From Loxodes magnus (Eukaryota; Ciliophora; Karyorelictea; Loxodida; Loxodidae), in the NCBI GenBank assembly GCA_946699065.1, contig CAMPDV010000096.1, forward strand, positions 186,001-250,000: DNA of 64,000 nt. Reading direction: 5' to 3'. The notes below the pieces were generated by a model. The model was not told the origin of the DNA and did no database searches. It saw only the letters and a list, made by a program, of their open reading frames with translations. Position numbers and translations under genes: made by a program. Of this stretch, positions 1 through 64,000 are shown piece after piece. The stretch's first letter is position 1, and each line of letters begins with the position of its first letter.

Positions 1-3000
1 AGGAAAATTTCGTTTTTAAACCAATGACACTAGCGATCGGTGACGGTGCTAATGATGTTTCAATGATTCAAGAAGCACATGTTGGTGTGGGAATATCAGG
101 TAAAGAAGGAAGATAAGCTGTAAATTCTAGTGACTATGCTATTGCCAGATTCAAATTCCTTAATACTTTACTTCTAATCCATGGAATGAGAAATTATAGA
201 AGATGCTCATATATAATTCTTTATTCCTTTTACAAGAACTTCACTCTAATTTTCCCCATGTTTTACTTTTCCTTTTATTCAGCTTTTAGTGGAACAGCTC
301 TATACGATTCATGACTTATCATGAGTTATAATGTAGCATTTACTGCTGTACCTATTATAATTCTAGCAGTTTTTGATTACGAAATAAATGTCAAATCATG
401 CCTGCAATTTCCAGAGCTCTTTTGATAAGGAATCCACTAAATAAGGTTTAATTTTAAGGTTTTTATATTTTGGATGTTTAATGCAATTCTGCACAGCGCA
501 ATTATTTTCTGGTTTTTAATCTAAGGAATAGAAGACCAAGCGGAAATTGATTTTTATCTACAAGGAACATCAGCATTTTTAATGGTTTTGATAAACGTAA
601 CTCTCATCATATGCATAGAAAATAAAAATTGAACCTTCATATTTGGCTTTGCAGTAGTATTATCAATTATTTGCTTTTTTCCTTATATTTTCTTCATGAT
701 GAAAGTTAGTTTTCCAACAGAATCTTTAATTGGAATCGCTTCGCATTTGTTTGATAACGCTCTCATATTTGTGACCTGAATTTTAGTGCCTCTAATTCCG
801 TTTTTAATTCATTTTGGATACAATGCTTACATCTAAATGTTTCATCCTTAAATTTTCCATATTGTCAGAGAAATAGATAAGACTAACAAATATTCGGATA
901 ACTATTAAGCAGCTATGGTACCATTTAGACTGGATAAGTTCAGAAATAACCTAAACTCCATTTATATCTGCTCGAAAGACTAAGAATCCTCGGATATGGA
1001 TGAAATGAAGTTTAAAACTTACTAATTGGCATTCAAAAATAAAACCACTGAAATTTTATATCAGATGTAATACTCCTACGTTCATATTAAATACACTAGA
1101 ATAATCCTCTTAATGCTTACTATCTTAATCACAGTCTGAATTTTATTGGAAGCATTTGTTAATAAGAGAACTTTTGAAGTCATTCTTACTAGAATTTTAC
1201 TGTGGATCGCATTGTTTATAACGTTCGTGTTTAGCTTCCATAAATACTTTATCAACAATTACTAGATTTGTATATTAGTGATAATAACTTGTGCCTTATT
1301 AGTCAAAATCATAATAGAAATTATAAACAAATCTGATGGAGCTATGGCTACTGCTATAACACCACTTATTACTTTTGTCATATTCAACGTTAGCGCATTT
1401 TACATCACTATCTTAAACTTCCTTCACTTAATTGGTTGGTTTGCTAGATTCTATTTCCATCATATTGCAGAAAAAGATAATTCTACTTTCGAACTTTGCG
1501 TCATGCTAACAGCCACAACTATCCTGCATATTGGTTTGAACACTTTGTGCGCTTATCTAGCGTTTAATATAGAGAAGGCGGAAAGAAAGAAATTTGTACT
1601 GAATAGAAAACTTGAAAATAGGATAAGCAAGAATAGGGAAATTATGAGCATTCTACTTCCTGAATTTGTTAAGGAAAAGTTTTTAAGAGGAGAGTTTTAG
1701 TATGTCAAAAAGCAAAACAATGTTACAGTTCTATTCTGCTACATTCTATACTTTGACGAAATATGTGATCTGTATCTAGCATAAGAACTGGTTTCTCTTC
1801 TAGACAACGTCTTCATTAAATTCGATTAATGCTGCGATTAGTGTGGAGTTACTAAAATAGAAACTGTAGGAAATTGCTATATGGCTTGTGCTGGTTTAGA
1901 GGATAGTGAGGAAAAAATGCACCCAGATCTTGCTAAAAGGAATCACGCAGAAAGATGTGTAGATTTAGCTTTCAGCATGATAAGAAAAATACAGAATTAA
2001 TAGCTAAAAAATGGAGTCAGTCTCTGTATTAAAATTGGAATAAATAGTGGGAATGTTATTGCAGGTGTTGTAGGAAATGAAAAACCGTAATTTGCATTAG
2101 TAGGAAACACAGTAAATACTTCCAGTAGGATGTGCAGCACAGTAAAATAACCAATGAAAATTAGAATATCAAACAGCACTTACGAATACGTCAAAAAGAT
2201 GAATAATGTAGATTTTAAATAAGAGACAGTTAATGCGAAAGGGTTAGGAGATGTTATTACCTACTTAATTACGGAAAAGGAGCATGTTCCTGAATTTAAA
2301 ATGGAATAGCAGAATAATGACAAAAGTATTAACGTTTATTAAAATTCAATGAACTAAGATGTTTCAACTTTAATAACTGAACCAATACCCACTCCAAGAA
2401 ATGATTCTGAGTCTACTTCCTTATTGTAAAAGACATCATCAACTGCAAAACCAAATTTTTCTGCAATTAAAAATAGGAAAAAATCTATAGTTGCCTAGTT
2501 AGAAGTAATAGAGTAGATAAACCATGCATCAAATGAAAATAAAAAGAAGTTCTTATATGGATGTGGAATTACTCTATGGGATGAAGTTTTGGAATTTTTA
2601 AATTAAATTCAAACGAAAAGATTAAAAAGAATAAAAATAGGATTCGCTGTATTTATAATCACCTTCACGATTATAGCAATAATTTATACTCTGCGTAAGG
2701 CTATTATTGACAAAGTAAGATTTCTATTATAGGGTTCATGAATTACAATTGCTTTCAGATATGCATTTTCTTTTATAGCTTCATTATCTCTTTTCAGCTT
2801 TCTTGAGAAAATAGTTCTTAAAACTTCAATTTTCAAAGCGATTTTTATCATTTTACTTCTTGCTCTTGTATCTCTGGACAACACAAGATTTAGTAAAGGA
2901 GATAACTTCATTTATTTCGAAGTTCAAGAAGTAATGCTTGTAATTTTGATCCTCACAAATGCAAGTTCAATCTTAAGTACAGTAATCTTTATGATAGACA

Positions 3001-3875
3001 CTTTAGCTATTATATTCTGAATTATTCACGTCACTACAGACTATAAATGGGATATTATCGGAGTAGAAAGTACCTTTTTTTTACTGACTTTCATTATTCT
3101 AAGTACAATCAATGTAGTTGTAATGGAAAGACATGAGTTCAAAGAGCATACACTTTAGAATAAAGCTAACCAAGAAATTTAAAATTCTGAAAAATTGCTT
3201 TCAAAACTAATGCCTTTCACTGCTTTGGAAAATCTAAAGAAAGGAAATGCAGCTTCAGATAATATTAGTGGTGTCCCTCTCTTATATGCTGATATAGCAG
3301 GTTTTACAGATTTTAGCTCTAAGAGGGAGCCATAAGAAGTAGTTAAAATGTTGTCAAAATTCTTCAGCACCTTTGATGAATTATGTGAACTGCATAAGGT
3401 CTTTAAAGTTTATACAATTGGAGATTGCTACGTTGTTATGGGATTTAGAGATGATGGAAAAACTGAAAGAAATACACTGCAAGAACTAATTAATACTATT
3501 GAGTTTGGACTTTCAATGGCTAAAAATATAACTCAGCTCAATTAATAAGAGAACATGGGAATAGGCATGAGAATAGGAATACATGTAGGAGATATTGTAA
3601 CTGGAGTTACAGGAACTAATATAGTAAGATTCGATACATATGGCTCTGATGTTCTTATAGCTAATAAAATGGAAAGCGAAGGTGTCAAAGGTTATGTCAA
3701 TCTTTCTAATAAAGCCAAGAACATATTAGAAGAGAACAGAGTTCAAAAATACGTCTTTAAATTTAATAAAAAATTAGAAATTAAGTTAAGAACTAAAGAT
3801 TTGTCCACTGATTCTTACCTAGTAGCTCATATAGAAGACGAAAAGACACTCTTAGATGCTAAACCTGCTTAATGA
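1..3875 (+). CDS. P4-type ATPase / guanylyl cyclase fusion, 3' part
   Basis: Bifunctional membrane protein predicted to combine a lipid-flippase-like ATPase with a cyclase making cGMP; this architecture is known from ciliates and apicomplexans. The 5' end lies outside the window; the frame is open from base 3 and gives about 1290 residues. Seen: the P-type hinge [20 protein letters not shown] (residues about 14-33), the C-terminal ATPase helices, a six-helix cassette (about 357-533), cyclase domain one (about 546-756), a second cassette (about 863-1043) and cyclase domain two (about 1056-1279). Domain one lacks the metal aspartate (FCYIL) but has KIET, with the guanine-type Glu, and FALVGNTVN. 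Domain two has the metal Asp in [11 protein letters not shown] and the second in YTIGDCY. This is the swapped C2-C1 order of ciliate cyclases. TGA reads as Trp (FVTWILVPL). The end is TAA TGA. No intron seen. Confidence 0.93.
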
Positions 3876-4483
3876 TTTTTTAACTGAAAATTATTCTTAT
3901 ATAACCAATTAATTTTATCAATAAGCACATTCCCTTTATTATTAAGTATCCTTCAATATGATCAAGCTAACTATTCATATTTTCTTATCAAATTATATTA
4001 AATGCAGAACTTTAGTATCCTTAAAGATAACTTCAACCAAATGTGTACTTTTAAAACTAATTAGCTAGTGACAAGGATTAAATCTCTTTAAAGTACTTAT
4101 CAAAATTAAAGGTAATTATAATATACAATTATATCTATTTTATTCAGTTAAATAAAACAAATTAAGTCAATAGAATCTATTCTGTTCAGCTATTACACAA
4201 ACGCTTTCGTTCTTATTATCACTCTAAGTTAGCATATTAATGATAAATAAATATTTAAGAAATTAAAAATTTCTAAGAAGAAATCAAGGATTTAAAGTAA
4301 ACTCTAAATCAACATTTAAAGGAATCCTAACTCATTTTACTATTCTTAAGATGATGGCTTAGTTATAAAATAATTACTTTAATGTATAAGTTATTTTCAC
4401 TTTGTGTAAAAGGAATATCAGAATATAATGTAGTACAATGGAGTTTAGTTATTGAATTCAAATGGTTAAAAACAGAGGGAAAA
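3876..4483. other. AT-rich intergenic DNA
   Basis: Lies between two convergent genes. I see no conserved ORF, RNA gene or repeat here. Confidence 0.6.
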
Positions 4484-5075
4484 TCAATTATAAGTAACTG
4501 ACCAGTTGGAAAATTTTTTTTCTATTTTAGCTTGTCTATCTCTTTCAAATTATTACTCAAATTTCTTGTACAACATAAGAGCAGATCGCGCGTCTTCTAC
4601 CTGCATTGATATAATACTGAGCAGTGCGCGCCTCCTTAGATTTCTAAATTAAACTCCTCCTTTATGACTTGTGCTAATGATGGATTTCTCTAAATACCTT
4701 TGTGCTGCATGTAAAGCCTCTGACTATCTCTAATTAATGAAAAGGGATGTTGCAATTGCAAAGCTTTCAGATCATTTTTAATACTAAAGCCTACAAGAAT
4801 TTTGTTTTTGGTAATATTCCTTACTCGTCATTGAGCTTGTTGGAATGTTATCGCATTTTTCAAGTGGCTTGCCTTAATTCCGCTAACCTTAGATCTATAA
4901 TCTAAAACTTTAGAGTCAGGAATAACATATTCATCCATCAAAACTTCTCCTTCATAATTAACAATCGAAACTCTAATCAAGGTTAGAAATAAAAAAATTA
5001 CCTTGCTAGGGCATTTCGTTTGAACAAGGTTCTAATCATTTCGCAATCAATCGCAACTATTTGTTTGTTCTGCAT
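4484..5075 (-). CDS. REX4/ISG20-like 3'-5' exonuclease
   Basis: DEDDh-family 3'-5' exonuclease of about 181 residues, of the type that trims rRNA and other RNAs, probably in the nucleus or nucleolus. Seen: Exo I motif AIDCEMI (residues 8-14), Exo II region ILVGFSIKNDLKALQLQHP with the conserved Asp followed by IRDSQRL, and Exo III GAHCSVEDARSALMLYKKFE. Two GT-AG introns interrupt it: 29 nt at 4973-5001 and only 17 nt at 4601-4617 (gtattatatcaatgcag). Removing both restores an uninterrupted family match; without the second removal the Exo III motif is out of frame. Only the C-terminal tail is short compared with animal REX4. The start ATG directly precedes the family core, so there is no N-terminal extension. 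The stop is TGA at 4484-4486. Confidence 0.9.
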
Positions 5076-6485
5076 TTTTAAATTAATTATTATTTCTATG
5101 AAATTATAGTTTACTTTTTAATTTACTCTACAATGCTCATACCTATACCTTCATTTAACTATATACTCTCTATAATCACTAGAACCACTCAAACAGTCTT
5201 AGACTAATCTTCATACAACCTTACCTTAATATATTCACTTGATGCTTCTATAGGATAAAAATTAGATAGACAAGTGCTTTCTTAGTATTGACTTAGAAGT
5301 AATAAAATTAGTAAAAGTTTCTTGTAGCTTTCTTATTAAATCTGCTAATAGCAAATACAATGTACACGTATTTAAATTACTTATGATCAAGTTTTCTTTT
5401 CTAAGTCCTTTTTATGAGAATGTTCTGCTAGTAATAATAAAGTAGTTCTTTGATATTTAGTTAAAAGCATAAATTCAAATTATGACATTGCTTATACAGA
5501 GAGCAAATTATGCTCATTTAAGGGTGAGATACATCTTTTCTTATCATGGTGGCAAATTGATAAGATTAAGGTTCTAAAATGTATAGAGAGCAAGATTAAA
5601 TTCTAATTAATAAAAATAAAAGATACATGCAGCTTATTTCGTTTACTATACATCCTTCAGAATTTATAAAGCTATATTACATACTTTATAACTAGAAGTG
5701 ATATTACTGAATAAAGCTACTTACCCATAAAATAGTTTAAATGACTGAATATTTCAGATAGCATACAATCAATAATGTTTCTTATTATTCTGTACTCTAA
5801 TGAAACTTTTTTGATTATAGCTCCTATAACTTTAGAGTAGATATTAATATCAATTATTTAACTAAAAATTAATTTAAAATGAGTTATAAATATCTTGAGT
5901 AGTTAATTTATCATTTAATACTTCTTATCATATTCTACATCTATTTATCTAATATCCTATTATTTTCCCCTATGTCTCGTTTTAGCTTCGTTATCACTCT
6001 TGGAATAATTTTAAGATGCTAAGATTTTTTAAGTTTTCTATCCTTAATAATTTAAGCTAATATATAATAGGTATAGATATCTTAGTTTCATTATTGCTAG
6101 ATAACCATATCAATAGATCAGCTCTTAAATAGAGAGCTTAGTTTTATATTAGATAGAGATTTTTAAATCTTTTATGCCTGCTAATTTAATTATGCTATTT
6201 AAATATAATTACTAAGTATCTAGATTTTTAGCTAATAAATAGCATAAGGATTTACCTTTCTTAGCATATCTTATAATCAGACACTTACTTAGAATATTTT
6301 AGCTGAAGATACTATAAAGCAAGTTAGAAATATGCTTATAATATCTCACATAATTAGATAATCTTAAATATATTTAGACTATTAACTGGATAAGTAAATA
6401 AAGGTACTTGGATAGTAAAGAGATAGAGAAATGAAGTAGTTACTTATGATAATATTAGCTTAAATGTTATTTAATTGTTAGTTTA
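5076..6485. other. AT-rich intergenic DNA
   Basis: No recognisable gene. The part nearest 6485 may hold the undefined 3' end (terminal exon or UTR) of the next minus-strand gene. Confidence 0.5.
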
Positions 6486-8513
6486 AGTTCCATTAATTTT
6501 ACCTTAAATGAATTTGTCCTTTACACTACTTTTTTAACTCTCTCTTTTATTAAAAAATGCCAGGATATTCTTTCATTAGTCCGAATACTCATAGTTATTT
6601 AAAATAGCATATTCTGCTAGCTTTTTCAATTCATTTCTGAAGTTACATCCAAATTGTATTGTAAATATTCATGGTAGATGTTTGAATTTTGCATCATTTG
6701 ATTTTAGCAAATGAAAAAACTCACATTGTTAGTAAATTATTTTCGTTCCGCTTCAAGTAGGGATTTATATATTGCTATAGCATTATTTCTTTCTTAGGTT
6801 TCAACTGTTTTTTACTAAATACTCAAGTCCTCTATCTACACCATAGAATAGTAGTTAGTCCGATGGCTTCATACCATATGATTAATATTTTTAATCAAGT
6901 CACTATTTGTCTTTTTGGTACTTAATTCAATCCTGAATTTATTCTGATATGTACAGCTCATCAAAACCATTTCACTCTCACTAATCAAGCTTGAATATCT
7001 ATTCAAGCTGCTATTTTATATACTAAAACTTCTACTTTTTAGATCAAGAAAGTTTGTCAGTAGAATTGAAATAAATCTATACAAAGTCTCTTACAAAGTA
7101 AGACATGAAGTAGAAAAGAACTCTGTTCCATATTTTTTTACCTTTAAAAGTGAATACATTCTTATGAACTGAATATAGATCCTTTCATGTATGATGAAAC
7201 TTATATTTTTTAATATCATGCTCATAAAAATGGAAGCAGTTGAACTAAAGAACATCACTATCTCCTTGAACTAAAAAGTCATCCTCCTAAAAGAATAATG
7301 GGAGAAATAGTCTTAAGTTTTAGCTAAAGGTTTTATATTCCAATGTTTGCTTTTCCATCCTTTTTGGTGGCAATATATCTAAGGATCTTACTTCAAAGGT
7401 ATTATTTCGCAACCATTCTATCATTTTTTCTAAATGCTAAGTTTTTCATTCATCTTTGTATCCTTAAAGAAAAAAAATAGGTTCGTAGCCGCAGGATCTA
7501 AATTACATACCTACAAACGGAAATCAATAAGAATAAATATCAGGAGTAGCTGATATTACATAATAGCGTTTCTATGGAAAGTTGAATTTATCTCATAATT
7601 GATTTGGATTAACTTGCTTGCATTATTTTATTTCTTCATACATATTTAAAATTTAACTAGGTTTTAAAATTTTTTCTTTTGCTTGCTTTCATTACTCTAA
7701 TACTACTTCCTTCAAATATCTGTAATCATAACTTTTTAAAATCTCATCCGTTGACATAGAAAGATTTAAAGCAACCTTCTATTACTAATAATAAGTAAAT
7801 TTCTGTTGTTAATTACTTTCCTTATTTTCCATACTCTATGTAGCAATCTTTTAAACTTTCGTTTTAGGCAATTTCTTAGTCATATTACTGTTCATATTTG
7901 AACTATTTTAAATAATATTCTTTAGCTAGTCATAATGCTTATGTATCTTATTCTGCTATTTTTAATATTTTTCATTTAACTTTTGATACAAATACTTTGT
8001 TTTGGTTTTATTTTAGGAATTTTTGGTTTTGTTTTTCTTCATATACTCCTCATAGATTATTGTCTTGGAATTTTTATTTTTAAATGTTTACTTCTACAAC
8101 TTATTTCCCTTTGAATCTGTTGGTTGTTATTTATTATCTTCGAGTTGTTTTTTTCTCATATAATCACTAATAGATTAAGGATAATTTGACTTTTAATCTA
8201 TATCCTTTAAAATTTCTAATTGAGTCTTCTACGAAAATTTAGTTTTAGCAGACTAATTCAACTACTGAATATTAATGCCCATATTCTTAAGCCTTTCCTT
8301 CAACAAATTATTTTCCTCCACAAGGTTCTGCTAAATTTATTAATGCTATTGAACAATTTCTGATAACTACTGACTTTAAAGCTTTTGCAATGTAGCTAGT
8401 ATTTGGTTGTTCTACTAATTAATGTTATGATTAGAAAACAAATAAACGAAGACCCAGACAAAGATGCTTACCAAGCAAAAAATAAACAAGAGCAATCATA
8501 TTCTTTTGTTCAT
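6486..8513 (-). CDS. Putative type II membrane glycosyltransferase, paralogue A
   Basis: About 676 codons are open. An N-terminal signal anchor (residues about 5-25, LLLFIFCLVSIFVWVFVYLF) is followed by a Q/K-rich coiled-coil stem, then a conserved globular domain. That domain contains SATPDIYSYWFPFVG, LFLPLFFQEDDF and a DxD-like LVQGDSDVLQFN near residue 416. The layout (short cytoplasmic tail, anchor, stem, DxD domain) and the motif environment suggest a Golgi or ER GT-A-like glycosyltransferase, but I cannot name a family. It is one of three paralogues in the window (B at 20349, C at 29231), all on the minus strand. The catalytic domain is well conserved among them while the stem differs in length and sequence. 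The 3' end is unresolved: no TGA follows in frame for several hundred bases, so a terminal intron is likely. The low coordinate is approximate. Confidence 0.7.
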
Positions 8514-8851
8514 TTTACCTGATAAAGAATATATTTAATTATATCATACTTTAATACCTTTAGCACTACTTTAACTAATCCTTATACCTTTGCTTTACTG
8601 TATGTGCTTATTTTATTATGAATGACTTTGTCCTTTTTGTTTACAGAGATAGTCACTTTTTTAACTTTGGAAAAGAAGAGGATTTTATATCAGAAGCGTT
8701 TCCTTCATTAGCTTTGAATGATTTTATTCACTCTAAGCGTAAAGAAAATAAGATTACCATGAGTTTCTGATATATAAGTATAATATGAGGTATTTTAATA
8801 AAGAAGAGTAATTACGTACAAAGTAAATTAAAGCTATTCATTGCTAGTTTT
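8514..8851. other. Intergenic DNA
   Basis: Lies between the 3' end of ATG8 and the start of the glycosyltransferase-like gene on the same strand; any promoter of that gene must lie here. No motif recognised. Confidence 0.5.
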
Positions 8852-9202
<351 letters not shown>

Positions 9203-10822
9203 TTTATATACAATCTTTCTTTTATTTTATTTATACTCAAATTTATAAAAAACCAACAGAAATGCTTATCTTTAATTACCTTTACCCAATAAATCCATTA
9301 CATCGTCATCAAATATTACTTCACTTATATTTCATAAGGCTTCACTCTTCCTACTAGGAGCTTTCTATATACAATCAACTGATATTAATTAGCATACCAT
9401 TATACTTCTACTATGCTTTTAACTTAAATATTTACATACTAAAGCTGAGGAAAACCAGTTTGATATTAGATGATAGAATATAAAGTAGGGTAATTAATTA
9501 TAATCAACTATCATTATAACCAAATTAACTATTACTAAGTCTGCTGGCTAGTTAAAGGAGTTTAAAGCTCACTTTACTTCAATTTACTAATAAATAATAT
9601 AAAAGTTTAGTCATTGAAATGAGTCTCTTAGTTAATCTAGGATGGCTATTGGTGATTATATAATCTATATAGTTGCTAGCTTGCTAGAATAAAAATTGAT
9701 CACTTATTCATAATAAAATCAGATAAGATTAGTGCTTCTAGCTTTATTAATTTAATACTTATTCTAAGTAAAAAATAAATAAAATTGAATAGAAATTATA
9801 AAAGAAATGACTGAAGTTAAATATCTAAGCCTTATGAGAGCTTTAGTCTAACATTACGAATCTTCAAGCTTTTGGTTACTGAATAATTATAAAAATGCTG
9901 ATGTAATAAGAAATCATAAAGCTTGATTAAATTCCAATAGAAGGATAAATGTATTAGAATAAAGGAAATATAGCCATATTTAATAGCATAAAATATAAAA
10001 TTTCAATATCTCCTGTATATTTATAGTAGACTATCTGTTTATTTTATATACTATAAAGATAGATAACAGGATATGAATCTAGAATAAATTAAACGAAGGT
10101 TTATCTAGATTTGAAATATAAAGGCTAAAATAGAGTTAATATTTTAAGATTAAAATAAAAGACTTAAGAAATCATTACCATTAGAGTAATAAACTATAAA
10201 AGAGAAAAAAGGAATTATATGAACTAAAAGATTACTTCTTAATGATTAAGCATGTATATGTTTCAACTAGATAATAGAAGGATATTCTTTATGCTAATTA
10301 TTTTTTAACCTATTAAAAAAAGGATATAAAGCATAAGACTCGAATAAATAATAAGTACTAACGAATTCTAAAAATGCTCCTGGTTTTATTTAAAAAAAGT
10401 TTATAAAACATGTAAGTTAAAATTAATAAGATTTCAATTTTTCAAATAAATCATAACCGATTATTTATTTAAAGTATCAAGAGAAATGTTAAGAAGACTT
10501 TAATAATAACTAAATTATCTATATTATCTATATTATCCTTATTATTTAAAAGGAATATGAATAGTAGATTAGGTAGTTTATATCGATATTTAAAAACGCT
10601 TTCAATATAACAAAATATTTAACCTAAAGATATATAAAAGAACTCATATAGTAGTTATGAAAAGTTAATGATAGAGTTAATTTATCCTAGTAATAAATAG
10701 CTATTTTTAAATATAATATAACTAGGATCTTTTATGCTTGGCACTATCATTGAAATATATATTTAAGAAAAAGGGAAAAATAAATATAACTCATAATAAA
10801 TAAATTATTAGCTATTTTTTAT
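9203..10822. other. Intergenic DNA
   Basis: Apart from the possible in-frame extension of ATG8 (to 9400), I see only AT-rich sequence. Confidence 0.5.
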
Positions 10823-11878
10823 TCACTAAAAACCTTCTACATTTATGCATAAGCTTGGATTATTTTTTCTTTTTATTTGCTAGATTTATGATCTATCCCA
10901 TTTTAATTTATGACTGATTAAGGATTTCATTTCAGATTGTGTAATAGGGTTGTATAACTTTTTATTGATATATTTAAGCTATTTCTTTTATTCTAAATTT
11001 CCACTTTTCTCTGAATTATGTTTTACCACTTAACTTTTCTTAATTTTCAAGGGAGAGTGAAAAGCGAATTGTATTTTTGGGCTTAATTTTTGATTTATAT
11101 CGAGTAGCGACAAAGACAATATTTTTTAGTCAAAATTTTATAAATCTGTTTTCTTTTATTTTCTGCTAGCTTTAATAGTCTAAGCAGGAATACCTAGTAA
11201 ATTATATCTATCTCTACTATTTTTCTAGCTATTTTCTTTATTAAAAGCTTTGCTTTTCTTTACGAAATATATTTGATTCAATGGCTTCAACTTTTGAATA
11301 AAAGAGCTATTTATACTTGCAGCTTTTTGATGGATATAGTTATAATTTGTTGACTTAGGCTTTGAATATCGAAATTAATAGTCATTAACTCTAGCTACCA
11401 CTTTATGTAGTTTTAGTTCAGTTCTTTGGAAGTTTTTTAAATACTATTTACTTATCTCAGTCTTATTAAATTAAAGACTGTCATCATTATCTTCATTTAC
11501 ATTCATTCCTTAAGGAGATTGGGAATATATGTTCTTGGGATTTATTATTTTAGTATCGGTAGTCTAATTCAGCTGATCTCTTTTTTTAGTTTTATGAAAT
11601 TTTCTAATTCTCAAAGAGAGTTTGAGATCTCCTGCTTTGCTATATAGTAGCTAAAAACCATCTTAGTCTAAATTTAAACTAGACTGTTTGCTTATTGCTT
11701 GCTTTTTTAGTTTTTCTGGAGTTTTGCAGATTCTGCTGGATACTAATTTTTCCTTTTTTTACTTTTAATCCTCCTCAAAGTAAAATTTATCCGTCCATTC
11801 TTCCTCTTATTTATCCAATGTTTTCGAGCACTCAATCAAATTATGCACTACTTGAAAATCTTAATCTGTACCTATCAT
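10823..11878 (-). CDS. Hypothetical basic protein, 351 aa
   Basis: Unrecognised. A single TGA-free frame runs from ATG at 11878 to TAG TGA at 10823-10825. An in-frame TGA lies a few codons upstream of the ATG, which supports this start. The product is rich in Lys, Gln, Ser and Asn, has no membrane segment or signal, and contains short basic stretches (KKSQVVKHN, KQLKYINKKLYNP) that could bind nucleic acid or cytoskeleton. That is inference only. The coding strand is purine-rich and less AT-rich than its flanks, as in the recognised genes here. Many TAA/TAG codons read as Gln. No homologue comes to mind. Confidence 0.75.
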
Positions 11879-14280
11879 TTTGAACTAATGAAAATATCAA
11901 TTAAAAAAATGGTACAAAGAAAGACCCGTAAATGGTGTGGCATGAAATTAATGATAAACTAAACAATCCACTAAGATTAAAAATGGAGCTAATAGAACAA
12001 TTCTACTTGCTAGGTTTGGTATCTTAATCTTAGTAAATCAAAAAGATAAATATATATAAAGCATGCAAATAGGAAAGCTAATAAGATAATCCACTATATA
12101 TGTTGTACTTGCTATTACATTTTGATAGCTAAGAAGATAAATTAAATTAAATCCAAATAGATTGAAATAGAATCTTACTAAATCTTCTTCTCAAGATGTG
12201 CATAACTTTAAAGGTATAATTTTATAAGAATTAGACTTTATTAATAGCATCTTTAAGAAATCTTATTTAAATAATATTGACTGGGGATAACTCATTAATG
12301 TAGGGATTTTTAAATTTTATAAGTATATGTTAGCTGTATTTCCTAAGGTTAGTATTATAAAAATTAGTATATTTAGAGGAAAAAAACAAATTATTTTATT
12401 TCACTTTCTAGAATAGCTTTAGAAAATTTAGATATATATCTTTAGTGAAGTATTAATTATCTCTAGCTTTATTTAAATAATCAATAAGACTGCAGTTTAT
12501 ATCAGGCTTTTAAGTTTTTTTTAAATTGTTAAGGAACTCATTTGTATGAGGAATTATAGTCTTTATTTCTTTCATAGCGGTGAACTTAAATCTTAGATAA
12601 CTTAGATAAAAAGTAGCAGAAAAAAGTTTGAGAGATGTCTATCTGATTAGAGCTTATTAAAAATCTATAAAGTCAGATTTATTATTATAAAAGAAGACAA
12701 TTAAATAAAGTATTTACATTATTAATATTCAACCAATTAGAAGAAGGCTAGTTATCAATAATATAAGAGATTGAACTAGCAAGCACACTTAAATAAAAAC
12801 TAGTCTGTATTTAACTTTAATTTGCTAGATATTATAATTATTAATAATTCTCCAGTTAATTTCTTGCTTCTTTCTTGTCTTTCCTTCGTATAATTATTTT
12901 ATGTCTTCTTAAGTCAGTTAATAACTTAACTAGGCTATTACTTTAATTACATTTAATTAGACTAAAGTACACTCTAGCTTACTTTATTGGATTCCTCTGT
13001 TAATATTGTTAATAAAAGTAGTTATATTAATTTACAGCTAAAATCTTTTAGTACTATAGAAGGAAAATTTTAAACATAATGGAACATAAATAATAAAGGT
13101 AGAGCTTAAATTAGCATATTGCTTAGTTAATTATCTTCTTGTAATTAGTTGAATTATTTTATTGGTGCGACGCTTAAAATCTTTTACTATATATAACTTC
13201 TTCAAATTCTAGAAGAGAATACTCCTCTATTACTTTCCTTTGAAATGGTAGGAAGTATTATTTTAAGAGAATGTAGCTGAATAACGTTTTAGATATAAGA
13301 AATGTTCAATTCTGTTCAGGAATTACCTAAGTTTAAGAGTATCATTATGTTATATTGGACTCTCTTCACTATATAAAGCTCCGTAATTACTTGGTTGTTT
13401 TATCTTAAAACTCTTCCTTATTATATAACAATACTCATTATTTTTACGTAAACTTAGTAGAATTTCTAAAATTTAAGCTCAAAACTCAAAAAGTGCAAAT
13501 TCTTATACCAAAGTATAGAATTACTAGGCTCTATTTATTAATATTTATACTCCAACCTTCTCGTTACATATATTAGAGCCAATAGGAATTAAAATGCTTA
13601 AATAGTTAAGCATTGCTTTAATACGAAGTTACTTACTAGAAACCAAGACAAAATAAATAGTCTAAGAATTTTTTTTTTTAATAGACTAAAGCTTGAATAA
13701 GTATCTCTTAGTGATTTATTAAACAGATAGTTTGCTTGAAATGATAATATTGATCATAATGTCTTATTCAAACATTATAATTTGTCCTTCTTTTGTATCT
13801 CTATTATTTTTGCTTCTTATCTTACTTTATCTTTTTTACATCGCTATAATTACATAAATTTAGCTGAATTAGTTTCTACAAATCTGTAGATACTTATTAA
13901 GCTAGTAAATTAGTATTGTTATATAGGATCTAGATAAATACCATAATTCAAATGTTTAGTGGTACTTAGAATAGAAGCATTGGTTCAGCTATAAGCTATA
14001 GTTCTATTTTTGAATATAATAGCCTCAATAAGATCATTTGAAGGTTTAACTTATTACTCAATTAAAGTTTCAAAAATATTGAAATTAGGAATAAAGTTGG
14101 TTTAGTGACTTGCATAGCAAATTTATAAGGTGAAATAAGAAAGAGGCTTACTAGAATGTATTAGAGCATTTTATATTAAATAGCAAAAAGAGTAGAATAA
14201 TCATATTTAAATATGTTCATTATTTAATAAGTTAGCTAATTTAAAACAATGCACGTGTGGTATACTCTACGTATAAAAAT
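11879..14280. other. AT-rich intergenic DNA
   Basis: No supportable gene, RNA or long repeat. A CACGTG (E-box or G-box type) palindrome lies about 30 bases upstream of the bZIP start codon and could be a regulatory site, though a six-base match proves little. Confidence 0.45.
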
Positions 14281-14862
14281 ATGGAAGACTGCTCATAAAA
14301 TTAAGTTAGAAAGGTTTAATAGCCTTAAGTCCCTACAACTGTGAATCCTATGTATTAAATGATGTGAAATGCTGGATTGTAATCAGTGTTTCTGTAATCT
14401 GGTATGCTTTAGTATGGATACTTGGAGAGTTTGTAAGATTAAAGAAGAGAATAAATTTAAGAAGAAGATGAAAGAGAATAGCTAAATAGTAAGGAAACTA
14501 AAAAGAAAAAACACAAAGAGGAAGGTTATTCCTACAAGAAATTAGGTAAAAGACATAATAGTTTTACGATGGACAGTGATGCAGTAGTGAAGCTCAAAAA
14601 AGAAATGTAATTGATTCAAGAAAATCAGCAAATGGAATCAGAGAAAAAGAAGAAAAATATGATTAAAATTAGAAATAGAATTTCTGCCTAATAGAGTAGA
14701 GATAAAGTAAAGATATACATTAAAGAGTTAGAAGAAGAAAATAAAAAGTTGAAGACAAGCAATTAAAAGCTCTAATAGTAAATGCAACATCTGTAAAATG
14801 AAAATACAAGGATGAAAGTGCAATACACCTAGTACTAGAATTTGAACTACTCCTTCTCCTGA
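14281..14862 (+). CDS. bZIP transcription factor
   Basis: DNA-binding regulator of 193 residues, nuclear. Seen: an N-terminal Q/M-rich region, a basic linker (KKKKHKEEGYSYKKLGKR), then the bZIP basic region KIRNRISAQQSRDK (about residues 128-141) with the invariant Asn and Arg of N-x7-R. This continues into a zipper with Leu/Met every seventh residue (L-EEENKK-L-KTSNQK-L-QQQMQH-L-QNENTR-M). The helix is continuous with no Pro or Gly, as expected for a dimerising coiled coil. The stop is TGA after NLNYSFS. Reading that TGA as Trp would give a long AT-rich hydrophobic tail that looks non-coding. The partner and targets cannot be inferred. Confidence 0.88.
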
Positions 14863-15999
14863 ATTAAAAACCTAATTTAGTTTATATTATCTATTTCATA
14901 CCATTAAACTAACTAGACTTTGCTACTTTTATTTTCTATAAAAATTTTGAACTTTATCAATATTAAGTTACTAACTTTAAAGGTTGCTTTTTAAAGCAGA
15001 AAGAAGGTATCAAGTTATTTAGATACCATTTGATTAGAATAAATATCTCAAAACTCTACTTTGACTCAATAATCGTATGAATAATTTATTTACTATATGA
15101 GTATTATTTTCCAAATTAATAAAGCTGACTTGCTTGTCAGATAATCATTAACTACTTCTTTAATCACTTTATAAAATGTTACTTTCCTCTTATCTTCAAT
15201 CGTTTTTGGTAATATCTTTTAGGACTGATTTAATGTTAGAAGTGATTTCATGTGGAAATCTCTTTAAATAATCTATGTTCTGACTTAGCTTATCTGATTA
15301 GGTATTCTTAATACTTACATTTTGACAGATATAAGGTTATCTATTTAACATTATATAATCTACTTATTAGCTCACTATTTAGGCATATTTAAGTATTCGT
15401 TATGATAGTAAACTTCCAGTTTATCATTTCACTTAAAAAGCTTTAGTTTATTTTTGCCCTTATTTTAAAAGTAGTCACATATTCTTTTTCTTTAGTATCT
15501 ATCTTTGCTTGTAACTCTTTCTTACATGATCAAATCTTTTTAAATTACCATATGCAAATTATAATTTTGGCATAGCTAGAAAAATAGAAAAGAGAGTTAT
15601 AAGGAATAACTTTCTAAAGCACTATTTATTTATATTAAGTAGATAAGCATAAAGCTACGAATATAGGTTGCTGATATAAAAAGCATATATTAAGCAGTAA
15701 ATAACTAAGGCTATTCATATCTACACTCATCATTTAGTTCAGTCTATATGATCACTACTAAGTCAGTTCTGTGCTAGAAGAAGATAAAGTAACTTCAACT
15801 TAATGAAATATGCTTAGGAAAACAATTTCCCTTAATGTGCTTTTGGAGTATACAAGTATATTAAAATAATAACCTAGATATAATAGCAAGTTAGTAATAA
15901 AGGGAATAGTATATAGTAAATAGTAGAAGAGAAAGGTTTAAAGATAGTTAGTGAATTAAAATAAAAATAAAGGAATAAGTTAATTAATTTAATCTAGGC
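14863..15999. other. AT-rich intergenic DNA
   Basis: Nothing recognised between the bZIP gene and the RAP-domain gene. Confidence 0.5.
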
Positions 16000-17887
16000 A
16001 TGTTGCAAAAATTAATACTTAGGCAAAGTACTCAATCACAGTTGTGGAGGAAACTTATTTTTAGCGAGCCTGATTTTGAAATTAATTACTATCGAATGGC
16101 TAAAGAGCATCGTGATCCTCAGTTATTTACTCGTGCTTTATAAGATTTACAAAGAGAAGACTCGCAATTCAAAACTGCTAGCACTTAAACGCTTTTTAAG
16201 TTCCTGGAAAATTTCAAGATTTTAAAGCTGGAAAGGACGAGATTGCAAAACGCTTATGGAGCTATATGGAACTAAGTAGGTTAGAGGATTGAAGAAATTT
16301 AATTCAACGAACCTTTATTACTAAAAGATTTCTTTTCTCTCTGCTTGACCAATAATGATTTTAGAGTAGCCTAAAAAAATACTATTAAAAGGTGTCTCCA
16401 GCAAAGTGCTCTAAATAAAGAGAAATTTCGTTTAAGATAATTATCTTTGCCAGTAATTTTTGCTTCATATGAGAACTAGGAGGATTATTATAATGCTCTG
16501 TATAAGCATATGAAGAAAGTATTTGCTAACTATAATAATTACAACTTCTGGGATGAAAACAATTTCTGGCAGGTAAGCTATGCTCTTTTTATTAAATGGG
16601 ATGCAACAGGCAATATAAAAAGAGTAAGCCTCAGTGATTATGACTAAGAAGCATGTAAAAAGTTTTTCGAGTAAATATTTAGAAGACTAGACTGTCTTTT
16701 TACTAATAAATACGAAAGGTGGAACATGTACACTTTAAGTAGACTATATAGAGCTTTTAGCAATATAGACCAAGCAGAAGAACAAAAGATGAAGTTGCAG
16801 AAAGTTATAATTGATTACTTATAAGATTAATTAGTCCTAGGAGAATCAACTGAAGTTGTAAGTGAACTTATGGAAAGACCATTGGCTGTCTTATCTTTAA
16901 TTGAACAGCTTCCAGAAAATGAACAAGACTGGTTTTTAGACTATTTTTCAAGATACGCATTCAGAATAATAATACAGGAGAAAATAAAGATGGAAAGCGA
17001 CCATTTAATTAGCTTCATTAGCAAATATTTACAAGTAGCAGCTAAAAACAAATAAATGAATATTTACCTCCTTGATAATTCAGTAGCTTGCATGCTAAAG
17101 ATATTGTCTAACGCTTCTTAATAAGTATCACTAGAAAGCCTTAGTGAATTTTTATATTCCCTAGCAATTTTAAATTATTAGGAAAGATTCAACCCTAAAA
17201 TTCCATCGAATGATGTAGTATTCAATAATTGGTAAACATGTCTATAATTGATTGAAACTTAAATCAAGCAAGCACTAATAGCGAATAAATAGACTGAGAG
17301 TGAATTATATTCTACCTTTTTAGAAGCCAAAAACAAGACACAAAGCAAGCAAATCACAAATATTTTACTAGCTTTGGCCATTTTCGATAGATATTCAAAA
17401 GAGTAAGTCAATTATACATTATAGATTAATAAATCTGCTGATGAATCCTTCCTGGCTATAGAATAAGTAATTGGATAAAAATGACTTGAAAAGCTTAGCA
17501 ATGGTTTAGTTATGACTTGAATAAGAATATTATGGAGAAATTTAATTTCATCCTGATGTTTAGAAAAATATAGTAGAAAGCCATAAACCTTAGATTTACA
17601 GCTCTCCTTTTAAGCAAGCTATTGCAAATCATCTATAGGAATTAAAAATATAGTACAAATAAGATGTTTTATCTTATCCCTTTATAATTGATTTCGCAGA
17701 CGTACGCAAATCTTAAGTAGCTCTTAAAATCGAACACACCTAGGAATTTGTAGAACCATTACTTAAGATACTAAATGGAGAAGTAAAACTAGAGGAGAAA
17801 CTCATTGGAGGCCAAGGTTGGGAAGTAAAGCGCATTTCATTTGAATAGTTTGCTAATATGTCCAAAAATGCAGATCCTTTTAATTGA
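16000..17887 (+). CDS. RAP-domain protein, probably mitochondrial RNA factor
   Basis: Protein of 621 residues ending in a RAP domain, a fold found in organelle RNA-processing and ribosome-assembly factors of apicomplexans, ciliates and animals. Seen at the C-terminus: PFIIDFADVRKSQVALKIE, then LIGGQGWEVKRISFEQFANM, the strand and GW-V-RI signature of RAP. Most of the rest is helical, resembling the helical-repeat region upstream of RAP domains. The N-terminus (MLQKLILRQSTQSQLWRKLI) is basic, amphipathic and lacks acidic residues early on, like a mitochondrial presequence. A 22-nt GT-AG intron at 17403-17424 (starts gtaagtc, ends cattatag) joins RYSKE to LINLLMNPSW; without its removal the RAP domain is out of frame. 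The stop is TGA just after the domain. Confidence 0.85.
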
Positions 17888-18093
17888 CCTTTAAACTTTT
17901 AATCTAAACTTTATTAATAATCGAAATCCCTAGCTATAAATCTAAATCCTACAAGTTTAATAATTCCTCAATACCTAAAAATATAGTTATAGAAATAGAT
18001 TTAAGGGAGTATAATATAACATTCTAAAATCTTGCCAATGAGAGGCTTAAAAAGCGTATTTTATATAAAGTTACTTTTAGTCAAAAAAGAAAT

Positions 18094-18741
18094 ATGAATA
18101 AAAGTGTATCACCATAACTCTCCATAAATGTGTCTTTAACAGAAAACCGTCCTAGTTGTTTCTAAAAGCAGAAAAAAATAAAAGACAATGTGAAGAATAA
18201 TAATTCGTATATATATTGGCAATTTGATAAAGAAGCAAATAGGATGAAAAAGAGCAAAGCGCTTTAAATATCTGACTATAAATAAAAGCATATGAAATAG
18301 CTCTCTTAGATATAAAAATCTGGATTTGGATTGTTTTATAAGCAGTTAAGAGTTGAGAGTAATAGTCCAAATTAAGATAACTATATTTTATTTCCTGAGA
18401 TTAGATCTTTCTAGAACAAAAGATATTCACCTGGCTTATTTTAGAAGGATGTTTTGAATATTCAAGATTCGTTTAGCATGTCGAAAGTTAAGCAAAAGCA
18501 AGAAAATAAGAAAAATAATTTTAAGCCAGAGATCAATTAAAATTCCATTAAGCTTCGCTAAGTTCAAATAAGAAAAGCAAGCTTGCCTCTGATAGAAGCA
18601 TCGAATATATTCAAATTAAAAAAAGAAAATTCTCAACTTGAAAGAAATAAAAATACAAGTATGATCAATAGTCCATTTTAGAAATATAACAATATTACCT
18701 TCAATCTGAATTAATAACTTGATATTAATTTATTAGGTTGA
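18094..18741 (+). CDS. Hypothetical protein, 215 aa
   Basis: Unrecognised. ATG at 18094 to TGA at 18739-18741. The product is Lys/Ser/Asn/Gln-rich and basic with no membrane segment. Recurring short motifs of the type F-x-x-P-E-I (ILFPEIRSF, NFKPEINQN) and a C-terminal SPFQKYNNITFNL hint at a linear-motif or cytoskeletal protein, but no function is assigned. It follows the RAP gene on the same strand after about 200 bases, and the TGA between them separates the frames. Coding-like purine richness supports it; conservation is untested. Confidence 0.6.
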
Positions 18742-20348
18742 ATATATTATAGATTACTCTAAATCTTATAATGTTTTTCATAATATCCATTAAGTAAAAT
18801 CATCTTTCTAAATAATTCTTTTAGCTCATTAAACATTTAGGCTTGATTTAACATTCGCTAAGTTAATCAGCAATTACAGAAAATATCTGAGGATCATAAT
18901 CAAAATTGATGATGAATTTTTAGAAAATTCTTCAATTTTTTATTTAATTTTTCGATTAAAAGGTTTTAGTTTATTAGTTTAATTTAAAAAACTAAATAAG
19001 TAAAAGATTATAATTCTTAATCTCTTTAAAAAATCTGAAGATTTATTTAAACTAACTAATTATATCTTTATCTAATTCTTTTTAGTTAATTAAACTCCTC
19101 TTAGCTTAAAATACTCAATTATTAAGAAAACACCATAAAGATTTTTAAATTGATGTAAGAAACAAAAATAGAATTACGATACTATTAATAAGATTATTAG
19201 AGAAGTTAAAGCTAATATAGTGATATAGTGATATAAGGAAATGTTCTATTTTCTTTTAATTAAAGTTATTTATATCTATTAGTATACCTTATAAACACTT
19301 TATCTTCCTATCTGTTATAAAATAGCAACTAATAGAATATAATTATTAAGAAATTACCTTAAATCTAATATAAATTATACCTTTAATTTCTTTACTTTCA
19401 GTCTCTTTTTAGATTGTTTAGAATATAATTAGTCGAATAAATAACTTATTTTAGCAAAATATGTTTAATCTTATTTAAAGCTAAAATGAAAGATATGAGA
19501 TAGTGAAAAAGATGCTAAATTAGATTAGTAAGGATATTAAATATATAATAAGCAAAGGATATAAATAAGCACTTTTTATTAGCTTAGAGATTACTTCTAG
19601 AAATCAATTCTTTAGCTAAATAAATAATGTAAAGTAATTTATTTGCTAGAGTTTAAAAGATCTAGATTTACCCTATTCTCGTTAAAGTATTCTAATCACA
19701 TTTAAAATAGAAAGAATAAAGAAGAGTTATAAAATTAAAGCTTTATAGTTGATTGATGTGAATATTTACTTTAATAAAGATGTATTAAAGAGCAGAATTT
19801 CTTTAAAAGCAATCTGAATATAAAAGTTTTAAAGTTTAAAGTTAATTTAAAACTAAAATAAAGTACCTATAATAAAATAAGCTTTATGCATGCAATAAAG
19901 AAAAAATAACTTTTAGTCTAAGGATTTTAAAGCGATTATTATGATTGACTTATTGAAAAAGGAGAAGCTTTATATTAATATTTGATTAATATAATCTTTA
20001 GCTTAAAATGTTCTATAAACTTTGCAAATTATTGCTTAAATCTTTTTGTACAATAGTTAGTATGAAAGTTTATAAATGAGGACTATTTTACTACTACTAG
20101 AATAGTATATGCAAAGATATCTTGAGACATTGAACAAGCATCTAATAAAAGTGTGAGGAAGGTATTAATTTTAGTAGGGTTGATGAAAATAATCTGATAT
20201 CTTCATACTTATTATAGATTAGTAATCTTAGATTTAAATTCTTTCTATCATTAAGTGAAGATAAATATTACATAACTTGACTTTCACATACAACATACAA
20301 ATGACTATCAAATATCTAATCAATTTGTTGGTTATAATTTTAAACTTT
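18742..20348. other. AT-rich intergenic DNA
   Basis: Lies between convergent genes. No feature recognised. Confidence 0.5.
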
Positions 20349-22559
20349 TCATTACATAGCTTAAATAACTTTATATTAGCACATTACTTCTAGTTAATAG
20401 ATAAGTTTACGAAAAATAGCAAGTTGATAATAAATAATTTGATAATGAAATGAACTTTAGCTGTTTATTAAAAATATTTAATTACTTTACTATTACACCT
20501 TTAAAGTTGGCTCCGTGCTTCTATTGATTGCGTCTTTTGAATTAGCTTCTTATTTATTAGCTTTGCTCAAATAGTTTAAGATGTTTTTTCATTAATCTGA
20601 GAACTCATAGTTATTTAAAACTGAATACTCAGCTAGCTTCTTCAACTCATTCCTAAAATTGCAACCAAATTATACCGCGAAAGTCCATGGCAAATGTTTG
20701 AATTTTGCGGAGTTAGCTCTTAGTAAATGATAAAATTCGCAATGTAAGTATGAATAAGAAATACCATATCAAGTAAGAGAGTTGAAGTTATTAAGACATG
20801 AACCTTTTAACGAATTTCATCCATTCTATTTAAGGTAAATTAATCCTCTATTTACACCATCAAAAAACAGTTAATCTGAAGGTTCCATACCATAAGATCT
20901 ATACTTTTCATCTCTTCAAGTTTTATTGTTTTATTTGTAAATTCAGTCCTAAATCTAGTCTGATAAGTATAACTCATCAAATCCCATTCATTGGTCTTAA
21001 TCAAGCTTGTATATTTACTTCATTCAATCTTTAATATATTAAAATTTTTATTCTTTTGTTCAAGAAAGTTTATCAGGTGAGTTAAAAAAAATCTGCATGA
21101 AATCCTTCAAAATATAAGACATAAAAAAATAAAGAACTCGTTCTGTAATATTTCTACCTTTGTAGTACCTTACATGATTAGAGATTGTGTATCAATCTTA
21201 TAATGAATGATAAAACTTGTATTTCTTTAAGTCATGCTCATAAAAACGAGTACAGTTAAACTAAAGAACATCACTATCCCCTTGTAATATAAAATCGTCC
21301 TCTTAGAAAAATAACGGTAGGAAGAGTCTTTGGTTTTGACTCCAAGTCTTATACTTAAGTGTTCCTGCTTCAATATTCTTTGGAGGTAGAATTTCAAAAT
21401 CGTCAACTTTAAAGCTATTATTTCTAAGTCAATTTATCATATTTTGGAAAAATTAAGTTTTTCATTATAATTTCTATTCTTAAAGATAGAACACAGGTTC
21501 GAAGCCGCATATTCTAAACTAAAAACCTACAAAGGGAAACCAATAAGAGTAAATATCAGGAGTAGCAGATAGCAAATAATATCGTTTTTTAGGGAAATTA
21601 TACTTTTCTCATAACTTATTAGGATTATCTATCTATACACACTATTTGATACCATCATACATCTTCAAAATATCACTTGGAAATTTTATTCTTTCAGTAT
21701 TTTTTTTTCATTAATAATAGATTACTTATCTTAAATAGTTATAGTCATACTTTTCTATTATTTCTTCGGTTGACAATGAAAGATTGAACTTATGTCTAAT
21801 CTATTCATTTTAAGCTGCTTTTTGCTATTAAAAATTTTTGTTCTATAAATCACTTTACATATTTTGATTAACATAGCTCCCTTTTTAATTTTTCATAATT
21901 TTATTCTCTATTGAAAGTGACTAGGTTTTGCTAGAATTATTTTGACTTTAAAACTTAGTAATTACTTAATCTTTATTGATTTGCATCCCTTAAACAGCCT
22001 TTTAAAGTTGCTAATTTTATATAGTATGATTAAATTACTTTGGCAGGTTGATTTAATCTCTAAGTTACTTTGATGTTAAATTTTAATTATAATTGAGCTG
22101 AGAATTGTAAAGCTTTTATTACTTCTAGTTTTAGTAAACTTATCGATTTTCCTTTTAGTTAATTGGCTACTATTCACCCTTTTATTTTGATAGCTTCATA
22201 TCTTTTTAGATAGTATCTTTTTGCTAATTTTTTTCTTATTAGGACACGTTTAGAACATCTTTTTAAGAAAATCCGTTTGCTATATTTTCATTTTTATCGA
22301 TCTAATTTAAATTTTTGGTGCTATCTTTTAATTTATTAAGCCTTTCTTGTAGTAATTTGTTTTCTTATTTTAGATTCTCATAAATTTTCTAATGCTTTTA
22401 ATCAATATCCTAAAGCTGTTTATCCTAGAAACTTTTCAGTGCTGTTACTATTAGACTATTATGCTGATCGATTATATTGGTAGTTTGGAAGTAAATAAAG
22501 CAGACAAAGAAGCTACCAAAGCATATAATGCTTAAGAAAATTAATTATCTTTTATCCAT
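20349..22559 (-). CDS. Putative type II membrane glycosyltransferase, paralogue B
   Basis: About 736 residues. Signal anchor (residues 6-23, LIFLSIICFGSFFVCFIY), then a long Q/N/K-rich stem of roughly 240 residues including a coiled coil. The conserved domain follows: LSTEEIIEKYDYN, RYYLLSATPDIYSYWFPFVG, EDDFILQGDSDVLQFN (DSD near residue 426), EPSDQLFFDGVNRG and the C-terminal KHLPWTFAVQFGCNFRNEL. The frame is uninterrupted from ATG to a TAA TGA at 20349, but the last 35 or so codons are not conserved with A or C, so the true end could be earlier, with a terminal intron as in C. DNA identity to paralogue C is high through the 3' two-thirds, indicating a recent duplication or gene conversion. 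The DxD function is inferred from motif and topology only. Confidence 0.75.
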
Positions 22560-23997
22560 TTTATTTATCTTAGCTAAATACTTTATTAGTTTAAATGTAT
22601 ATCTTCTATATCCAATACCATACCTAGCAGCCACCTACCTATCAAGGTTATTAGCATTACTCTAACTGAATAATGATAAGGTTAAGTGATCTCTGAAGTC
22701 ATGATTATATAAACTTAAAAAGCATAAATATAGTTTAGTTAAGATAGTTGAATCACTTTATATAAGCAAACCAAAAATTAAGTTTAAAGATATCTTAGCA
22801 TCTTTATTTAATATAAGATCCCATATAAATATATTTATAATACCTTTTATTACATATCTTTATTTATCTTCCAGACTCAGTACTCTAGAAGTTCTAAGAG
22901 TAAGTGCTAAAATATATCTAACATATGTATAAGTATATTTATAATAATTTTAGTTAATTAAATACACATTAAGAGCAAAGATAAAATAGTAATCAATTTG
23001 GTTTTGTTCAAAGAGCTTCTTAATGAATTGTTTGCTTATAGTATCTTTAATTATATTCTTATATTTTCAAATGCTAATCAGTATGATAGTTCATTTAAAA
23101 TGTATAGTTTCCTTCTTTATACTTCTGTATATTTAACCACCTCACATTTTATAGTTATAAGAATAAGTCTATTACTTAATAGAAAGTCTTCAAGTTAATG
23201 AATTAATCAATTATTTTAGCTAATTATTAGTTCTGCTAGATTTAACTTTTCATCTATTCCAGTCTCCATTTTATAATTTGCCTCTATGTTTGAAGTACTC
23301 CTTTTACTATTTTAATCTCTACTTAGTCATTATTAATCAAAATGTGACTTTGAATTTAATTAGTAATTAAATACTAAAAGATAGATAAAGCTATCTTTCA
23401 TACCTATACCTATTAAATAGCCTTTTATTTAAAAATATGGTCTGTATATAATTCATTTATATAATAGATTTAAAGGATAAATTTCTTGAAGGATATTACC
23501 CACCTCCAATTTTCAAAAGTTTAGTATATCAATTGATAAAGCAAATATTTAAAAGGTACTAGAATCAAATAAGATAAAGTATTATTTAAATTAAATTGCC
23601 TTTATGGTTTGCATTTATAGCTTAGCTTCGCTCCTATACCTAAGTATCTTAAGAGCTATATATTCATTAACTTTATTTATAAACTATTTAGTTTTCTTTT
23701 TGAGTCTTCTGATGAAAACCTATATTAGCAATATAAATTTGATTCAAGTATGATAATCTTATTTCAATTTAAGATTCTTTAGTAAGTTCTTTAATTAAAG
23801 GAAGGAAAACATAATTAAGATTTTAAAGTCTTAGATAGAAATAAAGAGAAAGAGAGACTTACTATGATTACTATATAGAAAAGAACTTTAATTTATGCTC
23901 ATCTTTACGTGGAAAAAAGAAAAAAATAGAGATAAAATAATAAATTTAGGCTGCTAATTTTAATTCCACCAAAGGTTCCTTCAAAGAAAAAGTTATA
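22560..23997. other. AT-rich intergenic DNA
   Basis: No gene recognised upstream of paralogue B. Confidence 0.5.
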
Positions 23998-25047
23998 ATG
24001 GAGTTTATTTAGCAATATATTGATTTGATTATTATTGGAAACCGTATTTTGGAAATTTAAATCCATGAAGAGAATTATTGATATTTCATTTCAAGCGATT
24101 ACGTATTGTTTTAAGATAAAATATAGAAATACTATTAGGAAAATAGTGAATATAAAAATTTAGCAGGTAGAATAATAATCACAGTACTAGATATTTAAAA
24201 ACACTCTGGAAAATAAATAATAACTAATAATTGCAAAAATAATCAATTTTAGTAATTTAGAAATAGATCTAAAAAGTAAAAAAGAAGGAAAAATTGGAGT
24301 TAACTATAACTGAAGGATAAAAGGATAGAGTATAACTTTGAAAACTGGAGATAATAAAATAAAATAAAAATTACCTGATTAAAGTGTGGCAATATGATTT
24401 TAGTTAATCCAACTGCAAGGAGTTAAATTGCCTGATTGATTAAAGAGAGACAGTCTAAATTGTTCTGCTTCTCATTTAAAGAGTCAATAATCAAATTCTT
24501 TATAAATATAAATAAGTTTTCTCCAAAAGTTCTAAGAAGTTAAAAAAAAAAAATATTTTTATTTGGAGAGAAAGAATAAAAATTGAGGAAATGTCTATAT
24601 AAAACTTGCAAGGATCTAAATAGACTTAAATTCTAACTTAATTATAAACAATACTATATTAAAATTCCCTAACTCTATAATTTTACTATTTACCAAAATA
24701 TATACTACAATAACAAGCTTATATCATATTACTTTATCCTTCTAAAATAGAATTCTTTTTAAGGCTGAGAGAATTGAATAAAGTAGGCGTTATTAATATG
24801 AAGAAATAGAGGAATTAGAGTTAAATATTTTAATAGCAGTCTAATCATAATTTCTAAAGTCACAAACTAATAAAATATGCAAGTATCTAACTTGATAAAT
24901 CAGATTAAAGTAACTATTATGATAAATCTATGTATATATCATTTATTTAAACTTTATGATGAAATTAAAGCCTAAGACTACTGCATTGAAAAACCCATCG
25001 TAGACAAATACTTTAATTTCTTATTCTTAAAACTTAAAAATTTATGA
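23998..25047 (+). CDS. Weak candidate gene, function unknown
   Basis: A frame from ATG at 23998 to TGA at 25045-25047 contains only a handful of internal TGA codons and starts plausibly (MEFIQQYIDLIIIGNRIL, then EENYWYFISSDYVLFQDK). However, the base composition is close to that of the flanks, low-complexity N/K/I/Y residues dominate the second half, and no domain is recognisable. With TGA as the only stop, frames of this length can occur by chance in such AT-rich DNA. It is listed so that it can be tested against transcripts, not as an established gene. Confidence 0.22.
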
Positions 25048-25509
25048 GTTGGTATAATAAATAGCAGGAAAAGCCACTAATTAAAAAAATTGAGGAAAAA
25101 TGTTTAATAGAGCTTTAGTAAAGTGTTAAATATATTAATAGGTTATATTTTATATTTAATTAGAATAAAATAATATTTTTAATAGAATTGAAGAGAAAAT
25201 AAAATTTAAGTATCTAGATGCAACTTATAACTGTTTTATCTATAAATTCTTTATTTAAAATTGGAATCTCTTGTTTTTATATCTCTTTTTTGCTTACTTC
25301 TTTTATTCTTACTAATTATATTTTCAGGTTCAGAAATATTCCTATAGTTATTGCTAGATTGCATATTAGTTTTTATAAATCATTATCATCATAATATTAA
25401 AGATAAATGATTATGAAGTGAGAAGGTATGTTATATTAAATTAAGTTCAATTCTTTAGTGATATTATTTCAAAGATACAAATTCATAAATATTTTAACTG
25501 TTTTGTTCA

Positions 25510-28020
25510 TCAATAAAAACTTAGTTCACTAAACTTCTTATGCTTAGAATCACTCTAATAAAGATTTAGAAAGATACTCCACTCTAGAAAAATTTTTCTT
25601 GTATTCATTTCCATTTTCAGATGGCTTACCAACTCTCTTCTATTCTCTACTAATTTTACTTAATTCTTATTTTCTGAAACAGATTTAACTTTCAACTCCA
25701 ATAGAGAATCTCATAAACTGATTTTTATATGCTATTTTTCACTTTGAAGATTTTCTTAGCATCTTAATTTTCATTACCTAAAAGATCTAATAAAAAGCTT
25801 AATATCTAAATCTTAAAATTTCTGGTTTTGATATTAAAATTATTTCTTCAATTTAATTTCATTTTTAGTGATGATGTCTTTTAAGCTCACTGTGCATTAT
25901 TTATTTTCAATCTTATTCTAATTTTCCCCTTTAGCTCTACATATAAAAATATAATTGATTAGTTTATTTATTCTAATAAATTAAATCTTCATGTAAGTTA
26001 CTTAAATCTATACAAATGTATTATCATTTATAAATGTAATGATAACTTTTTACATTTGAATAGGATATTTTTAGTACTAAATTTCAATTTAAATGCATAT
26101 AAGTTTTAGGATTATAAGCTTATGCTGCATTTAAATTGGTATTTAAATTTGTTGCGATGTTATTTAACTACTTTTGTTAGTCAACTCCTTTGAAATTAAA
26201 TTCTCACAGCTGTGTAGAATTTAGCTGAGTAAAGTAATATTTCTAGTTGAATATTCTATTTTATTAGTTGGGCTTCTTTATTATAGTCTTAATTTGTATT
26301 GCAGATTTTTAAGTGCGAAAACTAGGATTTTTTTAGAGGAATTCTTTTTTGTGGTTTAATTTCCATCTTCTGCCTAGTTTAGCAGCCCAAAAGCCTACAG
26401 CCTTTATACCTATAACTATCATAAGTCAGAACATTCCCCGCAGCTCCTTAAATTTTTAGTTTAAGTTCAGATATTCAGCAGCTACAAGCTCATCTGCCTT
26501 TCATCTTAGTTTTTATAATTCTTAGGGCCAATTTAACAATTTAAACTATGCAATAAACAAAAAGAGTATTAATTTAATAAATACGCTTTATCTTTACTGT
26601 TATAAGAAAAATATTATATTCTAAGTTCTTTTAATTACCTACAGCTTATAATTAATTCATCTTCTCTCTTTATGCAATTTTTACTCATATGCAGGTTATC
26701 CAGTTCTTCCTATCAACTAACTTACAGTAACTTTGGCTTGTAATCATTTAATTATCATTATCTCTTCATTCTTTTATTCGTTATATTAAAAAATTTATTT
26801 TCTTAGAGATAATTAAAAGATCATGAAAGTTATACCTAACAAAATTTTTAATTCCAGATAGACAAAATTAGTGAGATTATTAGATTCTTAGTGTCTAGTC
26901 TTGAGAAAGATAAAATTTAAAACTTGGTCTTTGTTGTTTTCTATTTACCCTTCAACTATTTCTTCTAATTTTACCTGATGTATAGAATTTTAACTACCTT
27001 TATGCTTTATTATTACTGTAAAAAGTTCTACTAAATTATTATCAAATTTAATTATCTCTAGAACTTAAAGATTTAAATCAAATACATGAGAATGATATAT
27101 AAAACTAGCTTATATAGGTAGACCAATTTTATTTTAGCTATATAAAGATCTCCTTTTCTGATTATTCCTCGCTTTTTTCATATATTTTGATTATTTTATT
27201 AAACATAATTTTTGCAATTATGGTCGTAACTTAATAGGCTAAGATTTTACTTAATAGCTTTGCTTTAATTTACTTTAGATAACTTTAATTAAGTTAAATT
27301 TACAATTTTAAATAGTTTTTTCATGGTTAAATTCTTCAAATTAACTATAGATTCAATAATTTCTTTTATTTTGCTATTTTTATAAACTTATCTAAATATA
27401 CTCAACTAGCCAAATATGATTAATGCAAACTAAATTTATTTGACTAAATCAGTATCTTTTTTCTTGTTTTTCTTTTGCTTTTTTATGAGCCTTAGACTTA
27501 AAGTATAATATTCCTTAAATAGTTACTTTTTATCTATTAGAAAAATACTATTAGATTATCTAATTTCCTTCTATTTTTATCTTTACTTTTTTATTCATGA
27601 GACGTTTTATGTACTTTCTCATAGCTAAAATTATAGTGAAAAAATGTTATTAAATTTGAATAAATCGCATGAGTATTCATTTTGTATTTTATGATACTTA
27701 GGTCAAGCTAAAAGTTATAAGATTCCATTTTATTCTTTTAGTTGCACCAGATGTGTCTTTAAAATTCTTCGATACTGTGATGCATATATGTCTAAGACTG
27801 CTTCTACTAAATCATCTTTAAAATCATTTAATTGGATGCAGGGGAAATATTAAAACCTTAATTATTCAAGCAATCATTGAGGGTAATAATTCCCTGCTTT
27901 GTTAAGGATTAGTGGCTACACTAATCTGGGGCTATTTGTCTAAAGTATAACCAATTTTAAAAAATCATATCAAAATATTAGCTTCCACTATTTACAGAAT
28001 GGAATAAAAATCTTTAACAT
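25510..28020 (-). CDS. Candidate large gene, function unknown
   Basis: A single minus-strand frame stays protein-like over much of this stretch. It begins at ATG 28020 (MLKIFIPFCKQWKLIFWYDF), runs through PRLVQPLILNKAGNYYPQWL and DDLVEAVLDIYASQYRRILK (27.7-27.96 kb, noticeably less AT-rich), a segment ending KLEEIVEGQIENNKDQVLNF, and ADELVAAEYLNLNQKFKELR with a following hydrophobic stretch FWLMIVIGIKAVGFWAA (about 26.4 kb). Towards 25.5 kb the best frame changes (SLLELKVKSVSENKNQVKLV), which suggests at least one short intron. TGA-as-Trp codons are no rarer than chance, so boundaries and even unity as one gene are uncertain. No family recognised; one or two membrane segments are possible. 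Confidence 0.38.
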
Positions 28021-29230
28021 AGGTATTAATGAATTAATATCTAAATGACTCTATAAGTAACTTTAATTTAATTTTTTTAAGAAAACTGGTAACAATTATT
28101 AGGCAGTTAATAAACACTCTTGATAAATAAGGAGAAAAATTAATTTAGTAGTAGTTTATAATATTTTAATATGTAATAAGCAGAAGAACTTTAGATGTTT
28201 AGATAACTAGAACAAATATTATTCCCTTTTTAATATCGTATGACATCAATTTTGTTATTTATAGTCTTTATGAAGTTAATTACATTTTTAGATTAATATT
28301 TCATTATTTTTGATATTAAGTCTTGGAATTTGAATAAAGCTAATATTTGAATTAAATGATATTCTGTTAATTTTAGGCGGTAAAAAGTGTTAATGTAGTC
28401 AAACAGAAATTTGAATCTTAAAAGCAGAATTCTCTTATAGATTTTATTTTTAAAACCTTTAATAAAGAAAGGTTTAGAATAAAGCCCAGGATTAAATCTA
28501 AATTCTTAGGATGAACAGGATATAATTCTTTGAAGCTTTTTTTTGACAAGCTGAGATGAAAAGAATAATTTCAAATTTAAAAAGCATACAAATTGTTATA
28601 AGTTTGACAGATAATCACTCTCATTTAATCTATGTTTTAAACTTTATTTTACATAAGCTTATTCTAACTAAAGTTTAGCAGTATTTTTAAAATTAATGAA
28701 AAACTAAAATTCTATTTTAGGTTCATTTCCAATAAAATAGATAAGCGATATAAATGTGAAATGTTACAATAAAAAATTTGTAAATTAGAAATTTGAATCT
28801 ATTATATATCACAACTTTTTAATATCTTACATAAATTTAAACTTTAAGCTATGAAATTTGTTAAATGAGCTTTATGCAAGTAAACAGTTTGAATAATAGA
28901 CTATCAATTATTTTTAAAAAGTTGGATATTTGTATTTTTAGTTTAAATATAAAAATAACCCTTAATTTTTATTAGGATTCATTGATATAGATCATATATA
29001 TATGCTTCTTCTATTTTAAAATATAAAGAAGTTATTTTACTTATTTTAGGACTTTGATTCAAAGTAAATTTTTCATTTCATGTTGCTTTGTTAATAATCT
29101 TCAATTACTCGAACTAGTTAATAATATTCAGTTTTAATGATTTAATAATATAAGTTATTAAGCTTTAAATTTTTCTTTATATATATTAAAATAGATAATG
29201 AATGAAGATATAGTATACTGATAATTGATT
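28021..29230. other. AT-rich intergenic DNA
   Basis: No feature recognised. Confidence 0.5.
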
Positions 29231-30999
29231 TCACTGCAAAAGAATATAAATTATATTAGTTAATTAATTTTATTATCCGTTTGGCTTACCTTTCCAAATG
29301 ACTCTTCTTTTCTTGCATTCTAATTTTTGGCTTTATTTTTATTTTTGTCTAAATAGTTTAGAATATCTATTCAAGATTCTGTAAAATCGTATTTATTTAG
29401 TATAGAATACTAAGCTAGCTTCTTCAATTATCTTCTAAAGTTGCATCCAAATTATATAGTGAAGGCTCAGGGTATATGTTTGAATTTGGCTTTGTTTTAC
29501 TTTAGTAAATGGTAAAATTCACAATTTAAGTATGAATAAGCCGCTCCTGCTCAGGTAGGGTTTTATAAATTAATAAGGCATTAACTTCAAGGTGCATCTC
29601 AACCTTTCTATAATAAGTAATCTTTTCCTCTATTTACACCATCAAAAAACAGCTAATCTGAAGGTTCCATACCATAAGATCTATACTTTTCATCTCTTCA
29701 AGTTTTGTTATTTTAATAGAAAATTCAGTCCTAAATCTAGTCTGATAAGTATAACTCATCAAACCCCATTCATTGATCATAATCAAGCTTAAAAATTTAC
29801 TTCATTCAGTTTTTTATATATTGAATCTTTTATTCATTTGATCATTTAAGTTTATCAGTTGAGTTAAAAAAAATCTGCATGAAATCCTTCTAAATATAAG
29901 ACATAAAAAAGTAAAGAACTCTTTCTGTAATATTTCTACCTTTGTAGTACCTTACATGATTCCAAGCTGTGTATCAATCTTATAACGAATGATAAAACTT
30001 GTATTTCTTTAAGTCATGCTCATAAAAACGAGTACAGTTAAACTAAAGAACATCACTATCCCCTTGTAATATAAAATCGTCCTCTTAGAAAAATAACGGT
30101 AGGAAGAGTCTTTGATTTTGACTCCAAGTTATATATTTAAGTGTGCCTTTTTTGATATTCATTGGAGGTAGAATTTCAAACTAATGAACTTCAAAGCTAT
30201 TATTTCTTAATCAATTTACCATATTTTGAAAAAATTCAACCTTTCATTTATATTATTTCTCTTAAAGATAGAAAACAGGTTCGAAACCGCAAATTCTAAA
30301 TTACATTCCTACAAAGGGAAACCAATAAGAGTAAATATCAGGAGTAGCAGATAGCAAATAATATCGTTTTTTAGGGAAATTATACTTTTCCCATAACTGA
30401 TTGGGATGGTCTATCTACTAGCATTATTTGATACCATCATACATCCTCAAAATATCACTTAAATTATTTATCTATTCTTCTTTTTATTTTCATTAATAAT
30501 AGATTATTTATCTTAAATAGTTATAGTCATACTTTTCTATTATTTCCTCGAGAGTCAATTAAAAGTTGAACAAATTTTTAATCCTTTAATTTTTATTCTA
30601 TAACTAAAACTGAAAATTTCTTTTTTGCTACTATTGAACATTCTTTTTTCTAGATTCCTTCTTTTTTTAATAGGAAAATCAAGATGCTAACGGATTTTTT
30701 GTCATTCTTTAAGCTTTATCCCTTTTTTAAGTATTTTGGCTTTTATTTCCTTTATTTTACAAGTTGTTGATAGTCTATTAAAGAATTTGTTTATTTAAAG
30801 TTGAGTTAGGCTATTTTCCTATTTTATTTTGTTCCATTAGATTAGAGTCTTAAACTTACTAATCCTTAAAGTTGGTAATTTAAGTTAATTCTTGGTTGTT
30901 TTGCTACTCATTCATATTAGTGGCTTATGCATAAATAAGGAAGATAAAGCCAATTCCAAAACAAATAATACTTAAGAATACTCATTATCTTCTATCCAT
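29231..30999 (-). CDS. Putative type II membrane glycosyltransferase, paralogue C
   Basis: About 570 residues, the shortest of the three paralogues because its stem between the anchor (residues 7-24) and the conserved domain is about 115 residues shorter than in B. The domain is complete: YYLLSATPDIYSYWFPFVG, EDDFILQGDSDVLQFN (DSD near residue 311), EPSDQLFFDGVNRG, and the C-terminal KHIPWAFTIQFGCNFRRQL. The last exon codon is AAG, followed by a probable 56-nt GT-AG intron at 29234-29289 (gtaagcc... ttttgcag) whose removal places TGA immediately after; without it the frame stays open well into AT-rich sequence. Long blocks are nearly identical at the DNA level to paralogue B. It shares the minus-strand orientation with A and B. 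Glycosyltransferase assignment rests on anchor, stem and DxD only. Confidence 0.75.
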
Positions 31000-33355
31000 T
31001 TTATTCTATACAATTATAATATTTTCATATCTAACAATATTTATTAGAAATTAATAATCCATTAATTCATTAAACTTTATACTTCTATCCTACTATAAAC
31101 TATTCAATTCCTATTTTTAAACTTATAAATATAATACTTTTTAAGATTTATCTAGTTAGCAATACTAATGCTGATTGTTTCATATATTAATACAATTTTT
31201 TTAAATATTTATACCTTCGTTTTGATGTATAAAGTTATTGCTAATTAATGCATTTCACTGGATTGCTATTTCTTTTATAAAATTTATTTAACCAACACTT
31301 CTAATTTTCCTATTCATTTCCTAGAAGCTATTTTTCAGTTTTACCTTCTAAAAAATGTAAGAAAGGACACTTCAATTTAGTTATGCATATCTTTAATGTA
31401 TTATGAAGTTAAGAAATATTTCATAATTTAATTAAAATAACCATTCAACCTAAATTTTATCTCCAATTTACTTTTATTATTTTCAGAATATTTCGTATAG
31501 TATTATAGACTTTAGTTATAATATATCATACAAAAGAAGACTTAGTTTGCTAGTAATAAGTAATTGAAGAACTATTTTATTTATCAATTCAATTTTTTAT
31601 CACTGATTTCTTTTTTATTTCGTAAGTATTAACTACCTCAAACATTTATTTTTGTTAGAATAAGCATTTGTCTTAAGATTTTAATGCAAGCAAGCATTGC
31701 TTTTAATTAAATAGCAGGATTTATTATCAATTTCTATCTAATAAATAAAGCATAATGTTTAAAACTATTTAGTTCATTGACTATTTACTAGTATCTCTTT
31801 AATAATTAGAATAGCTATAATTCTCATTTGCTCTGTATTACTTTTAATGCCTTTTACACAGGAAAAAGACTATTAAAGTATGAAAAATTTAAATTTTATA
31901 GCTCTAAAGATATTTTTCTTTACAACTCCATTATCTCTTTACTTTTGCTTCTATAAATTTTATTATCCTATTCCTTTTATCCTTTCAAGACAAAAAACAT
32001 TTTTCACACTACAGAGAATCGTAGCAATTTTAATAAAAAGATAAGCAGAGGAGATTTAAATAAACTTATAAAAAATAGATAGAGATAAGAAATAGATAGC
32101 CATAAAGAAGTAATTACATGCTTATATCCTCATAGCATACTATATCCATTATTGACACTTTATTCTAAACAATTTTTCAAAATAGATAGAAGACAATCTT
32201 CTTTCACCCTACTATACTAATATAAAGATTAGGTTTTCTAAATAAGTAACTTATATATCATTAAATACAACATAAGAATAAGGATAACCAAAATATATCT
32301 TATTATCGTTTAAACGCTTTCATGTTTTTCTAATTATTAGAGAAACTTATTAAGAAATAGGCAAAAACTACCCTTAATAGATAATTTCTCTTTAAATTAT
32401 ATATATAATATATTCTAATTTTAATTGAAGGGTTAAAAGAAAAAGAAAACTTTTTGAAAGTTGAATAGTTAAAGTTAGTGAGGATAATTATGAAAATGAA
32501 CTGAATTACAATAATTAGATCATCTGAATTATTAAGTCTAATTCTAGAAAGGTAAGAACTAATATATTTGTGATAAATTCCACTGAACATAATAACTCCA
32601 AGTGTATTTAAAACATTATTGTTCCTAATTTTACTAAGATTTAGTAATCCAATATATAAAACTTCAAAGATATTCAACTGTAAATAGAAGTAATATGAAG
32701 GCTAAAAAAAGATAGAAGAGACTGTAAAATTAAGAATTTTAGCAAAGGTAAGAGTTAGAAACTAAGTTAATTAACAAAATACTAGTTGCTTGGTACTTTA
32801 ATTTAATTTGTCTATTAAAGATACTTATTTAAATAATTATAAGCATTAAGGAGAAAACCTTAATATATCCATCAAAGTAAGATAATATCTAATTTTAATA
32901 AAGCTTCCAATCATCAACTATAGAAAAGATATAATAAGATATAATAATAAATTATGAGAAATTGCAAGAAAATAAGTAGAAGTATATTTTATTATTAAGC
33001 CAAAAATGATTTATTTTATAAAATATTTAAAGATAAATTGTGCTTTCGAAGAAAGAGGAGTGATATAACTTTTCTTATGATTAGATTATCTAAAAACTTG
33101 ATTAAATTGTAAGAATTTTAAGTGGAAAAATAAAAGTGGAATAATAAGTAAACTTTATGCTAAAATTAATTATAAGTGTCTGCATAATAAACTATCTTAA
33201 GATTTATTTTGTAGCATTATTTGGAATTAATTGGAAATTAAGTAGATAAGTAAATAATATTGTGAGACAGACAAGAAAAGAAGAAACTTATTTTATTTTA
33301 CTTTAGTATCAATTTAATAACTTAGTTTGTATTAAATAATTTGAAGTTAAATTTA
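31000..33355. other. AT-rich intergenic DNA
   Basis: Contains a 115-codon stretch on the minus strand (32330-32677) free of all three stop triplets, but it has no conserved character (see rejected list). Nothing else seen. Confidence 0.5.
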
Positions 33356-34594
33356 TCAAAATACATTTGGAAGCATTCTATGAGGAACTTTTTTGCAATA
33401 TTTATTCCAATATTCTCCGTATTTCTCCTCACACTTTTCCTCATCTCTGTAAATCCTATGCATAAGTAATAATAAGATATAAGTAGGATATATCATTACT
33501 TAAAAGCCTGAGGTTACTCCTACAATGCTCCAAAAGAAAGATAACAAAACTTCAAATGTGTAATTCATTTTTCTTCCAATTCCCCAAAAGCCGCTTATTA
33601 AAAGTTTACCTTCAACTTATCTTTCATCTTTTTGATATTTAGCTTTAATATATTTTGCTGGCTTGCCCCAAATTCAGCATTATCCATTGCTTCTTTGAAA
33701 CAATTGCTTTTAATAGTCGACTCAGTAATTCAAAACTAGAGAAATCACTCCAAGGATGAAACAAACTAAGGCTAGCCAAGAACTTATTTAAGGTGGGTAG
33801 TTAGCCATAGCAAATAACGTAAGAGTGTAAAGTGAAGGAACCATTACTAGACATCCCCAACAGATATAATGACCAGCTCTATCCAGCATAATATCTAAGG
33901 TATAAAAATACCCAATTTCCCAATAAAAAAACTTAGCAATATAAGCGGATTAAAGTAGAAGACTTGCTAAAATACCCCAATTAAGCCCGTAGATTCTGTA
34001 GCTAGCTATTGAAAAGGCCAAAATTAAAATTTGTCAACTAATCATTCCCCATCTGCAGTTAGTAAACTGCTTAATATCCACATCCCCAAAGAATTTAGGA
34101 TGGAACTCCATTCCTCTATAGTACTAATAAAAGCAATTGGAATCAGGATGCTCTTTCATGGATTCTAAATTCTTATTTTTAATCTCTTGCCTTCCCTTAA
34201 TGAAAAGATAAATACAAAACACTATAGAAGTAATAGAGTTAAGGAATGTAATGAAAATATGACTTTTGAACAAAAACATATCAATCTAGTAATAATAGCA
34301 GAGAACGAGGAAAAAACATACGCTTAAGAACCAAAAAATTATCCCATTATTAGCATAAAGAGGAACTGTATTGTCCTAATTTTTAGGACCTTGTACTTTG
34401 TCTCTGGAAAAATAAATCGAAGAATAGCCATAAACTCCAAAAACCAAAAGCATTAGCAAAACATCTCCTACGCCTGAATAGGTTTGCAGATCCTTTCTAC
34501 TTGCGTACCATAATAGTACAAAATTAAAAATGATTACAAAGATAGAAAGAAGGAGTGGACCAAGTATGTATCGAATAGTCCTATCTCTAGACAT
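33356..34594 (-). CDS. Sterol reductase of the ERG24/DHCR7/lamin-B-receptor family
   Basis: Polytopic ER enzyme of 412 residues that reduces a sterol ring double bond (C14 or C7) with NADPH. Seen: several membrane helices, the substrate/cofactor loop FHPKFFGDVDIKQFTNCRWG, the family signature DIMLDRAGHYICWGCLVMVP, and the C-terminal cofactor-binding block LISGFWGIGRKMNYTFEVL followed by HRIYRDEEKCEEKYGEYWNK and a YCKKVPHRMLPNVF end. The order and spacing match the family throughout, and length is normal for DHCR7/ERG24. I cannot decide between C14- and C7-reductase. The stop is TGA straight after the usual C-terminus. No intron. It is divergent with the FkbM gene, start codons 330 bases apart. 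Confidence 0.93.
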
Positions 34595-34923
34595 TTTAAT
34601 TATTAAATAAATAAAAATTTATCCTAAAATAAAAGATATTTACTTTATATTCATGAGATACGCAAAAATACGTGGTTTAAAAATAAAAAATTTATTCATA
34701 AATATCATAAATAATATTACAGCCATTCTAACTTTCTCCTTATCTAATTTTTAACAATCTTACCTTCAAATCCAGCTTATAATAGTATAAATCATGCAAT
34801 ATTAAAAGAATAGATTCATTCCATAGCTACATGAAAACTATCTTTATCATTAAAAAACAATTAAATAGATTTTGGTAAATTAAACGGTACTGAAACTTAT
34901 AGAATTGTTTATAAAGGTACAAA
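34595..34923. promoter_or_regulatory. Shared intergenic region between divergent genes
   Basis: About 330 AT-rich bases separate the start codons of the sterol reductase (-) and the FkbM methyltransferase (+), so both promoters should lie here. No specific motif recognised. Confidence 0.4.
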
Positions 34924-36168
34924 ATGAAATCATTAATCAATCTGAAAGTATTGCTGTTCTTCTTTGTTCTTGTAGCTCTTCTTTAATTTTACTTATTATA
35001 CAAGTTCATTATTCCTACTAAGGTTACGAAGAAAGACACTACTTTTATTTAAAGGTAAAAAAACGCTTTTCCCAGTTTCTAGACAAAAGAAAATTTTTGG
35101 TAAACGTAAAATTACTCTGAATGAGTGAATTATACAATTCCTCTTGAGCTTAATCCTTTGAAAGTAATGTGTATTGCTACAGTTGATAGGGATTGTAGAA
35201 AAAGAGCTAGGAAAGATTCTGAGTTTATTTATGAAACAGAAGTTTGGTCCGTTTACTCTTGAGCTATAAACAGAGGAGCAAAATATGTAATTGATATAGG
35301 TGCGAATTTTGGAGTTCATAGTGTTAAATTGGCCGGCTTACTTTCTTAGTATTAGGATTCACATCTTTATAGTTTCGAAGCGAACTGGAGAACTTTTGAG
35401 TAACTTAAGTATAACATAATTTAGAACGACTTAGAAAACAAAGTTTCATTATATAATCATGCACTATTTAACGAATCAAGATATCTTTGGTTCGAAAATA
35501 GGTTTAAAGCAGGATAATCAAGGATTGTTTATAATGAATCTTAGCTAGAACTACTCGATAAATAGAATGTAGTTTAGGTTAAAACTAAGACAATCGATTC
35601 AATCATTCCTAAAGATTAAAAAATTCAATTATTGAAGGTTGATGTTGAAGGAGCAGATTGCCATACAATCCTTGGGTCTTTACAGACAATAGAAAATAAT
35701 ATAGAAGATATTCTAATTATAACAGAGTATAATAAATATATTTTACTAGGTGATGACTAAAATATCAAATGAGCTTGCAAGAGAATGTACGATATTTTGC
35801 TTAAATAATTTCAAATGGAGGTAATTTCATTTGATTTTGAATCGTTTGAAAAATCGGGAGGATTAAAGCAAAGTGTGAAAAAAAACTGAAATAAAGGAGA
35901 CTGACTCTATCCGCTTAATGTTGCTACAATTGAGGAATTAGCATTTTATTAATAGAGGAATTACTTTAATATTCTGATAGCAAGCAGACAAGCTTTAGAA
36001 AAATATGATATTTACCTCTTTGGATGAACTAGTTATAAACATGCTTCTTATTTTAAATATAATAAACTTCATATAAAACAGTTTTCTAATGCTACAAGTC
36101 CTTCTATTTAAAAAGTAAAATAAAACGTTAATTTGATAATAAACATAGTAAAGGAGCATTCAGTATGA
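34924..36168 (+). CDS. Membrane-anchored FkbM-family methyltransferase
   Basis: SAM-dependent O-methyltransferase of 414 residues. A signal anchor (residues 8-29, VLLFFFVLVALLQFYLLYKF) precedes the FkbM domain. SAM motif I is KYVIDIGANFGVHSVKLAGL, followed by the acidic strand end SHLYSFEANWRTF. Later come the FkbM signature TIDSIIPKD, then QLLKVDVEGADCHTILGS, and an acidic DILIITEYN. FkbM enzymes methylate hydroxyls on sugars or lipids; with this anchor the protein probably works in the ER/Golgi lumen on glycans or glycolipids, which is inference. The region after the catalytic domain (WNKGDWLYPLNVATIEELAF) resembles the tail of eukaryotic FkbM proteins. TGA is read as Trp at several positions, and the stop is TGA at 36166-36168. 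Confidence 0.9.
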
Positions 36169-36765
36169 ATAAAGTTAAGTTAATCACTCTAATAAGAAAT
36201 AATAAGAATGAAGTGCTAAATGTAGTATCTTAGAGAATAAAACTGAATATCTTTAAATGTAAAGCAAGACAATCTTCTAGAACAAATTAACTCTCTTAAT
36301 GAAATTCCATATAAATCCTTAAAAACGTATAAAATAGATAAAAAATAGCTTCAAAAAGCAAAATTTATATAATGTAACTATATTAATTGTTTCATTTTTC
36401 AGATATTTTATTATAAAGTGAGTTAACTTTTGTTTCAAGGTCTATCAAACAATGTGAAAGAAGAATGAAAGAAGTGCTAGAATAAACTTAAAAAGTAGAA
36501 GTAAAAATCTATTTAAATGAGTTAAATATTAAAGCTTCAATTAAGAAAGTGTAAGCATTAATAAGCAAAGTTACATATTAGCCTTAATAGGATAATTCTA
36601 CCTTACAAATATAAGTTAAATGTATAATCTTACCAGTTAGTAGTGCAATATAGTAAATTGCTATAATTGATCTTAGGAAGGTAGATTTAAAGATGAATAT
36701 TAAACGATATTGCTAACTGAATACTTTAGTTAAATAAATCGAATAAGACAGATAGAGTTAAAAAA
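36169..36765. other. AT-rich intergenic DNA
   Basis: No feature recognised. Confidence 0.5.
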
Positions 36766-37641
36766 ATGGATTTTTAAAATTTATTAGAAATTTGCTAACA
36801 ATTCGCTAAAAAGTTTGATAAGTCAGTACCCAAGAGTTATGAGTAGTGCTTGAGCTTTGTCGAATAGTCCCTGAAAGATCTGGACACAATATTGGAAGAA
36901 TACGAAGAACTTGGAGAAATAAATGAAAAATTTGAAAAATAATTGTAAAGACATGAATAGGAAATAAGAGATCATATAAGATTATAGCAGCAGCTGAAGC
37001 TTCACTTAGAATCAATACAGTAGAAGTATGATGATCAAGTTAAGCAAAACGAAAAAATAATTATTAAGCATGAAGAAACTTAAGTATCATTTCAAAAATA
37101 AAAACAAATATTTGAACAAAAGATTCAGGAGAAGGAAGGGTTAATTCAAGACTTACAACAAAAATTAAAATAAAATACCTAGTTAGAAATTGAAAATTCA
37201 AAAGAAAAATCACCAAAGATAATAAGAAAGGATTAGTCCAAAAAAGCTCTATATAATAGTAAAAAGCTCAAACTCCAAAGCATCGACAACATTGAAAAGA
37301 TAAAATAAGCCTTCAAATAATATTCCAACTCAGTAAAAACAGTTAGGAGTTTAAGTGTTGAGAGATCAAGAGGATTAAATAACAATTTTAATGCATAAGT
37401 TCTCAATAATAGTATCAATAGCTAATAGCAACATTAAAATTCATCTGGCAAGAATCCAAGAAATTCCTTAAAAAAGAAAGAATATAATTAACTTCGAAAT
37501 TCTAAAATTTTGATTAACAAAAGCAGCGACATAAGTAGACATATTAAATTGTAGAATTAAAGTGCTCTCATAAATTAAAGAGGATCAGTTAATAAAACTG
37601 ACAATAACACTAACTCACATTTCAAAGTATCGTTCTTATGA
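36766..37641 (+). CDS. Coiled-coil protein, 291 aa
   Basis: Residues about 30-145 form a nearly unbroken charged coiled coil (LEEYEELGEINEKFEKQLQR, IQQKYDDQVKQNEKIIIKHE, FEQKIQEKEGLIQDLQQKLK). A basic Ser/Asn/Gln-rich tail follows, with TVRSLSVERSRG and ISRHIKLQNQSALINQR. No transmembrane segment. The start ATG is the first in the frame. The end is TTA TGA, followed three codons later by TAA TGA, so reading the first TGA as Trp would change only the last residues. The layout fits a cytoskeletal or centrosomal scaffold, but I do not recognise the family. Confidence 0.75.
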
Positions 37642-39277
37642 GTATAATGAGACTTTTTAATCATTTATTTGTTTTCATTATTTTTGTCTAATATACAATT
37701 ATTAACTGAAAAGAAAGTTAATAAAAAATATAAATGAGAAGCTGCAGAAGATTAACTAGAGCCATTAATTATGTTTATCATTGATAATTAGTCAAATTAG
37801 CAAAAATAATTTCTTTTATGACAGCAAAAAGAAACTAATTAAGCATCAAATAATCAAAAGATTTATAGCTTTATTAAATTTACTAATATCTATAATATAT
37901 TAAATCAAAATAATGCCAATTTTCATTTAAGCAAAATGACTTAAGATACCATTCAAATTTATTCACTTTGATACTTTTTCTATTCTTTAAATTTATTCCA
38001 TTTAAGCAATAAGCCAACTATTAATAATTTCCATACCAAGGGAAATTTCTTAATTTTAAAGGCTTACATAATTTATTAATAGATGGTATTTATTTAAAAA
38101 TTTCTGCTTTCAAATGATGAAAATGATAATGTAGAGAATTAATAGATATAGAGCAAAATGAATGTTAAAGTTAATTATAAAATAAGAGTTAATATAAGCA
38201 TATTTTAGTAGCTAAATGATGTTAGTTATTTTGAACTCTAACTCTATTTATTATTATCTTCATATGTTTTTATCTGTGAAGAGTACTTAGAAGCTAGATA
38301 TATTCTACATTGAATGCTAAAGTCTTTTCTTTCCAATATTTTGATTAAAAGTCATTATACTTATTTCAGATTTAAGTTAATCAATTGCTAATCTATTTTC
38401 TATTCTTATCCTTTAATTCAAAAAGAGTATAACTAGAGGAGTTTAAAATGAAAGGGTATCATATTTCAGTATAAATTTAGCAGGTTGTGATGAATGAAAA
38501 TATTTGAATGCAAAAGAAGTAGAAAAGTAATAATTTGAATTACCTAATAATTTGAAAACGAAGAGCTTTTAATTCTACTTTGATATTTATTAATCTAATA
38601 TCTAAGAAAACTAAATACAAGTATAATGATATAACATTAATATCGAATATACTACCTAAACACTATTAATCTATAGGATATTTCTATTATAGTTTTCTAA
38701 TACTCTTGTCTTTATGGTAATTAACAGTTTACTCAAATGTGTACTAGAAAAAAATAATATACAGTTAAATGAAAGGCATGAAATATAATAACAAATTACA
38801 AGATTAAAGGGCAAAATAAAATAAGTAAATATTTAGCTTTATATTATAGGCAAAAGATAAATATGCAAGGAATCTATATTTCAGGTTTCATTTATCAATT
38901 CATTTTTTGCTTAAAAGTATCACACAAACATTTAACTATATAATTAGTCTGATAAATCTTGCTCTTAATTAATTTCTAATTTTTAGTGACTCGAACATTT
39001 AACTTCATACCTATGTGGTGAAGAATCACATATCAATGACAATTATTAAGCATTTAACTATGGTAGTTATATCTTATATTAACAGGGGTAATAATGATAT
39101 AGGATATATGGTAACAATATTGGAATAAGAATATATAAGTGATTAACTCTCAAGAGCTAACTCAAAATATAATCTACATGATTAAACAAAATATATGCTT
39201 AATCGTATAAATAACTTCAAAAATTTTACTCTCACTATTACAATAAAATAAATAGAGTTAAAATAATCCAACAAAAA
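37642..39277. other. Open frame upstream of the large K/Q/S-rich gene
   Basis: The frame of the next gene is open back to an ATG at 38162, preceded by an in-frame TGA. The 38.16-39.28 kb translation includes hydrophobic stretches and a plausible segment near 39.0 kb (LEHLTSYLCGEESHINDN), but TGA codons occur about as often as chance would give. The N-terminus of the gene may therefore start anywhere in this interval, or include introns. Confidence 0.4.
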
Positions 39278-42200
39278 ATGTTGCTTGAAAGAAAAAAAAA
39301 GAGAGACAATTCTTATAAGTAGATATGTAGAGAAGAGATAGTAATTAATGAGGAAGCAGATAATTGTAATTAAGAAATAAAGCAGATGCTAGGATTTTTC
39401 TATATATTTATATGTAATCTACCTAAAATAGTTTTGAAAGCAATGTTTATTTACAATAATAAAATACCCTAGTCAGTATATGAAATACCTTTCTATGATA
39501 TTGCATATTAAATGTTATTTAATTAATATATCATATAATATTACCTATACTCACCTTTAATATTACTAATAATTCTGAAATATGAAATAAGGATTGAGTA
39601 CATGATTGATGTAATAGATGGTGCATAGTATGTATGGGAAAGAATGGGAATCTAGAGGATTAATCCATCAATTAATCGTAGAGGAAATAAAATAGAATTA
39701 AATAAACAGTATGTTTAAATACTCTAAATCAGGTATTTTAATAAAGAAACATTTTATTTAATTTATAATTACGTAATGCGCAGGTAAAGTTCTCTTTTAA
39801 ACAAAGCTTTGGAAGGCCAAGTTGTAAGTTTTAAGCTTTATTAAGCTTAATAAGAGTAAGAGTAGGATATTCTGATTGAAAAGGTAATGAAAAGTAAAAA
39901 GAAAAAGCCTAACAGTGGCGAAGCTGCTGGAGAAAATAATGAAGATAAGGAGGAGTATGATATAAATGATAACAGCAATCTCTTCTTTAAAGCTAGTAAG
40001 TAAGTAGATACTAAAGAAGAAAACTTTGAAAAGTTAAAATAGCTTAATTTAAAAATAGATTAGCAGCATTTATAGAAAAAAGAATTTTCAAAACAAAATC
40101 CAAGTAAAATGTTAGGAAGACTAAGCTACGATTCCGATCCTTTTTCTCTCTAAAGTCCTTTAACAGCTGGGCATAATCCTTTAAATAAAAAATTTGGAGC
40201 AGGCAAGAAAATTAAAAATCCCATTTCTTATAATTATGACAAATCAATTTCAGAGGAATCTGAAGATTTTGAAAATGATTCAGAATTAGACCAATAAGAA
40301 AAATAAAGGAACTACAAACTAAAGTAATTTAAAACACAAGAAATCTCAGAACTATCTGAACCTCAAAAGGATCACCTTTAAAAAGTTAATTCTTTCAAAA
40401 GCTTTAAATCTCATTCTAAATTGGAAAATATAGCCCCTAGCTCTTAAAACTTATTAAATACCATCACAACTTCTGACTCTCCCTTGTTATCCTTATCATC
40501 CAATGCAGAAACAATATAGAAAATAGAGAAGAAACAAAACTTTCCTTCTCCTTTAAAGTTAAACAAAATAGCAAGAAAAGATAATAACTAAGACTAGAAA
40601 AGTGTAATTGCAACTTAACTAGGTAAAGATGAAGCTACGAATGATAAAAATATTCTACAAACTCCTCAAAAGGGTTTAAGCTCATTAACAGATAAATAGG
40701 AAAATTAAGTTTATGATAGTCCAATGGCTTAATAAAAATCAATAGAAATGAAAGGTTTAGAATATTAAATTAAAATTTAAACAGTCATGGATGATTAAAT
40801 TAGCGAAGAAAAGCCCTTATCTAAAAGTAATAGCTAAAGTTTGTAATAGATAACCGATAATGCTATTACAAAGAGTAAAAAGTTAAAGACTAATTTAATG
40901 GATTAGGTAACATAAAAAAAGTTAGAATTGCACAGAAGCTAAAAATCCTTAAAGTAAAGGTAGAATGCATAAGGTTAGAGGCCTATCCAATTTTTAAATT
41001 CATCTGATTTTGTTAAACTAAAAAAATAGGAGACACCTAGCTTGTAAGTTGATTAACCAGAAAGATAAAAAACACCATAAGCATCTGATAGATAAAAATC
41101 ACCTAAAGTAACTGAAAATGAAAAAACACCTTAAAAGATAGAAAAAGTAAAATAGCATAAATCGTTAGAAGTATAAAAAAGGCCTTAAAAGATTGAAAAA
41201 GAAAAAGAAGTAGAGAGTGGTGAAATTTACTAATTTAGCTTCCAAACTCAAATGATTTCCGCTTAATCAAGACTGAGGGAAAGAATAAAGCCACTATCAG
41301 TAAATACAAAACCATAGCCAACAATTAATTTACCAAGTATTAGAAATGAAAAAGTACAATTAATTGAAATGGAAAATATCTCTTAAAATAAACTTAAATT
41401 ATCACCAATTCTAACAGGTTCTAATTTAGTAAGCACAAACAGTCAAAAAATAATCGATATACAGTAAGGAGAGAATGGTGTCAAATACCAGATAAAAGAA
41501 ATTATTACAGATTAAAACTAAATTGACGAATAAAACAATTAAGAAGTAAAAAAGCAAAAAAAGCTGATAAGTAAAGATGTAAATTGATTAAATTATAATA
41601 ATAAAGAACTTGACAAAAAGTTGAGCATTATATATGAAGAAACTTATTAAACTCAAGAAAAAATAAAGCCTTAAACTAAGTGAAACTATTAAAACGAGGC
41701 AGAAACTCCACTAACTCCTCTCAGAATTAATACTAAAAAAAAAAAAGAATAAAAGGGTGATAATAAATAAAAATAGCTAGAGCAAATACTTGATTAGAAG
41801 CTAAATGAAGTTTAAGATTAGCCTACACCTTATGGAATTAATTTACCTACAATTTCAAAAAGGAGAAGTGATTATTTGTGTGGAGACCCTACAACTCCTA
41901 TGCCATAAATCAAAAAATAGAATATTCAAGTAAGAGCATCACTTGAAGCAGGTCAAATTAAGCCTGGCATTACAAGATTTTAAAGTAATAATAAAATTTC
42001 TAAAGAAGAAGAATGTGTCTCTGCTTGTGTTTTACCCAATAAAAAAAAGTAAGGTTAAGTTTAAGGAAAAAATTAAAATACTACAAATGAATATCTCACT
42101 TTTGCTGAAAAAATATTACCTCAAAAAAAGAAAGGTTGCTTTTATTCTCACGAGCTTTACTCAGATAAGCATAAAATTAGCTTAGTTCAGCTACATAAAA

Positions 42201-42367
42201 ATGCCGATGTTGACGAAAATTTCTGAAATTAAAATAAAGCAGAAACTACTAGAGCTTATGATCAAAAAATTATTCAAAAAACCATTAAGGAACTTAAATG
42301 TAAAAATGAGTAATAGAAAAATCCTAAAGCAAGGGGTGAAGATACAGAAAATCGGAATGATTTGTGA
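39278..42367 (+). CDS. Large K/Q/S-rich protein with membrane segments (start uncertain)
   Basis: About 1029 residues from the ATG chosen here, which begins the stretch without internal TGA. The N-terminal part has two hydrophobic segments (GFFYIFICNLPKIVLKAMFI, then YYLYSPLILLIILKY) followed by a well-conserved-looking block, IEYMIDVIDGAQYVWERMGI and RINPSINRRGN. From about residue 200 onward it is a long disordered tail rich in Lys, Gln and Ser with repeated S/T-P sites (ERQKTPQASDRQKSPK, NEKTPQKIEK, AETPLTPLR). It ends with a less repetitive region (EEECVSACVLPNK, KKGCFYSHELYSDKHK) and TGA at 42365-42367. Two standard-code ORFs inside (from 41943 and 42201) are other-frame shadows. Function unknown; the tail looks like a phosphorylation-regulated scaffold. 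Confidence 0.65.
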
Positions 42368-45300
42368 GGGAATTAACTTTTTAAAGTTAGATTATTATGT
42401 TTATTCATCCTTAAATTCCTTTTTTAGTTATTAACCTTTATCAATTAATAGTATTAATCATCCTACTTGATATCTAATAATTATATCAATTACATAAATT
42501 TTTAATCGTAGTATGAAATAAAACTATTATTAAGCATATTACTTTATGCCTTTATATTTTAATTCATAACGACAAACTAGCAATTGGCAAAAAGCATTGA
42601 AATTTATAAGCAGCATATTTTATAATAAGCATAGAAATGAAATAAATATCTAGGCTCATTTGAAAAGTTAATCATTAAGCATCTAATCATTGTATTTGAG
42701 ATTTATGAGTGTTTAACATGCTAGTCCATAAATAAAAAAACTAAACTTATTTTCTTTAGCTTCAATAGAAAGAATAATTGTATAACTTAAAATTATTAAA
42801 GAATATATTAATTTAAATCTTTATAAGACTAAGAATATTCTTGCATTTTCTATTCTTTGGTATAATATATTAAGCTTTAATATAAGCAATAATATCTATG
42901 ATATTAAGTTCTTAATAGAATAATTATGCTTACATATATAGAATTTAGTTCAATTAGATTGAGTAAATAAGTTCTAGTATAATGTGAATTAAAAAATCCT
43001 TATAACATTTATTAGTTAATTTGTGTTTCTATCTATATTTTATTTTAAGCTTAACTTTAATTCTAGAAAGAGTAATTTTTCTAGCCTTTTGGATTGCTCA
43101 GATTTATTTATGAGTAGTAGTGAAAGAAATTTACGTAGTAGCGAACAACTAATCTTGAGAGTCTAATAAAATTAATCAACTTAAGAACTTCTATATTCTG
43201 TTAATCATTTAGTACACTTATCTATTATTCTATTTCATCTTACTTTCCGCAATAGATTCTAAGCAATCAGCTTAATCTACTATTAATTTTGCAAATAAGT
43301 GAATAATAAAACTTGGATATCTATATACGAAATTTAATCATTAAGAACATTTCAATTGTGTTAAATTAAAGACTTTAAATACCATTGCTTAGTCATTTTA
43401 CAAATCGTAAAGCTTAATATTCTAGCTATTAGCTTTAGCTATTTCAAAGGAACTTTGTAAGCAGTAAATATATAAAATTAAGAGTGGTCTACATTATTTA
43501 GACTTAAAAGCAATGAAAGCTTTAAGATTTTAATTCAATTATCTTAAATTTAAAAGTATACAATAATTATCATAGTTACTAGGGATATTCTTAGTTAAAA
43601 ATTGATTAACAAAAAAATAAAAAGACATGCTCAAAATTAAGAATTAGATCTTATTGTATATGAGCTTTAAACAAATTTCTATTTAAATTATTAAACAAGT
43701 ACTCGTAATTTTATAGCTATTATATTATAATTAATAGCCTTTAAATTTATTAAGTCTATTCATTTATGTTTTAAAGCTTTATCTTTCTAATATCAGAAAC
43801 TTTCTTTAACTTATAACGTATTTTCTTAGCATAAAGTGCTAGAAAGTTAACTTATTTGTGAAGAGAATAAATATAGCTTTTATTTAAGATATCTTGGGCC
43901 TTTGATTATTATTATTAGTTAGCATATTAACTTTTTCTGCTTTATTCTTTTAGATCTTTGCTATGTTTAAAAAATCTTAATAACCAAAAATAAAATTATC
44001 GAAAAATATTTGTGAGGCTTAATATAAAGAGAATGATTAAATGAAGATAAAACAAGTCCATTTAAAATCAACTTGAGTTCCTACTATTATATATCTCATT
44101 AGTTTTATTTATCTTTAAACTGAAATTTCTAGCAAGAAAACCTAATTTTTAATTAATTAACTGTCTCTTTATCTTCTTGGTTCAATCTAGGATAGCTAGC
44201 ACTTCCTTAATATTTTTTATAAATATATAAAATTATAATTCTTTGTGCTTAATCACATCATTATATTAGCTTAGTTATTATAATACAAGAAAATAAGTTC
44301 TATTTTCTATAATTATCTAATATAAAAGTTAAAGCCAATACAGTCAGTTAACTATATGACTTTTTAATTAATCATTATTCTAAAATGAGGAATAAACTTA
44401 CTTTTAGTTTTCTAATTATTAATTAATATTTTGAGATTAGCCTAAATCTTAATACTTATTACCATTATTTATTACACTGGAAGCTTTCAAACGAAGTATA
44501 AAACATAATCTGCTTACATTATCTTTATCTTCCTTATTTAAAAATACCTTGATATTTAAGATTTTACCATTAAAGAGCATATGTATTTTTATCCTTTAAA
44601 CCAAAGGTATTTTTATTAGTATTAATTATTTAAAATTAAATAGTTATATAGATATATAGCAAGTCTAGCAAATAACCTAGCTAATTTCTTTCAATCATAA
44701 CTAGTTTCGTTTTATAAATAAAAGGGTACAAATAATCCAAAAACACAAAAATATGTTCCCTTTATGTTTTAACTAATCAAGCTTTAGTATTTATTATTAT
44801 ATTTAAGCTTCCAATAGCTTACTTAGACTTAGTAGTCATAATTGATTTTCACTATTACATTTAAATAACATTTAGTCATACTTATTCATTATTTCCTTCT
44901 TTAAATTTAAGTTTTCTTAATATTAATCAAGACTATTATATTCTTATTAGCTCTTATTCATAGTTATTATTAGTTTAAGCTTTTAAATTAAGATTCTTAA
45001 TAACTAGCTAGCTATTATTACTATCCTTAAACTAGTGTAAGTTTATTATTGTACCATGTTTTAAATGCTTTATTATAAATAAATAATACCTATTAAAGTA
45101 TAGTCTTTATATCTTCTTCCCTTTCCTTCCTTTTTATTATCTCTTCAAAATTTTGCATTCCTTTATTAACGTTTCAGCATCTTAATTACGCATTTTAAAT
45201 AAAACTCTTCCTAAAAATGAAAAAGGTATAAAAAATAAGTAGATTGATTGAAAATTGATATATGGGTATAAGGTAAAATGATTTATATAAAGGAGAAGAT

Positions 45301-45941
45301 ACAGAAGTGCTAGATTTCTAATAGTAGTAAGAAAGGGGATTTATACTAAGGAGTATCTTAGTTATAAAAAGGATATACTATTAGTTAATGATTAAAGCAA
45401 GCATATTTAAAGGGTATTTTATGAGATAAATGCTTACATATTAAAGCAAAGTATGGTATAATTTGAATAATTTAAAGCTGATTTATCTAGATTATATAGA
45501 CTAAAAGCATTATATAATATAATAATTTAACAAAGTATAAAGGTTAAGAAATCAAATGATTTCATTATGTTACCTAAGAAATCGATGAGCTTATTATATA
45601 AATAAGTAAAAAATAGGAAAACAATTATAAGTGAAAAGTGAAAGCACAAGCTATATATTTACCTATCTTACTTTTATAAAAATGCTTTAGGCAATCGATA
45701 ATAATTCACTTTATTTACATTTTAAGATTTAATATGGTTGACTATTCTTAGAATGTAGTAGAATAATATAAAGAGTAGAATTTCTTTTTGACATAGTAAT
45801 ATAGTCTAAATTAAATGGATCAAGCATGCATAATAAAGCAATTATATATCTATATTAAATAAGAGTGCTTATAATATCCTATAAAGGACTTTATTTTCTT
45901 AATTAAAGTTTAAGGAAGTGCTCATTATTAATTTAAGTGAA
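42368..45941. other. Long AT-rich intergenic region
   Basis: The longest empty stretch of the window. I see no conserved ORF, RNA gene or repeat family. Confidence 0.5.
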
Positions 45942-47764
45942 ATGGGTTAAAAATTTACTAACTGTTGCAAAACCATAAACGTTGATGTTATAGAAAAAGA
46001 AGGATGCAAAGGAGCTCAAAATATTTATGAAATTCAAGAGAATAAATGCAAATAAAAAAAATCTAAAATAGACCAAAATTCATAAGATTATGACTAAAAG
46101 AAAACGAATGTTAAAATTGTCTCTAATGAAAATGAAAATAATAATGAAGATAGTCAAATACTAAAATCAACTTCAACTAGAAAAAATTCAAGGACTAAAA
46201 ATCAAAATGAATCAAAAGAAATCAAAAAAATAAAATCTAAATCTTCAAAGAAGAAAGAAATAGAAGGAAAAGTTGGCTTTTCTTAAAGTAATTACCTAGC
46301 TCTCTAAGAATAGGAATCGGCTGTTAACTTGTCGCTAACCAATTCGGAAAATTAGTAATTAAGTCAACGTTTAGGATAAAAAAATCTGGTAAAATAGGTT
46401 AGATTAGTTAGGTAAGTTGAAGGATCTATTTAAGATAGTTATGAAATGATAAAAAAACTAGGCGAAGGTGCTTTTGGATAAGTAATGCTTGCAAAAAGTA
46501 AAGAGAATGGTGAGATGAGAGCGATTAAATCGGTAAACAAAGGAAATTCTACCTAATAAAAAAGACTGGAAATGGAGATTGAAATTCTTAAAAAAATAGT
46601 AATTTATTCATTCAGGATCATCCTAATGTAGTAAAACTATATGAAGTATTTGAGGATTCTAAAAAAATTCATCTTGTATAAGAACTTGTAACTGGAGGGG
46701 AATTATTTGACCGAATTATATAAATGCAATCCTTTAATGAAGAAGATGCGAAGCAAATAATGAAGTAAATATTGCAAGCTGTTTAGTACTGTCATAGCTT
46801 AAATATAGTTCATAGAGATCTTAAACCTGAAAATATTCTTTTATAAGCACCTCATCCAAACAACACAATTAAACTAATTGATTTCGGAACTTCGACTCTC
46901 TTTTAATTAGGACATAAGTTAAAAGAAGTTTAGGGAACAAGTTATTATATTGCTCCAGAAGTTATAAGAGGTGATTATGATCATAAATGTGACATTTGGA
47001 GTTGTGGGGTAATTTTATTTATACTTCTATGTGGAGAACCTCCCTTTAATGGAGAAGATGACGATGAAATAATGAAAAGTGTATCTATAGGGGAGTTTGA
47101 ATTTTCGCAAAAGGAATGATAGGGTGTTTCTAAAGAATCTAAAAGTCTAATTAATAAGATGCTAACTTAGGTTCCAAGTAAAAGACCTAGCGCTGCAAAG
47201 TTACTTTCACATAAATGGTTCAAAAAGTCAGCCAGTTAAAATATTCCTTTGAATTCATTGAAACATCTAAGAGAATTTCATTCAACAAAAAATTTGCAAT
47301 TTGCAATAATGAATTTTATTGCATCTTAGTTAACTGGTAGCTAAGAAGTAGAGTAGTTATAAAAAGAATTTAATTAAATCGATGAAAACGGCGATGGAAA
47401 GCTATCAAAACAAGAATTATTTAAGGTGTTAAAGACAACTAAAGGAGAATTTATTGCTAAAGCTGAAGTTGAGGAAATTTTTAAAAAGGTGGATACTGAT
47501 TAATCAGGCTTTATAGATTGGCATGAGTTTGTAGTTGCCTCAATGGACAAACGAATGCTTTTATCGTAAGAAAGACTAAGAAAAGCTTTTGATTTGTTTG
47601 ATACAGATAAGTCAGGCTCAATAAGTAAAGAAGAGTTATTACACTTCTTTTAAGGATAATTAGATGAAAATACTGTTACTAATTTGATTAAAGAAGCGGA
47701 TAAAGACGGAGATGGTGAAATTGATATAAACGAATTTATGACTCTGCTGAATGCATTAAAATGA
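45942..47764 (+). CDS. Calcium-dependent protein kinase (CDPK)
   Basis: Ser/Thr kinase of 601 residues activated by calcium, typical of ciliates, apicomplexans and plants. Seen: N-terminal [11 protein letters not shown] (Gly2 for myristoylation, Cys pair for palmitoylation, so membrane-attached) and a K/N/S-rich linker. The kinase domain shows LGEGAFGQVMLA, AIKSV with the ATP lysine, [20 protein letters not shown] and [11 protein letters not shown] junction helix follows ([20 protein letters not shown]), then four complete EF hands: [49 protein letters not shown] 17-nt intron, gtaatttattcattcag (46599-46615), lies between LKKI and [10 protein letters not shown]; unspliced it would shift the frame. 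TGA is Trp in FSQKEWQGV and stop at the end. Confidence 0.96.
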
Positions 47765-49089
47765 AAAGCTATGTTTATTATTTTAATTAAATTAATAAAT
47801 TTAAATCTTATTTTAAAATACACCTCTTGCATTCACAGTTATTAGTTTAAAAACATAATACAAAAGCTCTATAATCTTAATTAAAGTTAAAAGAACAAAA
47901 TTTTAGTTATCAATTAAATAACTAAATACTTTGTATTTGTATTAAATAGTTTTATATTTGATCTTATGTGCTTTTATTTAGATAACTGTATTTATCTTGT
48001 TTAGATTAAATAAGATAATGTAACTAATTTAACTGAAGGATTATATTTAATTTAATTATTAAACTTTTTACATCTTTGTATGGCTTTCCTTTTATTATTA
48101 TCAAGTTTGAAGGATGAAGTAGTTTATATGATTTTATATTTATGAATTCTTCAATATAATCAACTTAAGGATTTAAGAATTTTAATATTTATATTACTAT
48201 TAAATAATTTCTTAGGGAATAGCTTTGTGAAAATCTATTTTTTAAATTACTATTATCTAAACATATAGCACCTACAACTTTTATAAATCTGTTCTTTTTT
48301 TATTTTTTCTATTTTTCTATTCTCTTAATTTATTCTCAAAATTAGAATTTTAATGTATCAATTTAATATTTTAACTGATTAAATAGCCTAACTTTTAAAC
48401 TAATATCCACTTATAGTTTCATTAATTTAATTATAAGTTTTTAATATCTCTTTTCTTTAATTCTATTTACGGATAAATTCACTCAAAAAGGAGTAATTTC
48501 ATTTAAATTTGCTTTAATTAAAGTTTAGTTCTGACTCTATAATATTGGTATATAGAATAATCTGCTAAAATTAAATGTGGATGGAGTGTTAATTTAATAA
48601 GATTAAATAGTCTAAAGTATTGCTTTAAAATTAAGCTAATTGCATAGTTAAAAGATAAATAAGCTTAAGTTTGCTTCTAAACTTAAAGAATGATTAATCT
48701 AATTTATTAACACAGAATTAGCTAAAAAATACTATATAAAATCCCTATTTCTTCTAAAATAAATTACTTAAAAATGTAATATTTTAACTAGAAAACATAC
48801 AAAGAAAAAAGACAAAGCATAGAACATATTATAATCTAAGATAAAGTAAAGAAAAATAAGTAAATGAATATAGATCTTAGATGTTTAAAATGCTATAAAG
48901 ATAATAATAAATGTAAACTTATAATTAGACAATTATAATAAAAGTATTCTATAAATAAATAGACTTTATTATTTAGGTAATATAATATAGATTAAAATAT
49001 ATAAATATACTTTATCAGTTTTGAGTAAGGTATATAATATTAGAATACTATGTACAAATATTTAAATCAATCAATTGAATATAAGTGTT
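47765..49089. other. AT-rich intergenic DNA
   Basis: Lies between convergent genes. No feature recognised. Confidence 0.5.
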
Positions 49090-50215
49090 TCAATATTTAT
49101 AAATATCGGGATATAGTGTAATAATTATAGCCTAGTCTATAAATTTAGTAGATTTAAACGGAATATCTCTACTTTTTTCTTTCTTAGGTTTTCTTTGCTC
49201 AAGTCTTGAAAAATAGCTTTCCTCTTTGGTCTGGCTCAGTTGATTCATTTGAAATTTCATCATATAACTAAAATAATTAAAAATGCTTTTTCTATAACTT
49301 GGAATAGAATTATTTTATTAACTTGTCTATTTTAAGAATTAGGTTTTTGAAAAACGATGATTTATATATCTTTATTCATATAGGATTAATTTTTTCTAAT
49401 CTTTGTTTTTTTAAAACTATATGATTTTCAAATTCCTAAAAGATACTTTTATAATAATAAAAATCGAAAATATGGTCAAATTCATCAAATTCTATGACAC
49501 ATAAACAAATAAAATTTCATTGTATGTTGTAGTGGTACTTACTGAGTTCTTATTGAAAATTAAAAGTATAAGTTCTAGGCTTATAAATAGAAATAATTTC
49601 TCTAGTCATATGTCTATTATATCTATTCTATTTTATTTTATTTTATTTTATTTCTGGAAGCACATTTTAATTTTCTATTGATTCATAATTCTTTTTGCTG
49701 TAGGCATTTTCAAGTTTCTTTAGAGACATTGCAGTCAAAATTTCTATTTTATTTTGTTTTCTAAGAGTTTATTAAATTCTTTACTATTCTGGGTCAGCTA
49801 AATATTAAAATTACATATTCTTAGGCATTTTTATAATTTTCTACTAAGATAAATTATATTTATTACATTTATCAAATAAAAAAGCTATATCGGATATTGG
49901 ATTATCTTTACTAATTAAGATTAATTTTGTTAGAAGCACAAGCACTTTAAAGTGACTATGTGAGTAAATGGAATCTTAATCTTCTAATCTTTCTAGTAAT
50001 GCTTAGTTTTACTTTTTGCTTTATTTCTTAGCTTTATTTTTATTTATTTTTCTTATGATATTTTTCTTTAGTTTACTATTATATTTTTCGGTTAAGACAC
50101 TCTTCTTATTAAACTAATACTTCCAAAAATTTTATTTGCTAGGATTATCAACAATCAATTTAAATACCTAATAGCTTCTGAACTGCAAGTGAAAATATAA
50201 AATATTTAGATACAT
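49090..50215 (-). CDS. Hypothetical protein, 367 aa, one 22-nt intron
   Basis: Unrecognised, but clearly coding: the frame holds for 266 codons from ATG 50215 through LLERLEDQDSIYSHSHFKVL, NMQFQYLADPEQQRIQQTLR, REIISIYKPRTYTFNFQQEL and LCVIEFDEFDHIFDFYYYKS. A 22-nt GT-AG intron at 49396-49417 (starts gttttaaaa, ends aagattag) then leads to a basic C-terminal exon (YFSRLEQRKPKKEKSRDIPF) and TGA. The first third is strongly basic (KKNIIRKINKNKAKKQSKKQ). An (AAAAT)n run near 49.63-49.66 kb lies inside the coding sequence and encodes a K/Q/N/I repeat, so its length could vary without destroying function. No membrane segment beyond a weak hydrophobic patch (VLVLLTKLILIS). Confidence 0.78.
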
Positions 50216-50639
50216 AAGAGTTAAATTTAAATTTAGATATCTAACTAGAATTAGAAGGAAAACAAATAATAATTAAAGTAAGATTTGCTATTTAGTAAGC
50301 ATTAGAAAAGTATTAGAATATTCTAAGAGTTAAATATCAATCTATATAAATTATATTTATATAGAACTATTAGCTTTCATTTATCTAATTCAGCTATATT
50401 ATCTATATTATAGCCTAAAAAGTAAATAATAATAATTAAATTTATTTATTTATAATAAATCTTAAATAGTCCTAAAATATTCAATATTATAATAAAAGTT
50501 AAATAATATTAATTATTTTACAAGCTTAAGCTTCTGTTATTTAATGCTTATTATCAAATATTTTAAATCAGTTATTATTCCACTTTATATGAACTATTTA
50601 AATTAAATTTTTGCTTATAAAATAGTAAAAAAGGAAGAT
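50216..50639. promoter_or_regulatory. Divergent intergenic region
   Basis: Separates the start codons of the 367-aa protein (-) and the TTL-like gene (+). Just before the TTL-like ATG is TATAAAATAG followed by GAAGAT. The same pair, more closely spaced, precedes the second TTL-like copy at 63171, so it may be a shared core-promoter or leader element. Confidence 0.4.
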
Positions 50640-52226
50640 ATGAAATTTAGATTTTAATATATTCTTGTCTGTATTCCTGTTTGCGTTTTATTATACTAAT
50701 TTATATTGGCTTCTTTCATCAGTTCAGATCTTATAAAAAATGACAAGTTTCTTTTGCATAATTACACTTACAAAGCTTTAACTGACCTAGAATTTAGAAA
50801 ATAACAAGTTTCCTAATTTAGTGATTATTTACAACCTTAGAATTCTTAAAAACACTTCCTTTAGTATATCAAACTTAGCAAGTCATACTGCGATTCTGTT
50901 TATTCTTACAGATCTAATAAAACCTACTCAATCCAGGAATTTAACCTGCCTAACTAGATAGAAAGCGTTATCTTACATAACTCAAATAAAGTTGTCAATA
51001 AAGTGGTTAAAAGCTAATTTAATGATGACTTCTCGATATGGAATCCTTCAAAAGAAGCTTATCTAAAACCTAATATTCTAATTTTTTGAACCATCTAATA
51101 ATCTTAAAAAGTTTAGTGAAAATAGGGAATTGAATTTGCTTGTAAAGGATAAAGATTTAGCTAACTAAAATAAAGTTTTAGTCTTGGATCAAAAAAGTTG
51201 ATAAATAAAGCTGTTAATATTTATAAAACTGAATTATCTAAATCTAGCCAATCTCACTGTTTCAATCATTCACTTTTTTATCCTCAAACTTATGATCTCA
51301 TCAAATTAAAATAATGCAAATCCTTCCTTAAACTACTATAGAGCACTCAATTTAAAACCAAAATTTAATGACTTGTCAAAAATATAGAAATGCACATAGG
51401 CCAGGGAGTAGATATCTTAGATGAAGCGAAGAGAAAAGAATGATTGTATAAATATGTTTATTATAACTGAACTTGAAATATTATATCTTCATAAACGAAA
51501 TGTGGTCACATTAGTGAATTCAAAAATTTGTAAGTATAACGGTATATAGCAGATCCTTAACTAATAGAAGGAAATAAATTTGATTTTAGGGTTTATTTAT
51601 AGATTGCTAATATTAATCCTTTACTAGCTCTTTATCATGAAGGATTTATAAGAATTTCCATTAGCAAGTATAATCTTAACTAAAATGAAAAGTTAACTCA
51701 CATTACTAACTAAAAGGTTGCTTAGAATCTTGCTCAAAAGATAACAAATGACAAATTGATATAGACTTAAATATATGAAAAGTATTCAATGACATTTTAG
51801 TAATATGCTGATTACTTGAAGGCAACATAAAATAAAAGCTAAGAATGATTTTAGTAAAATATTGTAAATCAACTAAAACTTAAGCTACTACATTTTGTTA
51901 TGATGAATAAGAAAGAAATAAAGCTAAACTAGTTTGATAATGATTTCTAGTTATTTGGAGTAGATTTTTTATTAGATTATAACTTTAATTTTTGACTTAT
52001 AGAATCAAATTCAAAACCATCTTTATAAGGAGATACGAAAGCGAAGGAAAGGATATAAAAGAATTTAATAGAAGGGGCATTGAAATTATAGATATTGCTG
52101 TCATTAGGAAGAGAATGACATGATTATTTAGAGAACTCAACATGAGAAACATTATACGATGAAACAAAAAAAAAAAAATAGAAATACGGAAATTTAATAA
52201 AAAGCGAAGAATGCTTTATATAGTGA
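50640..52226 (+). CDS. TTL-like (tubulin-tyrosine-ligase fold) protein with signal anchor
   Basis: ATP-grasp amino-acid ligase-like protein of 528 residues. Seen: QRYIADPQLIEGNKFDFRVY plus LQIANINPLLALYHEGFIRI (about residues 296-335), then THITNQKVAQ, and LFGVDFLLDYNFNFWLIESN followed by SKPSL (about 440-463), the order found in TTL and TTLL enzymes. A hydrophobic N-terminus (residues 6-26, YILVCIPVCVLLYQFILASF) predicts entry into the secretory pathway, unusual for enzymes acting on tubulin, so the substrate may be lumenal or the family role different. The region before residue 290 is divergent, with several Cys. A run of about 12 A near the 3' end encodes Lys. The end is TAG TGA. A mosaic-identical second copy starts at 63171. 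Confidence 0.82.
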
Positions 52227-52489
52227 AATAAAACTATAAAAAAATATTAATTATCACACATTAAAATAAAAAGATAAAATTTAACTGTATAAGCAAATTA
52301 TATCTAATTTATTACATTAAATTTAAATATTAAATAAATTAAAATGCAAACTTGTCTAAATAGATAAACTCAATAATAATTTTAATAAGTGAAGAAATTA
52401 ATATTGAATATACTATGGAATAATTTATTTTTTAATTAAAATTTAATATATTTTTACCATATTTCATATAGATAATAAAAAAATTTGTA

Positions 52490-54945
52490 GAATACGTCTC
52501 AATAATTTTGATTCAAACTTGTTTAACCATTTCCTCCTTCGTCTGTTTTTTTACCAAATTGCTTCAACAATTCTTTTATTTGTTCGTCATTTTGCTCTAA
52601 AGTTTAAATTTTTCTATTAGCAAATTTGAACTAAAGTATTTAATTATTAAATCAATTTATTAAAGCTGTCTTTAAGTAAGGAAGTTATGACTAACATAAT
52701 CTTGGTTGCAAGTTAAAAGTTTAAGTAAATCATAATCCATGAAGTTTTAAACTCTTCTACTAAATCTTGCTGTGCATTACATTTAGAAATATATTAATAG
52801 GTTTTATTCTCTACAAGAGCAAATTTCAGGGTTTTTATTTAATAGTGCATTTGTTTCAAATTATATTAAAAATTGAAACAAAACATTCTTAATTTGTAAA
52901 ATCATACAATTTCTCGAGGCTTTGTCTTGCTTAATATCGTGTAAGCATACATCGAAAATTGCTATTCATCAATTTTATTGTCTAAATATTCTAAATAAAG
53001 GTGGGAAGTGGGTATCACAATTATCCTTCCTATTATATCTTAATAAAATTTATTTTATAATTTATTTCAAATTTGCTTAGATATTATTTACTACTACTAG
53101 CATCTTAAAGGTTATTTGAAAATGTTAAGCTAGTGATCTTAATTCCAAAAATGATTAAAATTACCTTTCTTAGTTTTGCTGAAAAGAAATTTTCATATGA
53201 GTTAGGATTATCTTAAGAGGTAGTAAATTTTAATTTAGGATTTTAAATAGATCATTGCAATGTAATATTCAAAGGGTAACCAAATCAAACCAATAAAACT
53301 AGATTCATTTAAAGTAGAACTTGGACTTTGTAAAGCACATCTTGCTCCTTTTTTTAAATTTTTATTATAGCTTTATTCATATTTTTATACCTCGAAGAAT
53401 AGTTCAAAGAATTATTTCTGGTCCATGTTTATCCTTCGGTAATATAAATGTTCGCAAAATATATTAAGAATTCTAAGGAGTATTAATTTGATATTTAGAT
53501 AACTTTAGATAGAGCCATTCACGCATTTATTATTTCACCAAACTTCTCAGCCTGAAACTTTTAGTTTTAATTTATATTAAAAGCATATCCAAAGCTAAAC
53601 TATTTTTCTTGATATTTAAATATGTTAATATTTAGTTTTATGTTTAAGTCTATATTTTCATGCTTTTAAATTTTACTTCCAAGGCAGACGTATTCACATT
53701 TTCAGCATCTATACTCAATTTAACTCAACTAAATAACTCACGTGAAGCTTAAATTAATAAATTCAAATTATCTTCATCAAAAAGTAATAATAAGTCATCT
53801 GCCCAAGCTTTGAAACTAATAAATACTCACGAATTTTAAGGCCAAATCTTTTTTAAAAAGTTTCCAAATGTCTGATAGGAATGATAAAAGATAATGTCAT
53901 AAACTGGACCATAAGATCAAATTATTGCATAATTAAATTTCTCTATAATATTCCGTTAAAAAGAAATTTTAGGTCTAGATGAGAATAAAATGATTAGAGA
54001 CAATTTATTAGAGCAAGCAGTATCTTATTTTCTATAAATGTCTCAAATAGAAAATTCCTGGTAATAGTATCGAGCATCTTTTCTACATCTAAAAGAGTAA
54101 CAAGAAAGTTTTTTCCTCTTCATCATCTCCTGTATCTGTCAATAATTGATTATAAAGTTAAAATTTTATGTGTTTATTATCTCTTCTTTAAAGGTCCTTT
54201 TTAGGAAAGATATGAGTCTTACATTCATAAATGTATTCTTAAATTCTTTAAGTGATTATTTTATCAAACGTTTTAGGAAAGCATTTATAAGTGATACTGG
54301 TTCTTCATTTCTTTCATTTACTCTTTGATCTTTTTTATAGATTGGAAGGATTCTAACCTGTTTGAGTTAGTTGGAATTTTATATTTTCTTGACATATAAT
54401 TAATAAAAATCTAATGCACTATATAAAAGTTCGAAATTTTTTAAAGTTTTATCGATTCCTAAGTTACAGTTCTTCAACTCTTCTTCATCAATAATAGTGT
54501 GCTAATTAAAAAGTTGTTTTTTCATTTTTTATAAGGTAAAAAAAATATTCAAATTCATATACATATTGTTACTTTTCTTGGGTATAGAGGTTTTCTTTCT
54601 TATAGAAGATGATTATTTCATAACTTCTCTACTTTCTTTGGCTTATTTTACCTTGTATTCTCAATAACTAAGCTTATATCTATTAAACAAACTAATTTTT
54701 TCTTTCTTAAGTTAGATAAATTTCTAGTTACTACTTCCATTCTAAACTAGAGCTCTTTAATAAAATATTTTTACTTATTTAGCAGCATTAAAATTATTTA
54801 TTATCCTTCAAGATATTAAATTGTAGTTAGTTTTCTAGTGGAATTTACCTAGTACTTAATGAGTATTTTGTTTTAAAGTATGTATAATGTAATCGTACTA
54901 ACTTTCCAAATCTTCTTCTGTAATTCAAAATTTCCTATGCATTCT
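52490..54945 (-). mobile_element. LINE-type retrotransposon ORF2 remnant (reverse transcriptase)
   Basis: Minus-strand reverse-transcriptase region of a non-LTR element. Seen on the minus strand in order: RILPIYKKDQRVNERNEEPV and SLINAFLKRL near 54.3 kb, resembling the RT entry motif of LINEs; LLDVEKMLDTI near 54.1 kb, the first catalytic aspartate block; and FKAWADDLLLLFDE at 53.79 kb, matching the catalytic F/YADD box. The three motifs are not in one continuous frame, so the copy is broken in a few places. Beyond the ADD box (to about 52.5 kb) only a weak thumb-like continuation is visible and the 3' boundary is a guess. It lies directly downstream of the ORF1-like gene at 55007-55777 and may belong to the same element. 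No LTRs seen. Confidence 0.7.
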
Positions 54946-55006
54946 TCAAATTTATATATATATATAGTAAACTAAAAGTAATTAAAGTTTAGCATTCCCT
55001 GGATTT

Positions 55007-55777
55007 TCAACCAGGTTTTTGCTACCATTTTTTTAGCGTGGATGGATTCCACGCCATTTTTTTTTGTGGATGGAACCACTGAGAATCTTCTGTCTTTTAT
55101 AAGAATATCTTCTTCTTGTAAATTCCCGTTTCGGTGATTCAGAGTCTGCTAAGCATTCTTAACGTTCTTTGTTGTTCTTTCATCTAAATTTATCTCCACT
55201 GATCGCAATTTTGTAATAGGTGTCACTTTGATTTGCAATAATAGCAATTTTTGATTGGTCTTTTCTTGAATCTCTTCAGAAATACTTTTTTTTCAAGTTA
55301 ATCGATTCTTTGGAGTAATTCTATATTAATCTTTTCGTCATTCTATTTTTCTTGGATGTTTGTTTATGTAGAAACTTTTTCAATAATCATATTTTGTTCT
55401 TGCTTAAAATTCGATTGAGATTATTCATATAGTTACTATTCCGTGACTAAATTATTTTAAATCAATTATCGTCTTATTATTAGTAGCTCGTTGTTTTAAT
55501 CTTCGATAGTATTCATTAGTTCTCTTATTTTTTCCCCTTGATTGTAAATTGTTTCCTAATAATTTTGTATTATTGTTTTCATTTAGTCAATTTATATTTA
55601 GATTTCTGATTATTTTTGTACTTTTACTGGATTCGTCTCTATTGTTCCAATTATAACTTTTCCTTCAGATGAGGAACTTGATTTATCTTCTTCTTGTTAT
55701 TGTTTCTGCATTAGTTTCGCAGCTTTCCTTTTTGCGTTCTTAATTTGGTTTTTGGAAAGGCGAATAGATTATTCCAT
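55007..55777 (-). CDS. ORF1-like CCHC zinc-knuckle protein of a LINE
   Basis: Nucleic-acid-binding ORF1 protein, 256 residues from ATG 55777, frame intact. Seen: a basic N-terminus (LSKNQIKNAKRKAAK), an acidic patch, a coiled coil (IQNYQETIYNQGEKIRELMN), then a knuckle CYYCKSKWHLLQNC (C-x2-C-x4-H-x4-C) about two-thirds along, and a basic end. The frame is also open upstream of the ATG for roughly 50 codons, so a longer N-terminus is possible. A palindromic stretch built on GCGTGGA/TTCCACGC near 55.04 kb lies at the 3' end. It is related to the copies at 56.1-57.1, 58.6-59.3 and 61.2-62.1 kb by the shared knuckle position. It would coat the element RNA, if the element is or was active. Confidence 0.65.
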
Positions 55778-56119
55778 TTTTTTTTCTTCAAATTTATCTT
55801 TAGGCTTTTCTCTTATATCTAAACTCTAAAGCCTATAGGTTTTTAAATTTACTCTAGGAGTAAAAAACGGGAAATTTCTATAGATATTTTAAATTCTTTA
55901 TTTTATCAATATCGGAAAATAATCTGCATCAAGTCTACTGCTTTAAAAAAATAAAATAAAAGAATAAGTAAATGTTAATGTGATGTTTAGTTATAATATA
56001 ATAACAACAGTAAATTTTATAATTGGTATTATTTCTAAAGTAAATAAACTTTATCTATTTATTATTTTGAAGTCATATTCTTCAATAAATGCATATATTA
56101 TAATAATAATAATATTAAT

Positions 56120-57060
56120 TTTGAGTTTTCCGTTTTAGGGATTTCCAACCCCGTCAGGAGGACAGCAGTTCGGGCTCCCTGCTGTTAAATATAAATGCTT
56201 GGGACGTCCAATTTTAGCGAGATTGGAAACTCGGGTTTCTCCAGGTTTTCCTTCCTTTTACTTGATATGGTTCCATCTTAATCTTGTATATTGAACCATA
56301 CGGGTTGCAATACTTTCTTTTCATTCTTGCTTCTTCCTTTTTCTTCTTTTGTTGTTCTTTTATCCAATAGTTTCTTTATTTCTATTAGAATTTCTAACAC
56401 TTCCGATAAAAATGCCATACGCTTCCACAGCAGAAACATTTCTTTTTTATTTTGAATTATTTTCCTTGATTTTTTTGCTCTTTCTAGGTTTCGATTTCCA
56501 TTTTTATAGCTCCGGTTTCGCTTTAATCTTTCTTAAAAGTTTACAATTTCTCTTCTACTTTTCTGAGTCTGTTTCTAAAGCTAATTTTAGGATTCGTTAG
56601 TCTGACTTTGTGAGATATTCCAAAAGGCGTTAAGATCTCTTTCCTAGGACATAAGTCTTGACTCAATTCCTTCTGCTAGGTCTAGCTTTGCCATCAGCAT
56701 ATCATTGTCCTTCTTCAATCTCTTGACCTCTTCCTGGAGGTTCAGTACCATTTTGATGAGTTACTCCATGCTCATCTGGCCAGAAGGGTTGAATTCTGAT
56801 ACCTCCTGGTGGAGAACAAACTTTATCTGTTTCCTCGGTTTCTCGCTTGAGGTTGGAGTTTCCGTGTGTATATTCTTCAAGGTTGGCTTTCGTTCGTTTT
56901 GTTAGATTCCAAGTTGTTAGTTCAGTGTTGGCTAAGGTTGTGATAGAGAAGATTTTTAAGATTATTAAGACTTGGTTTCTTGCTTCCTTTTTGGCTTAGG
57001 AAGAGGTGGTATAGAAGCCTGACTTGAAACCTTCAACCATTTTTAAATGGATATAATATT
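56120..57060 (-). mobile_element. ORF1-like relic, second copy
   Basis: Minus strand. A coiled coil (LNLQEEVKRLKKDNDMLMAK), then the conserved tract ESRLMSQERDLNAFWNISQ, and a knuckle CFCCGSVWHFYRKC at about 56.40-56.44 kb in a different frame from the coiled coil. The copy is therefore broken or spliced at least once. The 3' end carries a hairpin-forming ACAGCAG/CTGCTGT pair near 56.16 kb. It is visibly less AT-rich than host genes. The tract around SRLMSQERDLNAFW aligns with the copy at 61.2-62.1 kb. Confidence 0.55.
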
Positions 57061-57069
57061 TAAGTATTA

Positions 57070-57440
57070 TCTTATAAGTTATCTATTATTACTTTCATAT
57101 CCTTATAAAATTGTATTTAAATCTCCCTCTAATATTATAGGATAGTCTCTTACTACATCAACAATAAGATCTAAGTTTGAATATGATTTTCTTTAACTAA
57201 TATAGGTTTTTCGTTTGCTAGCATATAGTATGCTGTGAAATAAACATGATATAAGATTACTAATAGAAATCTATCATCTTATTTTTAGAGATATTCTCTA
57301 TTTTTCTAGAATCAAAATTTTCTTTATGCAGTCAAGCAAATTCCACCAGCTCTTTTTTTCATCACAGTTTGATAGACAGTTCGAAATACTTGAATTTATA
57401 TTGGAACAAAGTCTTGATGCTACCAAGTCTCATTGATAGA
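57070..57440 (-). mobile_element. APE-type endonuclease fragment of a LINE
   Basis: The minus-strand translation gives KKRAGGICLTAQRKF, then a DDRFLLVILYHVYFTAYYML strand, and further on PIILEGDLNTIL. This order (GG-I, a strand corresponding to the N-V-Y-x-P block, then GDxN) is that of apurinic-endonuclease domains in LINE ORF2. Both ends are missing and there is at least one frame change, so it is a fragment. It sits upstream of the second ORF1 copy, the reverse of a normal ORF1-ORF2 order, implying separate insertions. Confidence 0.5.
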
Positions 57441-57475
57441 AAAATGTAAATATTATTAAAAAAAACTTTAATTAT

Positions 57476-57508
57476 AGAGCGCGTAGCACCTCAATGGTGC
57501 ACAGCTCT
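57476..57508. repeat. Nested-hairpin repeat, copy 1
   Basis: Outer stem AGAGC/GCTCT and inner stem GCACC/GGTGC are both perfect, with a 5-base spacer and a 5-base loop (TCAAT). It is preceded by TTAT and followed by TTTAT. Related copies are at 58170 and 62515. It lies about 30 bases upstream (minus strand) of the endonuclease fragment. Confidence 0.75.
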
Positions 57509-57879
57509 TTATAATAATGAGTAAATAGTTAAAAACTTAATTATTTATTAATAATTAAAGTAATATTGCAATATGCTAATTTTAATGTATTTTAACTTAT
57601 TCTACCCTTGATTCGTTGCCCATAAATATAAAGCACCTTTTATTCATTTTAAGTTTAGATGTGAAGTAAGTTTGGAGCTAATCTTATAGAGTTTCTTTAG
57701 CATCATTATGATAAGTCAAGTATAGTATTCTTATAATAGCTTCCGATCAATTTTAATTTCTACTGAGTTACATATGTCAGTCATGGCTTTAGGTTTTTTC
57801 TAACTTCTTAACAGATTTAGCACATATATGAAATCAGGAAAATTCTAAGCCCTGGATTTCAGTACATCTAGTAAGTTTC

Positions 57880-58020
57880 TTGAAACAAAAAAGAGAACCC
57901 TCAAATAAGTAAGGCTTACCACGCACAAAGGGTACGTCTTAATTTATCCGTGGTGGTATCTATTGAGAGCTACTTGCAATATAGTCTGCACTGTACCGGA
58001 TTACATATTCGGCTGACTAG
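57880..58020. repeat. GC-richer repeat block, copy 1
   Basis: A block visibly less AT-rich than its surroundings. Its 3' half (about 57940-58010, containing GTGGTATCTA and CACTGTACCGGATTACATAT) aligns with 58470-58545. There is no convincing protein frame and no tRNA shape. It is probably untranslated sequence belonging to the retroelement family; the role is unknown. Confidence 0.5.
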
Positions 58021-58169
58021 AGCACATCATCCATTTAAAAAATAAATATTTATAATAATTTAATAGCGTTATATCTACCTTTATTCGGTTAATCACTGGT
58101 AATCACGAATAGTTTAAGTTTTGCTAATAATAAACAAGTAAATAATAAATAATAAATAAAGATGATTAT

Positions 58170-58202
58170 AGAGCGCGTAGTACCTCGTTGGCACACAGCT
58201 CT
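58170..58202. repeat. Nested-hairpin repeat, copy 2
   Basis: Same outer stem AGAGC/GCTCT and 33-base length as copy 1. The inner arm is GTACC against GGCAC, giving one mismatch, with loop TCGTT. TTAT precedes it and TTTC follows. Confidence 0.7.
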
Positions 58203-58379
58203 TTCAGTATTATATTTAATATTAAAAAAAGTTTTCTCATACCTCTTGATTTCGTTCTATTCGTTTAATGAGTTATTTCATCTTCTCCAATGAGGAATCT
58301 TCTTATTAAAAATTATTATTAAATCTAGAATCAAATGCTTCAGTCTTCTTGAATAAGGTTAAAATAAGAATTAGTAATT

Positions 58380-58560
58380 AGTCATTATATGGCCCGTCAG
58401 TTAAACTTTCATATTGCTAGAGAGACCTCGGGGAAGTTAGGTTTGTCTCTTCTGAGCTTGCTCACCCTTTCCCGTAGTGGCATCTAGTGCAAAATTACTC
58501 TCAATGTAGTATACACTGCTCCAGATTACCTACTAGTTTTTCTGACGCGACCGACATCTA
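58380..58560. repeat. GC-richer repeat block, copy 2
   Basis: Partner of the block at 57880-58020 (shared GTGG-ATCTA, CACTG, CC-GATTAC in the same order). It also lies a few hundred bases to the right of a nested hairpin (copy 2), the same arrangement as the first pair. Confidence 0.5.
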
Positions 58561-58615
58561 TTTTATATTAATAATAATTTCCGTAGTTTCTTCTTCAGAA
58601 TCTATTTCTTCTTCC

Positions 58616-59317
58616 TCAGGGTATATTCTTCGATTTTATAAATATTTGTTGCAACTTTTCCCTTCTTTACTACTGGAACCTAACTCCAGTTTCAGTCTTT
58701 CTCAAAATTTAGTATAGTACTTCTCTCTTAAGCATTAGCAATAACTTCGTTTAACTGATCTCTATTTTATAGTTTTCTCCTGAATATTTCTCCGTTTTTA
58801 ATGCAGTAAAGTTTGGTTATTTTTTATTAAAATTTCTTATTTTCTAATTTTTTTTAAATAATCTCCAGTTTCTATATATAAGTCTCATCTTACAACAGCA
58901 AAAACATTCTGAATTACAGCTCTTCGAATCGTGTTCTATTTTTCGACTTTTATAAAATTTTTTATTTTTTTGATTAGAAAAAGTTTTAGATTTCTGTTAT
59001 TCTCTAACTATAGGATCATTGTGAAGGAAAATAAATTATTTAGAACTATTCTAATTACTAATTTCTTTTATTTTTTGCTTCATTCTTTTCAATTATAAAT
59101 AAAATAAAGATTTTGAGACCAATGTTTTAATTCCATTTTTAATGATTGGCTTTAATTTTATAATTATTGTATAGTTAAATTAGAGAATCGATTCGTTAAT
59201 TTAAGTCTTAGAATCACCGTTATATCTTTTTATTTTCTGCTTCTAGAAAGTAAATTCAATGAGAGTTTAATTAATCGTTGTCCTGTTAGTTTTAGAAAGT
59301 TATTTCTTAGAAGCCAT
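58616..59317 (-). CDS. ORF1-like protein with decayed zinc knuckle
   Basis: Frame open for 233 residues from ATG 59317 (MASKKQLSKTNRTTINQTLI) to TGA. The tract CFCCCKMRLIYRNW sits where the related copies have C-x2-C-x4-H-x4-C. Here the His has become Leu and the last Cys Trp, so the knuckle should not bind zinc. The basic K/Q/N-rich character matches other ORF1 copies in the nest. It is probably a decaying copy with an accidentally open frame, given that only TGA stops translation. Confidence 0.45.
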
Positions 59318-59414
59318 TTTATAATATAATTGAAATATGATCTATGCATTTAATTTAATTTTTAGTTTTAATCAAAAATTAAAAATTAAATAATATTTGA
59401 AAAAAACTTTGAAA

Positions 59415-60217
59415 ATGGAAATTTAAAACATCGTAAATTTTGCAAAGAAATGCAGGGAAATAAGCAAAAAAGAAAAAGAGAAAAAGTTAATGGAATTTTT
59501 GTCATAATTAAAGGCAAACGATTACACAGAAAACAGGATAACGCTCCAATTAATTTATAAAAACAAATTATTTATTAATAATAAAAAAAATGAAGAAAGT
59601 TTTCATCAAGTAGTATTAGATAATATATAATCTCATATTGAGTACTAAATTTAGAAACGATATACTTAAGTAAGTAACTTGCTTAAAATAAATTTTAGCT
59701 GTAAAAACAGCCATGAAGTTAATTTTAATCCTACTAAATAGAAGAAGTTCCAGTAATTACTGAAGAAATTAAGACTGATATTACGAAAAATCTAGTTAAT
59801 GATTTAATAAAATTTTGAGGAACGGAAATAATTAAAAATTTTGAAAAAACTTTAGAAATTTATTTATAAAAAATATAAATTTAAATAGAAGAAAAATATT
59901 TGGTGACTATGAAATTCTTCCGATATATTGTAAAACTTTGTTTGATTTCAAAAATTTTAAAAGAAAAGAAAATTAGAATTATAAAGAAAATAGCATAAAT
60001 TGAATAAAAACAATAGATAATAAGAAAAATCTGGAAATAAAAGAGATTTTACTCGGATGGATAAGATGAGGAACCATCCATTTTAAAAATAATCGAAGAA
60101 TCCAATTTTGATAAAAAATAGATAGCTGAAACTAATTGAAAACCCATGGAAAGCAAATTTATTCAGATTTTAGTTGATAATTATACTAACAATAATAACG
60201 ATAATCAATTAAAGTGA
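59415..60217 (+). CDS. Hypothetical protein, 257 aa, one 29-nt intron
   Basis: Unrecognised. ATG 59415 starts MEIQNIVNFAKKCREISKKE; exon one is 85 codons. A 29-nt GT-AG intron at 59670-59698 (starts gtaagtaac, ends aattttag) joins KRYTQ to LQKQPWSQFQ, after which the frame runs through IEEVPVITEEIKTDITKNL, KFWGTEIIKNFEKTLEIYLQ and DEEPSILKIIEESNFDKKQI to TGA at 60215-60217. Without splicing the second exon is out of frame. It is strongly helical and charged, with no membrane segment. It lies on the plus strand within a nest of minus-strand LINE pieces, so it could be a host gene flanked by insertions or an accessory gene of an element. Confidence 0.6.
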
Positions 60218-60388
60218 GACCACCTTTATTTAGTTCACCCCTTTTTTAGATTTTATAAATACTAAAATAGAGTATTTTGAAAAAATTCATCATAATATTT
60301 ATTTGTCTTATGCATTTTGATAAAATATCGATTATTACTCTTTTCTTGTATTTTTATTTAAGGTATTTAATTGAAATTCAATTAATTA

Positions 60389-61154
60389 TCAAATTTTTTT
60401 AATATGAGTTTTAGTCTTTGAATCTCCTAGTACTTCGTCTTCTATACTTATCTTAAGTAAATAAAAGTTTCCCTCTAGAGTAATATACAGCTTAATTAAT
60501 TTATTCCATTTTTTCTATAGTTTCTTATTTTCATCTTTTTGCTTATTTCAAAATTTTCGCCTTTCTCTTCGAAGTGTCCATTCGTTTTACAAAATTAATA
60601 TTTAATAATTCTCTTTTCTCTGTTTTTTTTTTGCTGGCTGCACTGTTGGTTCTACATTCATAGAATTATTATGAGTAAGGTTATTCAAAACCAGGTTTTC
60701 AATAATCTCAGCAAATTAGTTTAATTTTTTCTGTTTGAAGAATTCGCAAATCGAGCTCTTAGAACTAAGAATGGACACAACATAACGAAATTTATAAATG
60801 TGACATTGCCTTTATTTGGTTTGTCATATATTGGTTTACAAAAAGTCTCAATTTTTATAACTCTTTGAAATCGACCATTTTTTATCAAGGTTCATATTAT
60901 TGAATAACTTAACTATGGTCACCAATCTAGCCTTTCTTTGCCGTTGATATTTTATTCCAATCTCAATCCTTTGCTTCTTCCTTTTTTTTTTGAGAATTTA
61001 TTAATTGTTAGAATAACTAATCTCCACCAGACATTTTTCTCCTGTATAGGTCACCTTCAGACGTACAATAAATATTGGTTAGATTTTGTCAGCATTTTTT
61101 ATTTTCACAACTTTAAATTTTTTTTATCTCCAACAGTTTTATTTTATGTATCAT
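60389..61154 (-). other. Protein-like minus-strand stretch, unassigned
   Basis: Purine-rich on the minus strand with translated pieces such as LTNIYCTSEGDLYRRKMSGG, DWDWNKISTAKKGQIGDHS and NIWQTKQRQCHIYKFRYVV, but they are not all in one frame. A 10-base A run (minus strand) lies between two of them. It may be part of a LINE or a decayed gene; no domain recognised. Confidence 0.3.
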
Positions 61155-61199
61155 AACCTATAGAATCAGCATATAATTGATCTATTTTTTATTAGTTAA

Positions 61200-62060
61200 C
61201 TAATAAATAAAAGATTAAATGCTTGCCACTATTTGAGGTATTTCAACCTCTTTTCCGCCAACTTCTAGATTGCTCTATAGGCTAAATAATAAGCTTAAAT
61301 GTCTCTATAATTCTTCTTCTTGATTGCATACTGTCACTTGGATTTACTTTCGTCTTGATAATGATTGGTATCTTTGATCTTGTATATTTTTCCAAATTTG
61401 TTGCAATATAAACTTTCTCTTTCTCTTTCTCTTTCTCTTTTTGTTTTAGTTGTTTTTGTATCTTCTTTTTATTATCAAACTTATTCTAGTATTTTCAGTA
61501 TTCTTATTTAAAATTTTGAAATTTCTAGCCTCTTTTCCATATATGCGTTCGAGAGTTACAATAATAGCATCTAGCTTTTCGTTTAAGTTGAAATCTTGAT
61601 TTTTTTTCTCTTCGATTATCGTTGGTCATTTCCTTATTCTTGAAGGTCCATTTAACACTTCCCTTTTTTTTTATTTTCTTTTATTTTTTCTATTTTGTTG
61701 ATCAGTTCTTTCTGTTTCTATTGTTAGTATTATGATTAATTGTTCTTGTGAAATATTTCAAAATGCGTTAAGGTCTCTTTCTTAGGTCATAAATCTCGAT
61801 TCTATTTCATCTGCAATTTCAAGTTTTTCATCAGTCTCTTATTATCTTTCTTCAGTTTTTCGACCTCTTTCTGGAGGTCCAGCATCACTCTAATCAGCTA
61901 ATCATAGCTTATTTATTACTCTGTGAAGAGATTCGAGTCTTCCGAATTCATAATACCTTTAGCATATTTCCTAGGCTATTCTTAAGAAGTGGAGATTCGA
62001 TTTAATGGATGACCTTTTTGGTTCTCTTTTCCTTGTTCTAGTCTCTCTAGGATGTTGTTA
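61200..62060 (-). mobile_element. ORF1-like relic, third copy
   Basis: Minus strand: MLDLQKEVEKLKKDNKRLMK followed by a tract equivalent to SRLMSQERDLNAFW of the second copy, then a knuckle-like CYYCNSRTHIWKRG at about 61.55 kb whose last Cys is replaced. A (CTTTCT)n run at about 61412-61440 encodes alternating Lys/Glu. More than one frame is needed, so the copy is broken. The spacing to the hairpin at 62515 resembles that between the second ORF1 copy and hairpin copy 1. Confidence 0.5.
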
Positions 62061-62514
62061 ACTCCAGCTTTATTGGAGCCGCGAAAAATCCTGAAATATT
62101 TATTATTTATCTAATTGTTAATTTTTAATTTTTTAATCATATTTAAATTGATTGCTCAATATCCATTGCAACAAGTATAGCTTTACTTGTAATTCATTTG
62201 TAGTTTACTTAATTGAAACCCCGAATATATTAAATATTCTTCTGCTCTTTTAATCTATTAATTAAATAGATATGTGAAAGATTTTAAGTTCAAAACTGTA
62301 TTCAGTATTTTATTATCATTTTACAGTTAGTTAATATTTAAATCTAGACTACTTATTTGCAGAATTAATTGCTGAACTGCATCCTATAGTTTTATTTTCT
62401 GGCTATAGCGAATAAATCTCAATCAAGGTATCTTAATATTAGTTAGAAGATTGGTTTTGGGTGAATTGTTTCTAGATACCATTTTATTTTATATAAATAA
62501 ATAAATTTTATTAT

Positions 62515-62548
62515 AGAGCGTGTAACACTCTCGTTGGTGCGCAGCTCT
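62515..62548. repeat. Nested-hairpin repeat, copy 3
   Basis: Outer stem AGAGC/GCTCT conserved; the inner part has diverged (CAC against GTG remains). It is one base longer than the other copies. The TTAT and TTTA flanks are kept. Confidence 0.65.
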
Positions 62549-62560
62549 TTAAAAAAAAAT

Positions 62561-62636
62561 GTTTCATACTGACAAGAATGTTTGTTACTGATAAAATTAT
62601 CAGATACTGATAAAAATGTTCAATACTGATATAATT
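62561..62636. repeat. Four 19-bp tandem repeats
   Basis: Four consecutive 19-base units share TACTGA followed by TA and A/T-rich ends: 62561-62579, 62580-62598, 62599-62617, 62618-62636. They lie between hairpin copy 3 and the GC-rich duplicated block. Confidence 0.75.
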
Positions 62637-62652
62637 TTAGAATACTCGTAAT

Positions 62653-62935
62653 CTTTAATACTTACTGGAGGTCCAAGGACATGGCAGGATTGTATCTCAT
62701 TGCATCACCAAAGCAGAGGACGACATGTGTCAATTATGGGTACTTAAATTCCCCACCTCTGATGAAGCTCGCAATATTAACTTAAACGAAGCCCCAAGCC
62801 AGTGTCGAAGGTATAAGAATCTTATGTCTCGAGGTCAAACCAAAGAAGAGGAAGACATAAAGTCGATTATGGGTACTTAACTTCCCCAACCTCTGATGAA
62901 GATGACCTTGTTGTTCACCTTCGAACAACTATGGC
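62653..62935. repeat. GC-rich block with internal duplication
   Basis: The least AT-rich stretch of the window. A core of about 60 bases (from about 62707: ACCAAAG, ATTATGGGTACTTAA, TTCCCC, ACCTCTGATGAAG) is repeated about 132 bases later (from about 62839) with scattered changes. One plus frame reads ITKAEDDMCQLWVLKFPTSD in the first unit, but the second unit is not in that frame. It could be a foreign coding fragment, an RNA, or retroelement untranslated sequence; I cannot choose between these. Confidence 0.55.
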
Positions 62936-63170
62936 GGTTTTAAAAAATATATATAATAAAAAATAATAATTCTATAGCTTAAATAAGTTTAGTTCTTAAA
63001 CTATCTTTATGTTTATAAACTGAGATTCAAATTAAGTTAGCTATGATGCTTATTCATTTAAAATAATAATAATAAATTTAGGCATATTTTATATATTTTT
63101 GATTCAACAAAACTAAGTTTAAATTTTACTTTTTCAATAAAGATTGTTTACATGCTATAAAATAGAAGAT

Positions 63171-64000
63171 ATGAAAATTAGGACTTTGCATTTTTTCATC
63201 TGCTTGATTAGTTGTGTTATTATATATAATTTCTTTTTTATTTCTTTTTTCACTTCTGATCTTTCAAAAAATGACAAGTTTCTTTTGCATAATTACACTT
63301 ACAAAGCTTTAACTGACCTAGAATTTAGAAAATAACAAGTTTCCTAATTTAGTGATTATTTACAACCTTAGAATTCTAAAAAACACTTCCTTTAGAATAT
63401 CAAACTTAGCAAGTCATACTGCGATTCTGTTTATTCTTACAGATCTAATAAAACCTACTCAATCCAGGAATTTAACCTGCCTAACTAGATAGAAAGCGTT
63501 ATCTTACATAACTCAAATAAAGTTGTCAATAAAGTGGTTAAAAGCTAATTTAATGATGACTTCACGATATGGAATTCTTCAAAAGAAGCTTATCTAAAAC
63601 CTAATATTCTAATTTTTTGAACCATCTAATAATCTTAAAAAGTTTAGTGAAAATAAGGAATTGAATTTGCTTGTAAAGGATAAAGATTTAACATGCTTAA
63701 GTCTAAATTTAGTCTTGATTCTAAAGATCTGATTTATAAGGCTGTTAGTATTTATTAATCTCAATTATCTAGAAATAGCCAATCTCACTGTTTCAATCAT
63801 TCAATTTTTTATCCTCAAACTTATGATATAACCAAACTAAAATAATGCAAATCCTTCCTTAAACTACTATAGAGCACTCAATTTAATAACAGTATTTAAT
63901 GACTTGTAAAAAGCGTGATTCTACATTAAGGAAAAGGAGTAGATATTTTAGATGAAGCGAAGAGAAAAGAATGATTGTATAAATATGTTTATTATAACTG
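63171..64000 (+). CDS. TTL-like protein, second copy, 5' part
   Basis: Same gene type as 50640-52226, cut by the window end after about 276 codons. The signal-anchor segment (MKIRTLHFFICLISCVIIYN) has diverged. From KNDKFLLHNYTYKALTDLEF onward, long blocks are identical or nearly so at the DNA level, interrupted by short strongly diverged patches (for example around 63690-63770). This patchy pattern points to gene conversion after an older duplication. TATAAAATAG and GAAGAT precede the ATG, as in the first copy. The TTL catalytic motifs lie beyond the window. Confidence 0.8.

Follow-up and report, generated by a model that had tools for sequence, protein, structure and literature searches.

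The genetic code of the genus Loxodes has been in print before and is already known. NCBI table 27 is described as the karyorelict nuclear code for Parduczia (PMC4967479) and is given for the Loxodes magnus MAC assembly (PMC11441545); in the portions of these two sources that we draw on, UAA and UAG are likewise sense codons, UGA is Trp or stop, and UGA is the sole stop found. We find no departure from table 27, as described there, in the present genome. It is very probable that the window (the whole stretch of 64,000 nucleotides that was analyzed) comes from the somatic (MAC) genome of Loxodes magnus or of a species very close to it, and that its genes follow NCBI code 27, in which UAA and UAG give Gln and UGA gives either Trp or stop. 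The ambiguous karyorelict code put forward in the original prediction is borne out by homology (TAA as Gln, TGA as Trp), by TGA at all of the gene ends read, and by tRNAs for UAA and UAG. In addition, a few thioredoxin reductase (TrxR) genes of this genome appear from their sequence to give UGA three meanings (Trp, Sec and stop) within a single gene.

The genes of the window that carry this analysis are collected in Table 1. Pfam, applied to 30 chosen window stretches, agrees with the identities first proposed for the P4-ATPase/cyclase fusion, ATG8, ERG4/ERG24, FkbM and CDPK genes, while the REX4-like stretch scores below the Pfam cut-off, so that its identity is not secured. Of the 30 stretches, 21, several of which overlap one another, gave no Pfam match, and Rfam at its cut-offs gave none in the window. 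In-frame codons in the seven window domain stretches (1567 codons) comprise 36 TAA, 20 TAG and 8 TGA, with the CDPK stop included among the TGA.

Table 1. Features of the window, with positions counted from its first nucleotide.
Feature	Position	Strand	Basis
P4-ATPase (flippase), C-terminal part of fusion	18..680	+	PF16212, E 4e-60; alignments to 6k7g, 8ox4
P4-ATPase part, TGA at Trp sites	312-314, 630-632	+	alignments to 6k7g, 8ox4
P4-ATPase part, TAA at Gln site	114-116	+	alignments to 6k7g, 8ox4
P4-ATPase part, TGA opposite Lys	423-425	+	alignments to 6k7g, 8ox4
In-frame TGA read as Trp, FVTWILVPL (FVT-TGA-ILV)	777-779	+	reading frame; no homologue aligned at site
Guanylate/adenylate cyclase catalytic domain A	1701..2273	+	PF00211, E 9e-42
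Cyclase catalytic domain B	3261..3734	+	PF00211, E 2e-42, and alignment
TGA, likely stop of fusion gene	3873..3875	+	frame reading; end without homologue anchor
REX4-like RNase T exonuclease stretch, weak	4618..4983	-	PF00929, 22.5 bits (cut-off 24)
ATG8 gene; stop TGA 8852-8854 right after C-terminal Gly	8852..9202	-	PF02991 matched to 104/104
ERG4/ERG24 sterol reductase, aligned part; stop TGA 33356-33358	33356..34402	-	PF01222 to 432/432; aligned to last residue of 4quv
ERG4/ERG24, TGA at Trp site	34034-34036	-	alignment to 4quv
ERG4/ERG24, TAA at Gln site	33710-33712	-	alignment to 4quv
ERG4/ERG24, TGA opposite Gly, Ile	33722-33724, 33674-33676	-	alignment to 4quv
FkbM methyltransferase domain; 3 TAA and 6 TAG in frame	35293..35736	+	PF05050, E 6e-10
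CDPK (kinase and EF hands); stop TGA 47762-47764	46610..47764	+	PF00069 and EF-hand models
CDPK, TGA at Trp site in SQKE-TGA-TAG-GV	47117-47119	+	Trp in 5/5 chains shown

To see which residues the codons stand for, we aligned seven stretches with solved homologues, five of these stretches lying in the window. Above chance, 19 of the 60 TAA cells fall opposite Gln (P = 2e-12) and 7 of the 14 TGA cells opposite Trp (P = 2e-9), the latter as the original prediction had claimed for internal TGA; the two peptides that it cited in support, FVTWILVPL and FSQKEWQGV, were both located. Of 23 TAG cells, 3 fall opposite Gln (P = 0.07), so that the claim of TAA and TAG as Gln stands in its TAA part and is weakly supported by sequence for TAG. 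Within the window the corresponding values are 7 of 26 for TAA (P = 6e-5) and 4 of 9 for TGA (P = 1e-5, with one of the nine being the ATG8 stop itself), and TAG meets Gln in 0 of 12 cells, which means that TAG as Gln is not demonstrated from the window alone. Among eight kinases TGA aligns with Trp in 8 of 14 cells, and in four TrxR genes compared with 1zdl the 14 TGA cells divide into 9 at Trp, 4 at the Sec site and 1 at Phe.

These figures leave some room for the view that TAG has a meaning different from that of TAA, as in some other ciliates, since Gln is met in only the 3 of 23 cells above and in 9 of the 140 TAG cells among the eight kinases, behind Lys (27), Glu (21) and Gly (12). We give this view little credence. 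The four TrxR paralogues exchange TAG with TAA 14 times and with CAA or CAG 9 times (also with Lys 11 times and Ser 9 times), a tRNA(CUA) akin to tRNA(UUA) exists, and the code 27 published for Loxodes, in the part of that report cited here (PMC11441545), argues against it.

The ends of the genes point to UGA as the stop. All 24 gene ends read are followed by TGA, a count that leans towards that result because the ends were selected by following each frame as far as a TGA; 8 of them are anchored where an alignment or a profile finishes, 8 by the usual ends of their families and 8 loosely. The count leaves out L101 and L102 (no stop in 111 bases), L089 (near-identical to L088), and those loci whose ends are not placed, which are the kinase loci, L091-L093 and L049, a pelota gene. 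At 0 of the 24 is the end directly followed by TAA or TAG, an arrangement that, together with an adjoining poly(A) site, had been named beforehand as counter-evidence. That every plausible C-terminus is followed by TGA is borne out in the window by the four genes with placed ends, namely ATG8, ERG4/ERG24, CDPK and the cyclase (the last end being without a homologue anchor), a set that does not include FkbM and the REX4-like gene. In the 421 codons ahead of the stops there are 0 UGA of the Trp type against about 2 expected (7 per 1567 codons), and the 4 UGA that do occur there are all TrxR Sec codons. Past the stop, an in-frame UGA lies within 12 codons in 8 of 24 genes, compared with 7 and 5 genes in the two remaining frames, which indicates no general enrichment of back-up UGA codons. 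The one conspicuous case is the +3 spacing of TrxR and eRF1.

A rival reading is the Condylostoma code (NCBI 28), in which TAA, TAG and TGA each serve as both sense and stop. Sense use of all three codons is found here, and the present genome shares with Condylostoma magnum, as table 28 is presented in the cited part of PMC4967479, that all three can be sense, with termination probably dependent on context. It differs in that none of the placed C-termini lies directly before UAA or UAG, and we consider code 28 quite improbable. One H3 variant (L098) carries a TAA four residues ahead of its TGA where its paralogue L099 has a TGA; the tail is not conserved, and the pair does not decide either way.

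The decoding machinery seems consistent with code 27, and the eRF1 (here altered) and suppressor tRNA genes that the original prediction suggested looking for are both present in the assembly. Among loci selected because they contain the sequences in question, 5 of 5 have a tRNA(UUA) and 3 of 3 a tRNA(CUA), which resembles it; through these genes UAA and UAG would be read as Gln, provided that the tRNAs are charged with it. Exact patterns for the anticodon arm of tRNA-Trp(CCA) gave 124 arms mismatched at the top of the stem (27:43) versus 3 paired, comprising A27.C43 in 52 arms, U27.C43 in 72 and U27-A43 in 3. The mismatch itself is known for Loxodes; the present genome adds arrays (contig C67 has 48 arms, and C148 has 66 in one run) as well as the three U-A arms, on contig C110. 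A 5-bp stem had been suspected in the C148 copies, which the A27 pattern missed, and was rejected when reading showed U27.C43, mismatched too. No tRNA-Trp(UCA) is among the 100 of 166 matches listed for a strict pattern, and three tRNA-Sec(UCA) genes lie above the Rfam cut-off, with which ARAGORN agrees. UGA inside a gene would most likely be read as Trp by the many mismatched tRNA-Trp(CCA), a read-through mechanism suggested by analogy with published work on Blastocrithidia and Condylostoma. At the gene end, following the published model, eRF1 would win owing to the 3'-end/poly(A) context. The eRF1 carries RAQNIKS and FLCENTF, the Gln of its GGQ motif is TAA in both copies, and both genes have a second UGA three codons beyond the stop.

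The GGQ codon also speaks against a Blastocrithidia-type code, with UAA and UAG as Glu and UGA as Trp, which we regard as very improbable. Glu does occur opposite TAA in 8 of 60 cells of the seven aligned stretches, slightly over background (P = 0.04), and it is the commonest residue in the TAA columns of the eight kinases (30 of 170 cells versus 19 for Gln); against the solved homologues, however, TAA favors Gln, and the stops here are TGA, not TAA. As for the named stretches being decayed pseudogenes of the standard code with ordinary stops, we give this practically no credence: TAA, TAG or TGA is in frame in 7 of 7 domain stretches, but TAA and TGA sit at particular residues, the eRF1, TrxR, actin and histone genes show the same, and in-frame TAA, TAG or TGA is in 135 of the 136 kinase domains scored (out of 5592 candidates).

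In 5 of 5 TrxR loci, one and the same open frame has TGA in Trp positions, in the Sec position and as the stop. The C-terminus reads GC-TGA-G-TGA (GCUG) in the five loci, of which L088 and L089 are nearly identical, so the Sec UGA and the stop UGA are six bases apart, and in 4 of 4 distinct genes an extra UGA follows exactly three codons after the stop. The 3' flank contains a SECIS-like hairpin with an invariant GUGA, which would add selenocysteine as a third reading of UGA. The hairpin z values are -4.3, -5.4, -1.9 (8 of 200 shuffles equally good) and -2.7, compared with -0.4, 0.3 and 0.3 in three control flanks. Against Rfam at E up to 5 the hairpins gave no match, where a match presupposes that the SECIS family is in the library. 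The hairpin would require a 3'UTR of about 100 nt, relative to a published median of 41 nt, and if it is a working SECIS then at least about 100 nt must separate the stop UGA and the poly(A) tail, a distance at which UGA would be expected to give Trp. Tentatively, and while thinking it rather unlikely, we raise the idea that poly(A) proximity is not the whole UGA rule, with the +3 UGA in TrxR and eRF1 acting as a local termination signal or as a back-up at leaky stops, and in eRF1 possibly as a feedback valve on the release-factor level. The TrxR genes offer a small, naturally occurring test case for decoding by context, as a single codon would need to take on the meanings Trp, selenocysteine and stop, and could be used to examine how these meanings are distinguished; with a 3'UTR that would have to be longer than usual, they would allow a rule of distance to the poly(A) tail alone to be told from local stop signals.

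A code in which UGA serves for Trp, for Sec and for stop would be shared with Condylostoma and Parduczia (PMC4967479), and there too, according to the part of that paper cited here, the Sec codon of TrxR immediately precedes a SECIS, as it does here with a SECIS-like hairpin. In the present genome the positions for all three fall in the same TrxR frame, a point on which the Condylostoma and Parduczia figure legends of that paper are silent. With SelTryp of Blastocrithidia, as described in the cited portion of PMC12153298, the TrxR genes would have in common that a single selenoprotein gene uses UGA for Trp as well as for Sec; the stop of SelTryp is UAA, whereas the TrxR stop here is UGA itself.

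The ambiguous code and its 3'-end model were reportedly described by Seah et al. in 2022. Since both are also set out in the accessible part of PMC4967479, and that of PMC11441545 gives table 27 (TAA and TAG as Gln, TGA as Trp or stop) for karyorelicts including Loxodes, the code of this genome is already known. Within the assembly analyzed (705,730,643 bases, 7843 contigs), the window translated with TAA/TAG as Gln and TGA as Trp contains a P4-ATPase/cyclase fusion, ATG8, a sterol reductase, an FkbM methyltransferase and a CDPK that Pfam recognizes, as well as a REX4-like exonuclease scoring under the cut-off. The longest stop-to-stop frame is 144 codons in the standard code vs. 801 with TGA as the sole stop; this TGA-free frame gave no Pfam match, and 27-base tandem repeats overlap it. 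The in-frame codons of seven domain stretches (1567 codons) comprise 36 TAA, 20 TAG and 8 TGA, one of which is the CDPK stop, compared with 21 CAA, 5 CAG and 17 TGG. What the original prediction observed of the code in the window is confirmed, and its interpretation is supported.

Coordinates of the features discussed
Feature	Contig	Position
Window	C96	186001-250000
801-codon frame	C96	window 39182-41587 +
27-base tandem repeats	C96	window 41062-41206
Thioredoxin reductase (TrxR) loci L086-L090	C1, C42, C202, C1558, C332	
eRF1 genes L050, L051	C196	
H3 variant L098	C34	504645-504755
tRNA-Trp(CCA), array of 48 mismatched arms	C67	482318-491183
tRNA-Trp(CCA), run of 66 mismatched arms	C148	155459-209565
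tRNA-Trp(CCA), three paired (U27-A43) arms	C110	

To assign meanings to the codons, each TAA, TAG or TGA in seven stretches was masked as X for a search of solved structures, and the partner in the best structure match was counted. Five of the stretches come from the window, with domain B alone standing for the cyclase and FkbM outside the set; the other two are eRF1 L050 and TrxR L090. Gln lies opposite TAA in 19 of 60 cells (P 2e-12) and Trp opposite TGA in 7 of 14 (P 2e-9), and because of these partner residues the alignments show that TAA is read as Gln and TGA as Trp, as had been predicted. The seven non-Trp TGA cells include one TrxR Sec site and one ATG8 stop. The same reading of TAG as Gln was not established by structure alignment (3/23, P 0.07); the window stretches alone give 7/26 for TAA-Gln, 4/9 for TGA-Trp and 0/12 for TAG-Gln. 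Among four TrxR paralogues, the cells aligned with TAG hold TAA 14 times and CAA/CAG 9 times, but also Lys 11 and Ser 9 times. Eight kinases support TGA as Trp (8/14) while singling out neither TAA nor TAG as Gln, since their TAA columns (170 cells) hold Glu 30, Lys 26 and Gln 19, and their TAG columns (140 cells) Lys 27, Glu 21, Gly 12 and Gln 9. In both eRF1 copies, the Gln of the GGQ motif is encoded by TAA.

The decoding machinery whose presence was to be checked, eRF1 and suppressor tRNAs, was found in the assembly. The two eRF1 genes carry RAQNIKS vs. TASNIKS and FLCENTF vs. YLCDNKF of the aligned chain 4d5n. A UAA/UAG-reading tRNA pattern has 316 matches genome-wide (100 of them listed) vs. 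67 for the reversed control, and ARAGORN called tRNA(TTA) or tRNA(CTA) in 8/8 loci picked to represent the two main sequences vs. 0/2 with other pattern sequences. Exact 17-base anticodon arms of tRNA-Trp(CCA) number 52 with A27.C43, 72 with U27.C43 and 3 with U27-A43, with no genome match to the reversed pattern of any type; these counts are of arms, complete genes being confirmed by ARAGORN solely in fetched loci. A 4-bp stem in Loxodes tRNA-Trp is mentioned, citing Swart and colleagues, in the accessible parts of PMC13092985 and PMC12005148. There are three tRNA-Sec genes in the genome.

The prediction that TGA stands at C-termini held at 24/24 gene ends (4 in the window, 20 elsewhere), although these were hand-picked by reading frames up to a TGA, which biases the count towards TGA, so that its weight rests on the fit of the ends to known families. 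For eight, an alignment or the end of a profile fixes the position: ATG8, ERG4/24, two actins (profile position 410/410) and four TrxR, with L090 aligned to the chain end and the other three anchored via the same end. Another eight are placed by the usual C-termini of their families (four H3, two glutathione reductases, lipoamide dehydrogenase and one further actin-like end), and eight are loosely anchored (CDPK, cyclase, two eRF1, PNDR84 and three H3 variants). In one of these H3 variants, L098, a TAA shortly precedes the TGA, where the paralogue L099 has TGA. The count excludes histone stretches L101 and L102, where no stop was seen, as well as L089, L091-L093, the pelota gene L049 and the kinase loci. 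Separately, dozens of genome places score equally or nearly equally against the actin profile (C266, C437, C524, C711 and others), with 96 actin-family places among the matches listed; these profile scores suggest many copies.

The last ≤20 codons before the stops (421 in total) contain 4 TAA, 2 TAG and 4 TGA, all four TGA being TrxR Sec codons. The absence of Trp-type UGA (0 vs. about 2 expected) agrees with, without proving, the depletion of coding UGA before stops reported in the accessible part of PMC11441545.

Pyr_redox_dim was found at 13 genome places, 12 of which were cut out as loci; five are TrxR, four of them distinct and included in the MAFFT alignment. At the two positions that correspond to YGW and HNW in the solved enzyme 1zdl, all five carry TGA, and all five end in GC-TGA-G-TGA, because of which UGA would mean Trp, Sec and stop within one open frame. 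L090 has further TGA codons at KWG and at a site where 1zdl has Phe and the paralogues of L090 have TGG. The region 3' of the stop contains a hairpin whose GUGA is invariant. It folds more stably than shuffled sequences, with z values of -4.3, -5.4, -1.9 and -2.7 (the third weak), compared with -0.4, 0.3 and 0.3 for control flanks near the stops of two eRF1 and one glutathione reductase. It is a SECIS-like candidate; a working SECIS needs roughly 100 nt of 3'UTR, and the published length has a median of 41 and a mean of 53 nt (PMC11441545, accessible part).

Exactly three codons beyond the stop, another TGA stands in frame in 4/4 distinct TrxR and 2/2 eRF1 genes and in 0/18 other genes read (one has it in another frame). 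Given the kinship of the four TrxR and the near identity of the two eRF1, this represents two families rather than six events, and these ends are the part deserving bench study.

In the accessible main text of PMC11441545, which reports the Loxodes genome, the words tRNA, eRF1, selenocysteine, selenoprotein and thioredoxin do not occur, and among the matches listed (titles and abstract starts) no paper describes a single gene with UGA as Trp, Sec and stop. UGA triality in itself has been described for Condylostoma and Parduczia, in the accessible part of PMC4967479, and in SelTryp of Blastocrithidia both Trp and Sec derive from UGA in one gene (PMC12153298, likewise in part).
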